In this document: positions 1 through 63,834 of the stretch, in pieces
Position numbering within the stretch: position 1 is the first letter of the stretch
Layout: every line of letters begins with the position of its first letter
Source: Frigidibacter oleivorans
GTDB lineage: Bacteria > Pseudomonadota > Alphaproteobacteria > Rhodobacterales > Rhodobacteraceae
Reading direction: 5' to 3'
Assembly: GCF_003993775.1 (NCBI RefSeq)
Contig: NZ_RJRZ01000020.1
Span: 1-63,834 of the forward strand
DNA: 63,834 nt
Notes under the pieces: model-generated
The model's input: only the letters and a program-made list of their open reading frames with translations
What the model was told of the DNA's origin: nothing
Databases searched by the model: none
Made by a program: the position numbers and the translations under genes

Positions 1-215
1 GGCGGGGTCCAGGCCTGCCGCGCCGGACCGCCCGCCGCCGGGGCCGCCGGGGCGGGGGCCGCAGGAACCGGGGCCGGCGCGCGCCGGCTGGCCGCCTCGG
101 CCTCGGCGAAGCGGTCCACGGGGACGTCGCCGATGGCCTCGTCCGCGCCCATCGCCCGCTGCCAGTCGAGCAGCGCGGCCAGCGTGCGGGAATCGAGACC
201 GTCGAGGTTCAGCAT
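1..215 (-). CDS. Uracil-DNA glycosylase, N-terminal fragment (runs off the window)
   Basis: Reading leftward from an ATG at 215, 71 codons are visible before the window edge. The N-terminus (MLNLDGLDSRTLAALLDWQ, then GADEAIGD and PVDRF) resembles the start of the family-4 type uracil-DNA glycosylases that sit beside pyrB in Rhodobacteraceae. An Ala/Pro-rich linker follows. The catalytic domain lies outside the window, so the assignment rests on this short N-terminal resemblance and on context. It is transcribed divergently from pyrB across a 112-bp gap. Family role: removal of uracil from DNA by base excision. Moderate confidence. Confidence 0.55.
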   Translation of the reverse strand, partial: MLNLDGLDSRTLAALLDWQRAMGADEAIGDVPVDRFAEAEAASRRAPAPVPAAPAPAAPAAGGPARQAWTP

Positions 216-267
216 GGCCGCACCCTAGGCCCGGCCCCGCCCGGGGTAAAGCGACCGCGTCCCGCCC

Positions 268-296
268 TTGCCGCCCGCCCCCCCGTTTGCGATAAG
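268..296 (+). promoter_or_regulatory. Probable pyrB operon promoter
   Basis: TTGCCG (268-273), a 17-nt spacer and GATAAG (291-296) form a sigma-70-like promoter 31 nt ahead of the pyrB start codon. It lies in the divergent gap shared with the glycosylase gene. Seen by eye only; the start of transcription would fall near 303. Confidence 0.45.
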
Positions 297-327
297 CGCC
301 CCGACACCCCCGAAGAGGAGCCCGCCC

Positions 328-1290
328 ATGTCGTTCCGCGCGCGTCACCTTCTGGGCATCGAGCATCTGGCCCCGGACGAGATCCGGGCGGTGCTGGATC
401 TGGCCGACCAGTATGTCGAACTGAACCGCCGCACGGTGAAGCGCACCGACGCGCTGGCGGGGATGACGCAGATCAACATGTTCTTCGAGAACTCGACCCG
501 CACGCAGTCCAGCTTCGAACTGGCGGGCAAGCGGCTCGGCGCGGATGTGATGAACATGACCGTCGCCCAGTCCAGCGTGAAGAAGGGCGAGACGCTGATC
601 GACACCGCGCTGACGCTGAACGCCATGCATCCCGACCTGCTGGTGGTGCGGCACCCCTCGTCGGGCGCGGTGAACCTGCTGGCCTCGAAGGTCAATTGCG
701 CGGTGCTGAACGCGGGCGACGGGCGGCACGAACACCCGACGCAGGCGCTGCTCGACGCGCTGACGATCCGCCGGGCCAAGGGCCGCATCCACCGGCTGAC
801 GGTGGCGATCTGCGGCGACATCGCCCACAGCCGCGTCGCCCGGTCGAACCTGATCCTGCTGGGCAAGATGGAAAACCGCGTCCGGCTGATCGGGCCGCCG
901 ACGCTGATGCCCTCGGGCGTGGCCGAATTCGGCTGCGAGGTCTTCGACGACATGGCGGCCGGCCTGAAGGACGCCGATGTGGTGATGATGCTGCGCCTGC
1001 AGAAGGAACGGATGGACGGCGGCTTCATCCCCTCGGAACGCGAATATTTCCACCGCTACGGGCTGGATGCCGAAAAGCTGGCCCATGCCCGGCCTGACGC
1101 CATCGTCATGCATCCCGGCCCGATGAACCGGGGGGTGGAGATCGACGGCACCATTGCCGACGACATCAACCGCAGCGTGATCCAGGAACAGGTGGAAATG
1201 GGCGTGGCGGTGCGCATGGCCTGCATGGACCTGCTGGCGCGCAACCTGCGCGCCGAACGCGGCCGCGCCGCGACCGGGGTGATGGCATGA
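328..1290 (+). CDS. pyrB: Aspartate carbamoyltransferase catalytic chain PyrB
   Basis: This 320-aa protein condenses carbamoyl phosphate with aspartate to carbamoyl-aspartate, the committed step of pyrimidine synthesis in the cytoplasm. The carbamoyl-phosphate loop STRT (about residues 56-59), HPTQ (136-139) and the HPGP motif with MNRG (262-268) are intact, and the length is normal for the catalytic chain. The ATG at 328 is chosen because GAAGAGGAG lies 8 nt upstream; a TTG at 268 would give an unlikely Pro-rich extension. The stop overlaps the rmuC start by 4 bp (ATGA), and pyrC' and plsY follow in the same operon. No pyrI regulatory chain is nearby. The neighbouring inactive dihydroorotase homologue suggests a PyrB-PyrC' holoenzyme as in pseudomonads (inference). 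Confidence 0.97.
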
Positions 1291-2936
1291 CCCCGCTGAT
1301 CGACTTCGCCGCCCGTCTGGACGCGGCGACGCCCCTGTGGCTGCCCTGGGCGGGGCTGGCGCTGGTGGCGGTCGCGGCGCTGGCGCTGCTGGTCTGGCGG
1401 CGGTCGGGGCGGCTGGCGCTGGCCGAGGCCCGCGCCGCCCGCGCGCAGGAGGCCGAGGCGGAACGCGGCGCGGCGCTGCATGCGGCCGAGGTGGAACTGG
1501 CGCGGGTGTCGGCCCTGCTGAACGCCACGGTGGACGAAAGCGCGCGGGTGCAGGCGGTGCTGGCCGACACCGCCGCCCGGGCCGACGAGGCGCGCCGCGT
1601 CCGCAACGACACCGAGGTGCGGCTGTCGCAGCGGACGGCGGAACTGGAGGCCGCGGCCGCCCGCGCCGCCCGGGCCGAACAGGCGCTGGTCGAGGCGAAG
1701 GGCCATGTCGAGAAGCTGCGCGAGACGATGGAACTGCGCCATGCCGAGGTGCTGAAACGCGCCGCCACCGCCGAACGCGACCTTGCCGCGCTGCGGGCGC
1801 AATCCGAACAGCAGCGGCTGGCGGGCGAAGAGAAGATCGCCCTGCTCGGCACCGTGCGCGAGGATATGGAGCGCAAGTTCAAGGAACTGGCCGACTTGTC
1901 GCTGAAGGCGTCGAGCGAGGAACTGACCCGCGCCAGCCGCGAAAGGCTGGAGGCGGCGCTGAACCCGCTGAAGGAACATGTGGCGCTGTTCCAGACCGAG
2001 CTGAAGGCGGTGCATGAAGGCGCGCTGCGCGACCGGCAGGCGCTGAAGACGGAAATCGAGATGCTGTCGCGCCGGTCCGAGGAAGTGTCGAAAGAGGCGG
2101 TCGCCCTGACCCGCGCGCTGAAGGGCGACAAGCAGCGGCAAGGCGCCTGGGGCGAGATGATCCTCGAATCGCTGCTGGAACGGTCCGGGCTGCGCAAGGG
2201 CGAGGAATACACCACCCAGGACAGCCATGCCGGCGACGAGGGCGGGCGGCTGCGGTCGGACGTGATCGTGCGGATGCCCAACGGCTCGGCGCTGGTGATC
2301 GACAGCAAGGTGTCGCTCGTCGATTACGAGACCTGCGTGAATTGCGAGGACGAGGCCGAGGCCACGGCTGCCCGCAAGCGCCATGTCATGGCCCTGCGCC
2401 GGCATGTCGACACGATCTCGTCCAAGGACTATGCGCGGGCGGCGGGGCACAGCGTCGATTACACGGTGATGTTTGTGCCGATCGAGGGCGCCCTGTCCGA
2501 GGCGCTGCGCGAGGCGGGCGACCTGACCGGATACGCGCTGGAACGGTCGGTGATGATCGCCACGCCCACCACGCTGATGATGGCGCTGCGCACCATCGCC
2601 AGCACCTGGACCATCGAGCGGCGCAACCGCAATGCCGAGGAGATCGCCAACCGCGCGGGGCTGCTGTACGAGAAGGTCGCGGGCTTCGTCGACGCGATGG
2701 AGACGCTGGGCCGCAACCTCGGCCAGGCGCAGAACGCCTATGGCACCGCGATGGACCGGCTGACCCGGGGCAGCGGCAATGTGCTGGGCCAGGTGGACAA
2801 GCTGAAACGGCTGGGCGCCCGCACCTCGAAGACCATCGGCAGCGATTTCGACGCCGAACCCGAAGCGCCGGGGGAACTGGCGGCGGCCGAGGATGCCGCC
2901 GGCCTGCCGCAGCCCCGGGACGATGCCGCGGAGTGA
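1287..2936 (+). CDS. rmuC: DNA recombination protein RmuC family
   Basis: A 549-aa RmuC-family protein. One hydrophobic segment (about residues 17-38) anchors the N-terminus. A long Ala/Glu/Arg-rich coiled coil follows (about 45-230), then the conserved RmuC nuclease-like domain (about 250-480), with QGAWGE, an [12 protein letters not shown] segment and VIDSKVSL. E. coli RmuC limits recombination between inverted repeats; its biochemistry is poorly defined. Here it sits inside the pyrimidine operon, overlapping pyrB by 4 bp and lying 4 bp from pyrC', so it should be co-transcribed with them. The acidic C-terminal tail (about 520-549) is not part of the domain. Family assignment is firm; the link to pyrimidine synthesis is only positional. 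Confidence 0.9.
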
Positions 2937-2940
2937 CCGG

Positions 2941-4233
2941 ATGACCACCACCTACCTGCACAACGCCCGCCTGATCGACCCCGAGACGCTGGAGGAACGC
3001 CAGGGCACGGTGATCCTCGACCGCGGCGAGATCGCGGTGATCGGCGCGGCGGTCGCGCCGAAGGGCGCGCGGGTCATCGACTGCGGCGGCAAGTGCCTCG
3101 CCCCCGGCATCGTCGATCTGGGGGTGAAGGTCGGCGAGCCGGGCGAACGGCACAAGGAAAGTTTCCGCTCGGCCGGGCTCGCCGCGGCGGCGGGGGGCGT
3201 GACCACGATGATCGTGCGTCCCGACACCACCCCCGCCATCGACAGCCCCGAGATGCTGGAATTCGTCACCCGCCGCGCCCGCGAGGCAAGCCCCGTCCGC
3301 ATCCGCCACATGGCGGCGCTGACCAAGGGCCGCGAGGGCCGCGAGATGACCGAGATCGGCTTCCTGCTGGACGCGGGCGCGGTGGCGTTTTCCGACTGCG
3401 ACCATGTCACCGGCAACACCAAGGTCCTGTCCCGCGCCTTCACCTATGCCCGCAGCCTGAACGCGCTGGTCGTGGCCCATCCGCAGGATCCGGGCCTGTC
3501 GGCGGGCGCCGCGGTGACCACGGGCAAGTTCGCCAGCCTGCGCGGCCTGCCCGGCGTGTCGCCCATGGCGGAACGCATGGGGCTGGATCGCGACCTTGCG
3601 CTGGTCGAGATGGCGGGCGTGCGCTATCACGCCGACCAGATCACCTGCGCCCGCAGCCTGCCGCCGCTGGAACGGGCCAAGCGGAACGGGCTCGACGTGA
3701 CGGCGGGGGTGTCGATCCACCACCTGACGCTGAACGATCTGGATGTCGGCGACTATCGCACCTTCTTCAAGGTAAAGCCGCCGCTCCGGTCGGAAGAGGA
3801 CCGTCTGGCCGTGGTCGAGGCAGTGGCCTCGGGCCTGATCGACATCATCTGTTCCATGCACACCCCGCAGGACGAGGAAAGCAAGCGCCTGCCCTATGAG
3901 GATGCGGCCTCGGGCGCGGTGGCGCTGCAGACGCTGCTGCCGGCGGCCATGCGGCTTTACCACGCGGGCCAGCTGACGCTGCCGCAGCTGTTCCGCGCGA
4001 TGGCGCTGAACCCGGCGAAGCGGCTGGGGCTGCCGCAGGGCCGGCTGGCCGAGGGCGCGCCCGCCGATCTGGTGCTGTTCGACCCCGACGCGCCCTTCGT
4101 GCTGGACCGCTTCACCCTGCGGTCCAAGTCGAAGAACACGCCCTTCGACGGGCAGAGGATGGAGGGACGGGTGCTGATGACCTTTGTCGGCGGCGAGGCC
4201 GTCTTCGACCATGCGACCGGGGGGACGGCATGA
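2941..4233 (+). CDS. pyrC: Catalytically degenerate dihydroorotase homologue (PyrC'-like)
   Basis: A 430-aa protein of the class I dihydroorotase/amidohydrolase family, usually annotated as dihydroorotase. Active enzymes carry a DxHxH zinc motif near residue 60, but here it reads DLGVK (59-63), so both histidines are missing. The catalytic Asp of the DHAPH-type motif is replaced by Met306 (ICSMHTPQ, 303-310) and the last His by Gln310. By analogy with the inactive PyrC' of Pseudomonas, it probably serves as a structural partner of PyrB, with a true dihydroorotase elsewhere (inference). The start at 2941 lies 4 nt after the rmuC stop. The stop overlaps plsY by 4 bp. The family fold is intact and there is no frameshift, so this is not a decaying gene. 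Confidence 0.9.
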   Translation: MTTTYLHNARLIDPETLEERQGTVILDRGEIAVIGAAVAPKGARVIDCGGKCLAPGIVDLGVKVGEPGERHKESFRSAGLAAAAGGVTTMIVRPDTTPAIDSPEMLEFVTRRAREASPVRIRHMAALTKGREGREMTEIGFLLDAGAVAFSDCDHVTGNTKVLSRAFTYARSLNALVVAHPQDPGLSAGAAVTTGKFASLRGLPGVSPMAERMGLDRDLALVEMAGVRYHADQITCARSLPPLERAKRNGLDVTAGVSIHHLTLNDLDVGDYRTFFKVKPPLRSEEDRLAVVEAVASGLIDIICSMHTPQDEESKRLPYEDAASGAVALQTLLPAAMRLYHAGQLTLPQLFRAMALNPAKRLGLPQGRLAEGAPADLVLFDPDAPFVLDRFTLRSKSKNTPFDGQRMEGRVLMTFVGGEAVFDHATGGTA

Positions 4234-4841
4234 TCCCGGTCGTCGACAACGGCCTGCCGATGCTGCTGGCGGTGGCGGTGCTGGCCTATCTGCTGGGCTC
4301 GGTGCCGTTCGGGCTGGTGATCACCCGCGCGCTCGGGCTGGGCGACCTGCGCAAGATCGGGTCGGGCAATATCGGCGCCACCAACGTGCTGCGTACCGGC
4401 AACAAGCCCGCGGCGCTGGCGACGCTGATCCTCGACAGCGGCAAGGGCGCGATCGCGGTACTGGTCGCCCGGGCCGTGGCGGGGGAAGAGGCGGCGCAGC
4501 TGGCCGGGTTCTTTTCCTTCCTCGGCCATGTCTTCCCGGTCTGGCTCGGCTTTCGCGGCGGCAAGGGGGTGGCAACCTTCCTCGGCACCATGCTGGCGCT
4601 GTCCTGGCCGGTGGGCCTGCTGTGCTGCGGCACATGGCTCGCGGTGGCGGCGCTCACCCGCTATTCCTCGCTGGCCGCGCTGGTCGCTGCGGCAACCTCG
4701 GTGCTGTGGATGACCTTCACCGGCGACGAGCGGATGATCCTGCTGGGGATCGCGATGACCGCGCTGGTCTATATCCGCCACGCCGCCAATATCCGCCGCC
4801 TGCGCGCCGGAACCGAACCGAAGATCGGCAAGAAGGGCTGA
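4230..4841 (+). CDS. plsY: Glycerol-3-phosphate acyltransferase PlsY
   Basis: A 203-aa polytopic inner-membrane enzyme that transfers the acyl group from acyl-phosphate to glycerol-3-phosphate, the first step of phospholipid synthesis. The signatures are intact: GSVPFG in the first loop, GSGNIGATNV (about 46-55), FLGHVFPVWLGFRGGKGVATFLG in the middle, and about five hydrophobic segments. The length is normal. The ATG overlaps the pyrC' stop (ATGA), making it the last gene of the pyr operon. It ends 3 bp from the convergent gshA stop, leaving no room for a separate terminator. Confidence 0.96.
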   Translation: MIPVVDNGLPMLLAVAVLAYLLGSVPFGLVITRALGLGDLRKIGSGNIGATNVLRTGNKPAALATLILDSGKGAIAVLVARAVAGEEAAQLAGFFSFLGHVFPVWLGFRGGKGVATFLGTMLALSWPVGLLCCGTWLAVAALTRYSSLAALVAAATSVLWMTFTGDERMILLGIAMTALVYIRHAANIRRLRAGTEPKIGKKG

Positions 4842-4844
4842 GCG

Positions 4845-6191
4845 TCAGAGCCGGGCGAGGTCGTAGAGCGGTTCCAGCCGCCCGCCCCATTCGCCCTCGT
4901 ACAGCGCCAGCAGCCGGTCCGCCGGGCATTCGCCTGCGGCCACCGCCTGCCGGAACGGCGCGAGGTGGATGTCCTCGCCCAGGCCCCGCGCCCGCAGGCC
5001 GGCCTCGGAAATGTCCAGCACCTGCGCCGCCAGATCGGCCAGCCGCACGCCCCCCGCCTCGCCTCGCAGCCCCTCGACCGAGGCGGCGACGCGCAGGCCC
5101 TGCCGCGTCTCGTGATCCCAGCCCTTGACCAGATCCCAGGCGGCATCCAGCGCCGACTGGTCGTAGATCAGCCCGACCCACAGCGCCGGCAGCGCCACCA
5201 GCTGCCCGCGGTCGCCCGCATCGGCGCCGCGCATCTCGATGAACTTCTTCACCCGCGCCTCGGGGAAGACGGTGGTCAGGTGGTCGGCCCAGTCCGACAG
5301 GGTCGGCACCTCGCCCGGCAGCGCCGGCAGCCGCCCGTTCAGGAAATCGCGGAACGACTGGCCGAGCGCGTTCACATAGCGCCCGTCGCGGTAGACGAAA
5401 TACATCGGCACGTCGAGAACCCAGTCCACCCAGGCCTCGTAGCCCATGCCCGGCTCGAAGACGAAGGGCAGCATCCCGGTGCGCGCCGCGTCCAGATCGC
5501 GCCAGATGCGGCTGCGCCAGCTGCGATGGCCGTTGGGCCGGCCCTCGAGGAAGGGCGAATTGGCGCAGAGCGCGGTGGCCACCGGCTGCAGCGCCAGCGC
5601 CACGCGCAGCTTCTGCACCATGTCCGCCTCGGACCCGAAGTCGAGGTTCACCTGCACGGTGCAGGTGCGATACATCATCTGGGTGCCGAGCGCGCCGACC
5701 TTGCCCATGTAGTCGGTCATCAGCCGATAGCGGCCCTTGGGCATCATCGGCATCTGCGCATGGGTCCATTCCGGCGCGGCGCCCAGCCCCAGGAACCCCG
5801 CCCCCATCGGCCCGGCGATCGCCGCCACTTCGGCCAGATGGCTGTCCAGTTCCGCCGCCGTCTGGTGCAAGGTCTCCAGCGGCGCGCCCGACAGTTCCAG
5901 CTGCCCGCCGGGTTCGAGGCTGACATTCGCCCCGTTCCGCGACAGGCCGATCAGCGCCTCGCCCTCGAGGATCGGTTCCCAGCCGAAACGGTCGCGCAGG
6001 CCTTCGAGGATCGTCAGGATCGAGCGGTCGCCGTCATAGGGCAGCGGCAGCCGGCTGTCGGTCAGGAAACCGAACTTCTCGTGCTCGGTGCCGATGCGCC
6101 ATTCCGCCTTGGGCTTTTCGCCGCGGGCGATGAATTCCGCCAGCTGTCCGACATGTTCGATTGGCCCGCCGCCGCTTTGTGGAATGGACAT
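4845..6191 (-). CDS. gshA: Glutamate-cysteine ligase (plant/alphaproteobacterial type)
   Basis: A 448-aa cytoplasmic enzyme joining glutamate to cysteine, the first step of glutathione synthesis. It belongs to the GCS2 lineage shared by plants and alphaproteobacteria. Conserved features include IGTEHEKFGF (about 33-42), the glutamate/metal-binding SLEPGGQLELSG segment (about 91-102), MMYRTCTVQVNLDF and KKFIEMRGAD. The start is the ATG at 6191. It is the last gene of a minus-strand run rsmE, GNAT, membrane protein, gshA, separated from its upstream neighbour by 63 bp. Length and motifs are complete, so it should be functional. Glutathione supply is relevant to the glutathione transferase encoded near 44 kb. 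Confidence 0.95.
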   Translation of the reverse strand: MSIPQSGGGPIEHVGQLAEFIARGEKPKAEWRIGTEHEKFGFLTDSRLPLPYDGDRSILTILEGLRDRFGWEPILEGEALIGLSRNGANVSLEPGGQLELSGAPLETLHQTAAELDSHLAEVAAIAGPMGAGFLGLGAAPEWTHAQMPMMPKGRYRLMTDYMGKVGALGTQMMYRTCTVQVNLDFGSEADMVQKLRVALALQPVATALCANSPFLEGRPNGHRSWRSRIWRDLDAARTGMLPFVFEPGMGYEAWVDWVLDVPMYFVYRDGRYVNALGQSFRDFLNGRLPALPGEVPTLSDWADHLTTVFPEARVKKFIEMRGADAGDRGQLVALPALWVGLIYDQSALDAAWDLVKGWDHETRQGLRVAASVEGLRGEAGGVRLADLAAQVLDISEAGLRARGLGEDIHLAPFRQAVAAGECPADRLLALYEGEWGGRLEPLYDLARL

Positions 6192-6254
6192 GGGCCCCTC
6201 GTGCCAGTGCTGCCGTCATTGCGCTGCCACAGGTGGAACGCGGCATCGGGCAAG

Positions 6255-6791
6255 TCAAGCCCGCCCGATCCTGCCGGCCGGCGGGCGGCGCCACAGTGGC
6301 GGCGGCAGGCCGGGGGCCGCCGCACCGTCGTCCGGCCCGGCCTGCAGCGCCGCCGCCAGCCGGCCGAGTTCGATGCCCGGCAGCACGGCGAAGGCATCGT
6401 GCAGCGCCGCGGCCCCCGCCGCATCGACCGGCACCAGCAGCGCCTGACCGTCGGCCTGCTTCAGCCGCCAGTGCGGCCGGCCGGCCAGCGTCACCAGCCG
6501 GATCTCGGCCAGTTCCGCCAGCGAGACGAACCCGCCCGACTCGGGACCCAGATAGGCGATCTGCGCCTCGTCGAACTCGACCAGACCGGGGGCCTGTGCG
6601 CCGCGGGCAAAGCGCATCCGCCGCAACCCCTGCCAGCCCAGCCCCAGCCCCGCCGCCGCGACCAGCAGACCCAGCGGCAGCAGCAGCCAGCCACCCAGCC
6701 ATGCCAGCCACAGCCCCGCCGCCAGCACCGCGCCCGCGGCGATCACCTCCTGCCAGCGGCGCAGGGCCGCCGCGACCTCGGGACGGATCAT
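6255..6791 (-). CDS. Conserved membrane protein of unknown function
   Basis: A 178-aa protein with two closely spaced hydrophobic helices (about residues 16-36 and 38-57). A soluble part follows (FDEAQIAYLGPESGGFVSL, then LVTLAGRPHWRLK) that resembles the small PH-like or bPH2 beta domains of bacterial membrane proteins. The C-terminus is Pro/Arg-rich. I do not recognise a named family. The start overlaps the stop of the upstream GNAT gene by 4 bp (ATGA), so it is very likely co-translated with rsmE and the acetyltransferase. The coding call is supported by this coupling and by the even codon use. Confidence 0.8.
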   Translation of the reverse strand: MIRPEVAAALRRWQEVIAAGAVLAAGLWLAWLGGWLLLPLGLLVAAAGLGLGWQGLRRMRFARGAQAPGLVEFDEAQIAYLGPESGGFVSLAELAEIRLVTLAGRPHWRLKQADGQALLVPVDAAGAAALHDAFAVLPGIELGRLAAALQAGPDDGAAAPGLPPPLWRRPPAGRIGRA

Positions 6792-7630
6792 GACGCGGCC
6801 ACCGTATTGGGCGCGTCGAACAGCACCAGCCGGTAGGCGCCGATCCGGCGGAACCCCACCGCCTCGTAGGCGCGCATCGCCGGCGGCCCCGAAGCGAAGA
6901 GGATCGCGCGGGAAACGCCCTGCGCCGCCGCCTCGGCCAGATGCAGCGCCACCAGCCGCCGGGCATGGCCCCGCCCCCGATGCGCGGGCGGGGTCCAGAC
7001 GCCGCCCACCTGCACCATGTCGGGCAGCACCGCGTTGAAGGCGGTCATCGCCACCGGCGCGCCCGCCTCTTCCAGCACCCGCAGCGTGCCGAGCGCGGTC
7101 TGCGCCGCGATCTGCCGCGCCGCCGTCGCCTCGTTGGCCGGGCCGGGCGCGGCGTTCAGCGCCTCGGCCATGTAACCGGCGCGCCAGCGGGACAGGAGCG
7201 GCGCGTCCTCGGGCCCCGCGGGGCGCATCCGCGAGGTGCCGGGCGGCACCGTCAGTTCGGCCAGCGCGAGGCGATAGAGCGGTTCGTCGCGGGCCAGCGC
7301 CGCCGGGGCGCCGTCGAGCCCCAGTTCCGCGGACAGCGCCTGCACCTGATCGGCAGCGCCGTTCAGTCCGGTGACGGCCTGGCCCGCCAGCACCGCCCGC
7401 GCGCCGCCCCCTGCCCCGCCGGGGCGCTGCACCAGCACCATCCCCTGCGTCGTCAGCGCCACCACACCGCCGACCGGATCGCCCGCCAGCCAGTAGCGCG
7501 TGGCGTAGGGGTCGGCGCCGCCGGTGACCCCGTGCGCCAGATTGGCGCGCAGGAACATCGACGTCTCGGCATGGCGCGCAAGGAACGCCTCCAGCGCCGG
7601 AATGTCGGCGGGCGTGGCCGGGCGCATCAT
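6788..7630 (-). CDS. GNAT-family N-acetyltransferase
   Basis: A 280-aa protein. The C-terminal half carries the GNAT acetyl-CoA-binding motif (VGGVWTPPAHRGRGHARRLV, about 208-227) and the family's beta-strand/helix ending AYEAVGFRRIGAYRLV. The N-terminal half (MMRPATPADIPALEAFL) looks like a second, degenerate GNAT-like domain, as in Rv0428c-type tandem GNAT proteins. The substrate is unknown. The ATG at 7630 overlaps the rsmE stop by 4 bp. A GTG/ATG start further upstream would add only a Gly-rich leader inside rsmE and is not preferred. It belongs to the rsmE-gshA operon. Confidence 0.85.
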   Translation of the reverse strand: MMRPATPADIPALEAFLARHAETSMFLRANLAHGVTGGADPYATRYWLAGDPVGGVVALTTQGMVLVQRPGGAGGGARAVLAGQAVTGLNGAADQVQALSAELGLDGAPAALARDEPLYRLALAELTVPPGTSRMRPAGPEDAPLLSRWRAGYMAEALNAAPGPANEATAARQIAAQTALGTLRVLEEAGAPVAMTAFNAVLPDMVQVGGVWTPPAHRGRGHARRLVALHLAEAAAQGVSRAILFASGPPAMRAYEAVGFRRIGAYRLVLFDAPNTVAAS

Positions 7631-8349
7631 TGCCAGTCCCCCAGCACCGCCTGCCACAGCGCGATGGCGGCCACCGCCGCGGTATCGGCGCGCAGGATGC
7701 GCGGGCCGAGGCTGACCGGCATCACGAAAGGCAGGCCGCGCAGGCGGGCGCGTTCGGCCTCGGAAAACCCGCCCTCCGGCCCGATCAGGATCGCCCAGGG
7801 TCCGGGCGCGGCCCCGGACAGTGTCTGCGCCGGTCCGGCCAGCGATTCATCGGCCCACATCAGTTGCCGGCCTTCGGGCCAGTCCGCCAGCAGCCGGGAC
7901 AGGGGGCGCAGCTCCGCCACCTCGGGCACGAAGGTGCCGCCGCATTGTTCCGCCGCCTCGACGGCATGGGCCTGCAGCCGGTCCTGCCGGATGCGTTCGG
8001 AATTGGTGTGGTCGGTCTGCACCGGCAGGATGCGCGCCGCGCCCAGTTCGGCGGCCTTCTCCACAATGAAATCCGTGCGCGCCTTCTTGATCGGCGCGAA
8101 GATCAGCCACAGGTCGGGCGGCATCCGCTGCGGCGCCGACCGTTCGACGCAGTCGAGCCGCCCGCCGCGCTTGCCGGCCTCCGCCACCGTCGCGGTCCAT
8201 TCGCCGTCGCGGCCGTTGAACAGCGCCACCGCCGCGCCCGCCGCGAGCCGCATCACCCCGAACAGGTAATGCGCCTGCGCCTCGGTCAGGGCGACGGATT
8301 GCCCTTGGCCGAGCGGCTGTTCTACATAGAGCCTGATCCTGCCCGCCAA
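7627..8349 (-). CDS. rsmE: 16S rRNA m3U1498 methyltransferase RsmE
   Basis: A 240-aa SPOUT-class methyltransferase that makes N3-methyluridine at position 1498 of 16S rRNA. Visible features are an N-terminal PUA-like domain (IRLYVEQPLG, HYLFGVMR), KKARTDFIVEKAAELGA in the centre, and the SAM-binding trefoil knot (LIGPEGGFSEAE, about 185-196, and SLGPRILRADTAA near the end). No ATG fits the conserved N-terminus, so I chose the TTG at 8349, which gives MAGRIRLY. The reading frame continues upstream but only into shadow sequence that overlaps ubiA. First gene of a four-gene minus-strand operon, divergent from ubiA. Confidence 0.93.
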   Translation of the reverse strand: MAGRIRLYVEQPLGQGQSVALTEAQAHYLFGVMRLAAGAAVALFNGRDGEWTATVAEAGKRGGRLDCVERSAPQRMPPDLWLIFAPIKKARTDFIVEKAAELGAARILPVQTDHTNSERIRQDRLQAHAVEAAEQCGGTFVPEVAELRPLSRLLADWPEGRQLMWADESLAGPAQTLSGAAPGPWAILIGPEGGFSEAERARLRGLPFVMPVSLGPRILRADTAAVAAIALWQAVLGDWQ

Positions 8350-8392
8350 GACCTTGTCCCGCCATCGCCTTCCCCAGAACAGGGCCGAGCCT

Positions 8393-9373
8393 ATGACACA
8401 CGCCCCGCCTCCGCCAGAGCCGGCCAGCCGCGGCATCGCCGGGCAGGTCAGCGACGCCGTGCGCGGCAACTGGGTTGATCGCCTCGCCCCCGCCTGGTCG
8501 CGGCCCTGGCTGAGGCTGTCGCGCGCGGACCGGCCGATCGGCACATGGCTGCTGCTGATCCCCTGCTGGTGGGGGATCGCGCTGGCCGCGCTGTCGGATG
8601 CGTTCCGGCCCGGCGACCTGTGGCTGGTCGCCGGCTGCGGCATCGGCGCCTTCCTGATGCGCGGCGCCGGCTGCACCTGGAACGACATCACCGACCGGCA
8701 TTTCGACGCGCAGGTGGCCCGCACCCGGTCGCGCCCGATCCCCTCGGGGCAGGTGGCGGCCAGGGGGGCGGCGGTCTGGATGGTGGTTCAGGCGCTGCTG
8801 GCCCTCGCCGTCCTTCTGACCTTCGACGCGGCGGCGATCTGGCTGGGCCTGCTGTCGCTGATCCCGGTCGCCGTCTATCCCTTCGCCAAGCGGTTCACCT
8901 GGTGGCCGCAGGTATTTCTGGGCATCGCCTTCAACTGGGGCGCGCTTCTGGCCTATGCCGCCCATGCGGGGCAGGTCAGCTGGGCGGCGGCGGCGCTGTA
9001 CCTTGCCGGGATCGCCTGGACGCTGTTCTACGACACGATCTATGCCCATCAGGACAAGGAGGACGACGCGCTGATCGGGGTGAAGTCCACCGCCCGGCTG
9101 TTCGACCGGCAGACCGCGCGCTGGCTGCTGGCCTTCCTGGTGCTGACGGTGCTGCTGCTGGCGGTGGCGGTGCTGCTGGCGCTGCCGGCGGATGCGGGCG
9201 CGCTGTCCCTGATCCTGGCGCTGGCAGCGCCCTGGGGCATGGGCTGGCACCTGACATGGCAGATGCGCCGGCTCGACATCGACGACCCGGACCGCTGCCT
9301 GATGCTGTTCCGGTCGAACCGCGATGCCGGGCTGATCACTGCGCTGTTTATTGCCGCAGCCGCCCTGGTCTGA
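8393..9373 (+). CDS. ubiA: 4-hydroxybenzoate polyprenyltransferase UbiA
   Basis: A 326-aa inner-membrane prenyltransferase that attaches the polyprenyl tail to 4-hydroxybenzoate in ubiquinone synthesis. Both Asp-rich Mg-prenyl-diphosphate motifs are present: NDITDRHFD (about 100-108) followed by RTRSRPIPSG, and YDTIYAHQDKEDD (about 213-225). About eight hydrophobic segments follow the expected pattern. The ATG at 8393 was chosen over a TTG at 8354 because it gives the usual Pro-rich N-terminus. It is divergent from rsmE across 43 bp. It works in the same pathway as UbiE and UbiB at 23-25 kb. Confidence 0.95.
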   Translation: MTHAPPPPEPASRGIAGQVSDAVRGNWVDRLAPAWSRPWLRLSRADRPIGTWLLLIPCWWGIALAALSDAFRPGDLWLVAGCGIGAFLMRGAGCTWNDITDRHFDAQVARTRSRPIPSGQVAARGAAVWMVVQALLALAVLLTFDAAAIWLGLLSLIPVAVYPFAKRFTWWPQVFLGIAFNWGALLAYAAHAGQVSWAAAALYLAGIAWTLFYDTIYAHQDKEDDALIGVKSTARLFDRQTARWLLAFLVLTVLLLAVAVLLALPADAGALSLILALAAPWGMGWHLTWQMRRLDIDDPDRCLMLFRSNRDAGLITALFIAAAALV

Positions 9374-9436
9374 TTGACTCCCGCCGGCCGGACCGCAAGG
9401 AAAGGCCTGTCGCGGAACGAAGAAAGCCTCCTGCCC

Positions 9437-11926
9437 ATGCGCCTGTCCCCCAAAGCCCTCGGCATCCACGGTCTGGGCCTGATCGCCTTCGCCCTCGCGG
9501 CGCTTCTGGCCTGGGCCGCGGCGACATGGGCGGCGACGGCGATGGAACGCGCCTCGGAAAGCGCGGTGCGGCGGGTGCTGCTGGAACAGGGCTATTCCTG
9601 GGCGCGGGCCGAGGCGGACGGGCTGAACGTGGCGATCTATGGCGAGGCCCCGACCGAGGCGCAGCGCTTTCGCGCACTCGGCGCCGCGGGAACGGTGGTC
9701 GACGCGCAGCGCGTGATCGACGCGATGACGGTGCCCGATGCCGCCGCGATCGAGGCGCCGGAATTTTCGCTGGAAATCCTGCGCAACGACGACGGCATCT
9801 CGCTGATCGGCCTTCTGCCCGAACGGGTGGACCGCGACGCGGTGTTGTCCCGGCTGAAGGCGCTGTCGGGCGAGGGTGGCGTCACCGACATGCTGGAAAC
9901 CGCCGATCATCCGGTGCCGGCGGGCTGGCAGGCGGCGCAGGATTTCGGGCTGGCAGCCCTGGCCGACCTGCCGCGGTCGAAGCTGTCGATCGGTCCGGGC
10001 CGGGTGCAGGTGACGGCCATCACCGACAGCGCCGACCAGAAGGCGCGGCTGGAGGCCGACCTGCGGCGCCGGGCACCGAAGGGGGTGGCGCTGGTGCTGG
10101 ACATCTCTGCCCCCCGCCCCGTGATCACGCCCTTTACCCTGCGCTTCGTGATCGACGAACAGGGGCCGCATTTCGACGCCTGCTCGGCCGATACCGACCG
10201 GGCGCGCACCCGCATCCTGACCACGGCGCGCGACCTTGACCTGCCCGAGTCGGCCGATTGCGTGATCGGCATGGGGGTCCCCTCGCCCGACTGGGCCGCC
10301 GCCGCCGAGGTCTCGATGCGGGCGATGGCGGAACTGGGCGCGGGATCGGTCACGCTGTCGGATGCCGACGTGTCGCTGATCGCGGCCGACAGCGTCGAAC
10401 AGGCGGCCTTCGACCGCGTGGTGGGCGAACTCGACGCCGCCCTGCCCGAGGTGTTCTCGCTGACCGCCGTGCTGACGCCCAAGCCCGAGACCGCGGCGCC
10501 CGAGGGCCCGCCGGAACTGACCGCCACGCTGGCCGAGGACGGGCGCGTGCAGCTGCGCGGCCGGCTGCCGGACGAGCTGACCCGCGATGCCGTGACCAGC
10601 TTCGCCCGGGCGCGCTTCGGCAATGACCGGGTCTACATGGCGACGCGGCTCGACCCGTCGCTGCCCGAAGGCTGGCCGGTGCGGGCGCTGGCCGCGCTCG
10701 AGGCGCTGGACCGGGTCGAAACCGGCGACGTGCGGGTGCAGCCCGATCTGGTGACGGTGAACGGGGTGACGGGCTACAAGGACACCCCGGCCGAAATCGC
10801 CCGGCTTCTGTCCCAGAAACTGGGCGAGGGACAGGAATTCGACATCGCCGTGCGCTACATGCCCGACCTCGACCCGACGCTGGCCCTACCCTCGGCCGAG
10901 GAATGCGTGGCCCGGATCAACGCGCGGCTGGCCGAGACGCAGATCGCCTTCGAGCCCGGCGAGGCGATCATCTCTGCCTCGGCACGGCCGCTGCTGGACG
11001 AGATCGCCGAGGACCTGAAGGACTGCGCCGATTATCCCATCGAGGTCGCGGGCCATACCGACAGCCAGGGCGGCGAGGAAATGAACCTCGCCCTGTCCGA
11101 GGACCGGGCCGAGGCAGTGATCGCGGCGCTGATGCAGCGGCGGATCCTGACCGGCAACCTGTTCCCCCGCGGCTATGGCGAAACGCGACCGGTCGCCGAC
11201 AACGACACCGATGCCGGGCGCGAGGCGAACCGGCGCATCGAGTTCACGCTGCTGAGCGGCACCGGGGCCGGGGATGAGGCTGGCACGGCGGCGGCGGGCG
11301 AGCCGGGACCGGGCGACATCCCGGTCGCCTCGGCCGATGCCGCACCGGGCCGCCCCGAACCGCGCCCCGAAGAGGTGGCGGCCGCCGGGGAGAACGAGGC
11401 GGCAGAGGATACGGCGGAGGAACCCGCAGCGGCCGAAGATGCCGCCCCCGCGTCGGCGGACACCCTGCAAGAAGCGCTGGACGCCGGCATCGACGAAAGC
11501 CATCCGGGCACCGATGCGCTGCCCGAGGACGGCAGCGGCGAGGACATGGCCGAACCGCAGCAGGATGATGCGCCCGGGGAGGCGACCGAGGAGGTCGTGG
11601 CGGCGGAAGAGGGGACGGAGGCCGTGACCGCCGAAGATGCCCCGCCCGCCGCCGGGACCGAAACCACCGCCGGAACGGAAACCGCCGACACCGAAACCGC
11701 GGAGACCGAAACATCGGAACCCGCGCCCTCGCCGGCCGAGGCCGCGGCGGCGCTGGCCGCGGCGGAGCCCGGGGCGGCGCCGGCCGGCACGCCCTTCACC
11801 GAGGTTCCGGCCGCGGCCTTCCCGGTCGAGCCGATCGAGGTTCAGGTCCCCGGCGACGACACCATCCGCCCCCCGGTCCGGCCCGAGGCGATCGTCGAAC
11901 GCGCCAGCGCCGCGGCCGCCGACTGA
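9437..11926 (+). CDS. Large BON/OmpA-domain envelope protein with acidic tail
   Basis: An 829-aa protein. A single hydrophobic N-terminal segment (about residues 12-38) would act as signal anchor or signal peptide. The middle (about 40-480) has repeated BON-like or other small alpha/beta units. An OmpA-like peptidoglycan-binding domain follows at about 505-605, with the typical GHTDSQG, LSEDRAEAV, GYGETRPVADN and NRRIEF motifs. The last 220 residues are a low-complexity Ala/Glu/Pro/Thr tail. The family probably links the envelope to peptidoglycan. The ATG at 9437 is preferred over a TTG at 9374 because it starts directly before the signal segment. It may be coupled with the small membrane protein 84 bp downstream. 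Confidence 0.85.
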   Translation: MRLSPKALGIHGLGLIAFALAALLAWAAATWAATAMERASESAVRRVLLEQGYSWARAEADGLNVAIYGEAPTEAQRFRALGAAGTVVDAQRVIDAMTVPDAAAIEAPEFSLEILRNDDGISLIGLLPERVDRDAVLSRLKALSGEGGVTDMLETADHPVPAGWQAAQDFGLAALADLPRSKLSIGPGRVQVTAITDSADQKARLEADLRRRAPKGVALVLDISAPRPVITPFTLRFVIDEQGPHFDACSADTDRARTRILTTARDLDLPESADCVIGMGVPSPDWAAAAEVSMRAMAELGAGSVTLSDADVSLIAADSVEQAAFDRVVGELDAALPEVFSLTAVLTPKPETAAPEGPPELTATLAEDGRVQLRGRLPDELTRDAVTSFARARFGNDRVYMATRLDPSLPEGWPVRALAALEALDRVETGDVRVQPDLVTVNGVTGYKDTPAEIARLLSQKLGEGQEFDIAVRYMPDLDPTLALPSAEECVARINARLAETQIAFEPGEAIISASARPLLDEIAEDLKDCADYPIEVAGHTDSQGGEEMNLALSEDRAEAVIAALMQRRILTGNLFPRGYGETRPVADNDTDAGREANRRIEFTLLSGTGAGDEAGTAAAGEPGPGDIPVASADAAPGRPEPRPEEVAAAGENEAAEDTAEEPAAAEDAAPASADTLQEALDAGIDESHPGTDALPEDGSGEDMAEPQQDDAPGEATEEVVAAEEGTEAVTAEDAPPAAGTETTAGTETADTETAETETSEPAPSPAEAAAALAAAEPGAAPAGTPFTEVPAAAFPVEPIEVQVPGDDTIRPPVRPEAIVERASAAAAD

Positions 11927-12010
11927 CGGCGCCGGCCACGGCGGCGGAGATCAACGACAAGGGCCGGAACAGGCCCGACCAGATACCGGGGACAAAGGGA
12001 CAGTCGCCAC

Positions 12011-12340
12011 ATGAACAGGACGGAATTCATCCTCGCCACGGCCATCGTGCTGTTCGTGGCCTTCGGCATCGGCTGGTTCGCCTCGTGGCTGCTGCACCGG
12101 CTGACCCGGGTCACGCAGGCCGAGATGAGCGAACTGGACCAGATGGCGCAGGCGCTGCACGAGGCCGAGGAGACGCGCGACCAGGCGCTGGCCTATCTGG
12201 AAAGCCGCGAACACGACCTCGCCAGCCAGCTGTCGCAGACCGAGGCGGAACTGCGCGCCGCGATGGAGGGGCTGCGCGACGCGCGGCAAGAGGCCGAGGA
12301 ACTGCGCGCCTATATCGAACGGACGAACCGCGGCAGCTAG
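12011..12340 (+). CDS. Small membrane-anchored coiled-coil protein
   Basis: A 109-aa protein with one hydrophobic segment (about residues 7-29), then an almost uninterrupted charged heptad-like helix (about 36-104) rich in Glu, Ala and Gln. This suggests a bitopic membrane protein with a coiled coil. I recognise no enzyme motif. It follows the OmpA-domain gene on the same strand by 84 bp and may be co-transcribed with it. Its stop overlaps the stop of the convergent DUF2177 gene. A role in envelope organisation with its neighbour is only a guess. Confidence 0.75.
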   Translation: MNRTEFILATAIVLFVAFGIGWFASWLLHRLTRVTQAEMSELDQMAQALHEAEETRDQALAYLESREHDLASQLSQTEAELRAAMEGLRDARQEAEELRAYIERTNRGS

Positions 12341-12738
12341 CGCGCGATTGCCCCCGCGATCAGCACGCCCGTCCAGGCCGACACGCCGGTCAGCACCGTG
12401 CCCCAGATCAGATCGGTCGCCACCATTGCCGGGTGCCAGCCCCGCAGCGTGGCGAAGTTGGTGAATTCGTAGGTGCCGTAGGCCAGCGCCCCCAGCACCG
12501 CGCCCTGCCACAGCGCCTGCATCGGCTGGCCGGCCTTCAGCGCCGGCCAGGACACCAGCCAGATCACCCCCGCCACATAGAACAGGTAGAACACCGCCGC
12601 CGCGCCAAGACGCAGGTTGTCGGCAAGAAGATCGCCCACATGCCGTTCGAACAGCGGCCGGATCACGCGGCTCAGCATCACCGCATCGAGCCCGAGGAAG
12701 AGGACGGCGGTGGAGAGGTAAAGGACGACAAGCTGCAC
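12337..12738 (-). CDS. DUF2177 family membrane protein
   Basis: A 133-aa protein with four hydrophobic segments and the DUF2177 pattern: LGLDAVMLSRV near residue 20, GALAYGTYEFTNFATLRGW at about 84-102, and DLIWGTVLTG after it. The function of the family is unknown. It lies downstream of gyrB on the same strand, 76 bp away and beyond a strong hairpin. It converges on the small coiled-coil gene with a stop-to-stop overlap. Confidence 0.88.
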   Translation of the reverse strand: MQLVVLYLSTAVLFLGLDAVMLSRVIRPLFERHVGDLLADNLRLGAAAVFYLFYVAGVIWLVSWPALKAGQPMQALWQGAVLGALAYGTYEFTNFATLRGWHPAMVATDLIWGTVLTGVSAWTGVLIAGAIAR

Positions 12739-12779
12739 GATCTGCTCCGGATGCTGCGACCCGCGGCAGGTAGTGCGGC

Positions 12780-12806
12780 CCGCGACCGAGGAAAGCCCGG
12801 TCGCGG
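12780..12806 (-). terminator. Hairpin downstream of gyrB
   Basis: A perfect 9-bp stem (CCGCGACCG / CGGTCGCGG) with a 9-nt loop lies between the gyrB stop (12815) and the DUF2177 gene. No T-run follows, so it could be a weak or factor-assisted terminator, or a 3'-end stabiliser. Confidence 0.45.
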
Positions 12807-12814
12807 CAATGGCC

Positions 12815-15349
<2,535 letters not shown>

Positions 15350-15970
15350 TCACAGCATCGGGATGGCCAGACCCACAAGGATCAGCAGCCCGCCCGCGAC
15401 GCGGTTGACCGCCGCCAGCGCCCGGGGCGAGGACAGCAGCCGCCGCGCCTGCCCCATCGTCGCCGCGGTCAGCAGATTGCCCGCCAGCGGGATCGCCGCC
15501 GACAGGGCGAGGATCGCCAGCACATCCGGCCAGCCCACCCGCGTCAGGTCGAAGAAGCCCGGCAGCACCCCCATGTAGAACAGGATCGCCTTGGGATTGC
15601 CGAGGATCGCCGCCACCCCCGCCGAGAACCCGGCCCACAGGCCGGGCCGCGTCAGCCGGCTGTCGGTCGTCAGCGGGCGGGTGGCGTGGCGGATCAGCCC
15701 GATCCCCATCAGCAGGAAGATGCCCGCCGCCGTCCAGCGCAGCACCTCCATCAGCACCGCGACCCGGTCCACGATCAGGCTGAGCCCGAAGATGGCCACC
15801 AGCGGCCAGAGGATGTCGCCCAGGGTGACGCCCACCGCCAGGGGCCAGGCGGCGCGGAACCCGCCCGTCAGCGCCCGCGCGGTGATCGCCACGAAGACCG
15901 GCCCGGGCGTCAGCCACAACAGCACCAGCGCCCCAGCATACAGCCACAGCCCTTCGGCGGAAATCGTCAT
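15350..15970 (-). CDS. LysE/RhtB-type amino-acid exporter
   Basis: A 206-aa inner-membrane protein with about six hydrophobic segments. It carries LysE-family landmarks: LLWLTPGPVFVAI (about 18-30), the GxxxG region GVTLGDILW, and ILGNPKAILFYMGVLPGFF (about 123-141). The family exports amino acids or related compounds, and the substrate cannot be read from the sequence. It lies 10 bp downstream of the VOC gene on the same strand, so it is probably co-transcribed with recF and the VOC gene. Full length. Confidence 0.9.
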   Translation of the reverse strand: MTISAEGLWLYAGALVLLWLTPGPVFVAITARALTGGFRAAWPLAVGVTLGDILWPLVAIFGLSLIVDRVAVLMEVLRWTAAGIFLLMGIGLIRHATRPLTTDSRLTRPGLWAGFSAGVAAILGNPKAILFYMGVLPGFFDLTRVGWPDVLAILALSAAIPLAGNLLTAATMGQARRLLSSPRALAAVNRVAGGLLILVGLAIPML

Positions 15971-15980
15971 GATCCGGATG

Positions 15981-16415
15981 TCACCCCTCGGCCGCGGGCA
16001 GGGTCAGCGTCCCGTCCGCCGCCAGCGGCCAGAACGGGTTCATCGCCACTTCCCAGACATGGCCGTCGGGATCGGCCCAATAGCCGGAATAGCCGCCCCA
16101 GAACACCTCCTCGGGCCGCTTCAGCGCCACCGCCCCGGCGGCCAGCGCCGCGTCGAAGGCGGCATCGACCTCGGCCCGGGTCACGAAATTCTGTGCCAGC
16201 GTCATCGCGCCCGTGCCCAGTTCGGCCCCCGCGCGGCCCTGATCGGCGGCAAGGTCGGCGCGGCCGAACAAGGCCAGCACCCAGCCCTGCATCTGGTAGA
16301 AGACCACGCCCTCGGGCGCGCTGGCCGGCGTCCAGCCGAGCGCCGCATAGAAGCCGCGCGCCCGGTCCAGATCGGCGACCCCGAGGGTGATCAGCGTCAC
16401 GCGCTGCGGAGTCAT
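15981..16415 (-). CDS. VOC (glyoxalase/bleomycin-resistance) family protein
   Basis: A 144-aa protein with the two beta-alpha-beta-beta-beta repeats of the vicinal-oxygen-chelate fold (VTLITLGVADLDRARGFY at the start, YWADPDGHVWEVAMNPFW near the end). Substrates of the family range from glyoxals to antibiotics, and none can be assigned. The start overlaps the recF stop by 4 bp, implying translational coupling with recF. Confidence 0.9.
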   Translation of the reverse strand: MTPQRVTLITLGVADLDRARGFYAALGWTPASAPEGVVFYQMQGWVLALFGRADLAADQGRAGAELGTGAMTLAQNFVTRAEVDAAFDAALAAGAVALKRPEEVFWGGYSGYWADPDGHVWEVAMNPFWPLAADGTLTLPAAEG

Positions 16416-17536
16416 GGCACGTCCCTTTCCGCGATGGCGGACAGGCCGCCGGTTTCCGTCACCTCGATGCCCTGCGCCCGCGCGCCCAGCGTGGCGAACA
16501 GCTCGGCCCCGGTCCCGGTCATCAGCGCCTGCACCCCGAGCGCGCAGATCTCATCGTATAGCGCCGCGCGCCGCCCCGCGTCGAGATGCGCCGCCACCTC
16601 GTCCAGCAGGACCAGCGGCCCGGCCCCGCCCGCCGCGCGCAGCGCCCGCACATTCGCCAGCACCAGCGAGATCAGCAGCGCCTTCTGCTCGCCCGTCGAA
16701 CATTGCCCCGCCGGCACCCCCTTGGCCGCGAACACCGCCGCCAGATCCGCCCGGTGCGGCCCGGCCAGCGTCCGCCCCGCCGCCATATCCCGGGCACGAC
16801 CCTCGGCGAAGACCTGCGCCAGCGCCTCGGCCCCCTGCGGGTCCGCCTCGCCCTCGGGTGCGGTCAGGGCCAGCTCCGCCGCCGGAAAGGCGGTGGCGGC
16901 ACCGGCCTGCCCCGCCATCAGCCGCGCCACCGCATCCGCGCGGTGACGCTGGATCGCCGCACCCTCGGCCGCCATCTGCGCCTCGACCGCCCGGTACCAG
17001 GCCGGGTCGCGCACCATGTCCTTCAGCAGCCGGTTGCGTTCGCGCATCGCCTTTTCATAGGCCAGCACCGCCTCGGCATGGGCGGGCTCGAAGCTCAGCG
17101 TCAGCCGGTCGAGGAACCGCCGCCGCCCCTCCGCCGCCTCGATCCACAGCCGGTCCATGCTGGGCACCAGCCAGACCACCCGCAGCAGCCGCGCCAGCGC
17201 CGCCTGCGGCGCGGCCTTGGCATCAATCCGCACCCAGCGGGGCTGGCCGGGCTCGGCCCCGGTCTCGACCTCGCGCACCGGACCCGGCTCCGCCGGCGCC
17301 AGATCCGCCGCGATCTTCCAGCCCACCGCCTCGGGCCGGCGCGCCAGCTCCTCGGCCCCCGCCCGGCGCAGGCCGCGCCCCGGCGACAGCAGCGACACCG
17401 CCTCGAGGATATTGGTCTTGCCCGCGCCATTGGCGCCCCAGATGGCGACGGGCCGCCCGTCCAGCGCCAGCTGCGCCCGCCGGTGCGAGCGGAACTGCGA
17501 CATGAGCAGACCCGTCAGGACCACCCCTGCCCCCAT
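16412..17536 (-). CDS. recF: DNA replication and repair protein RecF
   Basis: A 374-aa SMC-like ATPase that loads RecA at gapped DNA together with RecO and RecR. Walker A GANGAGKTN (about 34-42), the signature-type CSTGEQKALL (about 290) and Walker B LVLLDEVAAHLD (about 320) are intact. The ATG at 17536 puts eleven residues before LMSQFRSHRRA. A GTG four codons further in is an alternative start giving a more typical N-terminus. It follows dnaN after a 55-bp gap holding a GC hairpin, and overlaps the VOC gene by 4 bp. Confidence 0.94.
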   Translation of the reverse strand: MGAGVVLTGLLMSQFRSHRRAQLALDGRPVAIWGANGAGKTNILEAVSLLSPGRGLRRAGAEELARRPEAVGWKIAADLAPAEPGPVREVETGAEPGQPRWVRIDAKAAPQAALARLLRVVWLVPSMDRLWIEAAEGRRRFLDRLTLSFEPAHAEAVLAYEKAMRERNRLLKDMVRDPAWYRAVEAQMAAEGAAIQRHRADAVARLMAGQAGAATAFPAAELALTAPEGEADPQGAEALAQVFAEGRARDMAAGRTLAGPHRADLAAVFAAKGVPAGQCSTGEQKALLISLVLANVRALRAAGGAGPLVLLDEVAAHLDAGRRAALYDEICALGVQALMTGTGAELFATLGARAQGIEVTETGGLSAIAERDVP

Positions 17537-17562
17537 CTTCTGTTGGCAAATATCCCGGGGGT

Positions 17563-17580
17563 GCGGGGGCTGGCCCCCGC
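17563..17580 (-). terminator. GC hairpin between dnaN and recF
   Basis: GCGGGGGC and GCCCCCGC form a perfect 8-bp inverted repeat around TG, immediately downstream of dnaN. The surrounding sequence (CAAATATCCCGGGGGTGC) resembles an intergenic element I associate with Rhodobacteraceae genomes (from memory, not checked). It may attenuate dnaN-to-recF read-through. Confidence 0.4.
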
Positions 17581-17591
17581 CGCGCCGCCGG

Positions 17592-18710
17592 TCACACGCG
17601 CATCGGCATCACGACATAGACGGCGGTCGTGTCCCCGCCCTCGCGCATCAGCGTCGGATCGCCCGACGAGTTGAACAGGAACACCGCATTCTCGCGATCG
17701 ACCTGGCTGGCGATTTCCAGCAGGTATTTCGCGTTGAAGCCGATCTCCAGCCGTTCGTCGCCATAGGCGACGGCCAGTTCCTCTTCGGCGGCGCCGCTGT
17801 CGGGGGCGTTGACCGACAGCACCAGCCGGTCCTCGTCGAGGCTCAGCTTCACCGCGCGTGACCGTTCCGATGACACGGTGGCGACCCGGTCCACCGCCTT
17901 GGCGAATTCGGTCGCGTCGACCTCCAGCCGGCGGGTGTTGCCGGTGGGGATGACGCGGGAATAATCCGGGAAGGTGCCGTCGATGACCTTCGAGGTCAGA
18001 GTGATCGCCGGCGTGGCGAAGCGCACCTTCGTCTCGCTGACCGAGACGGCGATCTGCGCCTCGTCATCGTCCAGAAGCTTGCGCAGCTCGCCCACCGTCT
18101 TGCGCGGCACGATCACGCCCGGCATGCCCTCGGCGCCCGGCGGCAGGGGCGCGTCGATCCGGGCCAGACGATGGCCGTCGGTCGCCACGCAGCGCAGCAC
18201 CGGTCCGTCCTCGGACGTGGCCACATGCATGTAGACGCCGTTCAGGTAATAGCGCGTCTCCTCGGTCGAGATCGCGAATTTCGACTTGTCGAACAGCCGC
18301 CGCAGCACCGGCGCCGGGGCCGAGAAATTGGCGCTGTATTCCGACGAGGCCATCACCGGGAAGTCTTCCTTCGGCAGCGTGGCAAGGTTGAAGGTCGAGC
18401 GTCCCGCCGTCACCGTCAGCCGCCCCGCCGCGCCATCCTCGGCAAGGCTGACCAGCGCCCCGTCGGGGAGCTTGCGGACGATTTCATGCAGCGTCACTGC
18501 GGATACGGTCGTCGCCCCGGCCCGTTCCACCACCGCGGGCGCCTTGTCCACCACCTCGATATCGAGGTCGGTGGCGCGAAAGCTGACGCGGTCGCCTTCC
18601 GCCTCGATCAGGACATTGGCGAGGATCGGGATGGTGTTCCGCCGCTCGACCACCGATTGCGCCTGACCGACCGCCTTGAGAAGCGCGCCACGCTCGATGC
18701 TGAACCTCAT
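17592..18710 (-). CDS. dnaN: DNA polymerase III beta subunit (sliding clamp)
   Basis: A 372-aa protein, the standard length of the ring-shaped clamp that tethers DNA polymerase III. Three repeated clamp domains are recognisable. It begins MRFSIERGALLKAVGQAQSVV with NTIPILANVLIEA, has the conserved TDGHRLA segment in the middle and YVVMPMRV at the end. The ATG at 18710 is the conserved start; the open frame upstream is a shadow. The gene order dnaA-dnaN-recF is the classic replication-initiation cluster. A 176-bp gap separates it from dnaA, so it could have a separate promoter, which I could not identify. Confidence 0.98.
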   Translation of the reverse strand: MRFSIERGALLKAVGQAQSVVERRNTIPILANVLIEAEGDRVSFRATDLDIEVVDKAPAVVERAGATTVSAVTLHEIVRKLPDGALVSLAEDGAAGRLTVTAGRSTFNLATLPKEDFPVMASSEYSANFSAPAPVLRRLFDKSKFAISTEETRYYLNGVYMHVATSEDGPVLRCVATDGHRLARIDAPLPPGAEGMPGVIVPRKTVGELRKLLDDDEAQIAVSVSETKVRFATPAITLTSKVIDGTFPDYSRVIPTGNTRRLEVDATEFAKAVDRVATVSSERSRAVKLSLDEDRLVLSVNAPDSGAAEEELAVAYGDERLEIGFNAKYLLEIASQVDRENAVFLFNSSGDPTLMREGGDTTAVYVVMPMRV

Positions 18711-18886
18711 CCTCGTCCCCCAGTGCTGCGGACGGGGATGCCGCCGCCCCGCCGCCAAAGTGTTTCGCGCGACTGTCCGGTGAAAAGCCAGAGGCGTCAA
18801 GGCCAAGCGCGCCGCGGATCGGGCCCCGCGGGGGGCTGCGGCCCGCCCTCCGGCGCTTCGCATCGTCGCGCCGTTTCGCCGCCCGC

Positions 18887-20314
18887 TCAGGCCGCCAGCA
18901 GCCGGCGCAGCAGTTCCAGATCCTCGGCCAGTTGCTGGTCCTGTCCGCGCAGTTCCTCGACCTTGCGGATGCCGTGCATGATGGTCGTGTGATCGCGCCC
19001 GCCGAAGCGCCGGCCGATCTCGGGCAGGCTGCGGGTGGTCATGTGCTTGCACAGATACATGGCGATCTGCCGGGGGCGGGCGATGGTGCGCACCCGCTTC
19101 GGCCCGATCAGGTCGGACAGGCGGACGTTGTAGTGTTCGGCCACCTTGCGCTGGATTTCCTCGACCGTCACCCGGCGGTCGCTGGCGCGCAGGATGTCGG
19201 CAAGGCAGTCCTGCGCCAGTTCCAGCGTGATCTCGCGCCCCACGAGGCTCGCGAAGGCGAACAGCCGGGTCAGCGCGCCCTCCAGCACCCGGACATTGGT
19301 GGTGATCCGGTGGGCGAGGAATTCCAGCACCCCGTCCGCCAGCACCAGCCCGCGATACTGCTGGCGATAGCCGTCGGCCTTGGTCTGCAGGATCCCCAGC
19401 CGCAATTCGTAGTCGGTGGGATGCAGGTCCACGACCAGCCCGCATTGCAGGCGCGACTTGATCCGTTCCTCCAGATCCTTGATCTCGCCCGGCGCGCGGT
19501 CGGCAGAGATGACGATCTGCTTGTTCTGGTCCACCAGTGCGTTGAAGGTGTGGAAGAACTCTTCCTGCGTGCTGTCCTTGCCGGCGATGAACTGCACGTC
19601 GTCGACCATCAGCACGTCGACCGAGCGGAACAGTTCCTTGAAGTCCATGATCTGCTTTTCGCGCAGCGCCTGGATGAACTGGTACATGAATTTCTCGGCC
19701 GACAGGTACAGCACCCGCGCCTCGGGGCGGCGCAGCTGCATCTCGTGGGCGATGGCATGCATCAGGTGGGTCTTGCCGAGCCCGACCCCGCCATAGAGGA
19801 ACAGCGGGTTGAAGGTGACGGGTCCCCCCTCGGCCACCCGGCGGGCGGCGGCATGGGCCAGTTCGTTGGGCTTGCCCACCACGAAGCTGTCGAAGGTGAA
19901 GCGCGCGTCGAGCGGCGCGCCGGGCAGGTCGCCCTCATCCCCGCGCGCGCCGGCACGCGCCGCCCGCGCCTCGGACCGCGCCTCGGCGGGGGCAGAGCCC
20001 GCGGCAGGACGCGCGCCGCGACCGTTCACCGCGCCGGTGCCGTCCTCGGCCTTCGCCCGCGGCGCCGCGCCGATGGCCGGCACATGGAACTCCAGCCGCT
20101 CGACCTCGGCCCCGGCCTTCTGGAACAGGGTGCGGATCTGGTCCCCGAAATTGCGCGCGACCCAGTCGCCCATGAAACTGGTCGGCACCTCGATCCGGGC
20201 GATCCCGTTCTTGAGGTCCGAGAGCCGCAGCGGCTCGATCCAGGTGACGTAGTTATTCCTGCCCACGGTCCTGAGAAGTTCGTCCCGGACCCTGCCCCAG
20301 CTGTCGTTCGTCAT
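18887..20314 (-). CDS. dnaA: Chromosomal replication initiator protein DnaA
   Basis: A 475-aa AAA+ initiator that binds DnaA boxes and opens the origin. Domain I (about 1-85), a low-complexity Ala/Arg linker (about 90-150), the AAA+ domain with Walker A GGVGLGKTHL and Walker B VLMVDDVQF, and the C-terminal DNA-binding domain with FGGRDHTTIMHGIRK are all intact. The start ATG at 20314 (MTNDSWGRV) is the conserved one; the open frame extends upstream without family similarity. Its 485-bp upstream region holds a perfect inverted repeat and three GANTC sites, so control by methylation or a repressor is possible. Confidence 0.98.
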   Translation of the reverse strand: MTNDSWGRVRDELLRTVGRNNYVTWIEPLRLSDLKNGIARIEVPTSFMGDWVARNFGDQIRTLFQKAGAEVERLEFHVPAIGAAPRAKAEDGTGAVNGRGARPAAGSAPAEARSEARAARAGARGDEGDLPGAPLDARFTFDSFVVGKPNELAHAAARRVAEGGPVTFNPLFLYGGVGLGKTHLMHAIAHEMQLRRPEARVLYLSAEKFMYQFIQALREKQIMDFKELFRSVDVLMVDDVQFIAGKDSTQEEFFHTFNALVDQNKQIVISADRAPGEIKDLEERIKSRLQCGLVVDLHPTDYELRLGILQTKADGYRQQYRGLVLADGVLEFLAHRITTNVRVLEGALTRLFAFASLVGREITLELAQDCLADILRASDRRVTVEEIQRKVAEHYNVRLSDLIGPKRVRTIARPRQIAMYLCKHMTTRSLPEIGRRFGGRDHTTIMHGIRKVEELRGQDQQLAEDLELLRRLLAA

Positions 20315-20448
20315 TATTATCGCCCAGTCGGTATGGAATACGCGACGACTAGCCTGTCGCCACGACCCAACCGTCTTGGAACCTGCCCCGCCCCCTGCTT
20401 TGCGCACGGAACGAGGACGGGCAGGCCGCCGGACAAAAACATAGCGCA

Positions 20449-20468
20449 CGGCCAATGCAGATTGGCCG
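20449..20468. repeat. Perfect inverted repeat upstream of dnaA
   Basis: CGGCCAAT and ATTGGCCG flank GCAG, an uninterrupted 8-bp dyad 135 nt ahead of the dnaA start codon. It has the form of an operator for a dimeric regulator, or a small hairpin in a long leader. No T-run follows, so it is not a simple terminator. Confidence 0.6.
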
Positions 20469-20745
20469 AGCTACATTGATGATGGGCTTCCGGCTACCCC
20501 TAGCCATCCACCCCGACAAAACGCTCCATAACGTTCCCGATCAACCGGAAACGCCGTCCCTTGGCTGGCAGAGCCGCAGGTCGATGGAGAGCCTGTCCCC
20601 CCAAGACGATGTGAATCGCAATGCTACGCTAGCCCGCCCCCCGAGACGTCCGCAACCGAACTTCGCGCTTGACTCACCCTTCGTCCGGACGAATCCGCGG
20701 GGTGATGCACGGATGCCATGAAGTGTCTGAAATACCTAGATTAAA

Positions 20746-20775
20746 TGAAAAAAGGCGCGGCTATTGCCGCGCCTT
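20746..20775 (-). terminator. rho-independent terminator of rpsT
   Basis: On the minus strand AAGGCGCGGC, the loop AATA and GCCGCGCCTT form a perfect 10-bp stem followed by a T-run (TTTTTTCATTT). It starts 25 nt past the rpsT stop. Confidence 0.9.
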
Positions 20776-20799
20776 CCGGCGTCCAGATTGTCGTCGCGA

Positions 20800-21069
20800 T
20801 CAGGCTGCCGACAGCGCCTTCACACGGGCGGACAGGCGCGACATCTTGCGCGCCACGGTGTTCTTGTGCAGCACGCCCTTGGTGATGCCGCGCGCCAGTT
20901 CCGGCTGCGCCGTCTTCAGCGCAGTGGTGGCGGCAGCCTGGTCGCCCGAGGCGATGGCTTCCTCGACCTTGCGCAGGAAGGTGCGGATGCGCGACCGGCG
21001 CGCCTTGTTGATGTCGTTCCGGCGCTCGTTCTGGCGTGCGCGCTTCTTGGACTGGGGCGTATTGGCCAT
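20800..21069 (-). CDS. rpsT: 30S ribosomal protein S20
   Basis: An 89-aa, strongly basic helical protein with the S20 pattern: [18 protein letters not shown] at the start, [11 protein letters not shown], and [15 protein letters not shown] near the end. It binds 16S rRNA early in small-subunit assembly. It has its own promoter and terminator and lies directly upstream of dnaA on the same strand, an arrangement seen in other alphaproteobacteria. Confidence 0.98.
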
Positions 21070-21110
21070 GTATCGGTGTCCGTCTCAACTCGGGTAAATC
21101 TGAAGCCGCG

Positions 21111-21139
21111 CTTCTAGTCGCGACTCGCCGGCAAGTCAA
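21111..21139 (-). promoter_or_regulatory. rpsT promoter
   Basis: On the minus strand TTGACT (21139-21134), a 17-nt spacer and TAGAAG (21116-21111) form a good sigma-70 promoter with a leader of about 35 nt. A GACTC (GANTC) site lies in the spacer at 21122-21126. Confidence 0.6.
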
Positions 21140-21171
21140 CCGCCTACTGGGGCGCGGGCCGCGCCGCGCCC

Positions 21172-21948
21172 TCAGCGGTCGCGGAACTGCGGCTGGCGCT
21201 TTTCCAGGAAGGCGCTCATGCCCTCCTTCTGGTCCTCGGTGGCGAAGAGCGCGTGGAACAGCCGCCGTTCGAACAGCACGCCCTCGCGCAGCGTCGTCTC
21301 ATAGCTGCGGTTCACCGCCTCCTTGACCGCCATCACGGTCAGCGCCGATTTCTCGGCGATCTTCTTCGCGGCGGCCAGCGCCTCGGGCACCAGCTTGGCG
21401 GCGGGCACGACGCGGCTGACGAGGCCCGACCGTTCGGCCTCGGCCGCATCCATGAAGCGGCCGGTCAGGTGCATGTCCATCGACTTGGACTTGCCGACGA
21501 AGCGGGTCAGCCGCTGGGTGCCGCCGATGCCCGCCACCACGCCCAGATTGATCTCGGGCTGGCCGAACTTGGCGGTGTCGGAACAGATGATGAAGTCGCA
21601 CATCATCGCCAGTTCGCAGCCGCCGCCCAGGGCATAGCCGGAGACCGCGGCGATGATCGGCTTGCGGGTGCGGGTGATCGCCTCGGCCTCGGGCGCGAAA
21701 TAGTCGGACCCGAACATCTCGACGAAGCTCTTGTCGGACATCTCCTTGATGTCCGCCCCGGCCGCAAAGGCCTTTTCGGACCCGGTCAGCACGATGCAGC
21801 GCACCTTGTCGTTCGCGTCCACCGCCTTCAGCGCCTCGGCCAGTTCACCCAGCAACTGCGAGTTCAGCGCGTTCAGGGCATCGGGGCGGTTGAGGCGGAT
21901 CAGGGCGACGGAATCCTCGATCTCGACGATCAGCGTCTGATAGGCCAT
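21172..21948 (-). CDS. Enoyl-CoA hydratase (crotonase family)
   Basis: A 258-aa crotonase that hydrates 2-enoyl-CoA in fatty-acid or short-chain acyl-CoA breakdown. The oxyanion-hole segment [10 protein letters not shown] and both catalytic-glutamate regions are present ([15 protein letters not shown], about 103-117, and [15 protein letters not shown], about 128-142). Length is normal for a mitochondrial-type ECHS1/FadB1 enzyme. GGAAAGGG lies 9 nt upstream of the ATG at 21948 but only 1 nt before the in-frame ATG at 21957, which decides for 21948. It is monocistronic and flanked by rpsT and mutM. Confidence 0.94.
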
Positions 21949-22053
21949 CGGGCGCATCCCTTTCCTTCGGTCCGGTGCCGACTCCTAGCAGGACGGGGCC
22001 AGTTCGCAAGCCTCTTGGCCCGCCGGGCGCCCGATCCGGCCCCGGGCGTTGCG

Positions 22054-22917
22054 TCAATGCTGACAGTCCGGGCACCAGAAGGTTGATCGTCCCGACTGCA
22101 CGATCCGCGCCACCGTGCCGCCGCAGCCCTCGCGCAGGCAGGGCTCGCCCTCGCGGCCATAGACGCGGAAACGGTGCTGGAAATAGCCGAGCTCGCCCCC
22201 CGCCTGCCGGTAGTCGCGCAAGGAGGATCCGCCGGCCTCGATCGCCTCGGCCAGAACCTCGCGGATCAGGGGCACGAGCCCACGCGCCTCGGCCGCCGTC
22301 AGGTCGCCCCCCGGGCGGCGGGGGTCGATCCCGGCGCGGTGCAGCACCTCGCAGACATAGATGTTGCCCAGACCCGCGACCACCCGCTGGTCGAGCAGGA
22401 TCGCCTTGACCGGCGCCGCCCGCCCGGCCAGCCGCGCCGCCAGATAGTCTTCGTGAAAGTCGTTGCCGAAGGGTTCCGGCCCCAGCCCCTTCAGCAGCCA
22501 GTGGTCGCCTGCCGCCGCCGTGGGAACGAGGTCCATCGCGCCGAACCGCCGGGCATCGTTGAAGGTGACCTGCGCCCCGCCCTCCATCGTCAGCACGACA
22601 TGGTCGTGTTTGCCGGCCACCGGCAGGTCGTGATGAAAGGCGCCCGGCACGGCATCCGGCATCGTGCCCCCCACCAGCATCCGCCCCGACATGCCCAGAT
22701 GGATCAGCAGCGTCTCGCCGGTGGACAGATCCGACAGGATGTATTTCGACCGGCGCCGCAGCGCCGTCACCCGCGCCCCGGTCAGCCGCGCCGCCATCGC
22801 CTCTGGCAGCGGCCAGCGCAGGTCGGGCCGGTTGACGGCGGCGGCGAGGATCGTCCGACCCTCCATCGCCGGCACGAGGCCCCGGCGCACGGTTTCCACT
22901 TCGGGCAGTTCGGGCAT
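22054..22917 (-). CDS. mutM: Formamidopyrimidine-DNA glycosylase MutM (Fpg)
   Basis: A 287-aa repair enzyme that excises 8-oxoguanine and formamidopyrimidines. The N-terminal catalytic PELPEVE follows the initiator Met, Lys in RRRSKYIL and the H2TH region ([19 protein letters not shown]) are present, and the C-terminal zinc finger has all four Cys (CLREGC and CPDC). The ATG at 22917 is fixed by the required Met-Pro-Glu N-terminus. It is divergent from ubiE across 99 bp, the usual Rhodobacteraceae order. Confidence 0.97.
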
Positions 22918-23016
22918 GGCGGGATCCTCGATGCTCGGGCGCAGATCGGCCGTCGGGGGTTTGCCTCTGCCACGATCGGAGTATATCCCGCAAGGCGACT
23001 GGCGCAGGAGGCCCGA

Positions 23017-23766
23017 ATGACCGACGAGGCGAAGACCACCCATTTCGGCTTTCAGACGGTTTCCGAAGGCGAAAAGGCCGGCATGGTGCATGGCGTGTTC
23101 AGCCGCGTCGCGTCGAAATACGACATCATGAACGACCTGATGAGCGTCGGCATCCACCGGCTGTGGAAGGATGCGATGATGGACTGGCTGGCCCCCCGCC
23201 CCGGTCAGCGGCTGCTGGACGTGGCCGGCGGCACCGGCGACGTGGCCTTCCGCTTCCTGCGGCGCGCGCCGGGGGCGACCGCGATGGTCTGCGACATGAC
23301 CGAGGCGATGCTGGTCGAGGGCCAGCGGCGCGCCGAGGCCGAGGACATGGCCGACCGGCTGGACTGGCAGGTGGGCGACGCGATGGCCCTGCCCTTCGCC
23401 GACAGCAGTTTCGATGTCTACACGATCAGCTTCGGCATCCGGAACGTAACCCGCATCCCGGACGCGCTGGCCGAGGCGTTCCGCGTGCTGCGTCCGGGCG
23501 GCCGGCTGATGGTGCTGGAATTCAGCCAGATCCCCAACGACCTGCTGCAATGGGCCTATGACCGCTATTCCTTCAACGTGATCCCGGCGCTCGGGCAGGC
23601 GGTTGCGGGCGACCGCGACAGCTATCAGTATCTGGTGGAATCGATCCGCCGCTTCCCGGATCAGGAGACTTTCGCCGGGATGATCCGGCAGGCGGGCTTC
23701 GGGCAGGTTCGCTACCGCAACCTGACCATGGGCGTCGCCGCGCTGCATTCGGGCTGGAAGATCTGA
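23017..23766 (+). CDS. ubiE: Ubiquinone/menaquinone C-methyltransferase UbiE
   Basis: A 249-aa SAM-dependent methyltransferase that adds the C-methyl group to the benzoquinol ring in ubiquinone synthesis. It carries the UbiE signatures: [26 protein letters not shown] (N-terminal, residues about 27-52, in two parts), the SAM motif [16 protein letters not shown] and [21 protein letters not shown] lies 7 nt upstream of the ATG at 23017. The stop is 4 bp from ubiB, so the two form an operon. A weak promoter may lie at 22960-22987 in the divergent gap with mutM. Confidence 0.97.
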
Positions 23767-23770
23767 CCGG

Positions 23771-25297
23771 ATGCGCGGACCGCACAACATCTGGCGGCTG
23801 ATCCGCACCGGCGCGACCTTCGAACGGTCGGGCGCCATGCAGGCGGCGCTCGCGGCGATGGAGGCCCCGCCCCGGCTGCGGGTGCTGGCGCGGGTGCTGG
23901 GCCGGCCGTTCAAGTTCCTAGGCTATCGCGGCGATCCGGCATTGCCGCCGGTGACGCAGGCGATCACCGCGCTCGGCCCGGCCTACATCAAGTTCGGCCA
24001 GGTCCTGTCCACCCGGCCCGATGTGGTGGGCCCGGAACTGGCCGAACAGCTGCGCATGCTGCAGGACCGGCTGCCACCCTTCGCCACGGGCACGGCCAAG
24101 CTGGTGTTCGAGGCCGAGACCGGCCTTGCCGTCGATGCGGTGTTCAGCGAATTTTCCGAACCCGTCGCCGCGGCCTCGATCGCGCAGGTCCACCGGGCGC
24201 GGCTGGCCGATACCGGGCGCGAGGTGGCGGTGAAGATCGTCCGCCCCGGCATCGAACGCGCCTTTCGCCGTGACATCGACGCCTTCTATTTCGCCGCCGC
24301 CCTGATCGAGCGAGTTGCGCCCTTCGCCCGGCGGCTGCGGCCCTCGGACGTGATCCGCCATTTCGACGGCGTGGTGCAGGGCGAGCTCGACCTGCGGCTG
24401 GAGGCGGCCGCGGCCTCTGAATTCGGCGCCAACACCCGCCGGGATGCCGGCTTCCGCGTGCCGCAGCCCGTCTGGCATCTGTCGGGCAAGCGGGTGATGA
24501 CCATGGACTGGGCCGAGGGCATGCCCCTCGACCCGGTGGTGGTGACAGCGGCGGGGCTGGACCCGGTGGTGATCGCGGAAAGGGTGCTGCAGCTGTTCCT
24601 CAGCCATGCGCTGCGCGACGGCTATTTCCATGCCGACATGCATCAGGGCAACCTGAAGGTCGCCGCGAATGGCGACATTGTCGCCTATGACTTCGGCATC
24701 ATGGGCCAGATCGACGAATATACCCGCCGGGTCTATGCCGAAATCCTCTACGGCTTCATCCAGAAGGACTATCGCCGCGTCGCCGAGGTGCATTTCGAGG
24801 CGGGCTATGTCCCCCGCGACCGCGATGTCGACGCCTTCGCCCGCGCCCTGCGCGCGGTGGGCGAGCCGATCTTCGGCATGGATGCCAGCCAGATCTCGAT
24901 GGCGCGGCTGCTGGCCTATCTGTTCGAGGTCACGGAACGCTTCGGCATGCAGACGCGGACCGAACTGATCCTGCTGCAGCGCACCATGGTGGTGGTCGAG
25001 GGCGTGGCCCGGTCGCTCGACCCGCATGTGAACATGTGGCAGGTGGCGCGGCCGGTGGTGGAGACCTGGATCCGCGAGAATGTGGGGCCGAAGGCCGCGC
25101 TGCGCGACGCGGCGCGGACGATGCGGGTGCTGTCGCGCTTCGGTCCCCGGCTGCCCGCGCTGGTCGAAACGGCGCTGATCCGGCAGACGGAACCGGTCGT
25201 GGTGAATCTGCGCCCGCAGCGGGGGCGCCCCGCGCTCTACGTGGCGCTCGGCGCCGGGCTGGCACTGGCAGGGGTCGCCGTCGCGGGCCTGCTGTAG
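23771..25297 (+). CDS. ubiB: UbiB, atypical kinase required for ubiquinone synthesis
   Basis: A 508-aa ABC1/ADCK-family protein that supports the hydroxylation steps of ubiquinone synthesis at the inner membrane. The family's KxGQ segment ([14 protein letters not shown], about 76-89), the Ala-rich loop AAASIAQVH (about 135-143), the Lys of VAVKIVRPG, the [12 protein letters not shown] catalytic loop and the DFG motif (YDFGIMGQ) are intact. One or two hydrophobic segments close the C-terminus (about 487-508). It forms an operon with ubiE. In related genomes coaBC and dut usually follow; here selD follows instead. Confidence 0.96.
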
Positions 25298-25375
25298 TCG
25301 CCCGCCCGGCTAGCGCGGGACGGCGCGCGCGTCTATAGCTGGCGTCATCCGGCGCCGCGGGGAATGGAGGGTGAC

Positions 25376-26443
25376 ATGGACGACATCGCCGGGACCGCGG
25401 CCGAACCGCGCCTGACCTCTCTGGCGCATGGCGGCGGATGCGGCTGCAAGATCGCGCCCGGCGTGCTGTCGCGGATCCTCGCCCGCAGCCCCGCGCTGCC
25501 GGTGCCGCCCGAGATGATCGTGGGCCTCGACACCTCGGACGACGCGGCAGTCTGGCGGCTGAACGACACGCAGGCGCTGGTGGCCACCACCGATTTCTTC
25601 ATGCCCATCGTCGACGACCCGCATGATTTCGGCCGGATCGCCGCGACCAACGCCATCAGCGATGTCTACGCGATGGGCGGGCGCCCGATCCTGGCGCTGG
25701 CCATCGTCGGGATGCCGGTCAACGTCCTGTCCGAGGCGACGATCGGCGCGATCCTCGCCGGCGGGGCGGCGGCCTGCGCGGCGGCGGGCATTCCGGTCGC
25801 GGGCGGCCACACCATCGACTCGGTCGAGCCGATCTATGGCCTCGTCGTGCTGGGCCTCGTCCATCCCGACCGGGTGATGACCAATGCCGGCGCCCGGCCG
25901 GACGACGTGCTGGTCTTCGGCAAGGGTCTGGGCATCGGCGTGCTGTCGGCGGCGCTGAAGAAGGGTCTGCTGGACCCGGCCGGCTATGACCGGATGATCG
26001 CCGCCACCACCCGGCTGAACACGCCGGGGCCGGACCTGGCGGCGATGGACGGGGTGCATGCGATCACCGACGTGACCGGCTTCGGCATTGCCGGGCACGC
26101 GCTGGAGATGGCGCGCGGCGCGGGCTGCGACATCGCCATCGACCTAGCCGCGCTGCCGGTGATCGAAGGCGTGCGCGATCTCGCGGCGCGGGGCTGCATC
26201 ACCGGCGCCTCGGGCCGGAACTGGGCCAGCTACGGGGCCGAGGTGGCGCTGCCCGAGGGGCTGCCCGACACCGAACGCGCGCTGCTCTGCGACCCGCAGA
26301 CGGCCGGCGGGCTGCTGGTCGCCTGCGCGCCCGAGGCCGCCGCAGCGGTGCTGGACGTCTTTCATGCCCAGGGCTTCGACGCCGCGGCCGCCATCGGCCG
26401 CGTCGGCCCCCGCGCGGCGACGCCAACGCTGCGGTTTCGCTGA
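25376..26443 (+). CDS. selD: Selenide, water dikinase SelD
   Basis: A 355-aa enzyme making selenophosphate from selenide and ATP. The Gly-rich active-site loop HGGGCGCK (18-25) has the catalytic Cys at 22. The ATP/Mg motifs (LDTSDDAAVW, TTDFFMPIVDDP, ATNAISDVYAMGG, GGHTIDSVEP) and the C-terminal DPQTAGGLL are intact. An ATG at 25364 is in frame, but GGAGG (25366-25370) lies inside it and 5 nt before the ATG at 25376, so the latter is chosen. No selA, selB, selenocysteine tRNA or mnmH is nearby, so it is unclear whether it serves selenoproteins or 2-selenouridine tRNA. Confidence 0.95.
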   Translation: MDDIAGTAAEPRLTSLAHGGGCGCKIAPGVLSRILARSPALPVPPEMIVGLDTSDDAAVWRLNDTQALVATTDFFMPIVDDPHDFGRIAATNAISDVYAMGGRPILALAIVGMPVNVLSEATIGAILAGGAAACAAAGIPVAGGHTIDSVEPIYGLVVLGLVHPDRVMTNAGARPDDVLVFGKGLGIGVLSAALKKGLLDPAGYDRMIAATTRLNTPGPDLAAMDGVHAITDVTGFGIAGHALEMARGAGCDIAIDLAALPVIEGVRDLAARGCITGASGRNWASYGAEVALPEGLPDTERALLCDPQTAGGLLVACAPEAAAAVLDVFHAQGFDAAAAIGRVGPRAATPTLRFR

Positions 26444-26555
26444 GCGGGCGGAGATCGTCGCCCCGACCGTTCCGGGACGCATCGAAGGGCGGGCCCGCAC
26501 CACCAAGGGACATCGTTCACGCGGAGGATCGCTGGCGAAGCGGCCGGCGGGGCAA

Positions 26556-26584
26556 TTGACCATTTGTGGACATTTGTATACACT
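26556..26584 (+). promoter_or_regulatory. Promoter of the molybdoenzyme gene, overlapped by a palindromic operator
   Basis: TTGACC (26556-26561), exactly 17 nt, then TACACT (26579-26584) form a sigma-70 promoter. The palindrome TTGTATACA (26574-26582) covers the upstream half of the -10. The same layout recurs at 48743-48771. TTTGTGGACA just upstream may be a weaker second half-site. Confidence 0.65.
26574..26582. promoter_or_regulatory. Putative GntR-family operator TTGTATACA, site 1
   Basis: The core GTATAC is the GT-N(n)-AC dyad typical of GntR-family operators. It sits over the -10 element of the molybdoenzyme promoter, so binding should repress. The GntR gene lies directly downstream of the regulated gene. 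Regulator-site pairing is inferred from position and motif type. Confidence 0.5.
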
Positions 26585-26670
26585 AGGTTGAAACCTTACG
26601 CATCAAGCTGGACCTCTGCGGCCCTTGCCGGGGATCGCGGACCGCTTGCCCCGGACAAGGAAGGCCGCAG

Positions 26671-29019
26671 ATGCCCTCGGACACCCCCTCAGCCAATCCG
26701 GCGGACCGCCGCTATCACAGCAGCCATTGGGGCTCCTTCTCGGCGGTGCGGGAGGCGGGCGAACTGCGGATCGAACCGCTGCCCGGCGATCCGTCGCCCT
26801 CGCCGCTCTTGTGGAACATCCCGGCCGCCCTCACCCACCCCGCGCGTCTGGCGCGGCCGATGGTCCGGCGGGGCTGGCTGGAGAACGGGCCCGGCCCCGA
26901 CGCGCGCCGGGGCGCCGACAGCTATGTCGAACTGCCGTGGGATCGCGCGCTTGACCTTGCCGCGACCGAACTGGCCCGGTTGGGCGGCGGAGCGGGCTGG
27001 ACGGCAGACGACGTGCCGGGCCGCCATGTTTTCGGCGGTTCTTACGGGTGGTCATCGGCCGGACGCTTTCACCACGCGCAAAGCCAGGTCCACCGGTTCC
27101 TGAACATGGCCTTCGGCGGCTATGTCGCCTCGTCCGAGTCCTACTCCAGCGCGGCGGGTTCCGTCATTCTGGACACGGTGGCGGGCAACTGGCGCCGCCT
27201 CTCGCGCGAGGGCCGCTGGTGGGAGCATCTGCGGGACCGGACCGAACTCGTGATCGCGTTCGGGGGGCTGCCCCTGCGCAATCTGGCCGTCAGCCCCGGC
27301 GGTATCTCCCGGCACGAGGCCGCCGGCTCGCTGCGGGCCGCCATCGCCCGGGGCGCCCGCTTCGTGTCGATCAGCCCGCTGGACGATGACTTCCCGGAAG
27401 ACTGCCCGGTGGACCGGCTGCGCCCGCGCCCGTCCACCGACGTGGCGCTGATGCTGGGGATGGCCCACCGCCTGATCCGCAGCGGCGCCGTCGACGAGGA
27501 TTATCTGCACCGCTACACCACCGGCTGGCTGGCCCTGCGGGCCTATGTCGAAGGCGAGAGCGACGGCATCCCCAAATCCCCCGACTGGGCGCAAGAGATC
27601 ACCGGCATCGCGGCGGACCGGATCGCGGCGCTGGCGGATCTGGCGGCGCGAAAGCGCACGGTCGTCACCGTCGCCTACGGGCTGCAGCGGGCGCAGAACG
27701 GGGAACAGCCGGTGTGGATGGCACTGGCGCTGTCCTGCATGCTGGGCGGCGGCGCGCGGGCGGGTTCCGGCTTCTCCTACGCGCTCGGCTCCATGGGGAA
27801 CCATGGCAAACCGCAGCTGGACGTGCCGACACCCACCTTGCCCCAAGGCACCAACCGCGCCGGCGAGGTCATACCGGTGGCGCGGATCGCCGATCTGCTG
27901 TTGAACCCCGGCGGCACCTACAGCTATCGCGGCGCGCCCCGGCGCTATGCCGACATCCGGCTGATCTATTGGGCCGGGGGCAACCCCTTTCACCACCACC
28001 AGCACCTCAGCCGGCTGCGCGAGGCGTTTTCCCGGCCGGACACGATCATCGTCCATGACAGCGTGGGCACCGCCACCACCGCCCATGCCGACATCATCTT
28101 CCCCGCCACCGTCACGGCCGAGCGGGACGATATCGGCGCCAGCGCGGGCGATCCCCTGCTGATCCCGATGCGCGGACTGGCGGAGCCCTTTGGCGAGGCC
28201 CGGGACGACTACAGCATCTTCTGCGAGCTGTCGGCACGGCTGGGGTGCCTGCAGGCCTTTTCCGAAGGCCGGTCGGCCGGGGAATGGCTGGACCATCTGT
28301 ATCAGGAGACGCGTGCGGCGCTGGCCGCGGCGGGTCATCCTGCGCCGCCGTTCGGCGACTTCTTCGCCGGCCCGCCCCTGGCCCTGCCGACCTCCGAGGC
28401 GCCCGGCATGATGGAGGCGTTTCACGCCGACCCCGCGGCCCATCCGCTTGCCACGCCCAGCGGCAGGATCGAACTGTTCTCCGCGAAGGTGGCCGCCAGC
28501 GGCCTGCCCGGACATGCCGCCTGGATCCCGCCCGACGAATGGCTGGGGGCGCCTCTGGCCCGCGTCCATGGGTTCCAGCTGATTGCCAATCAGCCCGCGG
28601 GCAAGCTGCACAGCCAGCTGGATTTCGGCCCCACCAGCATGGCCCGCAAGATCGGCGGGCGCGAGGTGGCGCGGATGAACGCCGCCGATGCCGAACGCCT
28701 GGGCATCGGCGAGGGCGACGTGATCCGCATCTGGAACGATCGCGGTGCCGTTCTGGCCATGGCGCGACCGTCGCCGGGGATCGCGCCCTCGGTCATCCAG
28801 CTGTCGACCGGCGCCTGGTATGCGCCGCGGCCTGTGCCCGGCATCGGGCTGGCCTGCGTGAACGGCAACCCGAACGCGCTGACGGCCGACAGGCCGGCCT
28901 CGGTCTTCAGCCAGGGCTGCGCGGGGCAACTGGCGCTGGTCTCGGTCGAGCGGCTGGCCGATGGGGATCCCGGGCCCGTTCCGCATGACCGGATCCTGCC
29001 CCGGCCGGACCGGAACTGA
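26671..29019 (+). CDS. Cytoplasmic molybdopterin oxidoreductase, DMSO/biotin-sulfoxide reductase type
   Basis: A 782-aa bis-MGD molybdoenzyme of the DMSO-reductase family. The region GGSYGWSSAG (about 122-131) carries the Tyr-x-Trp pair found in DMSO reductase, and SESYSS (155-160) gives the serine molybdenum ligand, predicted Ser159. The C-terminal cofactor-binding domain (QLIANQPAGKLHSQLD, then AWYAPR, NGNPNALTAD) is complete. No twin-arginine signal and no 4Fe-4S Cys motif is present at the N-terminus, so it is probably cytoplasmic and BisC-like. Likely reaction: reduction of a sulfoxide or N-oxide. GGAAGG lies 8 nt before the ATG. It opens the accessory region and is followed by a GntR regulator. 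Confidence 0.9.
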   Translation: MPSDTPSANPADRRYHSSHWGSFSAVREAGELRIEPLPGDPSPSPLLWNIPAALTHPARLARPMVRRGWLENGPGPDARRGADSYVELPWDRALDLAATELARLGGGAGWTADDVPGRHVFGGSYGWSSAGRFHHAQSQVHRFLNMAFGGYVASSESYSSAAGSVILDTVAGNWRRLSREGRWWEHLRDRTELVIAFGGLPLRNLAVSPGGISRHEAAGSLRAAIARGARFVSISPLDDDFPEDCPVDRLRPRPSTDVALMLGMAHRLIRSGAVDEDYLHRYTTGWLALRAYVEGESDGIPKSPDWAQEITGIAADRIAALADLAARKRTVVTVAYGLQRAQNGEQPVWMALALSCMLGGGARAGSGFSYALGSMGNHGKPQLDVPTPTLPQGTNRAGEVIPVARIADLLLNPGGTYSYRGAPRRYADIRLIYWAGGNPFHHHQHLSRLREAFSRPDTIIVHDSVGTATTAHADIIFPATVTAERDDIGASAGDPLLIPMRGLAEPFGEARDDYSIFCELSARLGCLQAFSEGRSAGEWLDHLYQETRAALAAAGHPAPPFGDFFAGPPLALPTSEAPGMMEAFHADPAAHPLATPSGRIELFSAKVAASGLPGHAAWIPPDEWLGAPLARVHGFQLIANQPAGKLHSQLDFGPTSMARKIGGREVARMNAADAERLGIGEGDVIRIWNDRGAVLAMARPSPGIAPSVIQLSTGAWYAPRPVPGIGLACVNGNPNALTADRPASVFSQGCAGQLALVSVERLADGDPGPVPHDRILPRPDRN

Positions 29020-29144
29020 GCCGGTGCGCCGTGGCTGATCGTCCCGACCCTGCTGGGCAAGGGGCGCGCGTTTCTGCTATGCAGGGTGCGGCGGACCCCG
29101 CGCGACACTGCGACCGGTTGGTGCCTGCACCCCGATCCCGAAAC

Positions 29145-29173
29145 TTGGATACAGCCGCGAACATGTGTATCCT
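29145..29173 (+). promoter_or_regulatory. Probable gntR promoter with an inverted repeat
   Basis: TTGGAT (29145-29150), a 17-nt spacer and TATCCT (29168-29173) precede the regulator gene. GGATACA (29147-29153) and TGTATCC (29166-29172) are exact inverse copies 12 nt apart that straddle the promoter and share TGTAT with the TTGTATACA sites. This suggests autoregulation. Two CAGGTAT copies follow at 29182 and 29197. Confidence 0.45.
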
Positions 29174-29204
29174 GTTGGCATCAGGTATTCGTTGAACAGG
29201 TATC

Positions 29205-29849
29205 ATGACAAAAATATCCAAAGCCCGCGACATCAGCCACACGGTGTATGAACAGGTGCGCGACGCCATCCACAGTGGCGAGTTCAGGGTGGGCGACCGG
29301 GTGACCGAGGTCGCTCTGGCCGAAAAGTTCGGCGTCTCGCGCACCCCGATCCGCGACGCGATCTCGAAGCTGGAGGCCGACGGGCTGCTGACGAACGTGC
29401 CGCGGCGCGGGCTGATCATCACCGATCTGAGCCATCAGCAGATCGGAGAGCTGTACATGATGCGCGAGGTGATGGAGGGCGCCGCCGCGCGGCTGGCCGC
29501 GCTGGCCGGCAGCGACGCCGAGATCACCACACTGCAGGATCTGGTGGCCACCGAGGCCGGTGCGATGGACGATCCGAACAGGCTGTCCGAGATCAACAAG
29601 CGGTTCCACCGGCTGCTGGCCCTCGCCGCACACAACCGCTATCTGCTGGCGGCGATCGAGCAGCTGTCGATCACCATGTCCCTGCTGCCCAGCCTGCTGG
29701 CAGAGGGCGGACGGGCGCAGACGGCGCACGAGCAGCACATCCAGATCGTCGAGGCGCTGCAGAAGCGCGACCCGGAAGCGGCCGAAAAGGCGATCCGTCA
29801 GCACATCCGCGCGTCGCACCAGCATCGCCTGCTTCTCGCCTCTGCGTGA
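29205..29849 (+). CDS. GntR-family transcriptional regulator (FCD/FadR subgroup)
   Basis: A 214-aa regulator. The N-terminal winged helix-turn-helix (about 10-75) has the GntR pattern VYEQVRDAIHSGEFRVGD, then LAEKFGVSRTPIRDAISKLE. The C-terminal all-helical FCD effector domain (about 85-205) has the metal/ligand positions in FHRLL and HEQHIQI. The family responds to small organic acids or amino-acid derivatives. It lies between the molybdoenzyme and the dipeptide-type transporter and ends at its own terminator, so it probably controls the surrounding catabolic genes through the TTGTATACA sites. The effector is unknown. Confidence 0.92.
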   Translation: MTKISKARDISHTVYEQVRDAIHSGEFRVGDRVTEVALAEKFGVSRTPIRDAISKLEADGLLTNVPRRGLIITDLSHQQIGELYMMREVMEGAAARLAALAGSDAEITTLQDLVATEAGAMDDPNRLSEINKRFHRLLALAAHNRYLLAAIEQLSITMSLLPSLLAEGGRAQTAHEQHIQIVEALQKRDPEAAEKAIRQHIRASHQHRLLLASA

Positions 29850-30143
29850 TTCCAGCGCAGACGGGCAGCGCCGGTTTTGTGGGCGCGGGGCGGGGTTGCT
29901 GCCCTGCAAAGCGGCGACCACCCCGACATGATCCGATCGGGCTTCCTTCCGATATTCCTCCCGCCGGGGTCCTTCCGGCGGGCTTTTCTTTTACTTTCAG
30001 TGCCCTGCCGACACCGGCACTGTCCACCCGCAGCAGAGAACACCTGTTCTTATGCGCAAACAAAATAAAACAGTTGCATACTTCGGTTGGACCGTGATCC
30101 GATGAAGCAGTTGCAACAAAAATACGAACAACAGGGAAAAGCC
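29850..30143. other. Intergenic region before the peptide transporter operon
   Basis: 294 bp holding the gntR terminator and a lower-GC stretch (30041-30110). TTGCATAC at 30074-30081 differs from the TTGTATACA operator at two of nine positions and may be a weaker site. No clear -35/-10 pair was found, so the transporter promoter is not called. Confidence 0.5.
29960..29992 (+). terminator. rho-independent terminator of gntR
   Basis: CCCGCCGG, a 7-nt loop and CCGGCGGG form a perfect 8-bp stem followed by CTTTTCTTTTAC. It lies 110 nt after the gntR stop. Confidence 0.85.
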
Positions 30144-31754
30144 ATGAACCTCGAAAGACGTCACGTTCTGGGCGGCCTCGGAACGCTCTTCCTTCCGACC
30201 GGGCTGCTGTCGATTGCCCCCGCCTTTGCCGCCGAACGCGACGGCACGCTGACGATCGGCATGTCGACCGAAAGCTCGTCGATGGACCCGCACTGGCACA
30301 TCCAGACGGCCAACAGCTCGGTGTCGCAGCACATCTTCGACCGGATCGTCCATATGGACGAAAACCAGCTTGAAGTGCCGGGCCTGGCCGAGAGCTGGCG
30401 CAACGTGGACGGCAATGTCTGGGAGTTCACGCTGCGGGAGGGCGCCACCTTCCACAACGGCGACCCGGTGACGGTCGAGGATCTGATCTTCAGCTACGCC
30501 CGCGCCAGCGATGTTCCGGGCGCCATCTTCAACCTGCGGGCCTATCTGGGCGACAAGACCTTCGAGAAGGCCGACGACCGCACGCTGCGTGTCATCACCG
30601 AGTTCGCTAACCCCATCGTGCCGCGCGAACTGGCCACGACGGCCATCATCTCGAAGAAGGTCGGCGAGACGGCCCTTCCCGAGGACTACAACTCCGGCAA
30701 GGCCTGCATCGGCTCGGGTCCCTACAAGTTCAGCCAGTATATCCCCGGCCAGGTGATCGAGGTCGAGCGCAACGATGCCTATTGGGGCGACAAGCCGGAC
30801 TGGAGCCGCGTCGTCTTCCGTCCGATCCCCACGGGTGGCTCGCGGGTGGCGGCGCTGCGGTCGGGCGATGTCTCGGTGATCGATTCCGTGCCGCCTTCGG
30901 ATGTCGAGGGCCTGGAAAAGGACGCCGGGATCACGCTGGGCCGGGGCACCGCCAACCGGATGATCTTCCTGTCCTTCGATCACGGCCGCGATGTGTCGCC
31001 CTATGCGACGGCCAAGGACGGCAGCGAAATTCCGAACCCGTTCAAGAACCAGCTGGTGCGCGATGCCTTCGATCTGGCCATCGACAAGAAGGCCATTGCC
31101 GAACGCATCCTGTCGGGCAACGGCGCGCCGGCCGAACAACTCGTTCCCGCCGGAATCTTCGGCAACAACCCCGATATCGAGCTGCGGGACGCCGATACCG
31201 CCCGGGCCAAGGAGATGCTGGCCGAGGCTGGTTATCCCGACGGCTTCAAGCTGACGATGCACGGGCCGAACGACCGCTTCATTCGGGACACCGCCGTCTT
31301 GCAGGCCGCGGCGCAGATGCTGGCCCGGATCGGCATTGCCGTGGATGTCGATGCCATGCCCGCGAACATCTTCTACAAGCGCGCCAGCGGCGGCGACGGC
31401 GGCGTGCCCGAGTTCACCTTCTTTCTCGTCGGCTATGGCGCCGCCACCGGCGAGGTCTCGGGCATCCTGCGCAACCTGATCCACACCTATGACGATGTCA
31501 CCGGCCTGGGATCGAACAATCGCGGCCGCTATTCCAACCCCGAGATCGACAGGCTGATCGAGGAGGGGATGGCCACGGTCGACGACGCCCGGCGCGAGGA
31601 GATCTATCAGCAGGCCTGCGCCATGGCGGTGGCCGACGTGGCGGTGATCCCGCTTTACTACCCGATCAGCGTCTGGGGCATGGAAAGCTCGATCCAGTTC
31701 GCCGGCCGCTCGGACGAACGCACGCTGGCCATGGACTTCCACCCCGCAGGCTGA
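30144..31754 (+). CDS. Peptide-type ABC transporter, substrate-binding protein (family 5)
   Basis: A 536-aa periplasmic binding protein of the dipeptide/oligopeptide/nickel family (SBP_bac_5). The N-terminus ERRHVLGGLG followed by a hydrophobic run and AFA-AERDG looks like a twin-arginine or Sec signal cleaved near residue 29. Family features include LAESWRNVDGNVWEFTLREGATFHNGDPV (about 70-98, in two parts) and the FDLAIDKKAIAERIL segment. The ligand may be a peptide, glutathione or another small amide. AGGGAAAA lies 5 nt before the ATG at 30144; upstream in-frame codons lack this. It is the first gene of a four-gene importer operon. Confidence 0.92.
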   Translation: MNLERRHVLGGLGTLFLPTGLLSIAPAFAAERDGTLTIGMSTESSSMDPHWHIQTANSSVSQHIFDRIVHMDENQLEVPGLAESWRNVDGNVWEFTLREGATFHNGDPVTVEDLIFSYARASDVPGAIFNLRAYLGDKTFEKADDRTLRVITEFANPIVPRELATTAIISKKVGETALPEDYNSGKACIGSGPYKFSQYIPGQVIEVERNDAYWGDKPDWSRVVFRPIPTGGSRVAALRSGDVSVIDSVPPSDVEGLEKDAGITLGRGTANRMIFLSFDHGRDVSPYATAKDGSEIPNPFKNQLVRDAFDLAIDKKAIAERILSGNGAPAEQLVPAGIFGNNPDIELRDADTARAKEMLAEAGYPDGFKLTMHGPNDRFIRDTAVLQAAAQMLARIGIAVDVDAMPANIFYKRASGGDGGVPEFTFFLVGYGAATGEVSGILRNLIHTYDDVTGLGSNNRGRYSNPEIDRLIEEGMATVDDARREEIYQQACAMAVADVAVIPLYYPISVWGMESSIQFAGRSDERTLAMDFHPAG

Positions 31755-31814
31755 CGGTCAGGCCCATTCCGCGGCCGGGCCCTGCCCGGCTGCGCCCCAC
31801 CTCCGGAGCCACCA

Positions 31815-32795
31815 ATGTTCGCTTCCATCCTTCAGCGGATCGGGCAGGCCGTGTTCGTCATGTTCTGCATGACCATCGTGATCTTCATCGGCATGAACCT
31901 GATCGGCAATCCGATCGACCTGCTGATCTCGCCCAGCGCCACCCCGGCCGAACGCACGCGGCTGATCGCCGAATTCGGCCTGGATCAGCCGATCTGGGTC
32001 CAGTACTGGCGCTTTCTGGTCGGGCTGGTGCAGCTCGATCTGGGCACGAGCTACATCTTCAACGAACCCGCCCTGCGGGTGATCATGCAGCGTTTCCCGG
32101 CAACGATGGAGCTGGCGCTGGCGGCGACGTTCCTGTCGGTGCTGATCGGCGTGCCTCTGGGTCTTTATGCGGGCCTGCGCCCCTATTCGCCCGTTTCCCG
32201 CATCATCATGACGGGCAGCATCCTGGGCTTTTCGCTGCCCACCTTCTGGGTGGGGATGATGCTCATCCTGGCCTTCTCGGTGCAGCTCGGCTGGCTTCCC
32301 TCGGGCGGCCGGGGCGAGACGGTCAGGGTTCTGGGGGTGCAGTGGTCGTTCCTGACGCTGGACGGCCTGTCCCACATGCTGCTGCCCGCGCTGAACCTCG
32401 CGCTGTTCAAGGCCTCGCTGATCCTGCGGCTGACGCGGGCCGGCGTGGCCGAGGTCCTGCCGCAGGATTACGTCCGGCTGGCCCATGCCAAGGGGCTGAG
32501 CGCGCGCCGCGTGGTCTTCGTGCATGTCCTGAAGAACGTGATGATCCCGGTGGTGACCGTGGTCGGGCTGGAATTCGGCTCTGTCATCGCCTTCTCGGTC
32601 GTCACCGAGACGATCTTTGCCTGGCCCGGCATGGGCAAGCTGATCATCGATTCGATCAACAACCTCGATCGGCCCATCATCGTCGCTTACCTCATGATCA
32701 TCGTGCTGCTGTTCGTCACGATCAATCTGGTGGTGGACATCCTCTACACCGTTCTGGACCCGCGGGTTCAGTTCTCCAAAGCACGGACCAGCTGA
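31815..32795 (+). CDS. Peptide-type ABC transporter permease (DppB/GsiC-like)
   Basis: A 326-aa inner-membrane permease with about six membrane segments. It carries the BPD-transport EAA loop (RLAHAKGLSARRVVFVHVLKN, in the region 222-242) and FAWPGMGKLIIDSI. The N-terminal part (ILQRIGQAVFVMF, then FGLDQPIWVQYWRFL) is typical of DppB-type subunits. It is 60 bp downstream of the binding-protein gene with CCGGAG upstream, and its stop shares one base with the next start (TGATG). Confidence 0.94.
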   Translation: MFASILQRIGQAVFVMFCMTIVIFIGMNLIGNPIDLLISPSATPAERTRLIAEFGLDQPIWVQYWRFLVGLVQLDLGTSYIFNEPALRVIMQRFPATMELALAATFLSVLIGVPLGLYAGLRPYSPVSRIIMTGSILGFSLPTFWVGMMLILAFSVQLGWLPSGGRGETVRVLGVQWSFLTLDGLSHMLLPALNLALFKASLILRLTRAGVAEVLPQDYVRLAHAKGLSARRVVFVHVLKNVMIPVVTVVGLEFGSVIAFSVVTETIFAWPGMGKLIIDSINNLDRPIIVAYLMIIVLLFVTINLVVDILYTVLDPRVQFSKARTS

Positions 32796-33715
32796 TGCCC
32801 GTCGATCTTGCAGACCCCTTCGCACGCGAGGCCGAAGAGACCGCGCGACCGCTGCGCAGCTTCCTGCGGTCATACTTCCAGTCCCCGGGCGGGACATTCG
32901 GGCTGATCCTGCTGGTGCTGATCGTGCTGTCGGCGGTCTTCGCGCCGCTGCTCTCGTTCCAGAACCCCTATGACCTGCTGCAACTGGACATCATGGACGG
33001 CCAGTTGCCCCCGGGCGAGGTCTCGGCCGCCTATGGCTTCCCCTATCTGCTGGGCACCGACGATCAGGGCCGCGACATGTATTCGGCCATCCTCTATGGC
33101 CTGCGCATCTCGCTTGGGGTGGGCATCATCTCGGCCACGACGGCCGCGGTCATCGGTGCCACGTTGGGCCTGATCGCCGCCTACCGGGGCGGCCGCGTGG
33201 AAAGCGTGATCATGCGGCTGGTGGATTTCCAGCTGTCCTTTCCCACGATCCTGATCGCGCTGATGATCCTGGCGATCCTTGGCAAGGGCGTGGCCAATGT
33301 CATCCTGGCGCTGGTTCTGGTCGAGTGGGCCACCTTCGCGCGCACCGCCCGCGGGGTGGGCCTTGTCGAAAGCCGCAAGGAATATATCGAGGCCAGTCGT
33401 GTCCTGGGCGTGCCCGCCTGGCGCATCATGCTGCGGCACCTGCTGCCGAACTGCATTCCGCCCCTGATCGTCATCGCCACGGTGCAGGTCGCGCGCGCCA
33501 TCTCGCTGGAGGCCACGCTGTCATTCCTCGGGGTCGGCGTGCCGATCACCGAACCCAGCCTCGGCCTGCTGATCTCCAACGGCTACCAATACATGTTCTC
33601 GGGGATGTACTGGATGAGCGTCTTTCCCGGCCTGTCGCTGCTGGTGACGATCGTGGCGATCAATCTGGTGGGCGACCGCCTGCGCGATGTCCTGAACCCG
33701 CGGAAGGACACCTGA
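32795..33715 (+). CDS. Peptide-type ABC transporter permease (DppC/GsiD-like)
   Basis: A 306-aa permease of the DppC group. It has an N-terminal cytoplasmic arm, the HPFGTDxxGRD-like segment (YLLGTDDQGRDMYSA, about 86-100), about six membrane helices and the EAA loop EASRVLGVPAWRIMLRHLLPN. It pairs with the preceding DppB-like permease to form the channel. One-base overlaps at both ends (TGATG) indicate translational coupling in the operon. Confidence 0.94.
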   Translation: MPVDLADPFAREAEETARPLRSFLRSYFQSPGGTFGLILLVLIVLSAVFAPLLSFQNPYDLLQLDIMDGQLPPGEVSAAYGFPYLLGTDDQGRDMYSAILYGLRISLGVGIISATTAAVIGATLGLIAAYRGGRVESVIMRLVDFQLSFPTILIALMILAILGKGVANVILALVLVEWATFARTARGVGLVESRKEYIEASRVLGVPAWRIMLRHLLPNCIPPLIVIATVQVARAISLEATLSFLGVGVPITEPSLGLLISNGYQYMFSGMYWMSVFPGLSLLVTIVAINLVGDRLRDVLNPRKDT

Positions 33716-35598
33716 TGCATCTTGAAACCGTGCACAGCGACACGGCCGAGGCTGTTCACCCGCTGCTGTCGGTGCGGGATCTGACGACCTCGTTCCGGAC
33801 GGCGGATGGCTGGAACCCCGTGGTGCGGACGGTCAGCTTCGACATCCGGCCGCAGGAAACCCTGGCCGTGGTCGGCGAAAGCGGATCGGGGAAAAGCGTC
33901 ACCGCGCTGTCGATCATGCGGCTTCTGAATCCGCGCACCTCGCGCATCGAAGGCGAGATCCGCTTCGACGGCACCGCCCTGACCGGCCTGCCGGACGCCC
34001 GCATGCGGCGCACCCGCGGCTCGGAGATCTCGATGATCTTTCAGGATGCCAGCCTGAACCCGGTCTACACGGTGGGGTTTCAGCTGACCGAAGTGCTGCG
34101 GCTGAAGCGGGGGATGACCCAGGCCGATGCCCTGCGCGAAGCCGTCAACCTGCTGGAGAAGGTGCGGATTCCGGCGGCGGAGAGACGGCTTGCCAGCTAT
34201 CCGCACGAGCTGTCGGGCGGGATGCGACAGCGGGTGGCGATCGCCATGGCGCTGGCCTGCAAGCCGCGGCTGCTGATCGCGGACGAGCCGACGACGGCGC
34301 TGGATGTGACGATCCAGGCGCAGATCATCGAACTGATCAAGGTCCTGCAGGACGAAGAGCGGATGTCGGTCATTTTCATCACCCATGACATGGGTGTGGT
34401 GGCCGAGGTCGCGGACCGCACCGCCGTGATGTTCCGTGGCGACCTGATCGAGACCGGTCCCACCGAGGCGGTCTTCGCCCGCCCGCGCGAGCCTTATACC
34501 AAGGCGCTCCTCGCCTCGATCCCCCGGCTGGGGTCGATGAACGGAACCGACGCGCCGCAGCCGTTCCGCCTGATCGACCACCGGACAGGAGAGCCCCTGG
34601 ACGCCCCCGTGGCGCCGCTGCCGCCCGCCCCGGCAGACGCGAAGCCGCTGCTGCAGGTCGACAGGCTTTCGCTGCGCTTCGACGTGCGCGGCGGGTATTT
34701 CAACCGGCTGGCGGGGCGGGTTCATGCGGTCGAGGATGTGTCCTTCCGCATCGCTCCGGGCGAAACCCTGTCGCTCGTCGGCGAGAGCGGCTCTGGCAAG
34801 AGCACCACGGCGCGGGCGATCATGGGCCTGAACCGCATGGATGGCGGCCAGATCCGGCTGGGCGACGTGCTGGCCGCGGGCCGGAACGCCGCCCCGCGCA
34901 GCGTGCTGTGCCGCCGGCAGCAGATGATCTTCCAGGACCCCTTCGCCAGCCTCGATCCGCGCTTTCGCGTCGGGGATCTGCTGGCAGAGCCGCTGCGCGT
35001 GCATCTGAAACTGTCCGGCCAGGAGATCGGACAGAAGGTCGCGGCCCTGCTGCGGGCGGTCGGGCTGAACCCCGAGATGGCGCACCGCTATCCGCACCAG
35101 TTCTCGGGCGGACAGCGCCAGCGGATTGCCATAGCCCGCGCGCTGGCGCTGGACCCGCAGCTTGTGGTGGCGGACGAGGCGGTGTCGGCGCTCGACGTGT
35201 CGGTGAAGGCGCAGGTCATCAACCTGCTGATGGACATCCAGCGCGCGCGGCAGCTGTCCTATCTGTTCATCAGCCATGACATGGCGGTCGTCGAACGGAT
35301 CAGCCACAGGGTGGCGGTGATGTATCTGGGCCGGATCGTCGAGATCGGCCCGCGCCGGTCCGTGTTCGAACATCCCACGCACCCCTACACCCGCCAGCTG
35401 ATGGCCGCGGCGCCGGTGCCGGACACCGCACGCCGGCATCTGCGGCGCGGACTGGTCGCGGAAGAGATCCGCACGCCGATCCGGCGCCCGGATTACGTTC
35501 CCGCCCCGACCCGCATGATCGAAGTCGCCCCGGACCACTTCGTCCTGGACCTGCCGGATCACGTGCCTGCCGGGCTGCAGCCCGGTGCCGGCGCCTGA
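33715..35598 (+). CDS. Fused double-ATPase subunit of the peptide-type ABC importer
   Basis: A 627-aa protein with two complete ABC ATPase domains in tandem, equivalent to a DppD-DppF fusion and arranged like GsiA of the glutathione importer. Domain 1 (about 15-275) has Walker A GESGSGKS, signature LSGGMRQR and Walker [13 protein letters not shown]. Domain 2 (about 310-590) has [16 protein letters not shown] and [12 protein letters not shown]. Each domain carries the C-terminal peptide-transporter extension. It energises import by the two upstream permeases. The start overlaps the upstream stop (TGATG). Confidence 0.94.
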
Positions 35599-35646
35599 AC
35601 CGCGACATCCTCCCGACCCGGGACACAAGAGAAGCAAGAGACGCCG

Positions 35647-36861
35647 ATGCAGACAACTTCCCTTCCTCAGGCCGCCGGACCCGCAACGGTGGCAAAGACG
35701 CCGGCCCCGGACCCGCGGGTGCAGACCACGCTTTGCCATGCCGGCCGCCACCCCGAGGACCACAGCGGCGCCGTCAATGTGCCGGTCTTCCATGCCTCGA
35801 CCATCCTGTTCCCCACGCTGGAACAGCTGGACGCGAAGGGCGACGCGCCGGTCCGCTACGGACGGCGCGGCACGCCCACCAGCCACGCGCTGGAAGACGC
35901 CGTCTCGGCGCTGGAAGGCGCAGAGGGCACCGTGCTGACGCCCTCGGGCGTGATGGCGATCACCGTGACGCTGCTGGCCCATGCCCGGCCCGGCGCGCAT
36001 TTCCTGATCCCGGACAATGCCTACGGGCCCTGCCGCCATACCTGCCACGAAATCCTGAAGCCGATGGGGGTGGACTACACCTTCTACGATCCGCGGATCG
36101 GCGCCGGCATCGCCGGGCTTCTGCGCGAGGAGACGGCGCTGATCTGGATCGAGGCGCCGGGGTCGCAGACCTTCGAGATGCCGGACATCCGCGCCATCGT
36201 CGAAGCGGCCCGCGCCCGTGGCATTCCCACGGCGCTGGACAATACCTGGTCGGGCGGGTTCTTCCTGCGTCCGCTGTCCCTGGGCGTGACCTATTCGGTG
36301 CAGGCCGGGACCAAGTACCTGTCCGGCCATTCCGACGTGATGTCCGGCATGATCGCCTGCGGTGCGGGCGCACATGAACGGATGAAGGCCTTTGCCGCCC
36401 GGCTTGGCGTCTGCGTCGGCCCCGATGACGCCTATCTTGTCCTGCGCGGCATGCGGACGCTGGCCGTGCGCATGCGGCAGCACCACGAGGCGGCGCTGCA
36501 GGTGGCCGCCTGGCTGGAGACGCGGCCCGAGGTGTTGCGCGTCATGCATCCCGGCCTGCCGTCCGATCCGGGTCATGCGCTGTGGTCGCGCGATTTCAGC
36601 GGCGCCTCAGGACTGTTCGGCTTCGTGCTGGCCCCCGTGCCCCGCCCCCGGCTGGCGCGGATGATGGACGGCCTGCGGTTCTACGGCATGGGGTCCAGCT
36701 GGGGCGGGTTCGAAAGCCTGCTGATCCCCACCGACCCGGCGAAGCTGCGCAGCACGACCAGCTGGAACCCCGGCGGCCAGTCGATGCGGATTCACGTCGG
36801 TCTGGAGGACCCGGCGGATCTGATCGAGGATCTGGCGGCCGGTCTGGCCCGTCTCGCATGA
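35647..36861 (+). CDS. Cystathionine beta-lyase-like C-S lyase, copy 1
   Basis: A 404-aa PLP enzyme of the Cys/Met metabolism family, closest in pattern to alphaproteobacterial MetC. The PLP lysine is predicted as Lys223 in QAGTKYLSGHSD. YGRRGTPTS, the DNTWSGGFF Asp and the C-terminal GMGSSWGGFESL and RIHVGLEDP are intact. Family reaction: beta-elimination of cystathionine or other S-substituted cysteines, giving pyruvate, ammonia and a thiol. It lies 48 bp after the importer ATPase and before hyuAB, so it may cleave an imported S-substituted amino acid. It has a 20-residue extension before the conserved start. A clear paralogue lies at 48,821-49,987. Confidence 0.9.
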   Translation: MQTTSLPQAAGPATVAKTPAPDPRVQTTLCHAGRHPEDHSGAVNVPVFHASTILFPTLEQLDAKGDAPVRYGRRGTPTSHALEDAVSALEGAEGTVLTPSGVMAITVTLLAHARPGAHFLIPDNAYGPCRHTCHEILKPMGVDYTFYDPRIGAGIAGLLREETALIWIEAPGSQTFEMPDIRAIVEAARARGIPTALDNTWSGGFFLRPLSLGVTYSVQAGTKYLSGHSDVMSGMIACGAGAHERMKAFAARLGVCVGPDDAYLVLRGMRTLAVRMRQHHEAALQVAAWLETRPEVLRVMHPGLPSDPGHALWSRDFSGASGLFGFVLAPVPRPRLARMMDGLRFYGMGSSWGGFESLLIPTDPAKLRSTTSWNPGGQSMRIHVGLEDPADLIEDLAAGLARLA

Positions 36862-37034
36862 CCATTGTCCCGCATGACCCGTCCGGCGCCATGGACCGGG
36901 CCGAAGGCCGCATATCGCGCCGGCCGGACCGGACGCCGAAACCTTCATCCGCGGCCGCAGGCAGCCTTCCGGGTCCGCCCCATCCTTCGGCCACAGCCGG
37001 CGTCCCGGCCCGTCAACCCTGAAAGGACCGACCC

Positions 37035-39149
37035 TTGACCGATCATCCCGCACGTCTTGCCGTGGACATAGGCGGCACGTTCACCGACATCGTTCTGGAA
37101 CTGGCGCCCGGCGAGTTCCTGTCCGGCAAGTACCTGACCACCCACGCCCAGCCGGAGCAGGCGGTTCTGGACGGCACCCGGGACCTGATCGCCAAGAGCG
37201 GCCTCGACCCCGACCGGATCGGACTGGTGGTGCACGGCACGACGCTGGCCACCAATGCCCTGATCGAGCGGAAGGGGGCAAAGGTCGCCCTGATCACCAC
37301 CAGGGGGTTCCGGGACTCGCTGGAAATGGCCTACGAGCACAGGTTCGAGGTCTCGGACCTGTATATGGAACGCCCCGCCCCGCTGGTGCCGCGCTGGCTG
37401 CGGCTGGAGGTGGACGAACGGCTTGCGGCGGACGGATCGGTCCTGCGCCCCTTCGATCCCGACAGCCTGCTGGCCCTGATCCCGCAGCTGCGCGACGAGC
37501 AGGTCGAGGCCATCGCCGTCTGCTTCCTGCATTCCTATGTCGACGGCCGGCATGAGCAGATGGCGGCCGAGATCCTGCGCCAGGAACTGCCCGGGGTCCG
37601 CATCACCCTGTCGCACGAGATCTGCCCCGAAATCCGCGAATACGAACGCGGCTCCACCACCTGCGCCAATGCCTATGTGCAACCGGTGATGGAAAGCTAT
37701 CTCCGGCGGCTGAAACAGGGCATGGCCGATCTGGGAATCCGCAGCGAGATCATGCTGATGATGTCTTCCGGGGGGCTGTGCAACCTGGACATTGCCTGCG
37801 CCCAGCCGATCAAGCTGGTGGAATCCGGCCCCGCGGGCGGGGCCGTCTTGGCGGCCAGCATTGCCGAAGAACTGAAGATCGAGAAGGCGATTGCCTTCGA
37901 CATGGGCGGCACCACGGCCAAGCTGGTGCTGATCGACAACGCCACCCCGCAGCAAAGCCGCAACCTCGAGGTGGCCCGCGCCTATCGCTTCCTGCGCGGC
38001 TCGGGCATGCCGCTGCGCGTGCCGGTGATCGACCTTGTGGAGATCGGCGCAGGGGGCGGCTCGCTCGCCTCGATCGACACGCTGGGCCGGGTGGCCGTCG
38101 GACCCGAAAGCGCGGGGTCCGAACCCGGCCCCGCGGCCTATGCCCGGGGCGGCACCCGCCCCGCCGTCACCGATGCGGACCTGATCCTTGGCAAGATCGA
38201 CCCCGTGGGCTTCGCGGGCGGCAGCATCACGCTGGACCTGAGCTTGTCCGCCCGGGCGCTGGACACGCATGTGGGCGGGCCGGCGGGCATGGACACCCGC
38301 ACCGCCGCCATCGCGGTGGTCGAGGCGGTGGACGAGAACATGGCCAACGCGGCGCGGGTGCACGCCACCGACAACGGCGCCCAGCTGGAAGGCCGCACGA
38401 TGATCGCCTTTGGCGGCGCCGCCCCGATGCATGCGGCGCGCATCGCGCAAAAGCTGTCGATCTCGCGCATCGTCGTGCCGAAGGGGGCCGGGGTCGGTTC
38501 GGCGCACGGTTTCCTGCTGGCGCCCGTCTCCTACGAGGCCGTGCGCACGCGGCTGATCCCGCTGGACGCGCTGGAGGCCCCGCAGATGGACAGCATCGTG
38601 GCCGCCATGCGGGCCGAGGCCACGGCGATCGTGGAACTGGGCCTGCCCGCCGGCGCGCCGCTGACCGAGATCATCTCGGTCTACATGCGCTATCGCGGTC
38701 AGGGGCACGAGATCATGGTCACGCTGGACCGCATGCCCCCGGCCGATGCCCTGCGGCAGACGCTGCTGGATCTGTTCGAACAGGAATACCGCAGCCACTT
38801 TGGCCGGGTCATCCCGGGCATGGAGGTGGAATGCCTGACGTGGAAACTGGCGCTGTCCGGTCCGCGGAGCGGCAGCGCAGCGACCCGGGCCACCCCCTCC
38901 GGCAGCACCCGTCCCACGCCGCGCAAACAGCAGGTCCTGGTCGATCTGCAGACGATGAAGGACAGCACCGCCAACGTCTACCAGCGCACCGACCTGCGCG
39001 CGGGAGAGGTGGTGACCGGGCCCGCGATCATTACCGAGGATGAAACCAACACCATGATCCCCGAGGGCTTTTCCGCGCATCTCACGCCGTCCGGGCATCT
39101 GGTGCTGGACGCCCTTAAGGCCCAGGCCAGCCAAGGAGAAGCCGCATGA
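37035..39149 (+). CDS. Hydantoinase/oxoprolinase family subunit A (HyuA-like)
   Basis: A 704-aa ATP-dependent amidohydrolase subunit (N-methylhydantoinase/5-oxoprolinase/acetone-carboxylase superfamily). Both actin-like ATP motifs are present: DIGGTFTDIV (about 10-19) and DMGGTTAK (289-296), plus GAGGGSLAS. Known relatives open five-membered lactam rings (hydantoin, 5-oxoproline) at the cost of ATP with a HyuB partner. The substrate cannot be decided here. The start is a TTG at 37035, with GAAAGGA 7 nt upstream; no ATG gives the conserved N-terminus. The stop overlaps hyuB by 4 bp. A 173-bp gap without a recognised feature separates it from the C-S lyase gene. Confidence 0.92.
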   Translation: MTDHPARLAVDIGGTFTDIVLELAPGEFLSGKYLTTHAQPEQAVLDGTRDLIAKSGLDPDRIGLVVHGTTLATNALIERKGAKVALITTRGFRDSLEMAYEHRFEVSDLYMERPAPLVPRWLRLEVDERLAADGSVLRPFDPDSLLALIPQLRDEQVEAIAVCFLHSYVDGRHEQMAAEILRQELPGVRITLSHEICPEIREYERGSTTCANAYVQPVMESYLRRLKQGMADLGIRSEIMLMMSSGGLCNLDIACAQPIKLVESGPAGGAVLAASIAEELKIEKAIAFDMGGTTAKLVLIDNATPQQSRNLEVARAYRFLRGSGMPLRVPVIDLVEIGAGGGSLASIDTLGRVAVGPESAGSEPGPAAYARGGTRPAVTDADLILGKIDPVGFAGGSITLDLSLSARALDTHVGGPAGMDTRTAAIAVVEAVDENMANAARVHATDNGAQLEGRTMIAFGGAAPMHAARIAQKLSISRIVVPKGAGVGSAHGFLLAPVSYEAVRTRLIPLDALEAPQMDSIVAAMRAEATAIVELGLPAGAPLTEIISVYMRYRGQGHEIMVTLDRMPPADALRQTLLDLFEQEYRSHFGRVIPGMEVECLTWKLALSGPRSGSAATRATPSGSTRPTPRKQQVLVDLQTMKDSTANVYQRTDLRAGEVVTGPAIITEDETNTMIPEGFSAHLTPSGHLVLDALKAQASQGEAA

Positions 39150-40798
39150 CCGCGCCTGTCGATCCCATTCAACTGCAGGTCATCTGGAGCCGGCTGATTT
39201 CGGCGGTGGAAGAACAGGCGCGCAGCCTGATCCGCGCCGGATTCTCCACCTCGACGCGCGAGGCGGGCGATGTGTCGGCCGGGGTCTTCAACACCCGGGG
39301 CGAGATGATCGCCCAGGCCGTCACCGGAACGCCGGGCCACATCAACTCGATGGCCCGGTCGGTCCGGCATTTTCTGGACGTGTTCCCGATGGCCACGGCG
39401 CAGCCGGGCGACGTCTACATCACCAATGACCCGTGGAAGGCCACCGGCCACCTGTCCGACCTGTCGGTCGTCACACCCGTCTTCCGCGGCGGCCGGGCCG
39501 TGGCGCTGTTCGCCTGCACCACCCATGTCGTCGATATCGGCGGCAACGGCCCGTCGCCGGAATCGCGCGATGTCTATGGCGAGGGGCTGTTCATCCCGAT
39601 CATGAAGATCGCCGACCGCGGCGTGATGAACGAGAGCCTGCTGCAGATCGTGCGGGCCAATGTCAAGGAACCCGTGCAGGTCGAGGGCGACATCTTCGCG
39701 CTGGTCGCCTGCAACGAGATCGGCGGCAAGCGCCTGCTGGCCATCATGGACGAATGCGGGCTCGACGAGATCGACACCGTCGGCGACGAGATCTTCGCCC
39801 GCTCGCGCAAGGCGATGATGGAAGAGATCGCCAGACTGCCGCGCGGCACCTGGCACAACAAGATGACGATCGACGGGTTCGAATCCCCCATCGACCTGTG
39901 CGCGGCGCTGACGGTGGATGACACCGGCATCCATATCGACATGGAAGGCACCTCGGAACCGTCGCGCTACGGCATCAACTGCCCGATGTGCTACACCGAG
40001 GCCTATGCCTCGTTCGGGGTGAAATGCCTGGTCGCGCCGCAGTTGCCGAACAATGCCGCGACCATGGCCTGCATCACCGTGTCGGCGCCCGAGAACTGCA
40101 TCGCAAACGCCCAGTTTCCGCGACCGGTCGTCGCGCGATCCACCATCGGGATGTTCCTGCCCGATCTGGTCTTCGGCTGTTTCGAACAGGCGCTGGAAGA
40201 CCGGGTTCCGGCGGAAAGCACCGGCACACTGTGGAACATCCGCCTGGGCCAGCAGCCCGACGGCACCCATCCGGGATTCATGGTCACCACCTTCCACAGC
40301 GGCGGCACCGGCGCACGGCCGTTCCTCGACGGGCTGTCGGCGACGCCCTTTCCCTCTGGAATCCGCAACGTGCCGGTCGAGGTGACCGAGGCCATCACCT
40401 CGCTGGTGATCTGGCGCAAGGAGTTCCGCCCGGATTCCGGCGGCGCCGGGCGGCAGCGCGGCGGGCTGGGCCAGACGATGGAGATCGGCAACCGCGCCGA
40501 CGTGCCGCTGGCCTTCTTTGCCCGTTACGAGCGGGTCGAGAACCCGGCCAAGGGGCGGCAGGGCGGCAGCCCGGGCCAGCCCGGCCGCGTCAGCCTGGGC
40601 TCGGGCACGGCGCTGCGCGCCAAGGGGCTCCAATCCATTCCCGTGGGCGATACGGTGGTGATCGAAATGCCGGGCGGCGGCGGGTATGGCCGCCCCGAGG
40701 ACCGGCCGGCCGAGGCGCTGGCGTATGACATCCGCTGTGGCTATGTCACCCCCGAGGGCGCCGCCGGCGACTACGGCCGGACGCCGGCCGAGGACTAG
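39146..40798 (+). CDS. Hydantoinase/oxoprolinase family subunit B (HyuB-like)
   Basis: A 550-aa partner of the preceding HyuA-like protein. It carries the HyuB features FSTSTREAGDVSAGVFNTRGEM (about 33-54, read in two parts), TNDPWKATGHLSDLSVVTPVF and the C-terminal Gly-rich GGAGRQRGGLGQ and GGGGYGRPEDR. HyuA and HyuB form one enzyme; both are needed. The ATG overlaps the hyuA stop (ATGA). The first MmgE/PrpD gene begins 8 bp after its stop. Length and motifs are complete. Confidence 0.92.
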   Translation: MTAPVDPIQLQVIWSRLISAVEEQARSLIRAGFSTSTREAGDVSAGVFNTRGEMIAQAVTGTPGHINSMARSVRHFLDVFPMATAQPGDVYITNDPWKATGHLSDLSVVTPVFRGGRAVALFACTTHVVDIGGNGPSPESRDVYGEGLFIPIMKIADRGVMNESLLQIVRANVKEPVQVEGDIFALVACNEIGGKRLLAIMDECGLDEIDTVGDEIFARSRKAMMEEIARLPRGTWHNKMTIDGFESPIDLCAALTVDDTGIHIDMEGTSEPSRYGINCPMCYTEAYASFGVKCLVAPQLPNNAATMACITVSAPENCIANAQFPRPVVARSTIGMFLPDLVFGCFEQALEDRVPAESTGTLWNIRLGQQPDGTHPGFMVTTFHSGGTGARPFLDGLSATPFPSGIRNVPVEVTEAITSLVIWRKEFRPDSGGAGRQRGGLGQTMEIGNRADVPLAFFARYERVENPAKGRQGGSPGQPGRVSLGSGTALRAKGLQSIPVGDTVVIEMPGGGGYGRPEDRPAEALAYDIRCGYVTPEGAAGDYGRTPAED

Positions 40799-40806
40799 GC
40801 CGCCGC

Positions 40807-42180
40807 ATGCCGGACAGCCCCGTCCCCCTGACCCTCGATCTGGCGCGGGCGCTGGCCCGGTCCTGCGCCTCCGGCCTGCCGGAACCGGTTGCCGGGCGCG
40901 CCCGGATCGCCTTTCTGGATACGCTGGCCGTGATCGCGGCCGGACTGCACGATCCGGCCGTCCGCGCGCTGGCGGCAACGCTGGACAGCCGCACCGCGCG
41001 GGATCGGGCGCTTGTTCTGGGCACCGCCGCCCATGCGCTGGACTACGATGACGTGGCTTTCGGCGGCCATGTCAGCGCGGTGATCGTTCCGGCCATTCTG
41101 GCGCTGCTGCCGGATCTGCCGGAAGACACGCCCTCGGCCGCAGTGCTTTTGGCCTATGCCGCGGGCTTCGAGGCCTGGGCCGAGGTGGCGTCGAGGGAAA
41201 CCACGCTCTACCACGCCAAGGGGGGCCATCCCACCGGGCTTCTGGGTCCCATCGGCGCGGCGGCGGCGGCGGCCAGCCTGTTGCGGCTGCCGCCGGAGGC
41301 CCAGGCCCATGCGCTCGGAATCGCGGCCTCGCTCGGGGCCGGGCTGACGGTCAGTTTCGGCACGATGACAAAGCCGTTCCACGCCGGCCGCGCGGCCGAA
41401 GCCGGGGTCCTCGCCGCGCGTCTGGCCCGCAACGGCATGACGGCGGCCCCGGATGCGCTGGAGGCGGCCAACGGCTTTCTTCGGGTCCATTCGCCCAAAG
41501 GCGACGTCGACCTGACGCGGCCGGTGTCTCTGCAGGGCGGATCGTTCCGGCTGGACAGCGTCGCGCCCAGCGTGAAGCGGTATCCCGTCTGCTATGCCGC
41601 CCACCGGGCCGTCGATGCCGCCCTGTCTCTGCATGACGCAGGCGGCTTTGACGCCGCTGGTCTGGAACGGATCGAGGTCCTGATCAGCCCGCGCCATTCC
41701 GGCACGCTGCGCTATCCGATGCCCCAGTCGGTGACCGAGGCCCGCTTCAGCCTTGAATTCGCCGTCTGCACGGCGCTGCTGACCGGCCAGGTCGGGCTGC
41801 GGCAACTGACCGGAGACTGGCTCATCGACCCCCGGCTGCGCCGGTTGATGGCGCTGTGCCGGCGCCAGCTGTCCGCCCAGCCCGACCCCGCGCTGGAAGG
41901 CTTTGCCGCCTTCGATCAGGTGACGGTTTACCCACCCGGCGCGCCCCCGGTCCACAGCCCGCCCGTCACCCGCGCGCTTGGCCATACCGACCGGCCGATG
42001 AGCCCCGCCGGGATCGAGGCCAAGCTGACCGATTGCTTCAGTCTGGCCCGCGGCCTGCCGCCTGCCGCCACGGTGCGCGATGTGATCGCGGATCTGGGCG
42101 CGCCCGAGGGCAACACCGCCGCGCTGGCCGATCTCGCACGAAACCTCTTCACGACGGCGCTGGCGTCCCCGCCGCGCTGA
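40807..42180 (+). CDS. MmgE/PrpD family protein, copy 1
   Basis: A 457-aa member of the family that includes 2-methylcitrate dehydratase PrpD, cis-aconitate decarboxylase and iminodisuccinate epimerase. Visible landmarks are an N-terminal all-helical domain with RIAFLDTLAVIAAG, HALDYDDVAFGGHVSA (about 78-93), GGHPTG, and KRYPVCYAAHRAVDA (about 259-273). The C-terminal small domain is complete. The reaction is unknown; the family acts on polycarboxylates or related acids. It is tightly linked to hyuB (8 bp) and followed by a second, clearly different member, so the two may act in sequence or as a heteromer. Confidence 0.85.
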   Translation: MPDSPVPLTLDLARALARSCASGLPEPVAGRARIAFLDTLAVIAAGLHDPAVRALAATLDSRTARDRALVLGTAAHALDYDDVAFGGHVSAVIVPAILALLPDLPEDTPSAAVLLAYAAGFEAWAEVASRETTLYHAKGGHPTGLLGPIGAAAAAASLLRLPPEAQAHALGIAASLGAGLTVSFGTMTKPFHAGRAAEAGVLAARLARNGMTAAPDALEAANGFLRVHSPKGDVDLTRPVSLQGGSFRLDSVAPSVKRYPVCYAAHRAVDAALSLHDAGGFDAAGLERIEVLISPRHSGTLRYPMPQSVTEARFSLEFAVCTALLTGQVGLRQLTGDWLIDPRLRRLMALCRRQLSAQPDPALEGFAAFDQVTVYPPGAPPVHSPPVTRALGHTDRPMSPAGIEAKLTDCFSLARGLPPAATVRDVIADLGAPEGNTAALADLARNLFTTALASPPR

Positions 42181-42228
42181 GCCTGCCCGCGCCTTCGCGC
42201 GGAACGTCCCACAAAAGGAAACATCCCC

Positions 42229-43581
42229 ATGTCACGCACGACGCAGCTGGTCGAATTCGTCCTCGACAGCAGCTATGAACAGCTGGATCCCGCGGTCATC
42301 GTCCTGGCCAAGAAGCACTTCCTGGACTGCGTCGGCTCTGCCCTGGCCGAAGCCGCGCATCCGCGGTCGCGGATCGTGCAGAACTACCTCGGACGGGTGG
42401 GCGCCGACGGCCCGTGCCGTGTCATCGGTTACGGGCGCAAGGCCACCATCGACAACGCGGCCTTCGCCAATGGCGTTCTGGCCCATACCATCAGCTTCGA
42501 TGACAGCGGCCCGTCGCATCCCTCGGTGACCATCGTGCCGCCCCTGCTGGCCATGGGCGAGATGTATCGTCTGGACGGCAAGGCGATCCTGACCGCGCAG
42601 GTTCTGGCCTATGACGTGTTCCAGCGGCTGAATGCCGTGACCGAGGATGCATGGGAAATGCGCAAGCGGGGCTGGCATCCGACCGGCTTCTTCGGGGCCG
42701 TCGCGTCGGCCATCCTGTCGGCAAAGCTGATGAAGCTGACGCTGGATGAAAGCGTGAACGCCATCGCCATTGCGGCCACGATGGGGGGCGGGCTCAGCCA
42801 GAACATCGGCAGCATGGGTATGGGGCTGCATGCCGGCAACGCCAGCCGGAACGGCATCATCGCGGCGCATCTGTCGAAAGAGGGGTTCCGGGCCGACGCC
42901 GATCCGCTGGAAGGGCGGTTCGGCCTGATGGACGCCCTGTGCGGGCCCGGCACCTATGAGACACATGCCCTGACCGACGGTCTGGGCACGCCGTTCCGGC
43001 TGCTGGAGCCGGGGATCACCATCAAGCCCTATCCCAACTGCTGGGCCCATCACAAGGTTCTGGACTCGGTCCTTCACCTCCGGATGACCCACGATATCCG
43101 GGCCGATCAGGTGGCCCGCGTCGAGGTCGACCTTCAATCGGACAAGCCGACCTATCGCTATCTCGCCCCCAAGACCGATCTGGAGGCGCGCTACAGCCTG
43201 GGTTACGGCATCGCGCTTTGCCTGCTGGACGGCACGCTGGGGCTGGACCAGTTCGCCGATGACCGGATCGGCGACGCCCGCACGACCGACATGCTGGCAC
43301 GCATCCACCACGTGCCGCAGGCCCCGGGGCCGGCGCAGAACGAGGTGGCGATCGTGCTGAACGACGGGCGCCGCCTGACCCACCGGGTCGAATATTCCAA
43401 GGGCCATCCCCGCTTCAACCCGATGTCGGACGAGGAGGTGCAGGCGAAGTTCACCGGCTGCGCGACGCGCCTTCTGCCCGAGGCGCAGGCCGCCCGCGCC
43501 GCAAGCCTGATCAACGACCTGGAAGAGGTTTCCGATCTGGCATTGGTGATGGATGCCCTTGTGATGCCCTCAGCGACGTAG
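42229..43581 (+). CDS. MmgE/PrpD family protein, copy 2
   Basis: A 450-aa family member with KHFLDCVGSALAEAAHP near the N-terminus, ANGVLAHTISFDDSGPSHPS (about 84-103), GWHPTGFFGAVASA and KPYPNCWAHHKVLDS (about 266-280). It differs strongly from copy 1 in sequence, so the pair did not arise by recent duplication. AAGGAAA lies 9 nt upstream of the ATG. It is the last plus-strand gene of the run beginning with the peptide transporter; a strong hairpin follows. The substrate is unknown. Confidence 0.87.
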   Translation: MSRTTQLVEFVLDSSYEQLDPAVIVLAKKHFLDCVGSALAEAAHPRSRIVQNYLGRVGADGPCRVIGYGRKATIDNAAFANGVLAHTISFDDSGPSHPSVTIVPPLLAMGEMYRLDGKAILTAQVLAYDVFQRLNAVTEDAWEMRKRGWHPTGFFGAVASAILSAKLMKLTLDESVNAIAIAATMGGGLSQNIGSMGMGLHAGNASRNGIIAAHLSKEGFRADADPLEGRFGLMDALCGPGTYETHALTDGLGTPFRLLEPGITIKPYPNCWAHHKVLDSVLHLRMTHDIRADQVARVEVDLQSDKPTYRYLAPKTDLEARYSLGYGIALCLLDGTLGLDQFADDRIGDARTTDMLARIHHVPQAPGPAQNEVAIVLNDGRRLTHRVEYSKGHPRFNPMSDEEVQAKFTGCATRLLPEAQAARAASLINDLEEVSDLALVMDALVMPSAT

Positions 43582-43585
43582 GGGC

Positions 43586-43619
43586 AAAAATTCCGGGGTC
43601 GCCGGCGCGGCGACCCCGG
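43586..43619 (-). terminator. Strong terminator between mmgE copy 2 and the glutathione transferase gene
   Basis: CCGGGGTCGCC, a 5-nt loop and GGCGACCCCGG form a perfect 11-bp stem (43593-43619). On the minus strand it is followed by AATTTTTG (43586-43592), making a rho-independent terminator for the minus-strand aap-gst transcript. It may also stop plus-strand transcripts less efficiently. Confidence 0.85.
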
Positions 43620-43701
43620 CTGAACCTGCGTCGAAAGCGCCGCCCCCGAACCGGATGCGCGGCGCCGGCCGCGCCATCCCACACAGCCGGGCAGGCCGGG
43701 A

Positions 43702-44301
43702 TCAGGCCAGCGCGTCGCGGATGTGGCGCCGGTAGCCGTCATTCGTTTCCAGCCGATCACGATATGCCGCCAGCGCGGGCAGCGGCATGGCGCTTTCGGG
43801 CAGCCGGAACCAGCGGCATACCGAGGGCGACAGCGCAATGTCGGCGACCGACAGCGTCTCGCCCGCCAGATAGGGCTGCCCGGCCAGCGCGTGATCGAGG
43901 ACTTGCACCCCCCGGATGACCGCGGCCAGATCCGCCTCCGTCTCTGCCTTGCCCGCGGCGCGCGCCTTGCGGAGCCGGGTCAGCGGCGGGGTCAGCGAAA
44001 TGGCCGACCAGTCCATCCAGCGGTCGCCCCCGCTGCGGCCGGCCGCATCCTCGGGCCAGAGGGCATTCGGCGCGCGGCCGGCAAGATAGCGCAGCACGGC
44101 ATTCGATTCCCAGACGATGGTGTCGCCGTCCCGGACCACGGGAACCTTGCCGAAGGGGTTCATCGCCAGAAACGCCGCGGTGTCGGTGGCGCCGAAGCCG
44201 GTCCCGGTCGGCACCAGCTCGTAGCGTTCCCCCAGCTCGTCCAGCAGCCAGAACACCTTGGCGCTGTTCGAGGAATTGTGTCGTCCGTAGACCGTCAGCA
44301 T
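43702..44301 (-). CDS. Glutathione S-transferase family protein
   Basis: A 199-aa GST. The N-terminal thioredoxin-like domain (about 1-78) has MLTVYGRHNSSNSAKV with the likely catalytic Ser/Asn, MNPFGKVPVV with the cis-Pro, and the glutathione gamma-glutamate site WESNAVLRYL. The C-terminal helical domain has AGETLSVADIAL with the N-capping box Asp. The ATG at 44301 is fixed by the conserved start. It lies 165 bp after aapP on the same strand and before the shared terminator, so it is probably the last gene of the aap operon. Role in conjugation or thiol-dependent cleavage of a substrate is inferred. Confidence 0.9.
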   Translation of the reverse strand: MLTVYGRHNSSNSAKVFWLLDELGERYELVPTGTGFGATDTAAFLAMNPFGKVPVVRDGDTIVWESNAVLRYLAGRAPNALWPEDAAGRSGGDRWMDWSAISLTPPLTRLRKARAAGKAETEADLAAVIRGVQVLDHALAGQPYLAGETLSVADIALSPSVCRWFRLPESAMPLPALAAYRDRLETNDGYRRHIRDALA

Positions 44302-44466
44302 CGCATCATGCTCCGTTTTCCGCCGGTTGTGCCATTCGCGGGGCCACCGGCGTTTCCGGCCCCGGACGCAGGAACGCGTCGTAGATCCCGGCCGCCGCCT
44401 CGCCCGGCCGGGCCCCGGCACAGTCGCGGGTCCGGCAGTGGCCCGCCGCGACGCGCCGGCAGGCGG

Positions 44467-45234
<768 letters not shown>

Positions 45235-45253
45235 GGTGATCTCCGGAAGGGGC

Positions 45254-46375
45254 CTAGATCCGGCCCGAAGCGATCCACTTCTCCACCTGGCGCGCATAGC
45301 GCGAGAGGGCGTAGCCGAAGAAGAGGTAGACGGCGGCGACAAAGAGGTAGGCCTCGATATAGAACCTGCGCCAGAGCGGGTCCTGCATCACGGCGGTGGT
45401 CGCCGTCAGGATGTCGAACAACCCGATGATGATGACGAAGGAGGTGTTCTTCATCGCGGCGATGATGTGGTTCGTGATGGCGGGCAGGCTGATGCGCAGG
45501 GCCTGCGGCAGGATGATCCGCCGGGTGGTCTGCCAGTAGGTCAGGCTCAGCGAGGTGGCCGCCTCGTACTGGCCGCGCGGAATGGCCTGCAGCCCGCCCC
45601 GGATCACCTCGGCCTGGTAGCAGGCGAAGAAGATCGCGATGCCGACGGTGATCCGCAGCAGCTTGTTCACCTCCACGCCGGCGGGCAGGAACAGCGGAAA
45701 GACGTTCACCGCGACGAAGAGGATGGTGATCAGCGGCACGCCCCGCAGCGACTCGATGAACACGACCGACACGCCGCGCGCCACCGGCAGCGGGGCGCGG
45801 CGGCCCAGGGCCAGCAGGACGGCGACCGGCATGCCGATCAGCACCGTTCCGGTGAACAGCAGCATCGTCAGCGGCAGCCCTCCCCACTCCGACGTCGGCA
45901 CATAAGGCAGACCGAAGACCCCGCCGAACATCAGGATGCCGATGGACAGCACCGCCCCGGTCCACAGCGGCACCAGAAACCGCAGGTTCCAGCAGCGCGG
46001 CCAGAGCGACAGGACCACGGTCGCCAGATAGATCGCCATCATCAGGACGAGGCGCCAGTGTTCGTCATATGGGTAAAGACCGAACAGCATCGGGCGATGC
46101 TTTTCGACGACGACGGCCCAGCAGGCGCCCGTCGCGGCACGGCAGACATCGGGATCGGTCGTGTAGAACACCGCGTTGAAGACGCCCCAGTCCAGCACGA
46201 ACCACAGGATCCGCAGCAGGACCGCGGCCACCGCCAGCGTCAGCAGGCTTTGCCCGACGGACCGGAACAGGTTGGCCTTCAGCCAGACCCCCACCGGGGT
46301 CCGGGCATCGGGATCGTAGGCGGGCACCGGCACGACGGCCTCGCGCCGGACAACCTCAATCGGGGCAAGCGTCAT
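45254..46375 (-). CDS. aapM: Amino-acid ABC transporter permease (AapM-like)
   Basis: A 373-aa permease. About eight hydrophobic segments include the long N-terminal extension that marks AapM/BztC. The conserved loop [23 protein letters not shown] (about 264-286, read in two parts) and the preceding [15 protein letters not shown] identify the polar-amino-acid family. It pairs with AapQ to form the channel. It lies 3 bp after aapQ, indicating coupling. Confidence 0.94.
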
Positions 46376-46378
46376 GGC

Positions 46379-47575
46379 TCAGCGCTCCTTGATCGCGACG
46401 AGGCGGTTGTAGAAATTCATCGCCAGCGATGTGACCAGACTGATGGCCAGAAAGACCGTCATCATCACCGCAATCGCCTCGACCGCCTGTCCGGTCTGGT
46501 TCATCACCGTGTTGCCGATGTTCACCAGGTCCGGATAACCGATCACCACGGCGATCGAGCTGTTCTTGATCAGGCTGACATACTGGCTGGTCAGCGGCGG
46601 CACGATCACCCGCAGCGCCTGCGGCAGCACCACATAGCGCAGGATGAACCGCGGGCGCAGCGCGATGGACCGGGCCGCTTCGACCTGGCCCCGGGGCGTC
46701 GCCTGGATGCCGGCGCGCACGATCTCGGCGATGAAGCCCGAGGAGTAGAGCGCGATCCCCGCCATCAGTGCCACGAATTCGGGGCTGATCGTGGCGCCGC
46801 CGGTGAAGTTGAAGCCCTGGCGTTCGGGAAAACTCAGCTCATGCGGCGCGCCGAAGCCCAGCCAGACCAGCACGGGCGGCCCGAGGATCAGGCCGATGCA
46901 GGGCCAGAGCATGTCGACATAGCGCCCCGTCGCCTCGCGGTGGCGCCGGGCCATCCGCGCGGCCACGCTGGCCGCCGCGATCCCGGCGGCAAAGGCCGCC
47001 AGCATCCAGACATGCGCCGGATGCGCCGCCGGCAGCAGGAAGGTCAGGCCCCGGTTGGACAGGAAGCCAAGGCCCCACAGATCCAGCGCCTGACGGGGCG
47101 CGGGCAGGTTGCGGATCACCGCCGCCCAGAAGATCACCTGAAGGATCACCGGGATGTTGCGGACGATCTCGACATAGGTCAGGGCGATCCGCTGCAGCAG
47201 CCAGTTGGTGGATACCCGCATGATGCCCACGGCAAAGCCGATGACCGTCGCCACGACGATCCCCGCGGCCGAGACGGACAGCGTGTTCATCAGCCCGACC
47301 AGCAGCGCCCGGCCATAGCTGTCGCGCGAGGAATAGTCGATCAGCCGCTCGCCGATCTCGAACTGGGAGACCTCGTCCAGAAATCCGAAACCGGTGGCGA
47401 TGTTCTGGCGGCCGAGGTTCTCGACGACATTTTGGTACAGGTAGAGGCCCAGCAGCACGACACCGGCCGCCAGCGCGACCTGATAGAGGGCGGTGCGGAA
47501 GCTTTCGCTGTAGAGAAGGTCCTTCGGGCGGCGCGTCGGCGGTTTCCCGAGGCGGCCCGGGGTAGCATCTGTCAT
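46379..47575 (-). CDS. aapQ: Amino-acid ABC transporter permease (AapQ-like)
   Basis: A 398-aa permease with the extended AapQ/BztB architecture. Its hydrophobic segments are interrupted by a large loop, with YVEIVRNIPVILQ (about 138-150) and IVRAGIQATPRGQVEAARSI (about 298-317) as family signatures. The ATG at 47575 gives the usual charged N-terminus. It follows aapJ after 86 bp, which hold a small stem (CCGCC, CTGCA, GGCGG at 47617-47631) such as commonly separates binding-protein and permease genes. Confidence 0.94.
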   Translation of the reverse strand: MTDATPGRLGKPPTRRPKDLLYSESFRTALYQVALAAGVVLLGLYLYQNVVENLGRQNIATGFGFLDEVSQFEIGERLIDYSSRDSYGRALLVGLMNTLSVSAAGIVVATVIGFAVGIMRVSTNWLLQRIALTYVEIVRNIPVILQVIFWAAVIRNLPAPRQALDLWGLGFLSNRGLTFLLPAAHPAHVWMLAAFAAGIAAASVAARMARRHREATGRYVDMLWPCIGLILGPPVLVWLGFGAPHELSFPERQGFNFTGGATISPEFVALMAGIALYSSGFIAEIVRAGIQATPRGQVEAARSIALRPRFILRYVVLPQALRVIVPPLTSQYVSLIKNSSIAVVIGYPDLVNIGNTVMNQTGQAVEAIAVMMTVFLAISLVTSLAMNFYNRLVAIKER

Positions 47576-47661
47576 GAGTCGTTCCCGGCAATGACGAAGG
47601 CAGCATGCGCTCCGCACCGCCCTGCAGGCGGCGCGAAGGAAGTGGACGGGACCGACAGGCG

Positions 47662-48702
47662 TCAGTGCATCGGGAAGCCGTACAGCAGGCCGCCGTCGGT
47701 CCACAGGGTATTCTGGCCGCGCTCCAGCGCCACGGGGCTCTCGGGTCCGAAATGCCGGGTGTAGATGTCCTCGTAGTTCCCGACCTGTTCGACGATGGCA
47801 TGGACCCAGTCGTTGTCGACGCCCAGCTTGCTGCCATTGTCGCCGATGACGCCCAGCAGGGTCTGGATGTCCGGATCTTCCGACGACATCATCTCTTCGA
47901 CATTCGCCTGCGAGACCCCCAGCTCCTCGGCGTTGAAGGTGGCGTAGGTCACCCATTTGACCAGATCGTACCACTGATCGTCACCCTGCCGCACCGCCAT
48001 GGCCAGCGGCTCTTTCGAGTAGATGCCGGACAGGATCATGTGGTCGTCGGGCGTCTCGGTATCGAACGCCGCCACGCCGGGCAGCGCCGCCTTGTCCTTG
48101 GTCAACGCGTCGCAGCGGCCGGTGACATAGGCATCGACCAGCTGCTTGTTGTTCTCGATCACCACGGGGGTATAGGTCAGCCCGCGGGCAGCGAAGACCT
48201 GGGCGACATTGCGTTCGGTGGTCGACCCGGGGGCCATGCAGATTGCCGCGCCGTCGAGATCCTCGATCTTTTCGATGCCGTCGGCCTTGCGGACCAGAAA
48301 GCCCGTGCCGGTGTAGAAGATCGGCGGCGCGAAGTTCAGGCCCAGGGCCGTGTCGCGGCCCAGCGTCGCGGTAACGTTGCGGGCCAGCACATCCACCTCG
48401 CCCGACTGGATCGCCGGAAAGCGCTGCTGGGACGACAGCGCGACGAAGCGCACCTTCGAGGCATCGCCGAAGACGGCGGCAGCGATGGCGCGGCAGTAAT
48501 CCACCTCGAAACCGCTCCAGTTGCCCTGGCTGTCCGGCGCGGCAAAACCGTGGCGCGCCGGGTGCACGCCGCAGAGCAGTTCGCCCCGCGCCTTCACCGC
48601 CGCCAGCGTATCGCCGGAATCCGCCCGCGCCTCCGGCGCTCCCGCCACGCCCAGCATCAGCGTTGCCGCTGCGCCAAGACCGGCCAGTTTGATCGCGTTC
48701 AT
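47662..48702 (-). CDS. aapJ: Amino-acid ABC transporter substrate-binding protein (AapJ-like)
   Basis: A 346-aa periplasmic binding protein with a signal peptide (MNAIKLAGLGAAATLMLGV, cleaved after ARA near residue 27). Family 3 pattern: VKARGELLCGVHPARHGFAAPD, then GFEVDYCRAIAAAVFGD. It resembles the AapJ/BztA group, which binds glutamate, aspartate and other L-amino acids. GGGAGAA lies 7 nt upstream of the ATG. It is the first gene of the aap-gst operon, divergent from the second C-S lyase, sharing an operator with it. Confidence 0.95.
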   Translation of the reverse strand: MNAIKLAGLGAAATLMLGVAGAPEARADSGDTLAAVKARGELLCGVHPARHGFAAPDSQGNWSGFEVDYCRAIAAAVFGDASKVRFVALSSQQRFPAIQSGEVDVLARNVTATLGRDTALGLNFAPPIFYTGTGFLVRKADGIEKIEDLDGAAICMAPGSTTERNVAQVFAARGLTYTPVVIENNKQLVDAYVTGRCDALTKDKAALPGVAAFDTETPDDHMILSGIYSKEPLAMAVRQGDDQWYDLVKWVTYATFNAEELGVSQANVEEMMSSEDPDIQTLLGVIGDNGSKLGVDNDWVHAIVEQVGNYEDIYTRHFGPESPVALERGQNTLWTDGGLLYGFPMH

Positions 48703-48742
48703 TGCTGTTTCTCCCTGTTCTGAGGCTTGTCCAACCATCCGG

Positions 48743-48771
48743 TTGACGCCCGATGAACTATTGTATACATA
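48743..48771 (+). promoter_or_regulatory. Promoter of C-S lyase copy 2
   Basis: TTGACG (48743-48748), 17 nt, then TACATA (48766-48771). The palindrome TTGTATACA (48761-48769) covers the -10 in exactly the same register as in the molybdoenzyme promoter at 26556. Confidence 0.6.
48761..48769. promoter_or_regulatory. Putative GntR-family operator TTGTATACA, site 2
   Basis: Identical over nine bases to site 1 at 26574-26582. It overlaps the -10 elements of both divergent promoters (aapJ and C-S lyase copy 2), so one bound repressor could silence both. Confidence 0.5.
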
Positions 48772-48790
48772 TGTTCTTATATAAATGCAA
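48762..48790 (-). promoter_or_regulatory. aapJ operon promoter
   Basis: On the minus strand TTGCAT (48790-48785), exactly 17 nt, then TATACA (48767-48762). The -10 lies within the palindromic operator and overlaps the -10 of the divergent metC-like promoter. Confidence 0.55.
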
Positions 48791-48820
48791 CAGCAAACTG
48801 GTCCAGCAAGGAAGCCGGGA

Positions 48821-49987
48821 ATGAAGACGCAGACTCTGGGGCTCGAAACGAGATTGACCCATGCCGGGCGCCGTCCGGCCGACCACTCTGGCGCCGTGAA
48901 CACGCCGGTGTACCGGGCCTCGACCATCCTCTTTCCCGATCTGGCCGCGCTGGAGGCGAAGGAGAGCGCCCGGCTGCGCTATGCCCGCCGGGGCACCCCG
49001 ACCACGCATGCGCTGGAAAATGCGGTCTGCGAGCTGGAACAGGCCGATCATGCGCTGGTCGCCCCCTCGGGCGTCAGCGCGATCAGCGTGGTGCTGATGA
49101 GCTTTGCCGAACCGGGCGCGCATCTGCTGATGTCGGACAGCGCCTATGGCCCGGCCCGCAAGTTCTGCGACACCATGCTGCGCAAGTTCGGCGTCGAGAC
49201 GACCTATTACGACCCCTGCATCGGCGCCGGGATCGAGGCGCTGATCCGGCCCGAGACCCGCCTGATCTGGATGGAATCGCCGGGATCCCAGACCTTCGAG
49301 GTGCAGGACGTCACCGCGATCACCGAAGTGGCCCGGCGGCGTGGCGTGGCGACGGCGATCGACAACACATGGAGCGGCGGGTATTTCTGCCAGCCCATTT
49401 CGCAGGGTGCCGACATCTCGGTTCAGGCCGGCACCAAATACATCTCGGGCCATTCCGACCTGATGCTGGGGACCATCGCCTGCCGCGCGGACCAGTATGA
49501 CCGGCTGCGCGAAACCTATCTGCGCTTCGGGCTCTGCATCGGCGGCGACGATGCGTTCCTCGCCCTGCGCGGGCTGCGCACGCTGCCCATCCGCATGGCA
49601 CAGCATCACGCCAGCGGCCTGAGCGTGGCGAACTGGTTGCTGCAGCAGCCCGAGGTGCGGCGGGTGATCCATCCGGCCCTGCCGGGCGACCCCGGCTACG
49701 CGCAGTGGCAGCGCCACTTTTCGGGCGCCTCGGGCCTGTTCGGCTTCGTGATGACCCGGACCGACCGGCCGGCCCTGGGCCGCATGTTCGACGGGCTGCG
49801 CCTGTTCGGCATGGGATCGAGTTGGGGCGGGTTCGAAAGCCTGCTGGTGCCGTCGAACCCCGCGGCCTATCGCACCGCGACCGAATGGAACCCCGGCGGC
49901 CAGACGGTGCGGATACATGTCGGCCTCGAGAACCCCGAAGACCTGATCGACGACCTGCGCCAGGGTTTCGACCGCCTGGTCGCCTGA
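48821..49987 (+). CDS. metC: Cystathionine beta-lyase-like C-S lyase, copy 2
   Basis: A 388-aa PLP enzyme of the Cys/Met metabolism family. The PLP lysine is predicted as Lys206 in QAGTKYISGHSD. YARRGTPTT, DNTWSGGYF and GMGSSWGGFESL are conserved. Family reaction: cleavage of cystathionine or other cysteine S-conjugates. AAGGAAG lies 6 nt upstream of the ATG at 48821; an in-frame ATG at 48785 would fall about 7 nt from the predicted transcription start, so it is not preferred. It is divergent from the aap operon with a shared operator. By eye more than half of its aligned residues match copy 1. Its end faces flgD, 45 bp away. Confidence 0.92.
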   Translation: MKTQTLGLETRLTHAGRRPADHSGAVNTPVYRASTILFPDLAALEAKESARLRYARRGTPTTHALENAVCELEQADHALVAPSGVSAISVVLMSFAEPGAHLLMSDSAYGPARKFCDTMLRKFGVETTYYDPCIGAGIEALIRPETRLIWMESPGSQTFEVQDVTAITEVARRRGVATAIDNTWSGGYFCQPISQGADISVQAGTKYISGHSDLMLGTIACRADQYDRLRETYLRFGLCIGGDDAFLALRGLRTLPIRMAQHHASGLSVANWLLQQPEVRRVIHPALPGDPGYAQWQRHFSGASGLFGFVMTRTDRPALGRMFDGLRLFGMGSSWGGFESLLVPSNPAAYRTATEWNPGGQTVRIHVGLENPEDLIDDLRQGFDRLVA

Positions 49988-50032
49988 CCCGCCCGCGGCT
50001 GTCGCGGCGGCGCAGGCATCCGGTGCCGCGGC

Positions 50033-50728
50033 CTATCCGTCCGTCGGCGTGCGAAGGGCGGTTACGCTGTCCGCCGCGATCCCTGCCCCGCCTTCCAGCA
50101 CCAGCGTCACCGCGCCGTCCCGGATCTGCGCCTCTTGCACCGTGGCATAGGCCGGGACCGCCGCGGTACCGATCACGCTGTCGCCGTCATGGCTGACCAG
50201 CGCAAAGCTGTAGGTCCCCGGCGCCAGCGTTCCGCCCGTGCCGTCGGCCCCGGCCCAGACCGTCTGGCCGCTGGCGGCGGGCACCGGCAGTTCGGCGACG
50301 GTCCGGCCCGCGCCGTCCTGCACGGCCAGCACCGCCGAGGTTGCACCCGCCTCGGGCGCCAGGTCGAGGGTGATCGCGGTGCTGCCGTCGAACCAGACCG
50401 GTTGCGTCGTCTGCACCTCCATCCCCACCCAGCCGGCCAGATCGGCGACGTCAGACCGGCTGGCAGAAGCCACCAGCTGTTCCAGCAGCGCGTTGGTCTG
50501 CACCTGCTGCTCGACCCCGGAAAAGGTCGCAAGCTGTTCGGCGAAATCGGTCGAATCGACGGGATTGGTGGGGTCCTGGTTCTTCAGCTGTTCCGTCAGC
50601 AGCTGCAGAAAGGTTTGAAAGTCGCTGTCGATCAGCGTCGCCGCGGTCGAGGACGCCGCCGTCGTGGCCGCGCCTGTCGACGATGCGGCACCAGATGTCG
50701 TGCTGCCGGCGAAATCGGTAACGGGCAT
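50033..50728 (-). CDS. flgD: Flagellar hook-capping protein FlgD
   Basis: A 231-aa protein that caps the growing hook and is exported by the flagellar type III system. A Ser/Thr/Ala-rich N-terminus (about 1-32) precedes the FlgD signature DFQTFLQLLTEQLKNQDPTNPV (about 36-57, read in two parts) with STDFAEQLATFSGVEQQ. The C-terminal half is the beta-rich hook-cap domain. It lies 24 bp downstream of fliK, forming a hook-length pair on the minus strand. Confidence 0.93.
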   Translation of the reverse strand: MPVTDFAGSTTSGAASSTGAATTAASSTAATLIDSDFQTFLQLLTEQLKNQDPTNPVDSTDFAEQLATFSGVEQQVQTNALLEQLVASASRSDVADLAGWVGMEVQTTQPVWFDGSTAITLDLAPEAGATSAVLAVQDGAGRTVAELPVPAASGQTVWAGADGTGGTLAPGTYSFALVSHDGDSVIGTAAVPAYATVQEAQIRDGAVTLVLEGGAGIAADSVTALRTPTDG

Positions 50729-50752
50729 GTGGGCTCCTGTCTTGGGGCGGCA

Positions 50753-52843
50753 TCACAGCCGCAGGTCGAGCGCCGATCCGGCCGGGCGGTCCATGGCGGC
50801 GGTGGCGGGCGGGGTCGCGGCTGTCCCGGGCCGGACGCCCGGGCCGTCGGGCGCCGTTCGGGGCAGCGGCCCCGCCGGCGGATCGCGCGGATGGCGCTGG
50901 TCCTGCGCGAAGCTGAAGGACAGTTCCGCATAACCCAGCGACTGAAGTTCGCGCGCGAGCCCGTCGATGTTGCGTCGCAAAAGATCCAGCGTCTCCGGCC
51001 GTTCGGCGGCGACGGAGAGCGTCATCCCCCCGTCGACCGGCGTCAGCGTCAGCCTCAGCCGGCCCAGTTCCTCGGGGGCGAGGGTCAGTTCGACGGGTCG
51101 GTCCGGGCCGGTCGCAAGATGGTCCGCCACCTGCCGCAGCACTGCCGGTTCGTCCGGCGCGGCCGGAAGCGCGGCAAATGGAGCGGGCGGCGGCGCGGCG
51201 GCAGGGCGCGGCGGGTCAGTGCCGGGGGCGGCTGCGATCTTCGCCGGCTGCATGTCGGCCCGCTGCATGTCGGCCCCTTGCAAGTCGGCCGGCGCGGACG
51301 GCGGCGCGGTCAGGGCTGTGCCGCCGGCCGCGGGCGCCTCGGTCCGGGGCGGACCTGGAGTCGCCTCTGCCGGCTCGCCGCGCGCCGCCGGAACGGCAGC
51401 GGGCTGGATCGGCGGAGCATGGTCGGGCGGCGCGGCCCCGGCATGTTCGAGCGAAGCCACTGTGACAAAGGCCGCGGCCGAAGGCGCGCTTTGCTGAGCC
51501 AAGGGCCAGAGGCTGTCGACTGCCGACAGCGACGGCATCGGCGCGGTCGATATGGGGTCGCGACGGGCGGCCGCGACATCGGCCAATGCCACGATGGCTG
51601 CCGCCCGGGCCGGGTCTCCGATGCCGGTCGCCGTCTCCCGCGGCGGTCCGGCTAAGACTTGCCCGGGCGCAGCGACCGGACGCACATCCGCGGCCTGTGC
51701 ATCCGCCGGCGCCGCGTTCGGTGACGGCACCTCGACCATGGCCGGCCCCACCTTCACCGGCGCCGGCGGGGCGATGGAATGACCCTTGGACCCTGTGGCC
51801 AGCTGGACCGAGCGAACCTTCTCCGTCGCCGGGAGGCCGCCGGCCGTGCGATCGCCCCCCCGCACCAGCAAAGGCTCGGTCGGGTCCGAAGCCGCCGCAG
51901 GGTCATGCATCGCCTGCGGCGGCTTGGCGGCCCGGGCGGGCACCGGCGCGGCATCACGGGCAGCCTGCGGCGAACGGGGCGTCATGTTCGCCTCGAAGCG
52001 GTCCGGGACCGCCATTGCGCCGCGCGCCACCTTGAGTGGCGCGCCTGACTCCTGGCCCGATCCCTCCTGCTGCGAAACGCCCGAAGACATCCCGGCGCCC
52101 GCCGGAACCTCTGGTCCAACCGGCTGACCATCTCGGGCGGAGGCCGGGACCGGCGACGACCGGACAGGGCGCGTCCCAGCCGATGGGTCCGACGCGGCAG
52201 CATATGCCGCCCCCCGCGCCGCTGCCATAACGGTCCGGTCCGCGCGAGGCCCGGCCTCCACGCCAGTTGCGGCGGGTGCAGCGCGCATCGGCACCACGAT
52301 GTTCCATGGCGTGACCGCCGGTGGCGGCGCCGGGTCGTCCTCCAGACGCTCCGGCCGGAAAGGTCCCGCTTCCGCGCCGCCGTCCGGCGCGGGTGGGGCC
52401 TCCGCGCCTCGGTCTGGCGCTGCGGGAGGGGCCGGCGCATCCTGTCTCGTCCCGGCCGCGGACCACAGCGACGCCGCGTCCGGAGCCGGTGCTGCCAAGG
52501 CGCCCTTCGCCGCAGGAGGGGGCGCCGAGGTTGCGGCAGCCGGAACAGCGGGTCCGGCCGGCACCGGAACGCTCGGATCGGCCGCCGGGCCAGCCGGGAC
52601 CATCGGCGCCGACAGCAGGAGGGCCGGAGGCGCGCCCACAGCAGGCGCGTCGCCTCGCATTGCGACCGCCCCCCCGGCCGGCACAAGGCCCGACGCCGCC
52701 CAGACGGCGCGCGCGAACTCCCCCACCGGAACCGGACCGCCCGCGGCGGCGCCCGGCGCCGCGAATGACGGAAGGCCGGGTGCCGCGAGCTGTGGCGGCG
52801 CGATCGGGGGCAGGCAGGGGCAGGGATCAGGGGGCATCCGCAT
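50753..52843 (-). CDS. fliK: Flagellar hook-length control protein FliK
   Basis: A 696-aa protein dominated by a low-complexity Ala/Pro/Gly-rich region (about 1-570). A conserved C-terminal FliK domain follows at about 580-660 (VELTLAPEELGRLRLTLT, then MTLSVAAERPETLDLLRRN and LQSLGYAELSF). FliK acts as a molecular ruler and switches export specificity when the hook is complete. The long disordered N-part suits this role. Its start is 96 bp from the divergent rod gene; a first ATG at 52843 gives MRMPPD. The exact start is less certain because the N-terminus is low-complexity. Confidence 0.85.
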   Translation of the reverse strand: MRMPPDPCPCLPPIAPPQLAAPGLPSFAAPGAAAGGPVPVGEFARAVWAASGLVPAGGAVAMRGDAPAVGAPPALLLSAPMVPAGPAADPSVPVPAGPAVPAAATSAPPPAAKGALAAPAPDAASLWSAAGTRQDAPAPPAAPDRGAEAPPAPDGGAEAGPFRPERLEDDPAPPPAVTPWNIVVPMRAAPAATGVEAGPRADRTVMAAARGAAYAAASDPSAGTRPVRSSPVPASARDGQPVGPEVPAGAGMSSGVSQQEGSGQESGAPLKVARGAMAVPDRFEANMTPRSPQAARDAAPVPARAAKPPQAMHDPAAASDPTEPLLVRGGDRTAGGLPATEKVRSVQLATGSKGHSIAPPAPVKVGPAMVEVPSPNAAPADAQAADVRPVAAPGQVLAGPPRETATGIGDPARAAAIVALADVAAARRDPISTAPMPSLSAVDSLWPLAQQSAPSAAAFVTVASLEHAGAAPPDHAPPIQPAAVPAARGEPAEATPGPPRTEAPAAGGTALTAPPSAPADLQGADMQRADMQPAKIAAAPGTDPPRPAAAPPPAPFAALPAAPDEPAVLRQVADHLATGPDRPVELTLAPEELGRLRLTLTPVDGGMTLSVAAERPETLDLLRRNIDGLARELQSLGYAELSFSFAQDQRHPRDPPAGPLPRTAPDGPGVRPGTAATPPATAAMDRPAGSALDLRL

Positions 52844-52939
52844 CGGACCTCTCGCATTCGGGGGCCAGATTGCCGAGCCACGGTTACCCGATCTTTACCG
52901 CCGGCAGGACAGGATCGCGAAACTTCGAAGGATCGGACC

Positions 52940-53233
52940 ATGACTCCCCTGCCCGTTGCCCCGCCCCCCTCCCTTCCGCCCCCGGATGCGGACCGCAGGC
53001 TGCGCGCCGCCGCCGAGGCGCTGGAAGCCGTCTTCCTGTCCGAGATTCTGGGCGCCGCCGGTTTCGGCGCCGCGCGCGACATGCTGGGCGGCGGATCGGG
53101 CGAGGCGCAGTTCGCCTCGCTCTGGCGCGACGAACAGGCCCGGGCGCTGGTCCGGCACGGCGGCATCGGGCTGGCCGAGTCGATCTTCAACGCCCTCAAG
53201 ACCCACACCAACGTGACAAAGGCTGACCCATGA
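52940..53233 (+). CDS. Rod-binding protein (FlgJ N-terminal type)
   Basis: A 97-aa protein matching only the rod-capping half of FlgJ: RRLRAAAEALEAVFLSEIL, a Gly-rich GGGSGEAQFASLW segment and IGLAESIFNAL at the end. The muramidase half of enterobacterial FlgJ is absent, as is usual in alphaproteobacteria. It probably caps the rod during assembly. The stop overlaps the next gene by 4 bp. Confidence 0.85.
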   Translation: MTPLPVAPPPSLPPPDADRRLRAAAEALEAVFLSEILGAAGFGAARDMLGGGSGEAQFASLWRDEQARALVRHGGIGLAESIFNALKTHTNVTKADP

Positions 53234-53577
53234 CGGAACTCGAGACGATCGAACGCCTGCGCGCCCTCATCGAGATGGAGGAGGGCGCGCTGGCCGCCCG
53301 TGACCTGCGCCGCCTCGCCGCGCTCGCCCCCGAGGCGGAGGCCGTGCTTGCGCAGATCGACCGGGCGCTGCCCGCGGCGGACCCGGCATCGCTCCGCACC
53401 CTGCGCGCGCGGGCGGAAAGCAACCGCCGCCGGCTCGGGGCGGTGCTGAAGGGGCTGCGCGGCGCCCTGCGCCGAGTGCAGTCGATCCGCCGCGCGGGCG
53501 ACAGCCTGCAGGCCTACGACGCCTTCGGCCGGCCGGCGGAGATCGGGCGGAACGGCGGCACCCTGGTCCGGACCTGA
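53230..53577 (+). CDS. FlgN-like flagellar chaperone (probable)
   Basis: A 115-aa helical, Arg/Ala/Glu-rich protein beginning MTELETIERLRALIEMEEGAL with heptad character throughout and a Gly-rich end. The size, helical character and position after the rod-binding gene fit FlgN-type export chaperones, which guard hook-associated proteins, but no motif is decisive. The ATG overlaps the rod-binding gene's stop (ATGA), so the two are co-translated. Confidence 0.6.
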   Translation: MTELETIERLRALIEMEEGALAARDLRRLAALAPEAEAVLAQIDRALPAADPASLRTLRARAESNRRRLGAVLKGLRGALRRVQSIRRAGDSLQAYDAFGRPAEIGRNGGTLVRT

Positions 53578-53710
53578 ACCGGCAGCCGGCATTTGCGTCA
53601 AATCCGGCGCAAAGCGCCGCCGCGCTTAGCGAAGGCTTAGAACTTGGGGCCGATGGTCGGACCTGCATCCCGGAACGGGGCGGCGCGCAACCTGCGCGCC
53701 TTGGTCAGAA

Positions 53711-53725
53711 TGGCACAATCGCCGC
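53711..53725 (+). promoter_or_regulatory. Possible sigma-54-type promoter of fliC
   Basis: TGGCAC at 53711-53716 and GC at 53724-53725 match the -24/-12 spacing of RpoN promoters, although the usual TT before the GC reads CC here. A transcription start would fall about 42 nt before fliC. A GCCGAT block at 53649-53654 is a weaker sigma-28-like alternative. Confidence 0.35.
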
Positions 53726-53778
53726 GTGTCGCGGCCCGTGCAACCCGGCGCAAAGCGCCGCCCATCAAGGACGACCCC

Positions 53779-55017
53779 ATGTCGAGCATCCTCACGAACA
53801 ACGGCGCGATGGTCGCGCTGCAGACCCTGAAGGCCATCAATTCCGATCTCGAAAAGACCCAGTCGGAAATCTCCACCGGCAAGACCGTCGCCAGCGCCAA
53901 GGACAACGCAGCGGTCTGGTCGATCTCGAAGGTGATGGAATCGGATGTCGCCGGGTTCCAGGCAATCTCGGACAGCCTCGCGCTCGGCGAATCCACCGTC
54001 GCCGTGGCGCGCCAGGCGGCCGAGTCGATCACCGACCTGCTGACCGAGATGAAGAAGACGATCGTCGCGGGGCAGGAAGAGAATGTCGACCGCGCCACGC
54101 TGCAGACGGATGTCGAGGCGCTGATCGACCAGATCGAATCCGTGATCTCGGCCGCTCAGTTCAACGGGCTGAACCTCGTGGACGGCTCGGCGTCGGGTGC
54201 CACGATCCTGTCGTCGCTGGACCGCGACAGCAGCGGCGATGTCAGCGCCTCCACCATCACCGTCGGCGCGCAAAACCTGTCGACCGGCGACTATACGGCG
54301 AACGACGTCTTCGCCTCCTCGACCAATGGCACCATCTCGAACGCGGCCGACACCTTCGTGCTCAGCCTCGACGCCGCCGGCGGCACCGACACGATCGAGC
54401 TGCAGGACGGCACCAACGCCTGGGCGGCCGGGGACAAGATCACCCTGCAGATCGGCGGCGAGTCGGTATCCTACACCCTGACCGAAGATGACGTGCTGGA
54501 TGCGGATGGCGACAGTTCGCCCGACAGCTCGATCCCCGATGTCATCGCGCTCGGCCTGAAGAACGCCATCGACGCGCTCGACATCGACGGGCTCAGCGTC
54601 TCTTACGACAGCGGCACGCCCGGCACGCTGAGCTTCACCAACGACGGAACCGTCGACCTGACCGTCAGCGGCCAGTACACCAACGCGGACTCGGGCGGGC
54701 TCGGCGCCCTCGCCTCGATCGACGTCTCGACTGAAGCCGGCGCGACCGCCGCGCTGTCCACGATCGAGACGCTGATCGACACCGCCACCGCCGCCGCCTC
54801 GGCCTTCGGTTCGGTCGAAGGTCGGATCGAGACCCAGGCCGATTTCGTTTCGAAGCTGACCGACGCGATGAAGTCGGGCATCGGCTCGCTCGTCGATGCC
54901 GACATGGAGGAAGCCTCGGCGCGCCTGCAGGCCCTGCAGACCCAGCAACAGCTGGGCATCCAGGCGCTGTCGATCGCCAACCAGCAGCCGCAGAACATCC
55001 TCGCGCTGTTCCAGTGA
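53779..55017 (+). CDS. fliC: Flagellin
   Basis: A 412-aa filament protein. The conserved N-terminal D0/D1 part (MSSILTNNGAMVALQTLKAIN, read as two segments; LEKTQSEISTGKTVASAKDN) and the C-terminal D1/D0 part (QADFVSKLTDAMKSGIGSLVDADMEEASARLQALQTQQQLGIQALSIANQ, seen in several short blocks) frame a variable acidic Asp/Ser/Thr-rich centre (about 150-330). The ATG at 53779 follows AAGGA at 53767; the open frame upstream is not flagellin-like. FlaF and FlbT, the alphaproteobacterial post-transcriptional flagellin regulators, follow directly. Confidence 0.96.
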   Translation: MSSILTNNGAMVALQTLKAINSDLEKTQSEISTGKTVASAKDNAAVWSISKVMESDVAGFQAISDSLALGESTVAVARQAAESITDLLTEMKKTIVAGQEENVDRATLQTDVEALIDQIESVISAAQFNGLNLVDGSASGATILSSLDRDSSGDVSASTITVGAQNLSTGDYTANDVFASSTNGTISNAADTFVLSLDAAGGTDTIELQDGTNAWAAGDKITLQIGGESVSYTLTEDDVLDADGDSSPDSSIPDVIALGLKNAIDALDIDGLSVSYDSGTPGTLSFTNDGTVDLTVSGQYTNADSGGLGALASIDVSTEAGATAALSTIETLIDTATAAASAFGSVEGRIETQADFVSKLTDAMKSGIGSLVDADMEEASARLQALQTQQQLGIQALSIANQQPQNILALFQ

Positions 55018-55024
55018 CGCCGGC

Positions 55025-55047
55025 CGGGGGCGGGCCACCCGCCCCCG
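55025..55047 (+). terminator. Strong GC hairpin after fliC
   Basis: CGGGGGCGGG, the loop CCA and CCCGCCCCCG form a perfect 10-bp stem 8 nt after the fliC stop, without a T-run. It could terminate or protect the 3' end of the abundant flagellin mRNA and lower flaF-flbT expression. Confidence 0.55.
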
Positions 55048-55109
55048 CGCTGACGGCCGTTCCGGCCGCCGCGTCATGAACGAAATCCCAGTCTGCGGAA
55101 GGACCAAAC

Positions 55110-55562
55110 GTGAACGCCATTCATCTGGCGCAGTCGGCCTATGGCAGCCCGGCTTCGCCGCTGCGCACCCCGCGCAGCGTGGAATACGACCTCTTCGCCC
55201 GGATCACCCAGCGGCTCCGGTCCGCGCATCAGCAGGGCCGGCCGGGGTTTTCGGCCCTAGCGCGCGCGCTTCACGACAACCGCCGCCTGTGGACGACGCT
55301 GGCCGCCGACCTTGCCCGGCCGGATAATGGCCTGCCGGCGACGCTGCGGGCGCGGCTTCTGTACCTCGCGCAGTTCACCCTGTCGCATTCGTCGAAGGTG
55401 CTGGCGGGCGAGGCCAGTGCCGAGGTTCTGGTCGACGTGAACACCGCGGTGATGGGCGGGCTGCGCGGCACCGTGGCGGATGCCGGGGAGGATCCCGTCG
55501 CGGATCCCGGGGCGGGCGACCCGGCGCTTCCCGCAGCCGCGCCCGGCGGGGCGGCCCGATGA
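55110..55562 (+). CDS. flaF: Flagellar biosynthesis regulator FlaF
   Basis: A 150-aa protein with the FlaF pattern: YDLFARITQRLRSA, DNRRLWTTLAADLA and LPATLRARLLYLAQFTLSHS. In Caulobacter FlaF promotes flagellin synthesis and secretion, acting opposite to FlbT. The start is a GTG at 55110 with GAAGGA 7 nt upstream. A Gly/Ala/Pro-rich tail of about 30 residues extends beyond the conserved domain. The stop overlaps flbT by 4 bp. Confidence 0.92.
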   Translation: MNAIHLAQSAYGSPASPLRTPRSVEYDLFARITQRLRSAHQQGRPGFSALARALHDNRRLWTTLAADLARPDNGLPATLRARLLYLAQFTLSHSSKVLAGEASAEVLVDVNTAVMGGLRGTVADAGEDPVADPGAGDPALPAAAPGGAAR

Positions 55563-55963
55563 GCGGGCTCGTCCTCAAGCTCGGCCCGCATGAACGGGTG
55601 CTGATCAACGGCGCCGTCATCGAGAATGGCGAACGCCGCTCGCGCCTGGCCATCATGACGCCGAACGCCCATATCCTGCGCCTGCGCGACGCGATCCATC
55701 CCGAGGAGGTGACGACCCCGGTCCGCCGCGTCTGCTATGTGGCGCAGCTGGTGCTGTCGGGCGATGCGGAACCCGCCGCGGCCCGGATGCAGCTGTTGCG
55801 CGGGATCGAGCAGCTCAGCCAGGTGCTGACCGATCCCGACAGCCGCGCGCATCTGACGGCCGCCACCGCCGCCGTGATCGAGGAACAGCCCTATCAGGCG
55901 CTCAAGGCACTGCGCAGCCTTTTGCCCCGGGAGGAGCGGCTGATGGCCGCGATGCGCCCATGA
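55559..55963 (+). CDS. flbT: Flagellar biosynthesis repressor FlbT
   Basis: A 134-aa protein with the FlbT pattern: LVLKLGPHERVLINGAVIENG, ILRLRDAIHPEEVTTPVRRVCYVAQL (read as two blocks) and EEQPYQALKALRSLLPREE. In Caulobacter FlbT destabilises flagellin mRNA by acting on its 5' leader. It is coupled to flaF (ATGA) and to the next gene (ATGA). The target is probably the fliC leader 1.8 kb upstream. Confidence 0.95.
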   Translation: MSGLVLKLGPHERVLINGAVIENGERRSRLAIMTPNAHILRLRDAIHPEEVTTPVRRVCYVAQLVLSGDAEPAAARMQLLRGIEQLSQVLTDPDSRAHLTAATAAVIEEQPYQALKALRSLLPREERLMAAMRP

Positions 55964-56805
55964 TCCTCGGCGGAACCTATTCCGTGGTCCTGCCCGCGGG
56001 CGGCTTTGCCGGTTGGACCTACCTGAACCGGACGATGGAGGCACAGAAGACCGCCTTTGCCGGCCAGCCGACGGTGGCCCGGGACGTGGCGCATTTCCGC
56101 GACCAGATCGCCACGGCGCGGACGGCGGCCGATCTGGTGGCGGACCGGCGGCTTCTGACCGTGGCGCTCGGCGCCTTCGGGCTGCAGGACGACATCGGCA
56201 ACCGCCATTTCATCGAGACGGTCCTCGACGAGGGCACGCTCGACGAAAAGGCGCTGGCGAACCGGCTGTCGGACAAGAGTTATCTGGAGCTGTCCTCGGC
56301 CTTCGGCTTCGGCGATTTCGCGACGCCGCGCACGGTCCTGTCCGGTTTTCCGGACGAGATCACCGCCGCCTATCTGGAACGGCAGTTCGAGGTGGCGGTG
56401 GGGGAGGCCGATCCCGGGCTGCGGCTGGCGCTGAACGCGCAGCGCGCCTTGCCCGAACTGGCCGCCGAGGATGCGAGCGCCGATACGAAATGGTTCCGGG
56501 TGCTGGGATCCGCCCCGCTGCGCAGCCTGTTCGAAACCGCCTTCGGCCTGCCCTCCGACAGTTTCGGCGGGCTCGACCTCGACCAGCAGCTGGCGGTGAT
56601 GAAGGATCGCGCCGGCCCGGTCCTCGGCAGCGACGATCTGGCGGTGCTGGCCGATCCGGAACGGCTCGACCGGCTGATCCGGACCTACCTCGCCCGGGCC
56701 GAGATCGCGGGAACCGCGACCGCCACATCCGGGGCCAGCGCCGCGCTGACCCTGTTGGGGAGCGGCGGCAGCGCCGGCACAATCCTCGGCCTGCTCTACG
56801 CCTGA
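55960..56805 (+). CDS. DUF1217 flagellar-associated protein
   Basis: A 281-aa protein of the DUF1217 type found in alphaproteobacterial flagellar clusters: VARDVAHFRDQIATARTAADLVADRRLLTVALGAFGL (in short blocks), FIETVLDEGT, SDKSYLELSSAFGFGD and AYLERQFEVAVGE. The molecular function is unknown; in other members the domain is found in secreted flagellar proteins. The ATG overlaps the flbT stop, so it is the last gene of the fliC-flaF-flbT run. Its end overlaps the convergent fliI end by 10 bp. Confidence 0.85.
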   Translation: MILGGTYSVVLPAGGFAGWTYLNRTMEAQKTAFAGQPTVARDVAHFRDQIATARTAADLVADRRLLTVALGAFGLQDDIGNRHFIETVLDEGTLDEKALANRLSDKSYLELSSAFGFGDFATPRTVLSGFPDEITAAYLERQFEVAVGEADPGLRLALNAQRALPELAAEDASADTKWFRVLGSAPLRSLFETAFGLPSDSFGGLDLDQQLAVMKDRAGPVLGSDDLAVLADPERLDRLIRTYLARAEIAGTATATSGASAALTLLGSGGSAGTILGLLYA

Positions 56806-58139
56806 CCTTCCGCCCCGCCGGGCCGATCGATCCCCTGCGCGGGGGCGAGGCAGGCCCGGAGCCGCTCGAACGCCGCGTCGATGCCCGCCGCCGGCTCGCC
56901 CAGAAAGGCATCGAGCGCCGGCCAGACCCGGATCGCGGCATCGACCAGCGGGTCCGCGCCCGGCAGGTGCAACCCGGCCCGGATCGCCATCTCGGCCCTC
57001 TCATAGGCGCCGAGCAGCTGCCGCGCCCGGCCGATGGCGCCATTCTCCGCCGCCGTCGCGGCCTGAGGCAAGGCGCGCGACACCGACCGCAGCAGGTCGA
57101 TCGCCGGAAACCTGCCGCGTTCGGCAATCGCGCGGTCCAGCACGACATGCCCGTCGAGCGTGCCGCGCAGGATGTCGGCCACCGGCTCGTCCATGTCCGC
57201 CGCAGCGACCAGCACCGAAAATATGCCGGTGATGTCGCCGCCGGCCGCGGCGCCCGGCCCCGCCCGTTCCGCCAGCGCCATGATCCGCTGCGCGACCGAG
57301 GGCGGATGCCCCCGCAGGCTCGCCACCTCGCCCCCGGCCAGCGCCACCTCGCGATGCGCCTCGGCAAAGCGGGTGACGCTGTCGGCGAGGAACAGCACCT
57401 GCGCGCCCTCATCGCGGAACCATTCGGCGACGGTCATCGCCGCCAGCGCGCAGCGCCGCCGCAGCAGCGGCGATTCATCCGAGGTGGCGGCCACCACCAC
57501 CGACCGCGACAGCCGGTCGGGACCCAGCACATCCTCGACGAAATCGCGCAGCTCGCGCCCCCGCTCGCCGATCAGCGCCACCACCACCACATCCGCGGCG
57601 ACGCCCCGCGCCAGCTGCCCCAGCAGCGTCGACTTGCCGACGCCCGACCCGGCGAACAGGCCGATCCGCTGCCCGCGGACCAGCGGCAGCAGGCTGTCGA
57701 AGGCCGCGAGGCCCGTGGGCAGCCGGTCCCCCAGCCGGCGGCGCAGCGCGGCGGGCGGCGGCGGCCGGTCGAGCGGCAGGCCGGCCGCGCCGCGCGGCAG
57801 CGGACGCCCGTCCAGCGGCAGCCCCCGCGCGCTGACGATCCGCCCGAGCCAGCCGCGGCAGGGATAGAGCAGCGGCGGCCCCGCCAGATCCACCCGGTCG
57901 CCGAGCGCGATCCCCTCGAGGCTGCCCGCCACCAGCGCCGTGGAGCCCTGTGGCGAAAGCCCGATCACCTCGCCCTCGGAAGGGCGGGCCGACCGGATGT
58001 GCAAAAGATCGCCCACCGCCGCCACGGTCTCGATCCCCGCGACGGTCAGGGTGCCGCGCCCGACCGCGACGACCCGGCCGATCGCATGCACCGCCCGTAC
58101 CGCCGCGACGCCGTCGCACAAGGCTGCCAATCGCTCCAT
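56796..58139 (-). CDS. fliI: Flagellar export ATPase FliI
   Basis: A 447-aa F1-beta-like ATPase that powers unfolding and export at the flagellar type III apparatus. Walker A AGSGVGKST (about 162-170), LIGERGRELRDFVEDVLG, Walker B-type VLFLADSVTRFAEAHRE and SLRGHPPSVAQ are intact. The length is normal. It stands alone on the minus strand between two plus-strand flagellar runs, so its expression is separate. No FliH or FliJ gene is adjacent, except possibly the fragment at the right edge of the window. Confidence 0.94.
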   Translation of the reverse strand: MERLAALCDGVAAVRAVHAIGRVVAVGRGTLTVAGIETVAAVGDLLHIRSARPSEGEVIGLSPQGSTALVAGSLEGIALGDRVDLAGPPLLYPCRGWLGRIVSARGLPLDGRPLPRGAAGLPLDRPPPPAALRRRLGDRLPTGLAAFDSLLPLVRGQRIGLFAGSGVGKSTLLGQLARGVAADVVVVALIGERGRELRDFVEDVLGPDRLSRSVVVAATSDESPLLRRRCALAAMTVAEWFRDEGAQVLFLADSVTRFAEAHREVALAGGEVASLRGHPPSVAQRIMALAERAGPGAAAGGDITGIFSVLVAAADMDEPVADILRGTLDGHVVLDRAIAERGRFPAIDLLRSVSRALPQAATAAENGAIGRARQLLGAYERAEMAIRAGLHLPGADPLVDAAIRVWPALDAFLGEPAAGIDAAFERLRACLAPAQGIDRPGGAEGQA

Positions 58140-58176
58140 TTCCGCTTCGATCCCTCTCTGTTCCCGAAAGGTTTTC

Positions 58177-58200
58177 TAAATGAGTCGCGGTTAAGCCGAG
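58177..58200 (+). promoter_or_regulatory. Possible promoter of the flgB operon
   Basis: TAAA (58177-58180), 14 nt, then GCCGAG (58195-58200) resembles a flagellar sigma-28 promoter (TAAA-N15-GCCGATAA) with one nt less spacing. A GANTC site lies at 58182. Other promoter types cannot be excluded. Confidence 0.35.
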
Positions 58201-58227
58201 GTTGAACGCATTGGAGGAGAAGCCCCG

Positions 58228-58614
58228 ATGTTCCAGCAACCCGAAGTCCTGCGGATGGCGCAGGGGATGGCCGTCCATGCCGCGGCCCGCCAGCAGGCCA
58301 TTGCCGCCAATATCGCCAATGCCGACACGCCCGGCTACCGCGCCCGCGACCTCGCCCCCTTCGCCGACAGCCTCGACCGGCCGGACCAGACGCTGACGGC
58401 GACCCGCGCGGGTCACCTCATGCAGCCCGACGAGGCCCGGGGTCCCGCCTTCCCGGCCGAGGATCGCGGCACCGCGGCGGCGCCCAATGGCAACACCGTG
58501 GCGATCGAGGTCGAGATGGCCGCCGCCGTCGATGCCAGGCGGCAGCACGATCAGGCACTGGCGATCTACCGCGCCTCGCTGACGCTGCTGCGCAGCGCGC
58601 TCGGCAAGGGGTGA
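58228..58614 (+). CDS. flgB: Flagellar basal-body rod protein FlgB
   Basis: A 128-aa proximal rod subunit. The rod-protein signature AANIANADTPGYRARD (about 30-45) is present, with the C-terminal helix RRQHDQALAIYRASLTLLRSALG. GGAGGAG lies 9 nt upstream of the ATG. It opens a run flgB-flgC-fliE-fliQ-flgF-flgG-flgA-flgH-fliL on the plus strand. Confidence 0.95.
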   Translation: MFQQPEVLRMAQGMAVHAAARQQAIAANIANADTPGYRARDLAPFADSLDRPDQTLTATRAGHLMQPDEARGPAFPAEDRGTAAAPNGNTVAIEVEMAAAVDARRQHDQALAIYRASLTLLRSALGKG

Positions 58615-58622
58615 GGCGCGCG

Positions 58623-59015
58623 ATGGCCGGCTTCACCGATACGCTCGCCCTCGCCGCCAGCGGCATGGCCGCCCAGTCGCAGCGCCTGCAGCACCTGACC
58701 GAGAACATCGCCAATGCCGACACCCCCGGCTACCGGCGCAAGACCGTGAGCTTCGAGCCCGAGATGCAGGCCGGCCGGCCCACGGGACGGGTGGTGGCAG
58801 GCGAGGTGACGCTCGATCCCGCGCCGCTGGAACGGGTCTACGACCCCGCCCACCCGCTGGCCGATGCCGAGGGCTATCACGACGGGTCGAATGTCGATCT
58901 GGTCATCGAGATCGCCGATGCCCGCGAGGCCCAGCGCAGCTACGAGGCCAACCTGCGCATGTTCGACCAGACCCGTGACATGTCGGCAGCGCTGCTGGAC
59001 CTGCTGCGCCGCTGA
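58623..59015 (+). CDS. flgC: Flagellar basal-body rod protein FlgC
   Basis: A 130-aa rod subunit with the signature ENIANADTPGYRRK (about 28-41) and the C-terminal FlgC block EAQRSYEANLRMFDQTRDM. The ATG at 58623 is preferred to a GTG at 58611 that would overlap flgB. It is 8 bp downstream of flgB and is assembled with FlgB, FlgF and FliE in the proximal rod. Confidence 0.95.
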   Translation: MAGFTDTLALAASGMAAQSQRLQHLTENIANADTPGYRRKTVSFEPEMQAGRPTGRVVAGEVTLDPAPLERVYDPAHPLADAEGYHDGSNVDLVIEIADAREAQRSYEANLRMFDQTRDMSAALLDLLRR

Positions 59016-59067
59016 CCGATGCCCCATGCGCGCGGCCTGACCGCGCCCGCAAGCAAGGAGATCCAGA

Positions 59068-59391
59068 ATGGATGCCAAGACGATGCTCGCCGCCCAAGGC
59101 TATGCCACTGCCCGGCCGCTGACCGCGACGACGCAGATGGCCGAGGTCCCGGCCGCCGGCCTGTCTGCCGAGGCGCCCTCGCCGGCCGGGTCGCTGGCCG
59201 GGATGGCCCAGGATTTCGCCGCCACCCTGCGGCATGGCGAGGACACGGCGCTGGCCGCGATGGCAGGCCGCGCCGACCCGCATGCGCTGGTGCAGGCGCT
59301 GGCCCAGACGGAGCTTGCGGTCGAAACCGCCGTGACGCTGCGCAACAAGGTGGTCGAGGCCTATCAGGAAATCCTGAGGATGCCGGTGTGA
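59068..59391 (+). CDS. fliE: Flagellar hook-basal body protein FliE
   Basis: A 107-aa protein linking the MS ring to the rod. The C-terminal FliE pattern LVQALAQTELAVETAVTLRNKVVEAYQEILRMPV (in short blocks) is complete. The N-terminus is variable, as in the family. AAGGAG lies 7 nt upstream of the ATG. Confidence 0.93.
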   Translation: MDAKTMLAAQGYATARPLTATTQMAEVPAAGLSAEAPSPAGSLAGMAQDFAATLRHGEDTALAAMAGRADPHALVQALAQTELAVETAVTLRNKVVEAYQEILRMPV

Positions 59392-59393
59392 CC

Positions 59394-59543
59394 ATGGCCC
59401 CGCACCGGATGCCCGGCCCCCCGCGGCCATTGCCCGGCCGGCCCCTGCCCGACCGCCGCTTGTCGAACCGGCGCACGTCGAACCGGCCGCTGCCCGACCT
59501 GGCCGCGCCCGGCCAACCCTGCAGCGCGGGGGGCCGACCATGA
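59394..59543 (+). CDS. Small Pro/Arg-rich ORF between fliE and fliQ (doubtful)
   Basis: A 49-codon frame starting MAPHRMPGPP, 2 bp after the fliE stop. Its own stop overlaps the fliQ ATG by 4 bp (ATGA), as between other genes here. The composition is Pro/Arg/Leu low complexity, and the DNA repeats TCGAACCGGC and CTGCCCGACC twice each. It may be a real coupling peptide or only a GC-rich spacer with a chance frame. No function is suggested. Confidence 0.25.
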   Translation: MAPHRMPGPPRPLPGRPLPDRRLSNRRTSNRPLPDLAAPGQPCSAGGRP

Positions 59544-59806
59544 CCGAGGCGCTGTTCTTCGACACGCTGCGTGAGGCGTTGCGCGTGGCCCTGGTCCTCG
59601 CCGCGCCGCTCCTCGCCGTCGCGCTGGCGGCGGGCCTGACGGTCGGCCTGTTCCAGGCGCTGACCTCGGTGCAGGAGATGACCCTGACCTTCGTCCCCAA
59701 GATCGGGCTGATGCTCGCCGTCTTCTGGGTCTCGATGTCCTTCATGTCGGACAGCCTGACGGCGTTCTTCCGCGACCGGCTGCTGGCCCTGATCGCGGGG
59801 GTGTAG
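59540..59806 (+). CDS. fliQ: Flagellar export apparatus protein FliQ
   Basis: An 88-aa inner-membrane protein of the flagellar type III export gate. It has two hydrophobic helices and the FliQ signature GLTVGLFQALTSVQEMTLTF (about 32-51) with VPKIG. Its partners FliP, FliR, FlhA and FlhB are not in this window. flgF begins immediately after the stop. Confidence 0.95.
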   Translation: MTEALFFDTLREALRVALVLAAPLLAVALAAGLTVGLFQALTSVQEMTLTFVPKIGLMLAVFWVSMSFMSDSLTAFFRDRLLALIAGV

Positions 59807-60520
59807 ATGGACAGTGCCGTCTATGTGGCGCTCGCCCGGCAATCGGGGCTGATGCGCGAATTGCAGGGCGTGGCGAACAACATCGCCAATGCCGGCACCA
59901 CCGGCTTCCGGCGCGAGGCGGTGATCTTCGCCGAACATGTCAGCGCCGCCGGCAGCGGCGCGCCCTCGCTCTCCATCGCCCATGCCCATGGACGGGGGAT
60001 CGACCTGACGCAGGGCGCGCTGACGCAGACGGATGCCGCCTATGACTTCGCCATCGAGGGCGAGGGCTTCTTCCAGGTCGAAACGTCCGAGGGGCCGGCG
60101 CTGACGCGGGCGGGCCGCTTCACGCCGAACGCGGCCGGTGAACTGGCCACGGCGGAGGGGCATCGCCTGCTCGACGAGGCGGGCGGGCCGGTCTTCGTGC
60201 CGGCGGGCCAGCGGCCGCATCTTGCCCCGGACGGGACGCTGTCGGTCGAGGGCCGGCCGATCGGCCGCATCGGCCTGTGGCAGCCGGCCCAGCCGGGCGA
60301 CCTGCGCCACCGCGCCGGAACGCTCTTCTCCGCCGAGGGCGCAATCCAGCCGCAGGAGGGGGCTACCATCCTGCAGGGATTTCTGGAGTCGTCGAATGTC
60401 GACCCGATCATCGAGACCGCGCGGATGATCGAGGTCGGCCGCGCCTATGAACTCGGGCAAAGCCTGCTCGACGGCGAGGACCGGCGGATCCGCGACACGA
60501 TCAGCACAATGATGGAATAG
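59807..60520 (+). CDS. flgF: Flagellar basal-body rod protein FlgF
   Basis: A 237-aa rod subunit. N-terminal rod signature ANNIANAGTTGFRREAV (about 23-39), AIEGEGFFQVETSEGPALTRAG in the core and the C-terminal FLESSNVDPIIETARMIEVGRAYE block (in short pieces). The start codon abuts the fliQ stop without any spacer, so translation is coupled. flgG follows after 3 bp. Confidence 0.95.
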   Translation: MDSAVYVALARQSGLMRELQGVANNIANAGTTGFRREAVIFAEHVSAAGSGAPSLSIAHAHGRGIDLTQGALTQTDAAYDFAIEGEGFFQVETSEGPALTRAGRFTPNAAGELATAEGHRLLDEAGGPVFVPAGQRPHLAPDGTLSVEGRPIGRIGLWQPAQPGDLRHRAGTLFSAEGAIQPQEGATILQGFLESSNVDPIIETARMIEVGRAYELGQSLLDGEDRRIRDTISTMME

Positions 60521-60523
60521 ACC

Positions 60524-61309
60524 ATGCGAGCCTTGCAGATCGCCGCCACCGGCATGAGTGCCCAGCAGATGCGCGTCGAGGTGATTTCGAACAACCTCGC
60601 CAACATGTCGACCACCGGCTACAATGCCCGCCGCGCCGAATTCGCGGACCTGCACTATCAGCAGGCCTCCCGGCCCGGCAGCATCACCGCCGCCGACGGC
60701 ACCGAACTGCCCGCCGGGGTGCAGCTGGGGCTGGGGGTCCGGCCCGCCGCCGTCTCTGTCGACATGGCGCAGGGCGCGTTGTCGCAGACGGGGGGCGATC
60801 TCGACCTCGCGATCGAAGGCGCGGGCTATCTGGAGGTGGCGCTGCCCTCCGGCACCTCTGCCTATACGCGCGATGGCGGGCTGAAACGTTCGGCCGACGG
60901 GGCCGTCGTCACCTCCGACGGCTATCAGCTGCAACCCGGCCTCACCATCCCCGAGGATGCGGTGACGCTCGCCATCACCGCGGCCGGAGAGGTCTATGCC
61001 TATTTCACCGAAACGGTGGAGCCTGAACTTCTGGGCCAGATCACCCTCGCGGGCTTCAGCAACGAGAAGGGGCTGGAGGCAATCGGCTCCAACCTGTTCC
61101 TCGAGACCACCGCCTCGGGTCCGGCCTTCGTCGGTGCCCCGGGTGAGGAGGGACTGGGCACGCTGCGGCAGGGCTATCTCGAACAAAGCTCCGTCGATGC
61201 GGTGCGGGAGATTACCGAACTGATCGAGGCGCAGCGCGGCTACGAGCTGAACGCCAAGGTCATTTCCGCCGCCGACCGGATGCTGGCTGCGACCACGGAG
61301 GCCAGCTGA
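60524..61309 (+). CDS. flgG: Flagellar basal-body distal rod protein FlgG
   Basis: A 261-aa distal rod protein. NNLANMSTTGYNARRAEFADL (about 24-44, in two blocks), the DLDLAIEGAGYLEV core and the C-terminal LEQSSVDAVREITELIEAQRGYE match FlgG. Length is that of the family. The stop overlaps flgA by one base (TGATG). Confidence 0.96.
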   Translation: MRALQIAATGMSAQQMRVEVISNNLANMSTTGYNARRAEFADLHYQQASRPGSITAADGTELPAGVQLGLGVRPAAVSVDMAQGALSQTGGDLDLAIEGAGYLEVALPSGTSAYTRDGGLKRSADGAVVTSDGYQLQPGLTIPEDAVTLAITAAGEVYAYFTETVEPELLGQITLAGFSNEKGLEAIGSNLFLETTASGPAFVGAPGEEGLGTLRQGYLEQSSVDAVREITELIEAQRGYELNAKVISAADRMLAATTEAS

Positions 61310-61758
61310 TGCGCGAAACGCTGCTCCTGACCCTCGGACTGCTGCTGCTGATCCTCTCGGGCCGGGCCGGAACCGCCGAGGAGGTGCTGGTCGCCGCGCG
61401 CAACCTGCCCGCGGCCCATGTGCTGGAGGAGACGGATCTTACCCGCGCGCCCGCCCCGCGCGCAGGGGGCCCGTTCCTGACCGATCCGGCCGCCGCGATC
61501 GGGCAGGAGACGACGCAGGCGATCTATGCCGGCCGGCCGCTGCGGCCCGCCGAGCTGGCGCCGCCGGCGCTGGTCGAACGCAACCAGCGGGTGACGCTGG
61601 TCTGGCGCAGCGGCGGCCTCACCCTCCGCACCGAAGGCCGCGCGCTCGGCCGCGGCCGCGCCGGCGACAGCCTGAGCGCGCTCAACGCCCAATCCCGCGT
61701 CACCGTGACCGGCACCGTCGCGCCAGACGGCACGCTTCTGGTCGCGACCGCGCCCTGA
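61309..61758 (+). CDS. flgA: P-ring assembly chaperone FlgA (short form)
   Basis: A 149-aa periplasmic protein with a signal peptide (MRETLLLTLGLLLLILSG, cleaved near residue 22). It contains the SAF domain (VLVAARNLPAAHVLEETDL) and the C-terminal beta part (NQRVTLVWRSGGLTLRTEGRAL, INAQSRVTVTGTV-like end). It is shorter than enterobacterial FlgA (about 220 aa) and lacks the extra N-terminal region, as is common in alphaproteobacteria. The P-ring gene flgI is not in the window. Confidence 0.88.
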   Translation: MRETLLLTLGLLLLILSGRAGTAEEVLVAARNLPAAHVLEETDLTRAPAPRAGGPFLTDPAAAIGQETTQAIYAGRPLRPAELAPPALVERNQRVTLVWRSGGLTLRTEGRALGRGRAGDSLSALNAQSRVTVTGTVAPDGTLLVATAP

Positions 61759-61780
61759 CATCCCAGACCCGGAGGCCATC

Positions 61781-62611
61781 TTGACCGCCTGCCCCTTCCC
61801 GCGTGCCCGCCGCAGCGCCCCGTACCGCCCCGCCTGCCGCCCCGCCCCCGCCCCTCCCGCGCGCGCCCGCCCGCCCCGTCCGCTCGCCCGCGGCGCGATC
61901 CTGCTGGCGCTGGCGGCGCTGGCCGCCTGCGGCCGGCTGCAGGAGGTGGGCCGGACGCCCGATTTCACCCCGGTGGAGGGCGGCGAGGAATTCTACGCCA
62001 TGTCGGGCGAGGTGCTGCCCGCCACCAACAGCCCCTGGCTGCCGGCGGGGCAGGCCTCGCTGTGGTCGGGCAACCGAGAATCCCTGCTCGGCGACCGCCG
62101 GGCGATGCGCCGCGGCGACATCCTGACCGTCGTGATCGAGATCGACGACCAGGCGCAGATTTCCAACTCCACCGGCCGCAGCCGCCAGGCCTCGGAAAAC
62201 ATGGGCATTCCCGGCTTCTTCGGCCTGCCGCAGCGGGCCGATGCCGAACTTCTCTACGAGGGGTCGAGCTTGGCCGAGGCCGTCGATGCCGACAGCAGCT
62301 CCAGCTTCGAGGGCGAGGGCTCCGTCAGCCGGCAGGAACGGCTGACCCTGCGCGTCGCCGCGACGATCACCGACCGGATGCCGAACGGCGTGCTGCGGAT
62401 CCAAGGCAGCCAGGAGGTGCGGGTGAACAACGAGATCCGCGAACTGCTGGTGGCGGGCTTCGTGCGGCCCGAGGACATCACCCGCCAGAACGAGATCGGC
62501 TATGACAAGATCGCCGGCGCCCGCATCTCCTACGGCGGGCGCGGCCAGATCACCGATGTGCAGCAACCGCGCTATGGACAGCAGGTCGCCGACATCCTGC
62601 TGCCGATGTGA
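61781..62611 (+). CDS. flgH: Flagellar L-ring lipoprotein FlgH
   Basis: A 276-aa outer-membrane L-ring protein. The hydrophobic segment AILLALAALAAC ends in a lipobox Cys at about residue 50. The FlgH core follows (SLWSGNRESLLGDRRAMRRGDILTVVIEIDDQA in blocks, then VRVNNEIRELLVAGFVRPEDI and GRGQITDVQQPRYGQQVAD). The start is a TTG at 61781, 5 nt after GGAGG (61771-61775); no ATG exists before the lipobox. This leaves an unusual Pro/Arg-rich leader of about 37 residues before the signal segment. The stop overlaps the next start (GTGA). Confidence 0.92.
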   Translation: MTACPFPRARRSAPYRPACRPAPAPPARARPPRPLARGAILLALAALAACGRLQEVGRTPDFTPVEGGEEFYAMSGEVLPATNSPWLPAGQASLWSGNRESLLGDRRAMRRGDILTVVIEIDDQAQISNSTGRSRQASENMGIPGFFGLPQRADAELLYEGSSLAEAVDADSSSSFEGEGSVSRQERLTLRVAATITDRMPNGVLRIQGSQEVRVNNEIRELLVAGFVRPEDITRQNEIGYDKIAGARISYGGRGQITDVQQPRYGQQVADILLPM

Positions 62612-63246
62612 CCGCGATGCGCAAGCTGATCCTGCCGGCGATCCTCGGGCTTGCGGGTCTCGGCGCCGGCATCGGCGCCGGGCTGATGGTTCCCGCCGCG
62701 GCGCCCGAAGGCGCCGGGCCCGAAGCGACGGGCGCGGGCGGGGCCAATGCGGGCGGTGAAATGACCCATGGCGCGGCGGATGCGGCCGCCCCTCCGGCAC
62801 CGGACAGCGGCCATGGGGCGCCCACCGCCGCTGCCACTACCGCATCGGGCCATGCGGGGGCCGCCCAGGACGGGAATGCCCATGGGAACGGTCACGGGAC
62901 GGGCCATGGCGCGGCGGAGGGCGGCACCGAATTCGTCAAGCTCGGCAACCAGTTCGTGATCCCGGTCGTCGAGGACGGCCGGATCGCGGCGATGGTGATC
63001 CTGTCGCTGACCCTCGAAATGGCGGAGGGAACGGGCGCCGCGGCCTATGAGCGGGAACCGAAACTGCGCGATGCCTTCCTGCAGGTTCTGTTCGAACATG
63101 CCAATGCCGGCGGCTTCCGCGGCGCCTTTACCGACGCCGCGAATCTCGTGGTCCTGCGCCGGTCGCTGCTGGCCGCGGCGCGGCAGGATCTGGGCGAAGC
63201 GGTGCGGGACGTCCTGATCACCGACCTCGCCCGGCAGGACGGCTGA
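62608..63246 (+). CDS. fliL: FliL-like flagellar basal-body protein
   Basis: A 212-aa protein with a hydrophobic N-terminal anchor (about 6-31). A His/Gly/Ala-rich periplasmic linker (about 33-108) contains repeated HG and GH pairs. A FliL-like domain follows (FVKLGNQFVIPVVEDGRIAAMVILSLTLEMAEG in short blocks, then LRDAFLQVLFEHANAGGF). FliL stabilises the stator-rotor region. The GTG at 62608 overlaps the flgH stop; an ATG three codons later (62617) is an alternative. Family placement is by pattern. Confidence 0.78.
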   Translation: MTAMRKLILPAILGLAGLGAGIGAGLMVPAAAPEGAGPEATGAGGANAGGEMTHGAADAAAPPAPDSGHGAPTAAATTASGHAGAAQDGNAHGNGHGTGHGAAEGGTEFVKLGNQFVIPVVEDGRIAAMVILSLTLEMAEGTGAAAYEREPKLRDAFLQVLFEHANAGGFRGAFTDAANLVVLRRSLLAAARQDLGEAVRDVLITDLARQDG

Positions 63247-63647
63247 GGCGCGGGCCCCGGCAAGCGGCCCCCGCCGTCGCGCCTGCCCCGGCAGGGTCGG
63301 ACCGCCGGTCCGGTCGGGCTGCGACCGGCCCGTTGCGCGCTCTGTCCGATAGCCGGGCGACGGCCTGCGGCAAGACCGGAGACGCCGGCCGCGGGACCGA
63401 GGCGGCGGACCTGTCCCGAGGGCCCCCGGCACCGAAGCTGTCGAGCCTCGGGATGACCCGGCCGGCCGGAGGCGCGGGCATCGTGAGGACGCCGCTGCGA
63501 GCCAGGCCGAACCGTCCATCCGCCTGCTGCGGCCTCGACGTCCGGCCGGTCCTTCGGGGTCCGGTGCGGCGCGATGATCCGCGGGCGCGATGATAGGTCC
63601 GGCCGGGCGACCCGCCGCCGCGCCGGCGCCACCCGCCGGTCGCGGTC
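63247..63647. other. Gene-free stretch after fliL
   Basis: 401 very GC-rich bases between the fliL stop and a gene ending on the opposite strand. The open frames present are short and low in complexity, with no family resemblance. The arms around 63,250-63,290 could pair, but no convincing terminator with a T-run is visible. I see nothing else. Confidence 0.5.
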
Positions 63648-63834
63648 CTACTCCAGCCGTGCCTCCGCCTCCCGCGCCAGCCCGTGCCGCCGCGCCCGAT
63701 GGTCCTGCCGGGACAGTTCCGCCAGCGCCTGCGCCCGGCCGAAGGCCTGCCGTGCCGCCGCCGCCGCCCGCTCTTCCGCCGCGAGCGCCTCCGCCAGCCC
63801 CGCGGCCGCGGCCCGGCGCCGCGCCTGAAGCCAG
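63648..63834 (-). CDS. C-terminal end of a helical protein, possibly FliJ-like (partial)
   Basis: The last 62 codons of a gene entering from the right edge, stop TAG at 63648-63650. The sequence (LAEALAAEERAAAAARQAF, then GRAQALAELSRQDHRARR) is a continuous Ala/Arg/Glu helix with coiled-coil character. In a flagellar cluster this fits FliJ-type export proteins, but composition alone is weak evidence, and the start is outside the window. Confidence 0.45.
   Translation of the reverse strand, partial: WLQARRRAAAAGLAEALAAEERAAAAARQAFGRAQALAELSRQDHRARRHGLAREAEARLE

Follow-up and report, generated by a model that had tools for sequence, protein, structure and literature searches.

An insertion in Frigidibacter oleivorans with a recurring gene set, a candidate catabolic island for S-substituted cysteines

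The window (the whole 63,834-nt stretch of Frigidibacter oleivorans contig NZ_RJRZ01000020.1 that was analysed) contains a set of transporter, lyase, reductase and amide-opening genes that is real and did not come together as neighbors by chance. The best explanation, to which we assign a probability of roughly 0.55, is that these genes make up a catabolic island that moves horizontally, is marked by GntR and serves to break down an S-substituted cysteine along with peptidic, N-acyl or cyclic forms of it. Directly observed were the genes themselves, the recurrence of the set, a shared operator word, a lyase clade and conserved dicarboxylate residues, and the set is almost certainly one co-inherited, largely co-regulated system.

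The inserted block and its genes

In the window, a 24.7-kb block extending from SelD to MetC2 separates ubiB from flgD. The ubiB-flgD gap was 719, 724, 388 and 1052 bp in the four other genomes of the genus, as measured from tblastn hit ends (the UbiB hit in L141 ends at residue 486 of 508), and the site was occupied in one of the five genus genomes. The GC content of the block was 0.680, while its flanks had values of 0.702 and 0.723. A first-pass annotation had placed the island at 26556..49987; the left edge required correction, as the block opens after ubiB (25297) and takes in SelD, and flgD (50033) forms the right border. Its remark that no flanking tRNA was seen was borne out, as the whole window has no tRNA; Rfam also gave no match there at gathering score. 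Every gene that it had named was recovered using Pfam and NCBIfam, as listed here with the operator sites:

25298..50032, unstranded: inserted block between ubiB and flgD (genus-wide gap comparison; GC)
25364..26443, +: SelD (NF002098, 515.8 bits; cut-off 299)
26574..26583, unstranded: operator TTGTATACAC before BisC, 88 bp from the BisC ATG
26671..29019, +: BisC-type molybdopterin S/N-oxide reductase (molybdopterin domains PF00384 and PF01568 present; TIGR00509, bisC_fam S/N-oxide reductase, 729.8 bits, below cut-off 1017.55)
29145..29154, unstranded: weaker operator TTGGATACAG, 50 bp before GntR
29205..29849, +: GntR/FCD regulator (PF00392, GntR HTH, and PF07729, FCD, both present)
30087..31754, likely start near 30144, +: DppA-type family-5 binding protein (PF00496)
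31815..32795, +: DppB permease (PF00528)
32792..33715, +: DppC permease (PF00528, PF12911; scanned on the longer ORF 32342-33715)
33715..35598, +: GsiA-like fused two-domain ATPase (two ABC_tran stretches; NF007613, GsiA glutathione importer, 748.6 bits, below cut-off 1077)
35647..36861, +: MetC1, cystathionine-beta-lyase-type C-S lyase (TIGR01324, 434.4 bits)
37035..39149, +: HyuA (PF01968, PF05378)
39146..40798, +: HyuB (PF02538)
40807..42180, +: MmgE/PrpD 1, A type (PF03972, PF19305)
42229..43581, +: MmgE/PrpD 2, divergent (PF03972)
43702..44421, -: glutathione S-transferase, GST (PF02798, PF00043)
44467..45342, true start further in, -: AapP ATPase (PF00005)
45254..46375, -: AapM permease (PF00528)
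46379..47590, start approximate, -: AapQ permease (PF00528)
47662..48702, -: AapJ binding protein (PF00497; closest solved relative 4z9n)
48761..48770, unstranded: operator TTGTATACAT between AapJ and MetC2
48821..49987, ORF opening at 48785, +: MetC2, C-S lyase (TIGR01324, 453.7 bits)

The window yielded no match to a racemase, TauE, SQR, SDO, M20, PrpF-type or AbrB protein. In three of the other four genus genomes, SelD found 39-40% matches inside frames of 767-773 aa; in the fourth there was none at 1e-30.

Recurrence and the shared operator word

Related clusters were found in Paracoccus yeei, Salipiger abyssi, Allorhizobium borbori and Superficieibacter and on a Klebsiella plasmid, and another genome of the window's family carries BisC, MetC, HyuAB, four MmgE and GST together. 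The recurring clusters comprised L040, L042+L174, L059, L061, L146, L157-L158, L179-L180 and L181-L182; module B was also found without HyuAB, and at L038, L039, L041 and L043 without a HyuB orthologue. The first-pass annotation had held that its idea would be refuted if the genes never co-occurred outside this strain; they recur in other genera, and this test did not refute it. Each cluster has one to four MmgE/PrpD copies. GST was present in nine of the ten alphaproteobacterial clusters read, the exception being the 9.9-kb contig L061, and the enteric clusters gave no MetC and no GST match. Among 25 matches listed for AapM, nine cluster records showed 68.6-88.7% identity, Klebsiella 57.5% and the remaining 15 at most 51.3%. 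BisC accompanies HyuAB and MmgE in five genomes, the window's own counted (the window's insertion, L146, L060/L158, L181-L182 and L180), and was not found in the P. yeei, Salipiger and Allorhizobium stretches. The window's BisC, in which no Tat leader was seen by eye, shares 54% identity with the BisC of the G664 cluster, 49% with that of the Klebsiella cluster and 35% with that of E. coli, whose MetC and BisC belong to the same enzyme families as the island's; it is no nearer to cluster BisCs (48-54%) than to others (Rhizobium, 52%; Pseudoroseomonas, 53%).

The word TTGTATACA occurs at 26574 and 48761, and 100 shuffles gave a mean of 0.00. Three regulatory sites of one type had been reported earlier; these two are strong, whereas the third (TTGGATACAG, 29145) is weaker, with two mismatches to TTGTATACAA. 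The word TTGGATACAG also lies ~50 bp before the GntR homolog of the Ponticoccus cluster (L039:7440; homolog start at 7499, although the L039 record annotates an earlier start, 7355), and the window's GntR is 78-81% identical to those of the Sagittula and Ponticoccus clusters. The core TGTATACA was found in 11 of 28 promoter segments, which were picked by hand and of which 17 lack it, while the other 329,501 bp of these 11 sequences had none; 2000 shuffles of the 28 segments gave a mean of 0.077 and a maximum of 2. Across the genome, WTGTATACA occurred at four places, three of which precede BisC, AapJ/MetC2 and, far from these, an MmgE-triplet operon at C36. The genome-wide operator count was not above chance (five hits versus four for a reversed control pattern), so the evidence at this scale lies in the positions of the sites and not in their number. 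The sharing of the word is an observation, and we infer that GntR binds it, the GntR/FCD regulator being the probable sensor for the gene set. Since the region upstream of DppA (29850-30140) contains no operator copy with two or fewer mismatches, control of the DppA-to-MmgE operon by GntR is only putative.

These data bear on the idea that at least two unrelated operons lie adjacent by chance, which is disfavored and highly improbable. Modules A and B do occur apart as well, and SelD has no operator; however, the modules are found together in P. yeei, Klebsiella, G562 and the window, lie ~14 kb apart in Superficieibacter and are mixed, without Aap, in G664, and genes of both are preceded by the same operator word.

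Lyases, MmgE/PrpD proteins and HyuAB

Both MetC1 and MetC2 scored above the curated TIGR01324 cut-off of 365.9. Nine cluster MetCs (four MetC1, five MetC2) formed a single clade with support of 1.0 relative to seven others, and an arginine directly before the PLP-site tyrosine was present in all nine and in none of the seven. We take the equivalent residue of CGL to be a glutamate. The cluster MetCs are 42-45% identical to E. coli MetC and all nine retain its Y56, R58, K210, W340 and R372, but F55 is replaced by Arg and Y338 by Ser or Ala. The CGL glutamate is described as coordinating the cysteinyl part of cystathionine (PMC6073527), and the exchange of F55 for Arg in all nine enzymes hints that cystathionine may not be the physiological substrate.

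The two MmgE/PrpD proteins matched PF03972 with 137.2 and 173.6 bits (gathering cut-off, 32.1), and the closest solved relative of both is iminodisuccinate (IDS) epimerase (2hp3, 2hp0). Using the signature H85, D88, H99, Y145, H150, K198 and K266, MmgE/PrpD 1 was found to have all six dicarboxylate/catalytic residues and MmgE/PrpD 2 four of six (D88 to S, K198 to M), both without Tyr145. All six IDS-epimerase residues, which bind a 1,4-dicarboxylate, were retained in 13 of 14 MmgE examined, five of which also have the catalytic Tyr. Copies B2 and B3 at C36, an epimerase-type pair on another contig of the same genome and outside the island, carry all seven, whereas the window copies do not; IDS is moreover N-linked. 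Characterized members of the family are reported to act on 1,4-dicarboxylate (PMC12290011), and together with the residues this points to a succinate-type part in the substrate; the first-pass annotation had given the MmgE/PrpD proteins no role. That this part is a substituent on the substrate is a tentative proposal, with the odds somewhat against it.

HyuA and HyuB are encoded by adjacent genes and contain the Pfam domains of both subunits (PF05378, PF01968, PF02538). The closest solved relatives of HyuA are N-methylhydantoinase (7hk5) and then 5-oxoprolinase (6yra). Scores for caprolactamase CapAB fell below the cut-off (NF050156/NF050157, 466.4 and 214.6 bits; cut-off, 1000). The ranking of 5-oxoprolinase, the likeness of the ATPase to that of the glutathione importer and the presence of the BisC and MetC families would suit a diet of Allium- or legume-type S-alk(en)yl-cysteine sulfoxides and gamma-glutamyl peptides, in which the peptide would enter through Gsi/Dpp, HyuAB would serve as the 5-oxoprolinase, and BisC would convert the sulfoxide before MetC frees the thiol. 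We regard this as improbable, because it leaves the MmgE/PrpD proteins, whose characterized members need 1,4-dicarboxylate, unaccounted for, and a Pfam scan of 20 window proteins showed no gamma-glutamyl cyclotransferase.

A route without sulfur, for an opine lactam or for hydantoin/ureidosuccinate, in which MetC would racemize amino acids and BisC would reduce an N-oxide, appears comparably improbable. HyuA/B-like genes and mmgE occur with ABC importers, as in the island, in the opine-lactam region of the succinamopine Ti plasmid pTiEU6, where the authors propose that the HyuA/B-like pair opens the lactam; the available part of that paper makes no mention of a C-S lyase, a BisC or a sulfite exporter (PMC6733357). 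Alanine racemase is also annotated for E. coli MetC, the MetC1 match 9iz5 is an L-alanine/L-glutamate racemase, and several clusters hold an Amdase/EutA-type enzyme. Against this route stand the two copies of the C-S-lyase family, TauE/SafE (present in the clusters of P. yeei, Klebsiella, Superficieibacter and G562 and, by annotation, of Shinella), and the DUF442-SQR and sulfur dioxygenase (SDO) genes of the P. yeei cluster. The P. yeei and Klebsiella TauE/SafE proteins gave no mutual tblastn match at 1e-6, and thus share the family but are not orthologous. In the window's own genome, SDO (81%) and SQR (70%) are located together at C6; SDO was found in all five genus genomes and is therefore alone no evidence for the island.

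Proposed pathway and related systems

Earlier, the island had been interpreted as one for organosulfur compounds or S-conjugates. This holds insofar as the set recurs, is in part jointly marked and fits sulfur chemistry; a sulfoxide, a glutathione adduct or a gamma-glutamyl compound is a candidate substrate and not an established one. The substrate is probably a sulfur compound and, with slightly less assurance, an S-substituted cysteine. Every reaction that follows, like the identity of the substrate, is inferred from sequence. The free amino acid would enter through the Aap importer, and a larger or cyclized form through the Dpp/Gsi-type importer. A cytosolic BisC-type enzyme would turn the S-oxide into the thioether, and the ring opening of a cyclic amide, whether lactam, oxoproline or hydantoin, would fall to HyuAB at the expense of ATP. 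The MmgE/PrpD proteins may set the stereochemistry of a sulfur-borne 2-substituted succinate or eliminate the thiol, a role that may be shared in other clusters by the Amdase/Asp-Glu-racemase-type enzyme. MetC1 and MetC2 would then cleave the C-S bond to give pyruvate, ammonia and a thiol and, where encoded, SQR and sulfur dioxygenase would oxidize sulfide, with sulfite exiting via TauE/SafE.

General detoxification of xenobiotic mercapturates or glutathione conjugates by deacylase, C-S lyase and GST, with no fixed substituent, would agree with the prevalence of GST in alphaproteobacterial clusters and with the finding, in P. yeei and the MAG L061, of an M20 amidohydrolase-family protein (TIGR01891) next to DppA. 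We consider it decidedly improbable, as the presence of MmgE and HyuAB speaks for a defined structure and that of two importers for nutrient use, and the enteric clusters lack GST.

Within the preferred reading of S-substituted cysteine catabolism, a more specific but unlikely version is a dissimilatory route for thiols that have been succinated or itaconated. The cell would import a cysteine-S-succinate or cysteine-itaconate adduct together with its sulfoxide and the lactam that it forms by itself; BisC would reduce the sulfoxide and HyuAB open the lactam; MmgE B2/B3 would epimerize the chemically mixed succinyl center; the Arg55-type MetC pair would release mercaptosuccinate; and another MmgE would eliminate sulfide, yielding a dicarboxylate of four or five carbons. 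If true, this would connect catabolism in bacteria with damage products that derive from fumarate and itaconate. It would also represent MmgE/PrpD-based C-S chemistry of a kind not described in the literature searched and passed among Rhodobacterales, Rhizobiales and Enterobacteriaceae of the gut; as a related cluster lies on the conjugative plasmid of a gut isolate, the substrate would then matter in the gut. MmgE/PrpD and HyuAB proteins are widespread and mostly have no assigned function, and an island this compact, combining a reductase with two C-S lyases and a single operator word, offers a concrete assay route to both.

As the first-pass annotation had stated, no described pathway with the full set emerged from our literature search. 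Among the nearest known systems is S-(2-succino)cysteine breakdown by scm/yxe of Bacillus subtilis and the 2SL variant of Enterococcus italicus and Dickeya dadantii (PMC9706529, PMC12757645), which deals with a thioether of cysteine and a C4 dicarboxylate, as the island would. In the 20 window proteins scanned with Pfam, neither an acetyltransferase nor a YxeK-type monooxygenase or 2SL lyase of that pathway was found. An ABC importer is common to these systems and the island, and an M20-type amidohydrolase to some of the clusters described here, but the island has MetC, HyuAB, BisC and MmgE in place of their enzymes.

Insertion between ubiB and flgD

We conclude firmly that genes between ubiB and flgD form part of a catabolic system that recurs in other bacteria and is jointly marked in part. 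The window comprises an entire contig (C12, 63,834 bp) of a 4.05-Mb genome, and ubiB and flgD lie 24.7 kb apart in it. In four other genomes of the genus (G205, G295, G296, and G297) the spacing from ubiE-ubiB to flgD-fliK was ~0.4-1.1 kb, measured between the ends of tblastn hits. The GC content of the inserted block is 0.680 vs. 0.702 and 0.723 on its flanks. All of the genes that the first-pass annotation had assigned to a catabolic island were found, but the island does not begin at BisC, an S/N-oxide-reductase-type molybdoenzyme gene, as had been proposed. Because the 24.7 kb absent from the four relatives sits between ubiB and flgD, the block (25298..50032) opens with SelD:

Window 25364-26443: stand-alone SelD, inside the insertion

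Among five genomes of the genus, a close stand-alone SelD was found in the window's own genome only; three others have 39-40% matches within longer frames. Neither tRNA genes nor Rfam matches were found in the window.

Recurrence of the gene set

Plasmid searches with MetC1, one of the window's two cystathionine-β-lyase-type C-S lyases, returned 10 records at 60-80% identity, with the next among the matches listed at 49%. HyuB, of the hydantoinase/oxoprolinase pair HyuAB, returned five at 69-85%, then 57%. For AapM, 10 of the 25 rows listed had 57.5-88.7% identity and the remaining 15 had ≤51.3%; further records at 80-90%, counted beyond those 25, must be shorter or lower-ranked matches. These identity gaps show that cluster orthologues are set apart from other homologues.

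The related clusters contain two modules. Module A (Dpp importer, MetC1, an Amdase/racemase-type enzyme, HyuAB, and MmgE) occurs on a P. yeei plasmid (L040), on Salipiger abyssi pPABY7 (L042, L174), and in Allorhizobium borbori (L059), where no racemase match was found; a MAG (L061) carries it in part. Module B (MetC2, AapJQMP, three MmgE genes, and GST) occurs in Sagittula, Ponticoccus, Shinella, P. aminovorans, and P. yeei. In P. yeei both modules lie inside ~33 kb, separated by genes for an M20 amidohydrolase, TauE/SafE, DUF442-SQR, and a sulfur dioxygenase. In Ponticoccus (L039, 1-6308), the place beside module B that HyuAB occupies in other clusters is taken by a serine hydrolase and a Dpp-type importer, a possible stand-in for amide opening. 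Two further contigs of the window's genome carry related genes:

C36:140519-144536 (L044, L167): tandem triplet of MmgE/PrpD genes, orthologues of the module-B triplet in P. yeei
C6:61671-62522 (L201): genes resembling two of the P. yeei cluster, for sulfur dioxygenase (81%) and DUF442-SQR (70%); no operator

The C36 proteins are 64, 67, and 54% identical to P. yeei B3, B2, and B1, respectively. Since this triplet is orthologous to that of P. yeei and has the operator word upstream, it is part of module B on another contig.

More distant clusters were found in enteric bacteria, i.e., on a conjugative plasmid of Klebsiella pneumoniae (L146), in Superficieibacter (L157, L158), and in G562, a genome from the latter's family (L181, L182). 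They contain Dpp, MmgE, HyuAB, porin, BisC, GntR, two MmgE, TauE, and Aap. A racemase was seen in Klebsiella and Superficieibacter and not among the G562 matches; neither MetC nor GST was matched in the cluster stretches of the three. The Klebsiella cluster (NZ_CP141562.1, 91.5-115 kb; IncFIB/IncHI1B plasmid) adjoins a flavin monooxygenase cluster at one end and IS elements at the opposite end. At 12.6-19.8 kb of Superficieibacter L157, molybdenum-hydroxylase-like reading frames, as judged by eye, split the two halves of the cluster. In G664, from Allorhizobium's family (L179, L180), a single stretch reads GST, MmgE, MmgE, MetC2, MmgE, GntR, AbrB, MmgE, HyuB, HyuA, racemase, BisC, GsiA, DppC, DppB, DppA, and a PrpF-family gene. 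BisC thus accompanies HyuAB/MmgE in five genomes, since the window, Klebsiella, Superficieibacter, G562, and G664 each combine them.

The gene set is rare. Cluster searches matched 2 of 295 genomes in Superficieibacter's family (1e-200) and 2 of 297 in Allorhizobium's (1e-230), the centre genome counted in each, and MetC2 at 1e-145 was found in the window's own genome alone out of 295. HyuA was rejected as an island marker. At 1e-150 it had matches in 122 of 295 genomes of the family, with ≤56% identity among those listed, the window's own excepted; no MetC or MmgE was found at the 29 best other places (L004-L032) or in the ~1.5 kb to either side of them, and these matches were taken as ordinary HyuAB paralogues. 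Among the best 80 matches of a contig scan, the cluster's other genes were seen at L059, L060, and L061 alone, a tally that is a lower bound because it comes from those 80. The window's BisC had no firm placement in its tree (support 0.499), from which the misframed genus_L053 and genus_L056 were omitted. Biotin (prompted by the name BisC), ergothioneine, and 2-aminothiazoline routes were considered as alternatives.

Putative operator words

The putative GntR operator TTGTATACA occurs twice in the window, in the BisC promoter (26574) and between AapJ and MetC2 (48761), against a mean of 0.00 in 100 shuffles. Genome-wide, the pattern WTGTATACA was found at these two places, 225-290 bp upstream of the three-MmgE operon (C36:144824), and within an open reading frame on contig C7 (83668), the last being treated as chance. 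A reversed control pattern also gave four matches, so the count is at chance level; it is the placing of the words, not their number, that carries weight. The core TGTATACA was present in 11 of 28 promoter segments hand-chosen from the window and 10 loci, and it was absent from the other 329,501 bp of these 11 sequences. This test is strong but not blind because the segments were picked after the first matches were known; the genome-wide search was not steered. The 28 segments leave out the sites of P. aminovorans (L043:11284) and G562 (L181:15314), the latter an exact TTGTATACAA. No operator was found before the window's SelD, considered as a possible pathway gene, nor, with up to two mismatches, before its DppA or HyuA; the missing sites before DppA and HyuA count against full co-control.

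Enzymes and candidate substrate

In a tree that also included six MetCs from plasmids and that of E. coli, nine cluster MetCs (four MetC1, five MetC2) grouped as a single clade (support 1.0), itself split into two subclades (0.958 and 0.993); the alignment omitted the P. aminovorans and G664 MetC2. Arg precedes the PLP-site tyrosine in all nine cluster MetCs and in none of the seven others; the position is F55 of the E. coli enzyme and corresponds to a glutamate of a pair in cystathionine γ-lyases. An arginine at this position suggests an anionic substituent on the substrate rather than cystathionine's amino group. According to PMC6073527, the pair lies at the active-site entrance and coordinates the cysteinyl part of cystathionine, and single changes of the first glutamate revealed no clear role. 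Position 239 is Arg in 8/9 cluster vs. 1/6 background proteins. Q115R was rejected as a specificity mark, Arg being found in 6/6 background MetCs as well.

For both MmgE/PrpD proteins of the window, the closest solved relatives are iminodisuccinate (IDS) epimerase structures (2hp3/2hp0). According to PMC12290011, the substrates of characterised members have a 1,4-dicarboxylate backbone substituted at C2/C3, and these enzymes conserve H85, D88, H99, H150, K198, and K266 (IDS epimerase numbering), the two epimerase/isomerase types having an extra tyrosine. We compared 14 cluster proteins (from the window, C36, P. yeei, Klebsiella, and Salipiger, and one of the four of G664). Thirteen have all six residues, and five also keep the tyrosine (B2 and B3 of P. 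yeei and of C36, and Klebsiella B3). The exception, window MmgE2 (42229-43581), lacks D88 and K198, which may reflect different chemistry or decay. Because the residues for a 1,4-dicarboxylate are kept, a 2-substituted succinate is probably processed in the pathway, in which epimerase-type MmgE enzymes occur alongside others.

A cysteine/succinate-type thioether fits the lyases, MmgE, both importers (Dpp/Gsi and Aap), the reductase, and the sulfur-oxidising neighbours. The closest solved relative of AapJ (4z9n) was reportedly solved with glutathione bound; the AlphaFold model of the window's AapJ, made from a single sequence, was too poor for comparison (mean pLDDT 40.2). HyuAB would open the lactam that cysteine-succinate-type adducts can form, much as PMC6733357 proposes for opine lactams of pTiEU6. 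Known 2SC pathways rely on acetylation together with YxeK or 2SL (PMC9706529, PMC12757645); a scan of 20 window proteins showed none of these enzymes. The open-licence literature yielded no description joining MmgE with cystathionine β-lyase and hydantoinase; MmgE with GST, cystathionine, and an amino acid ABC transporter; or PrpD with hydantoinase, GST, ABC transporter, and cysteine. Oxoprolinase with cystathionine β-lyase and sulfoxide reductase matched a biostimulant review. MmgE together with hydantoinase is described in PMC6733357.
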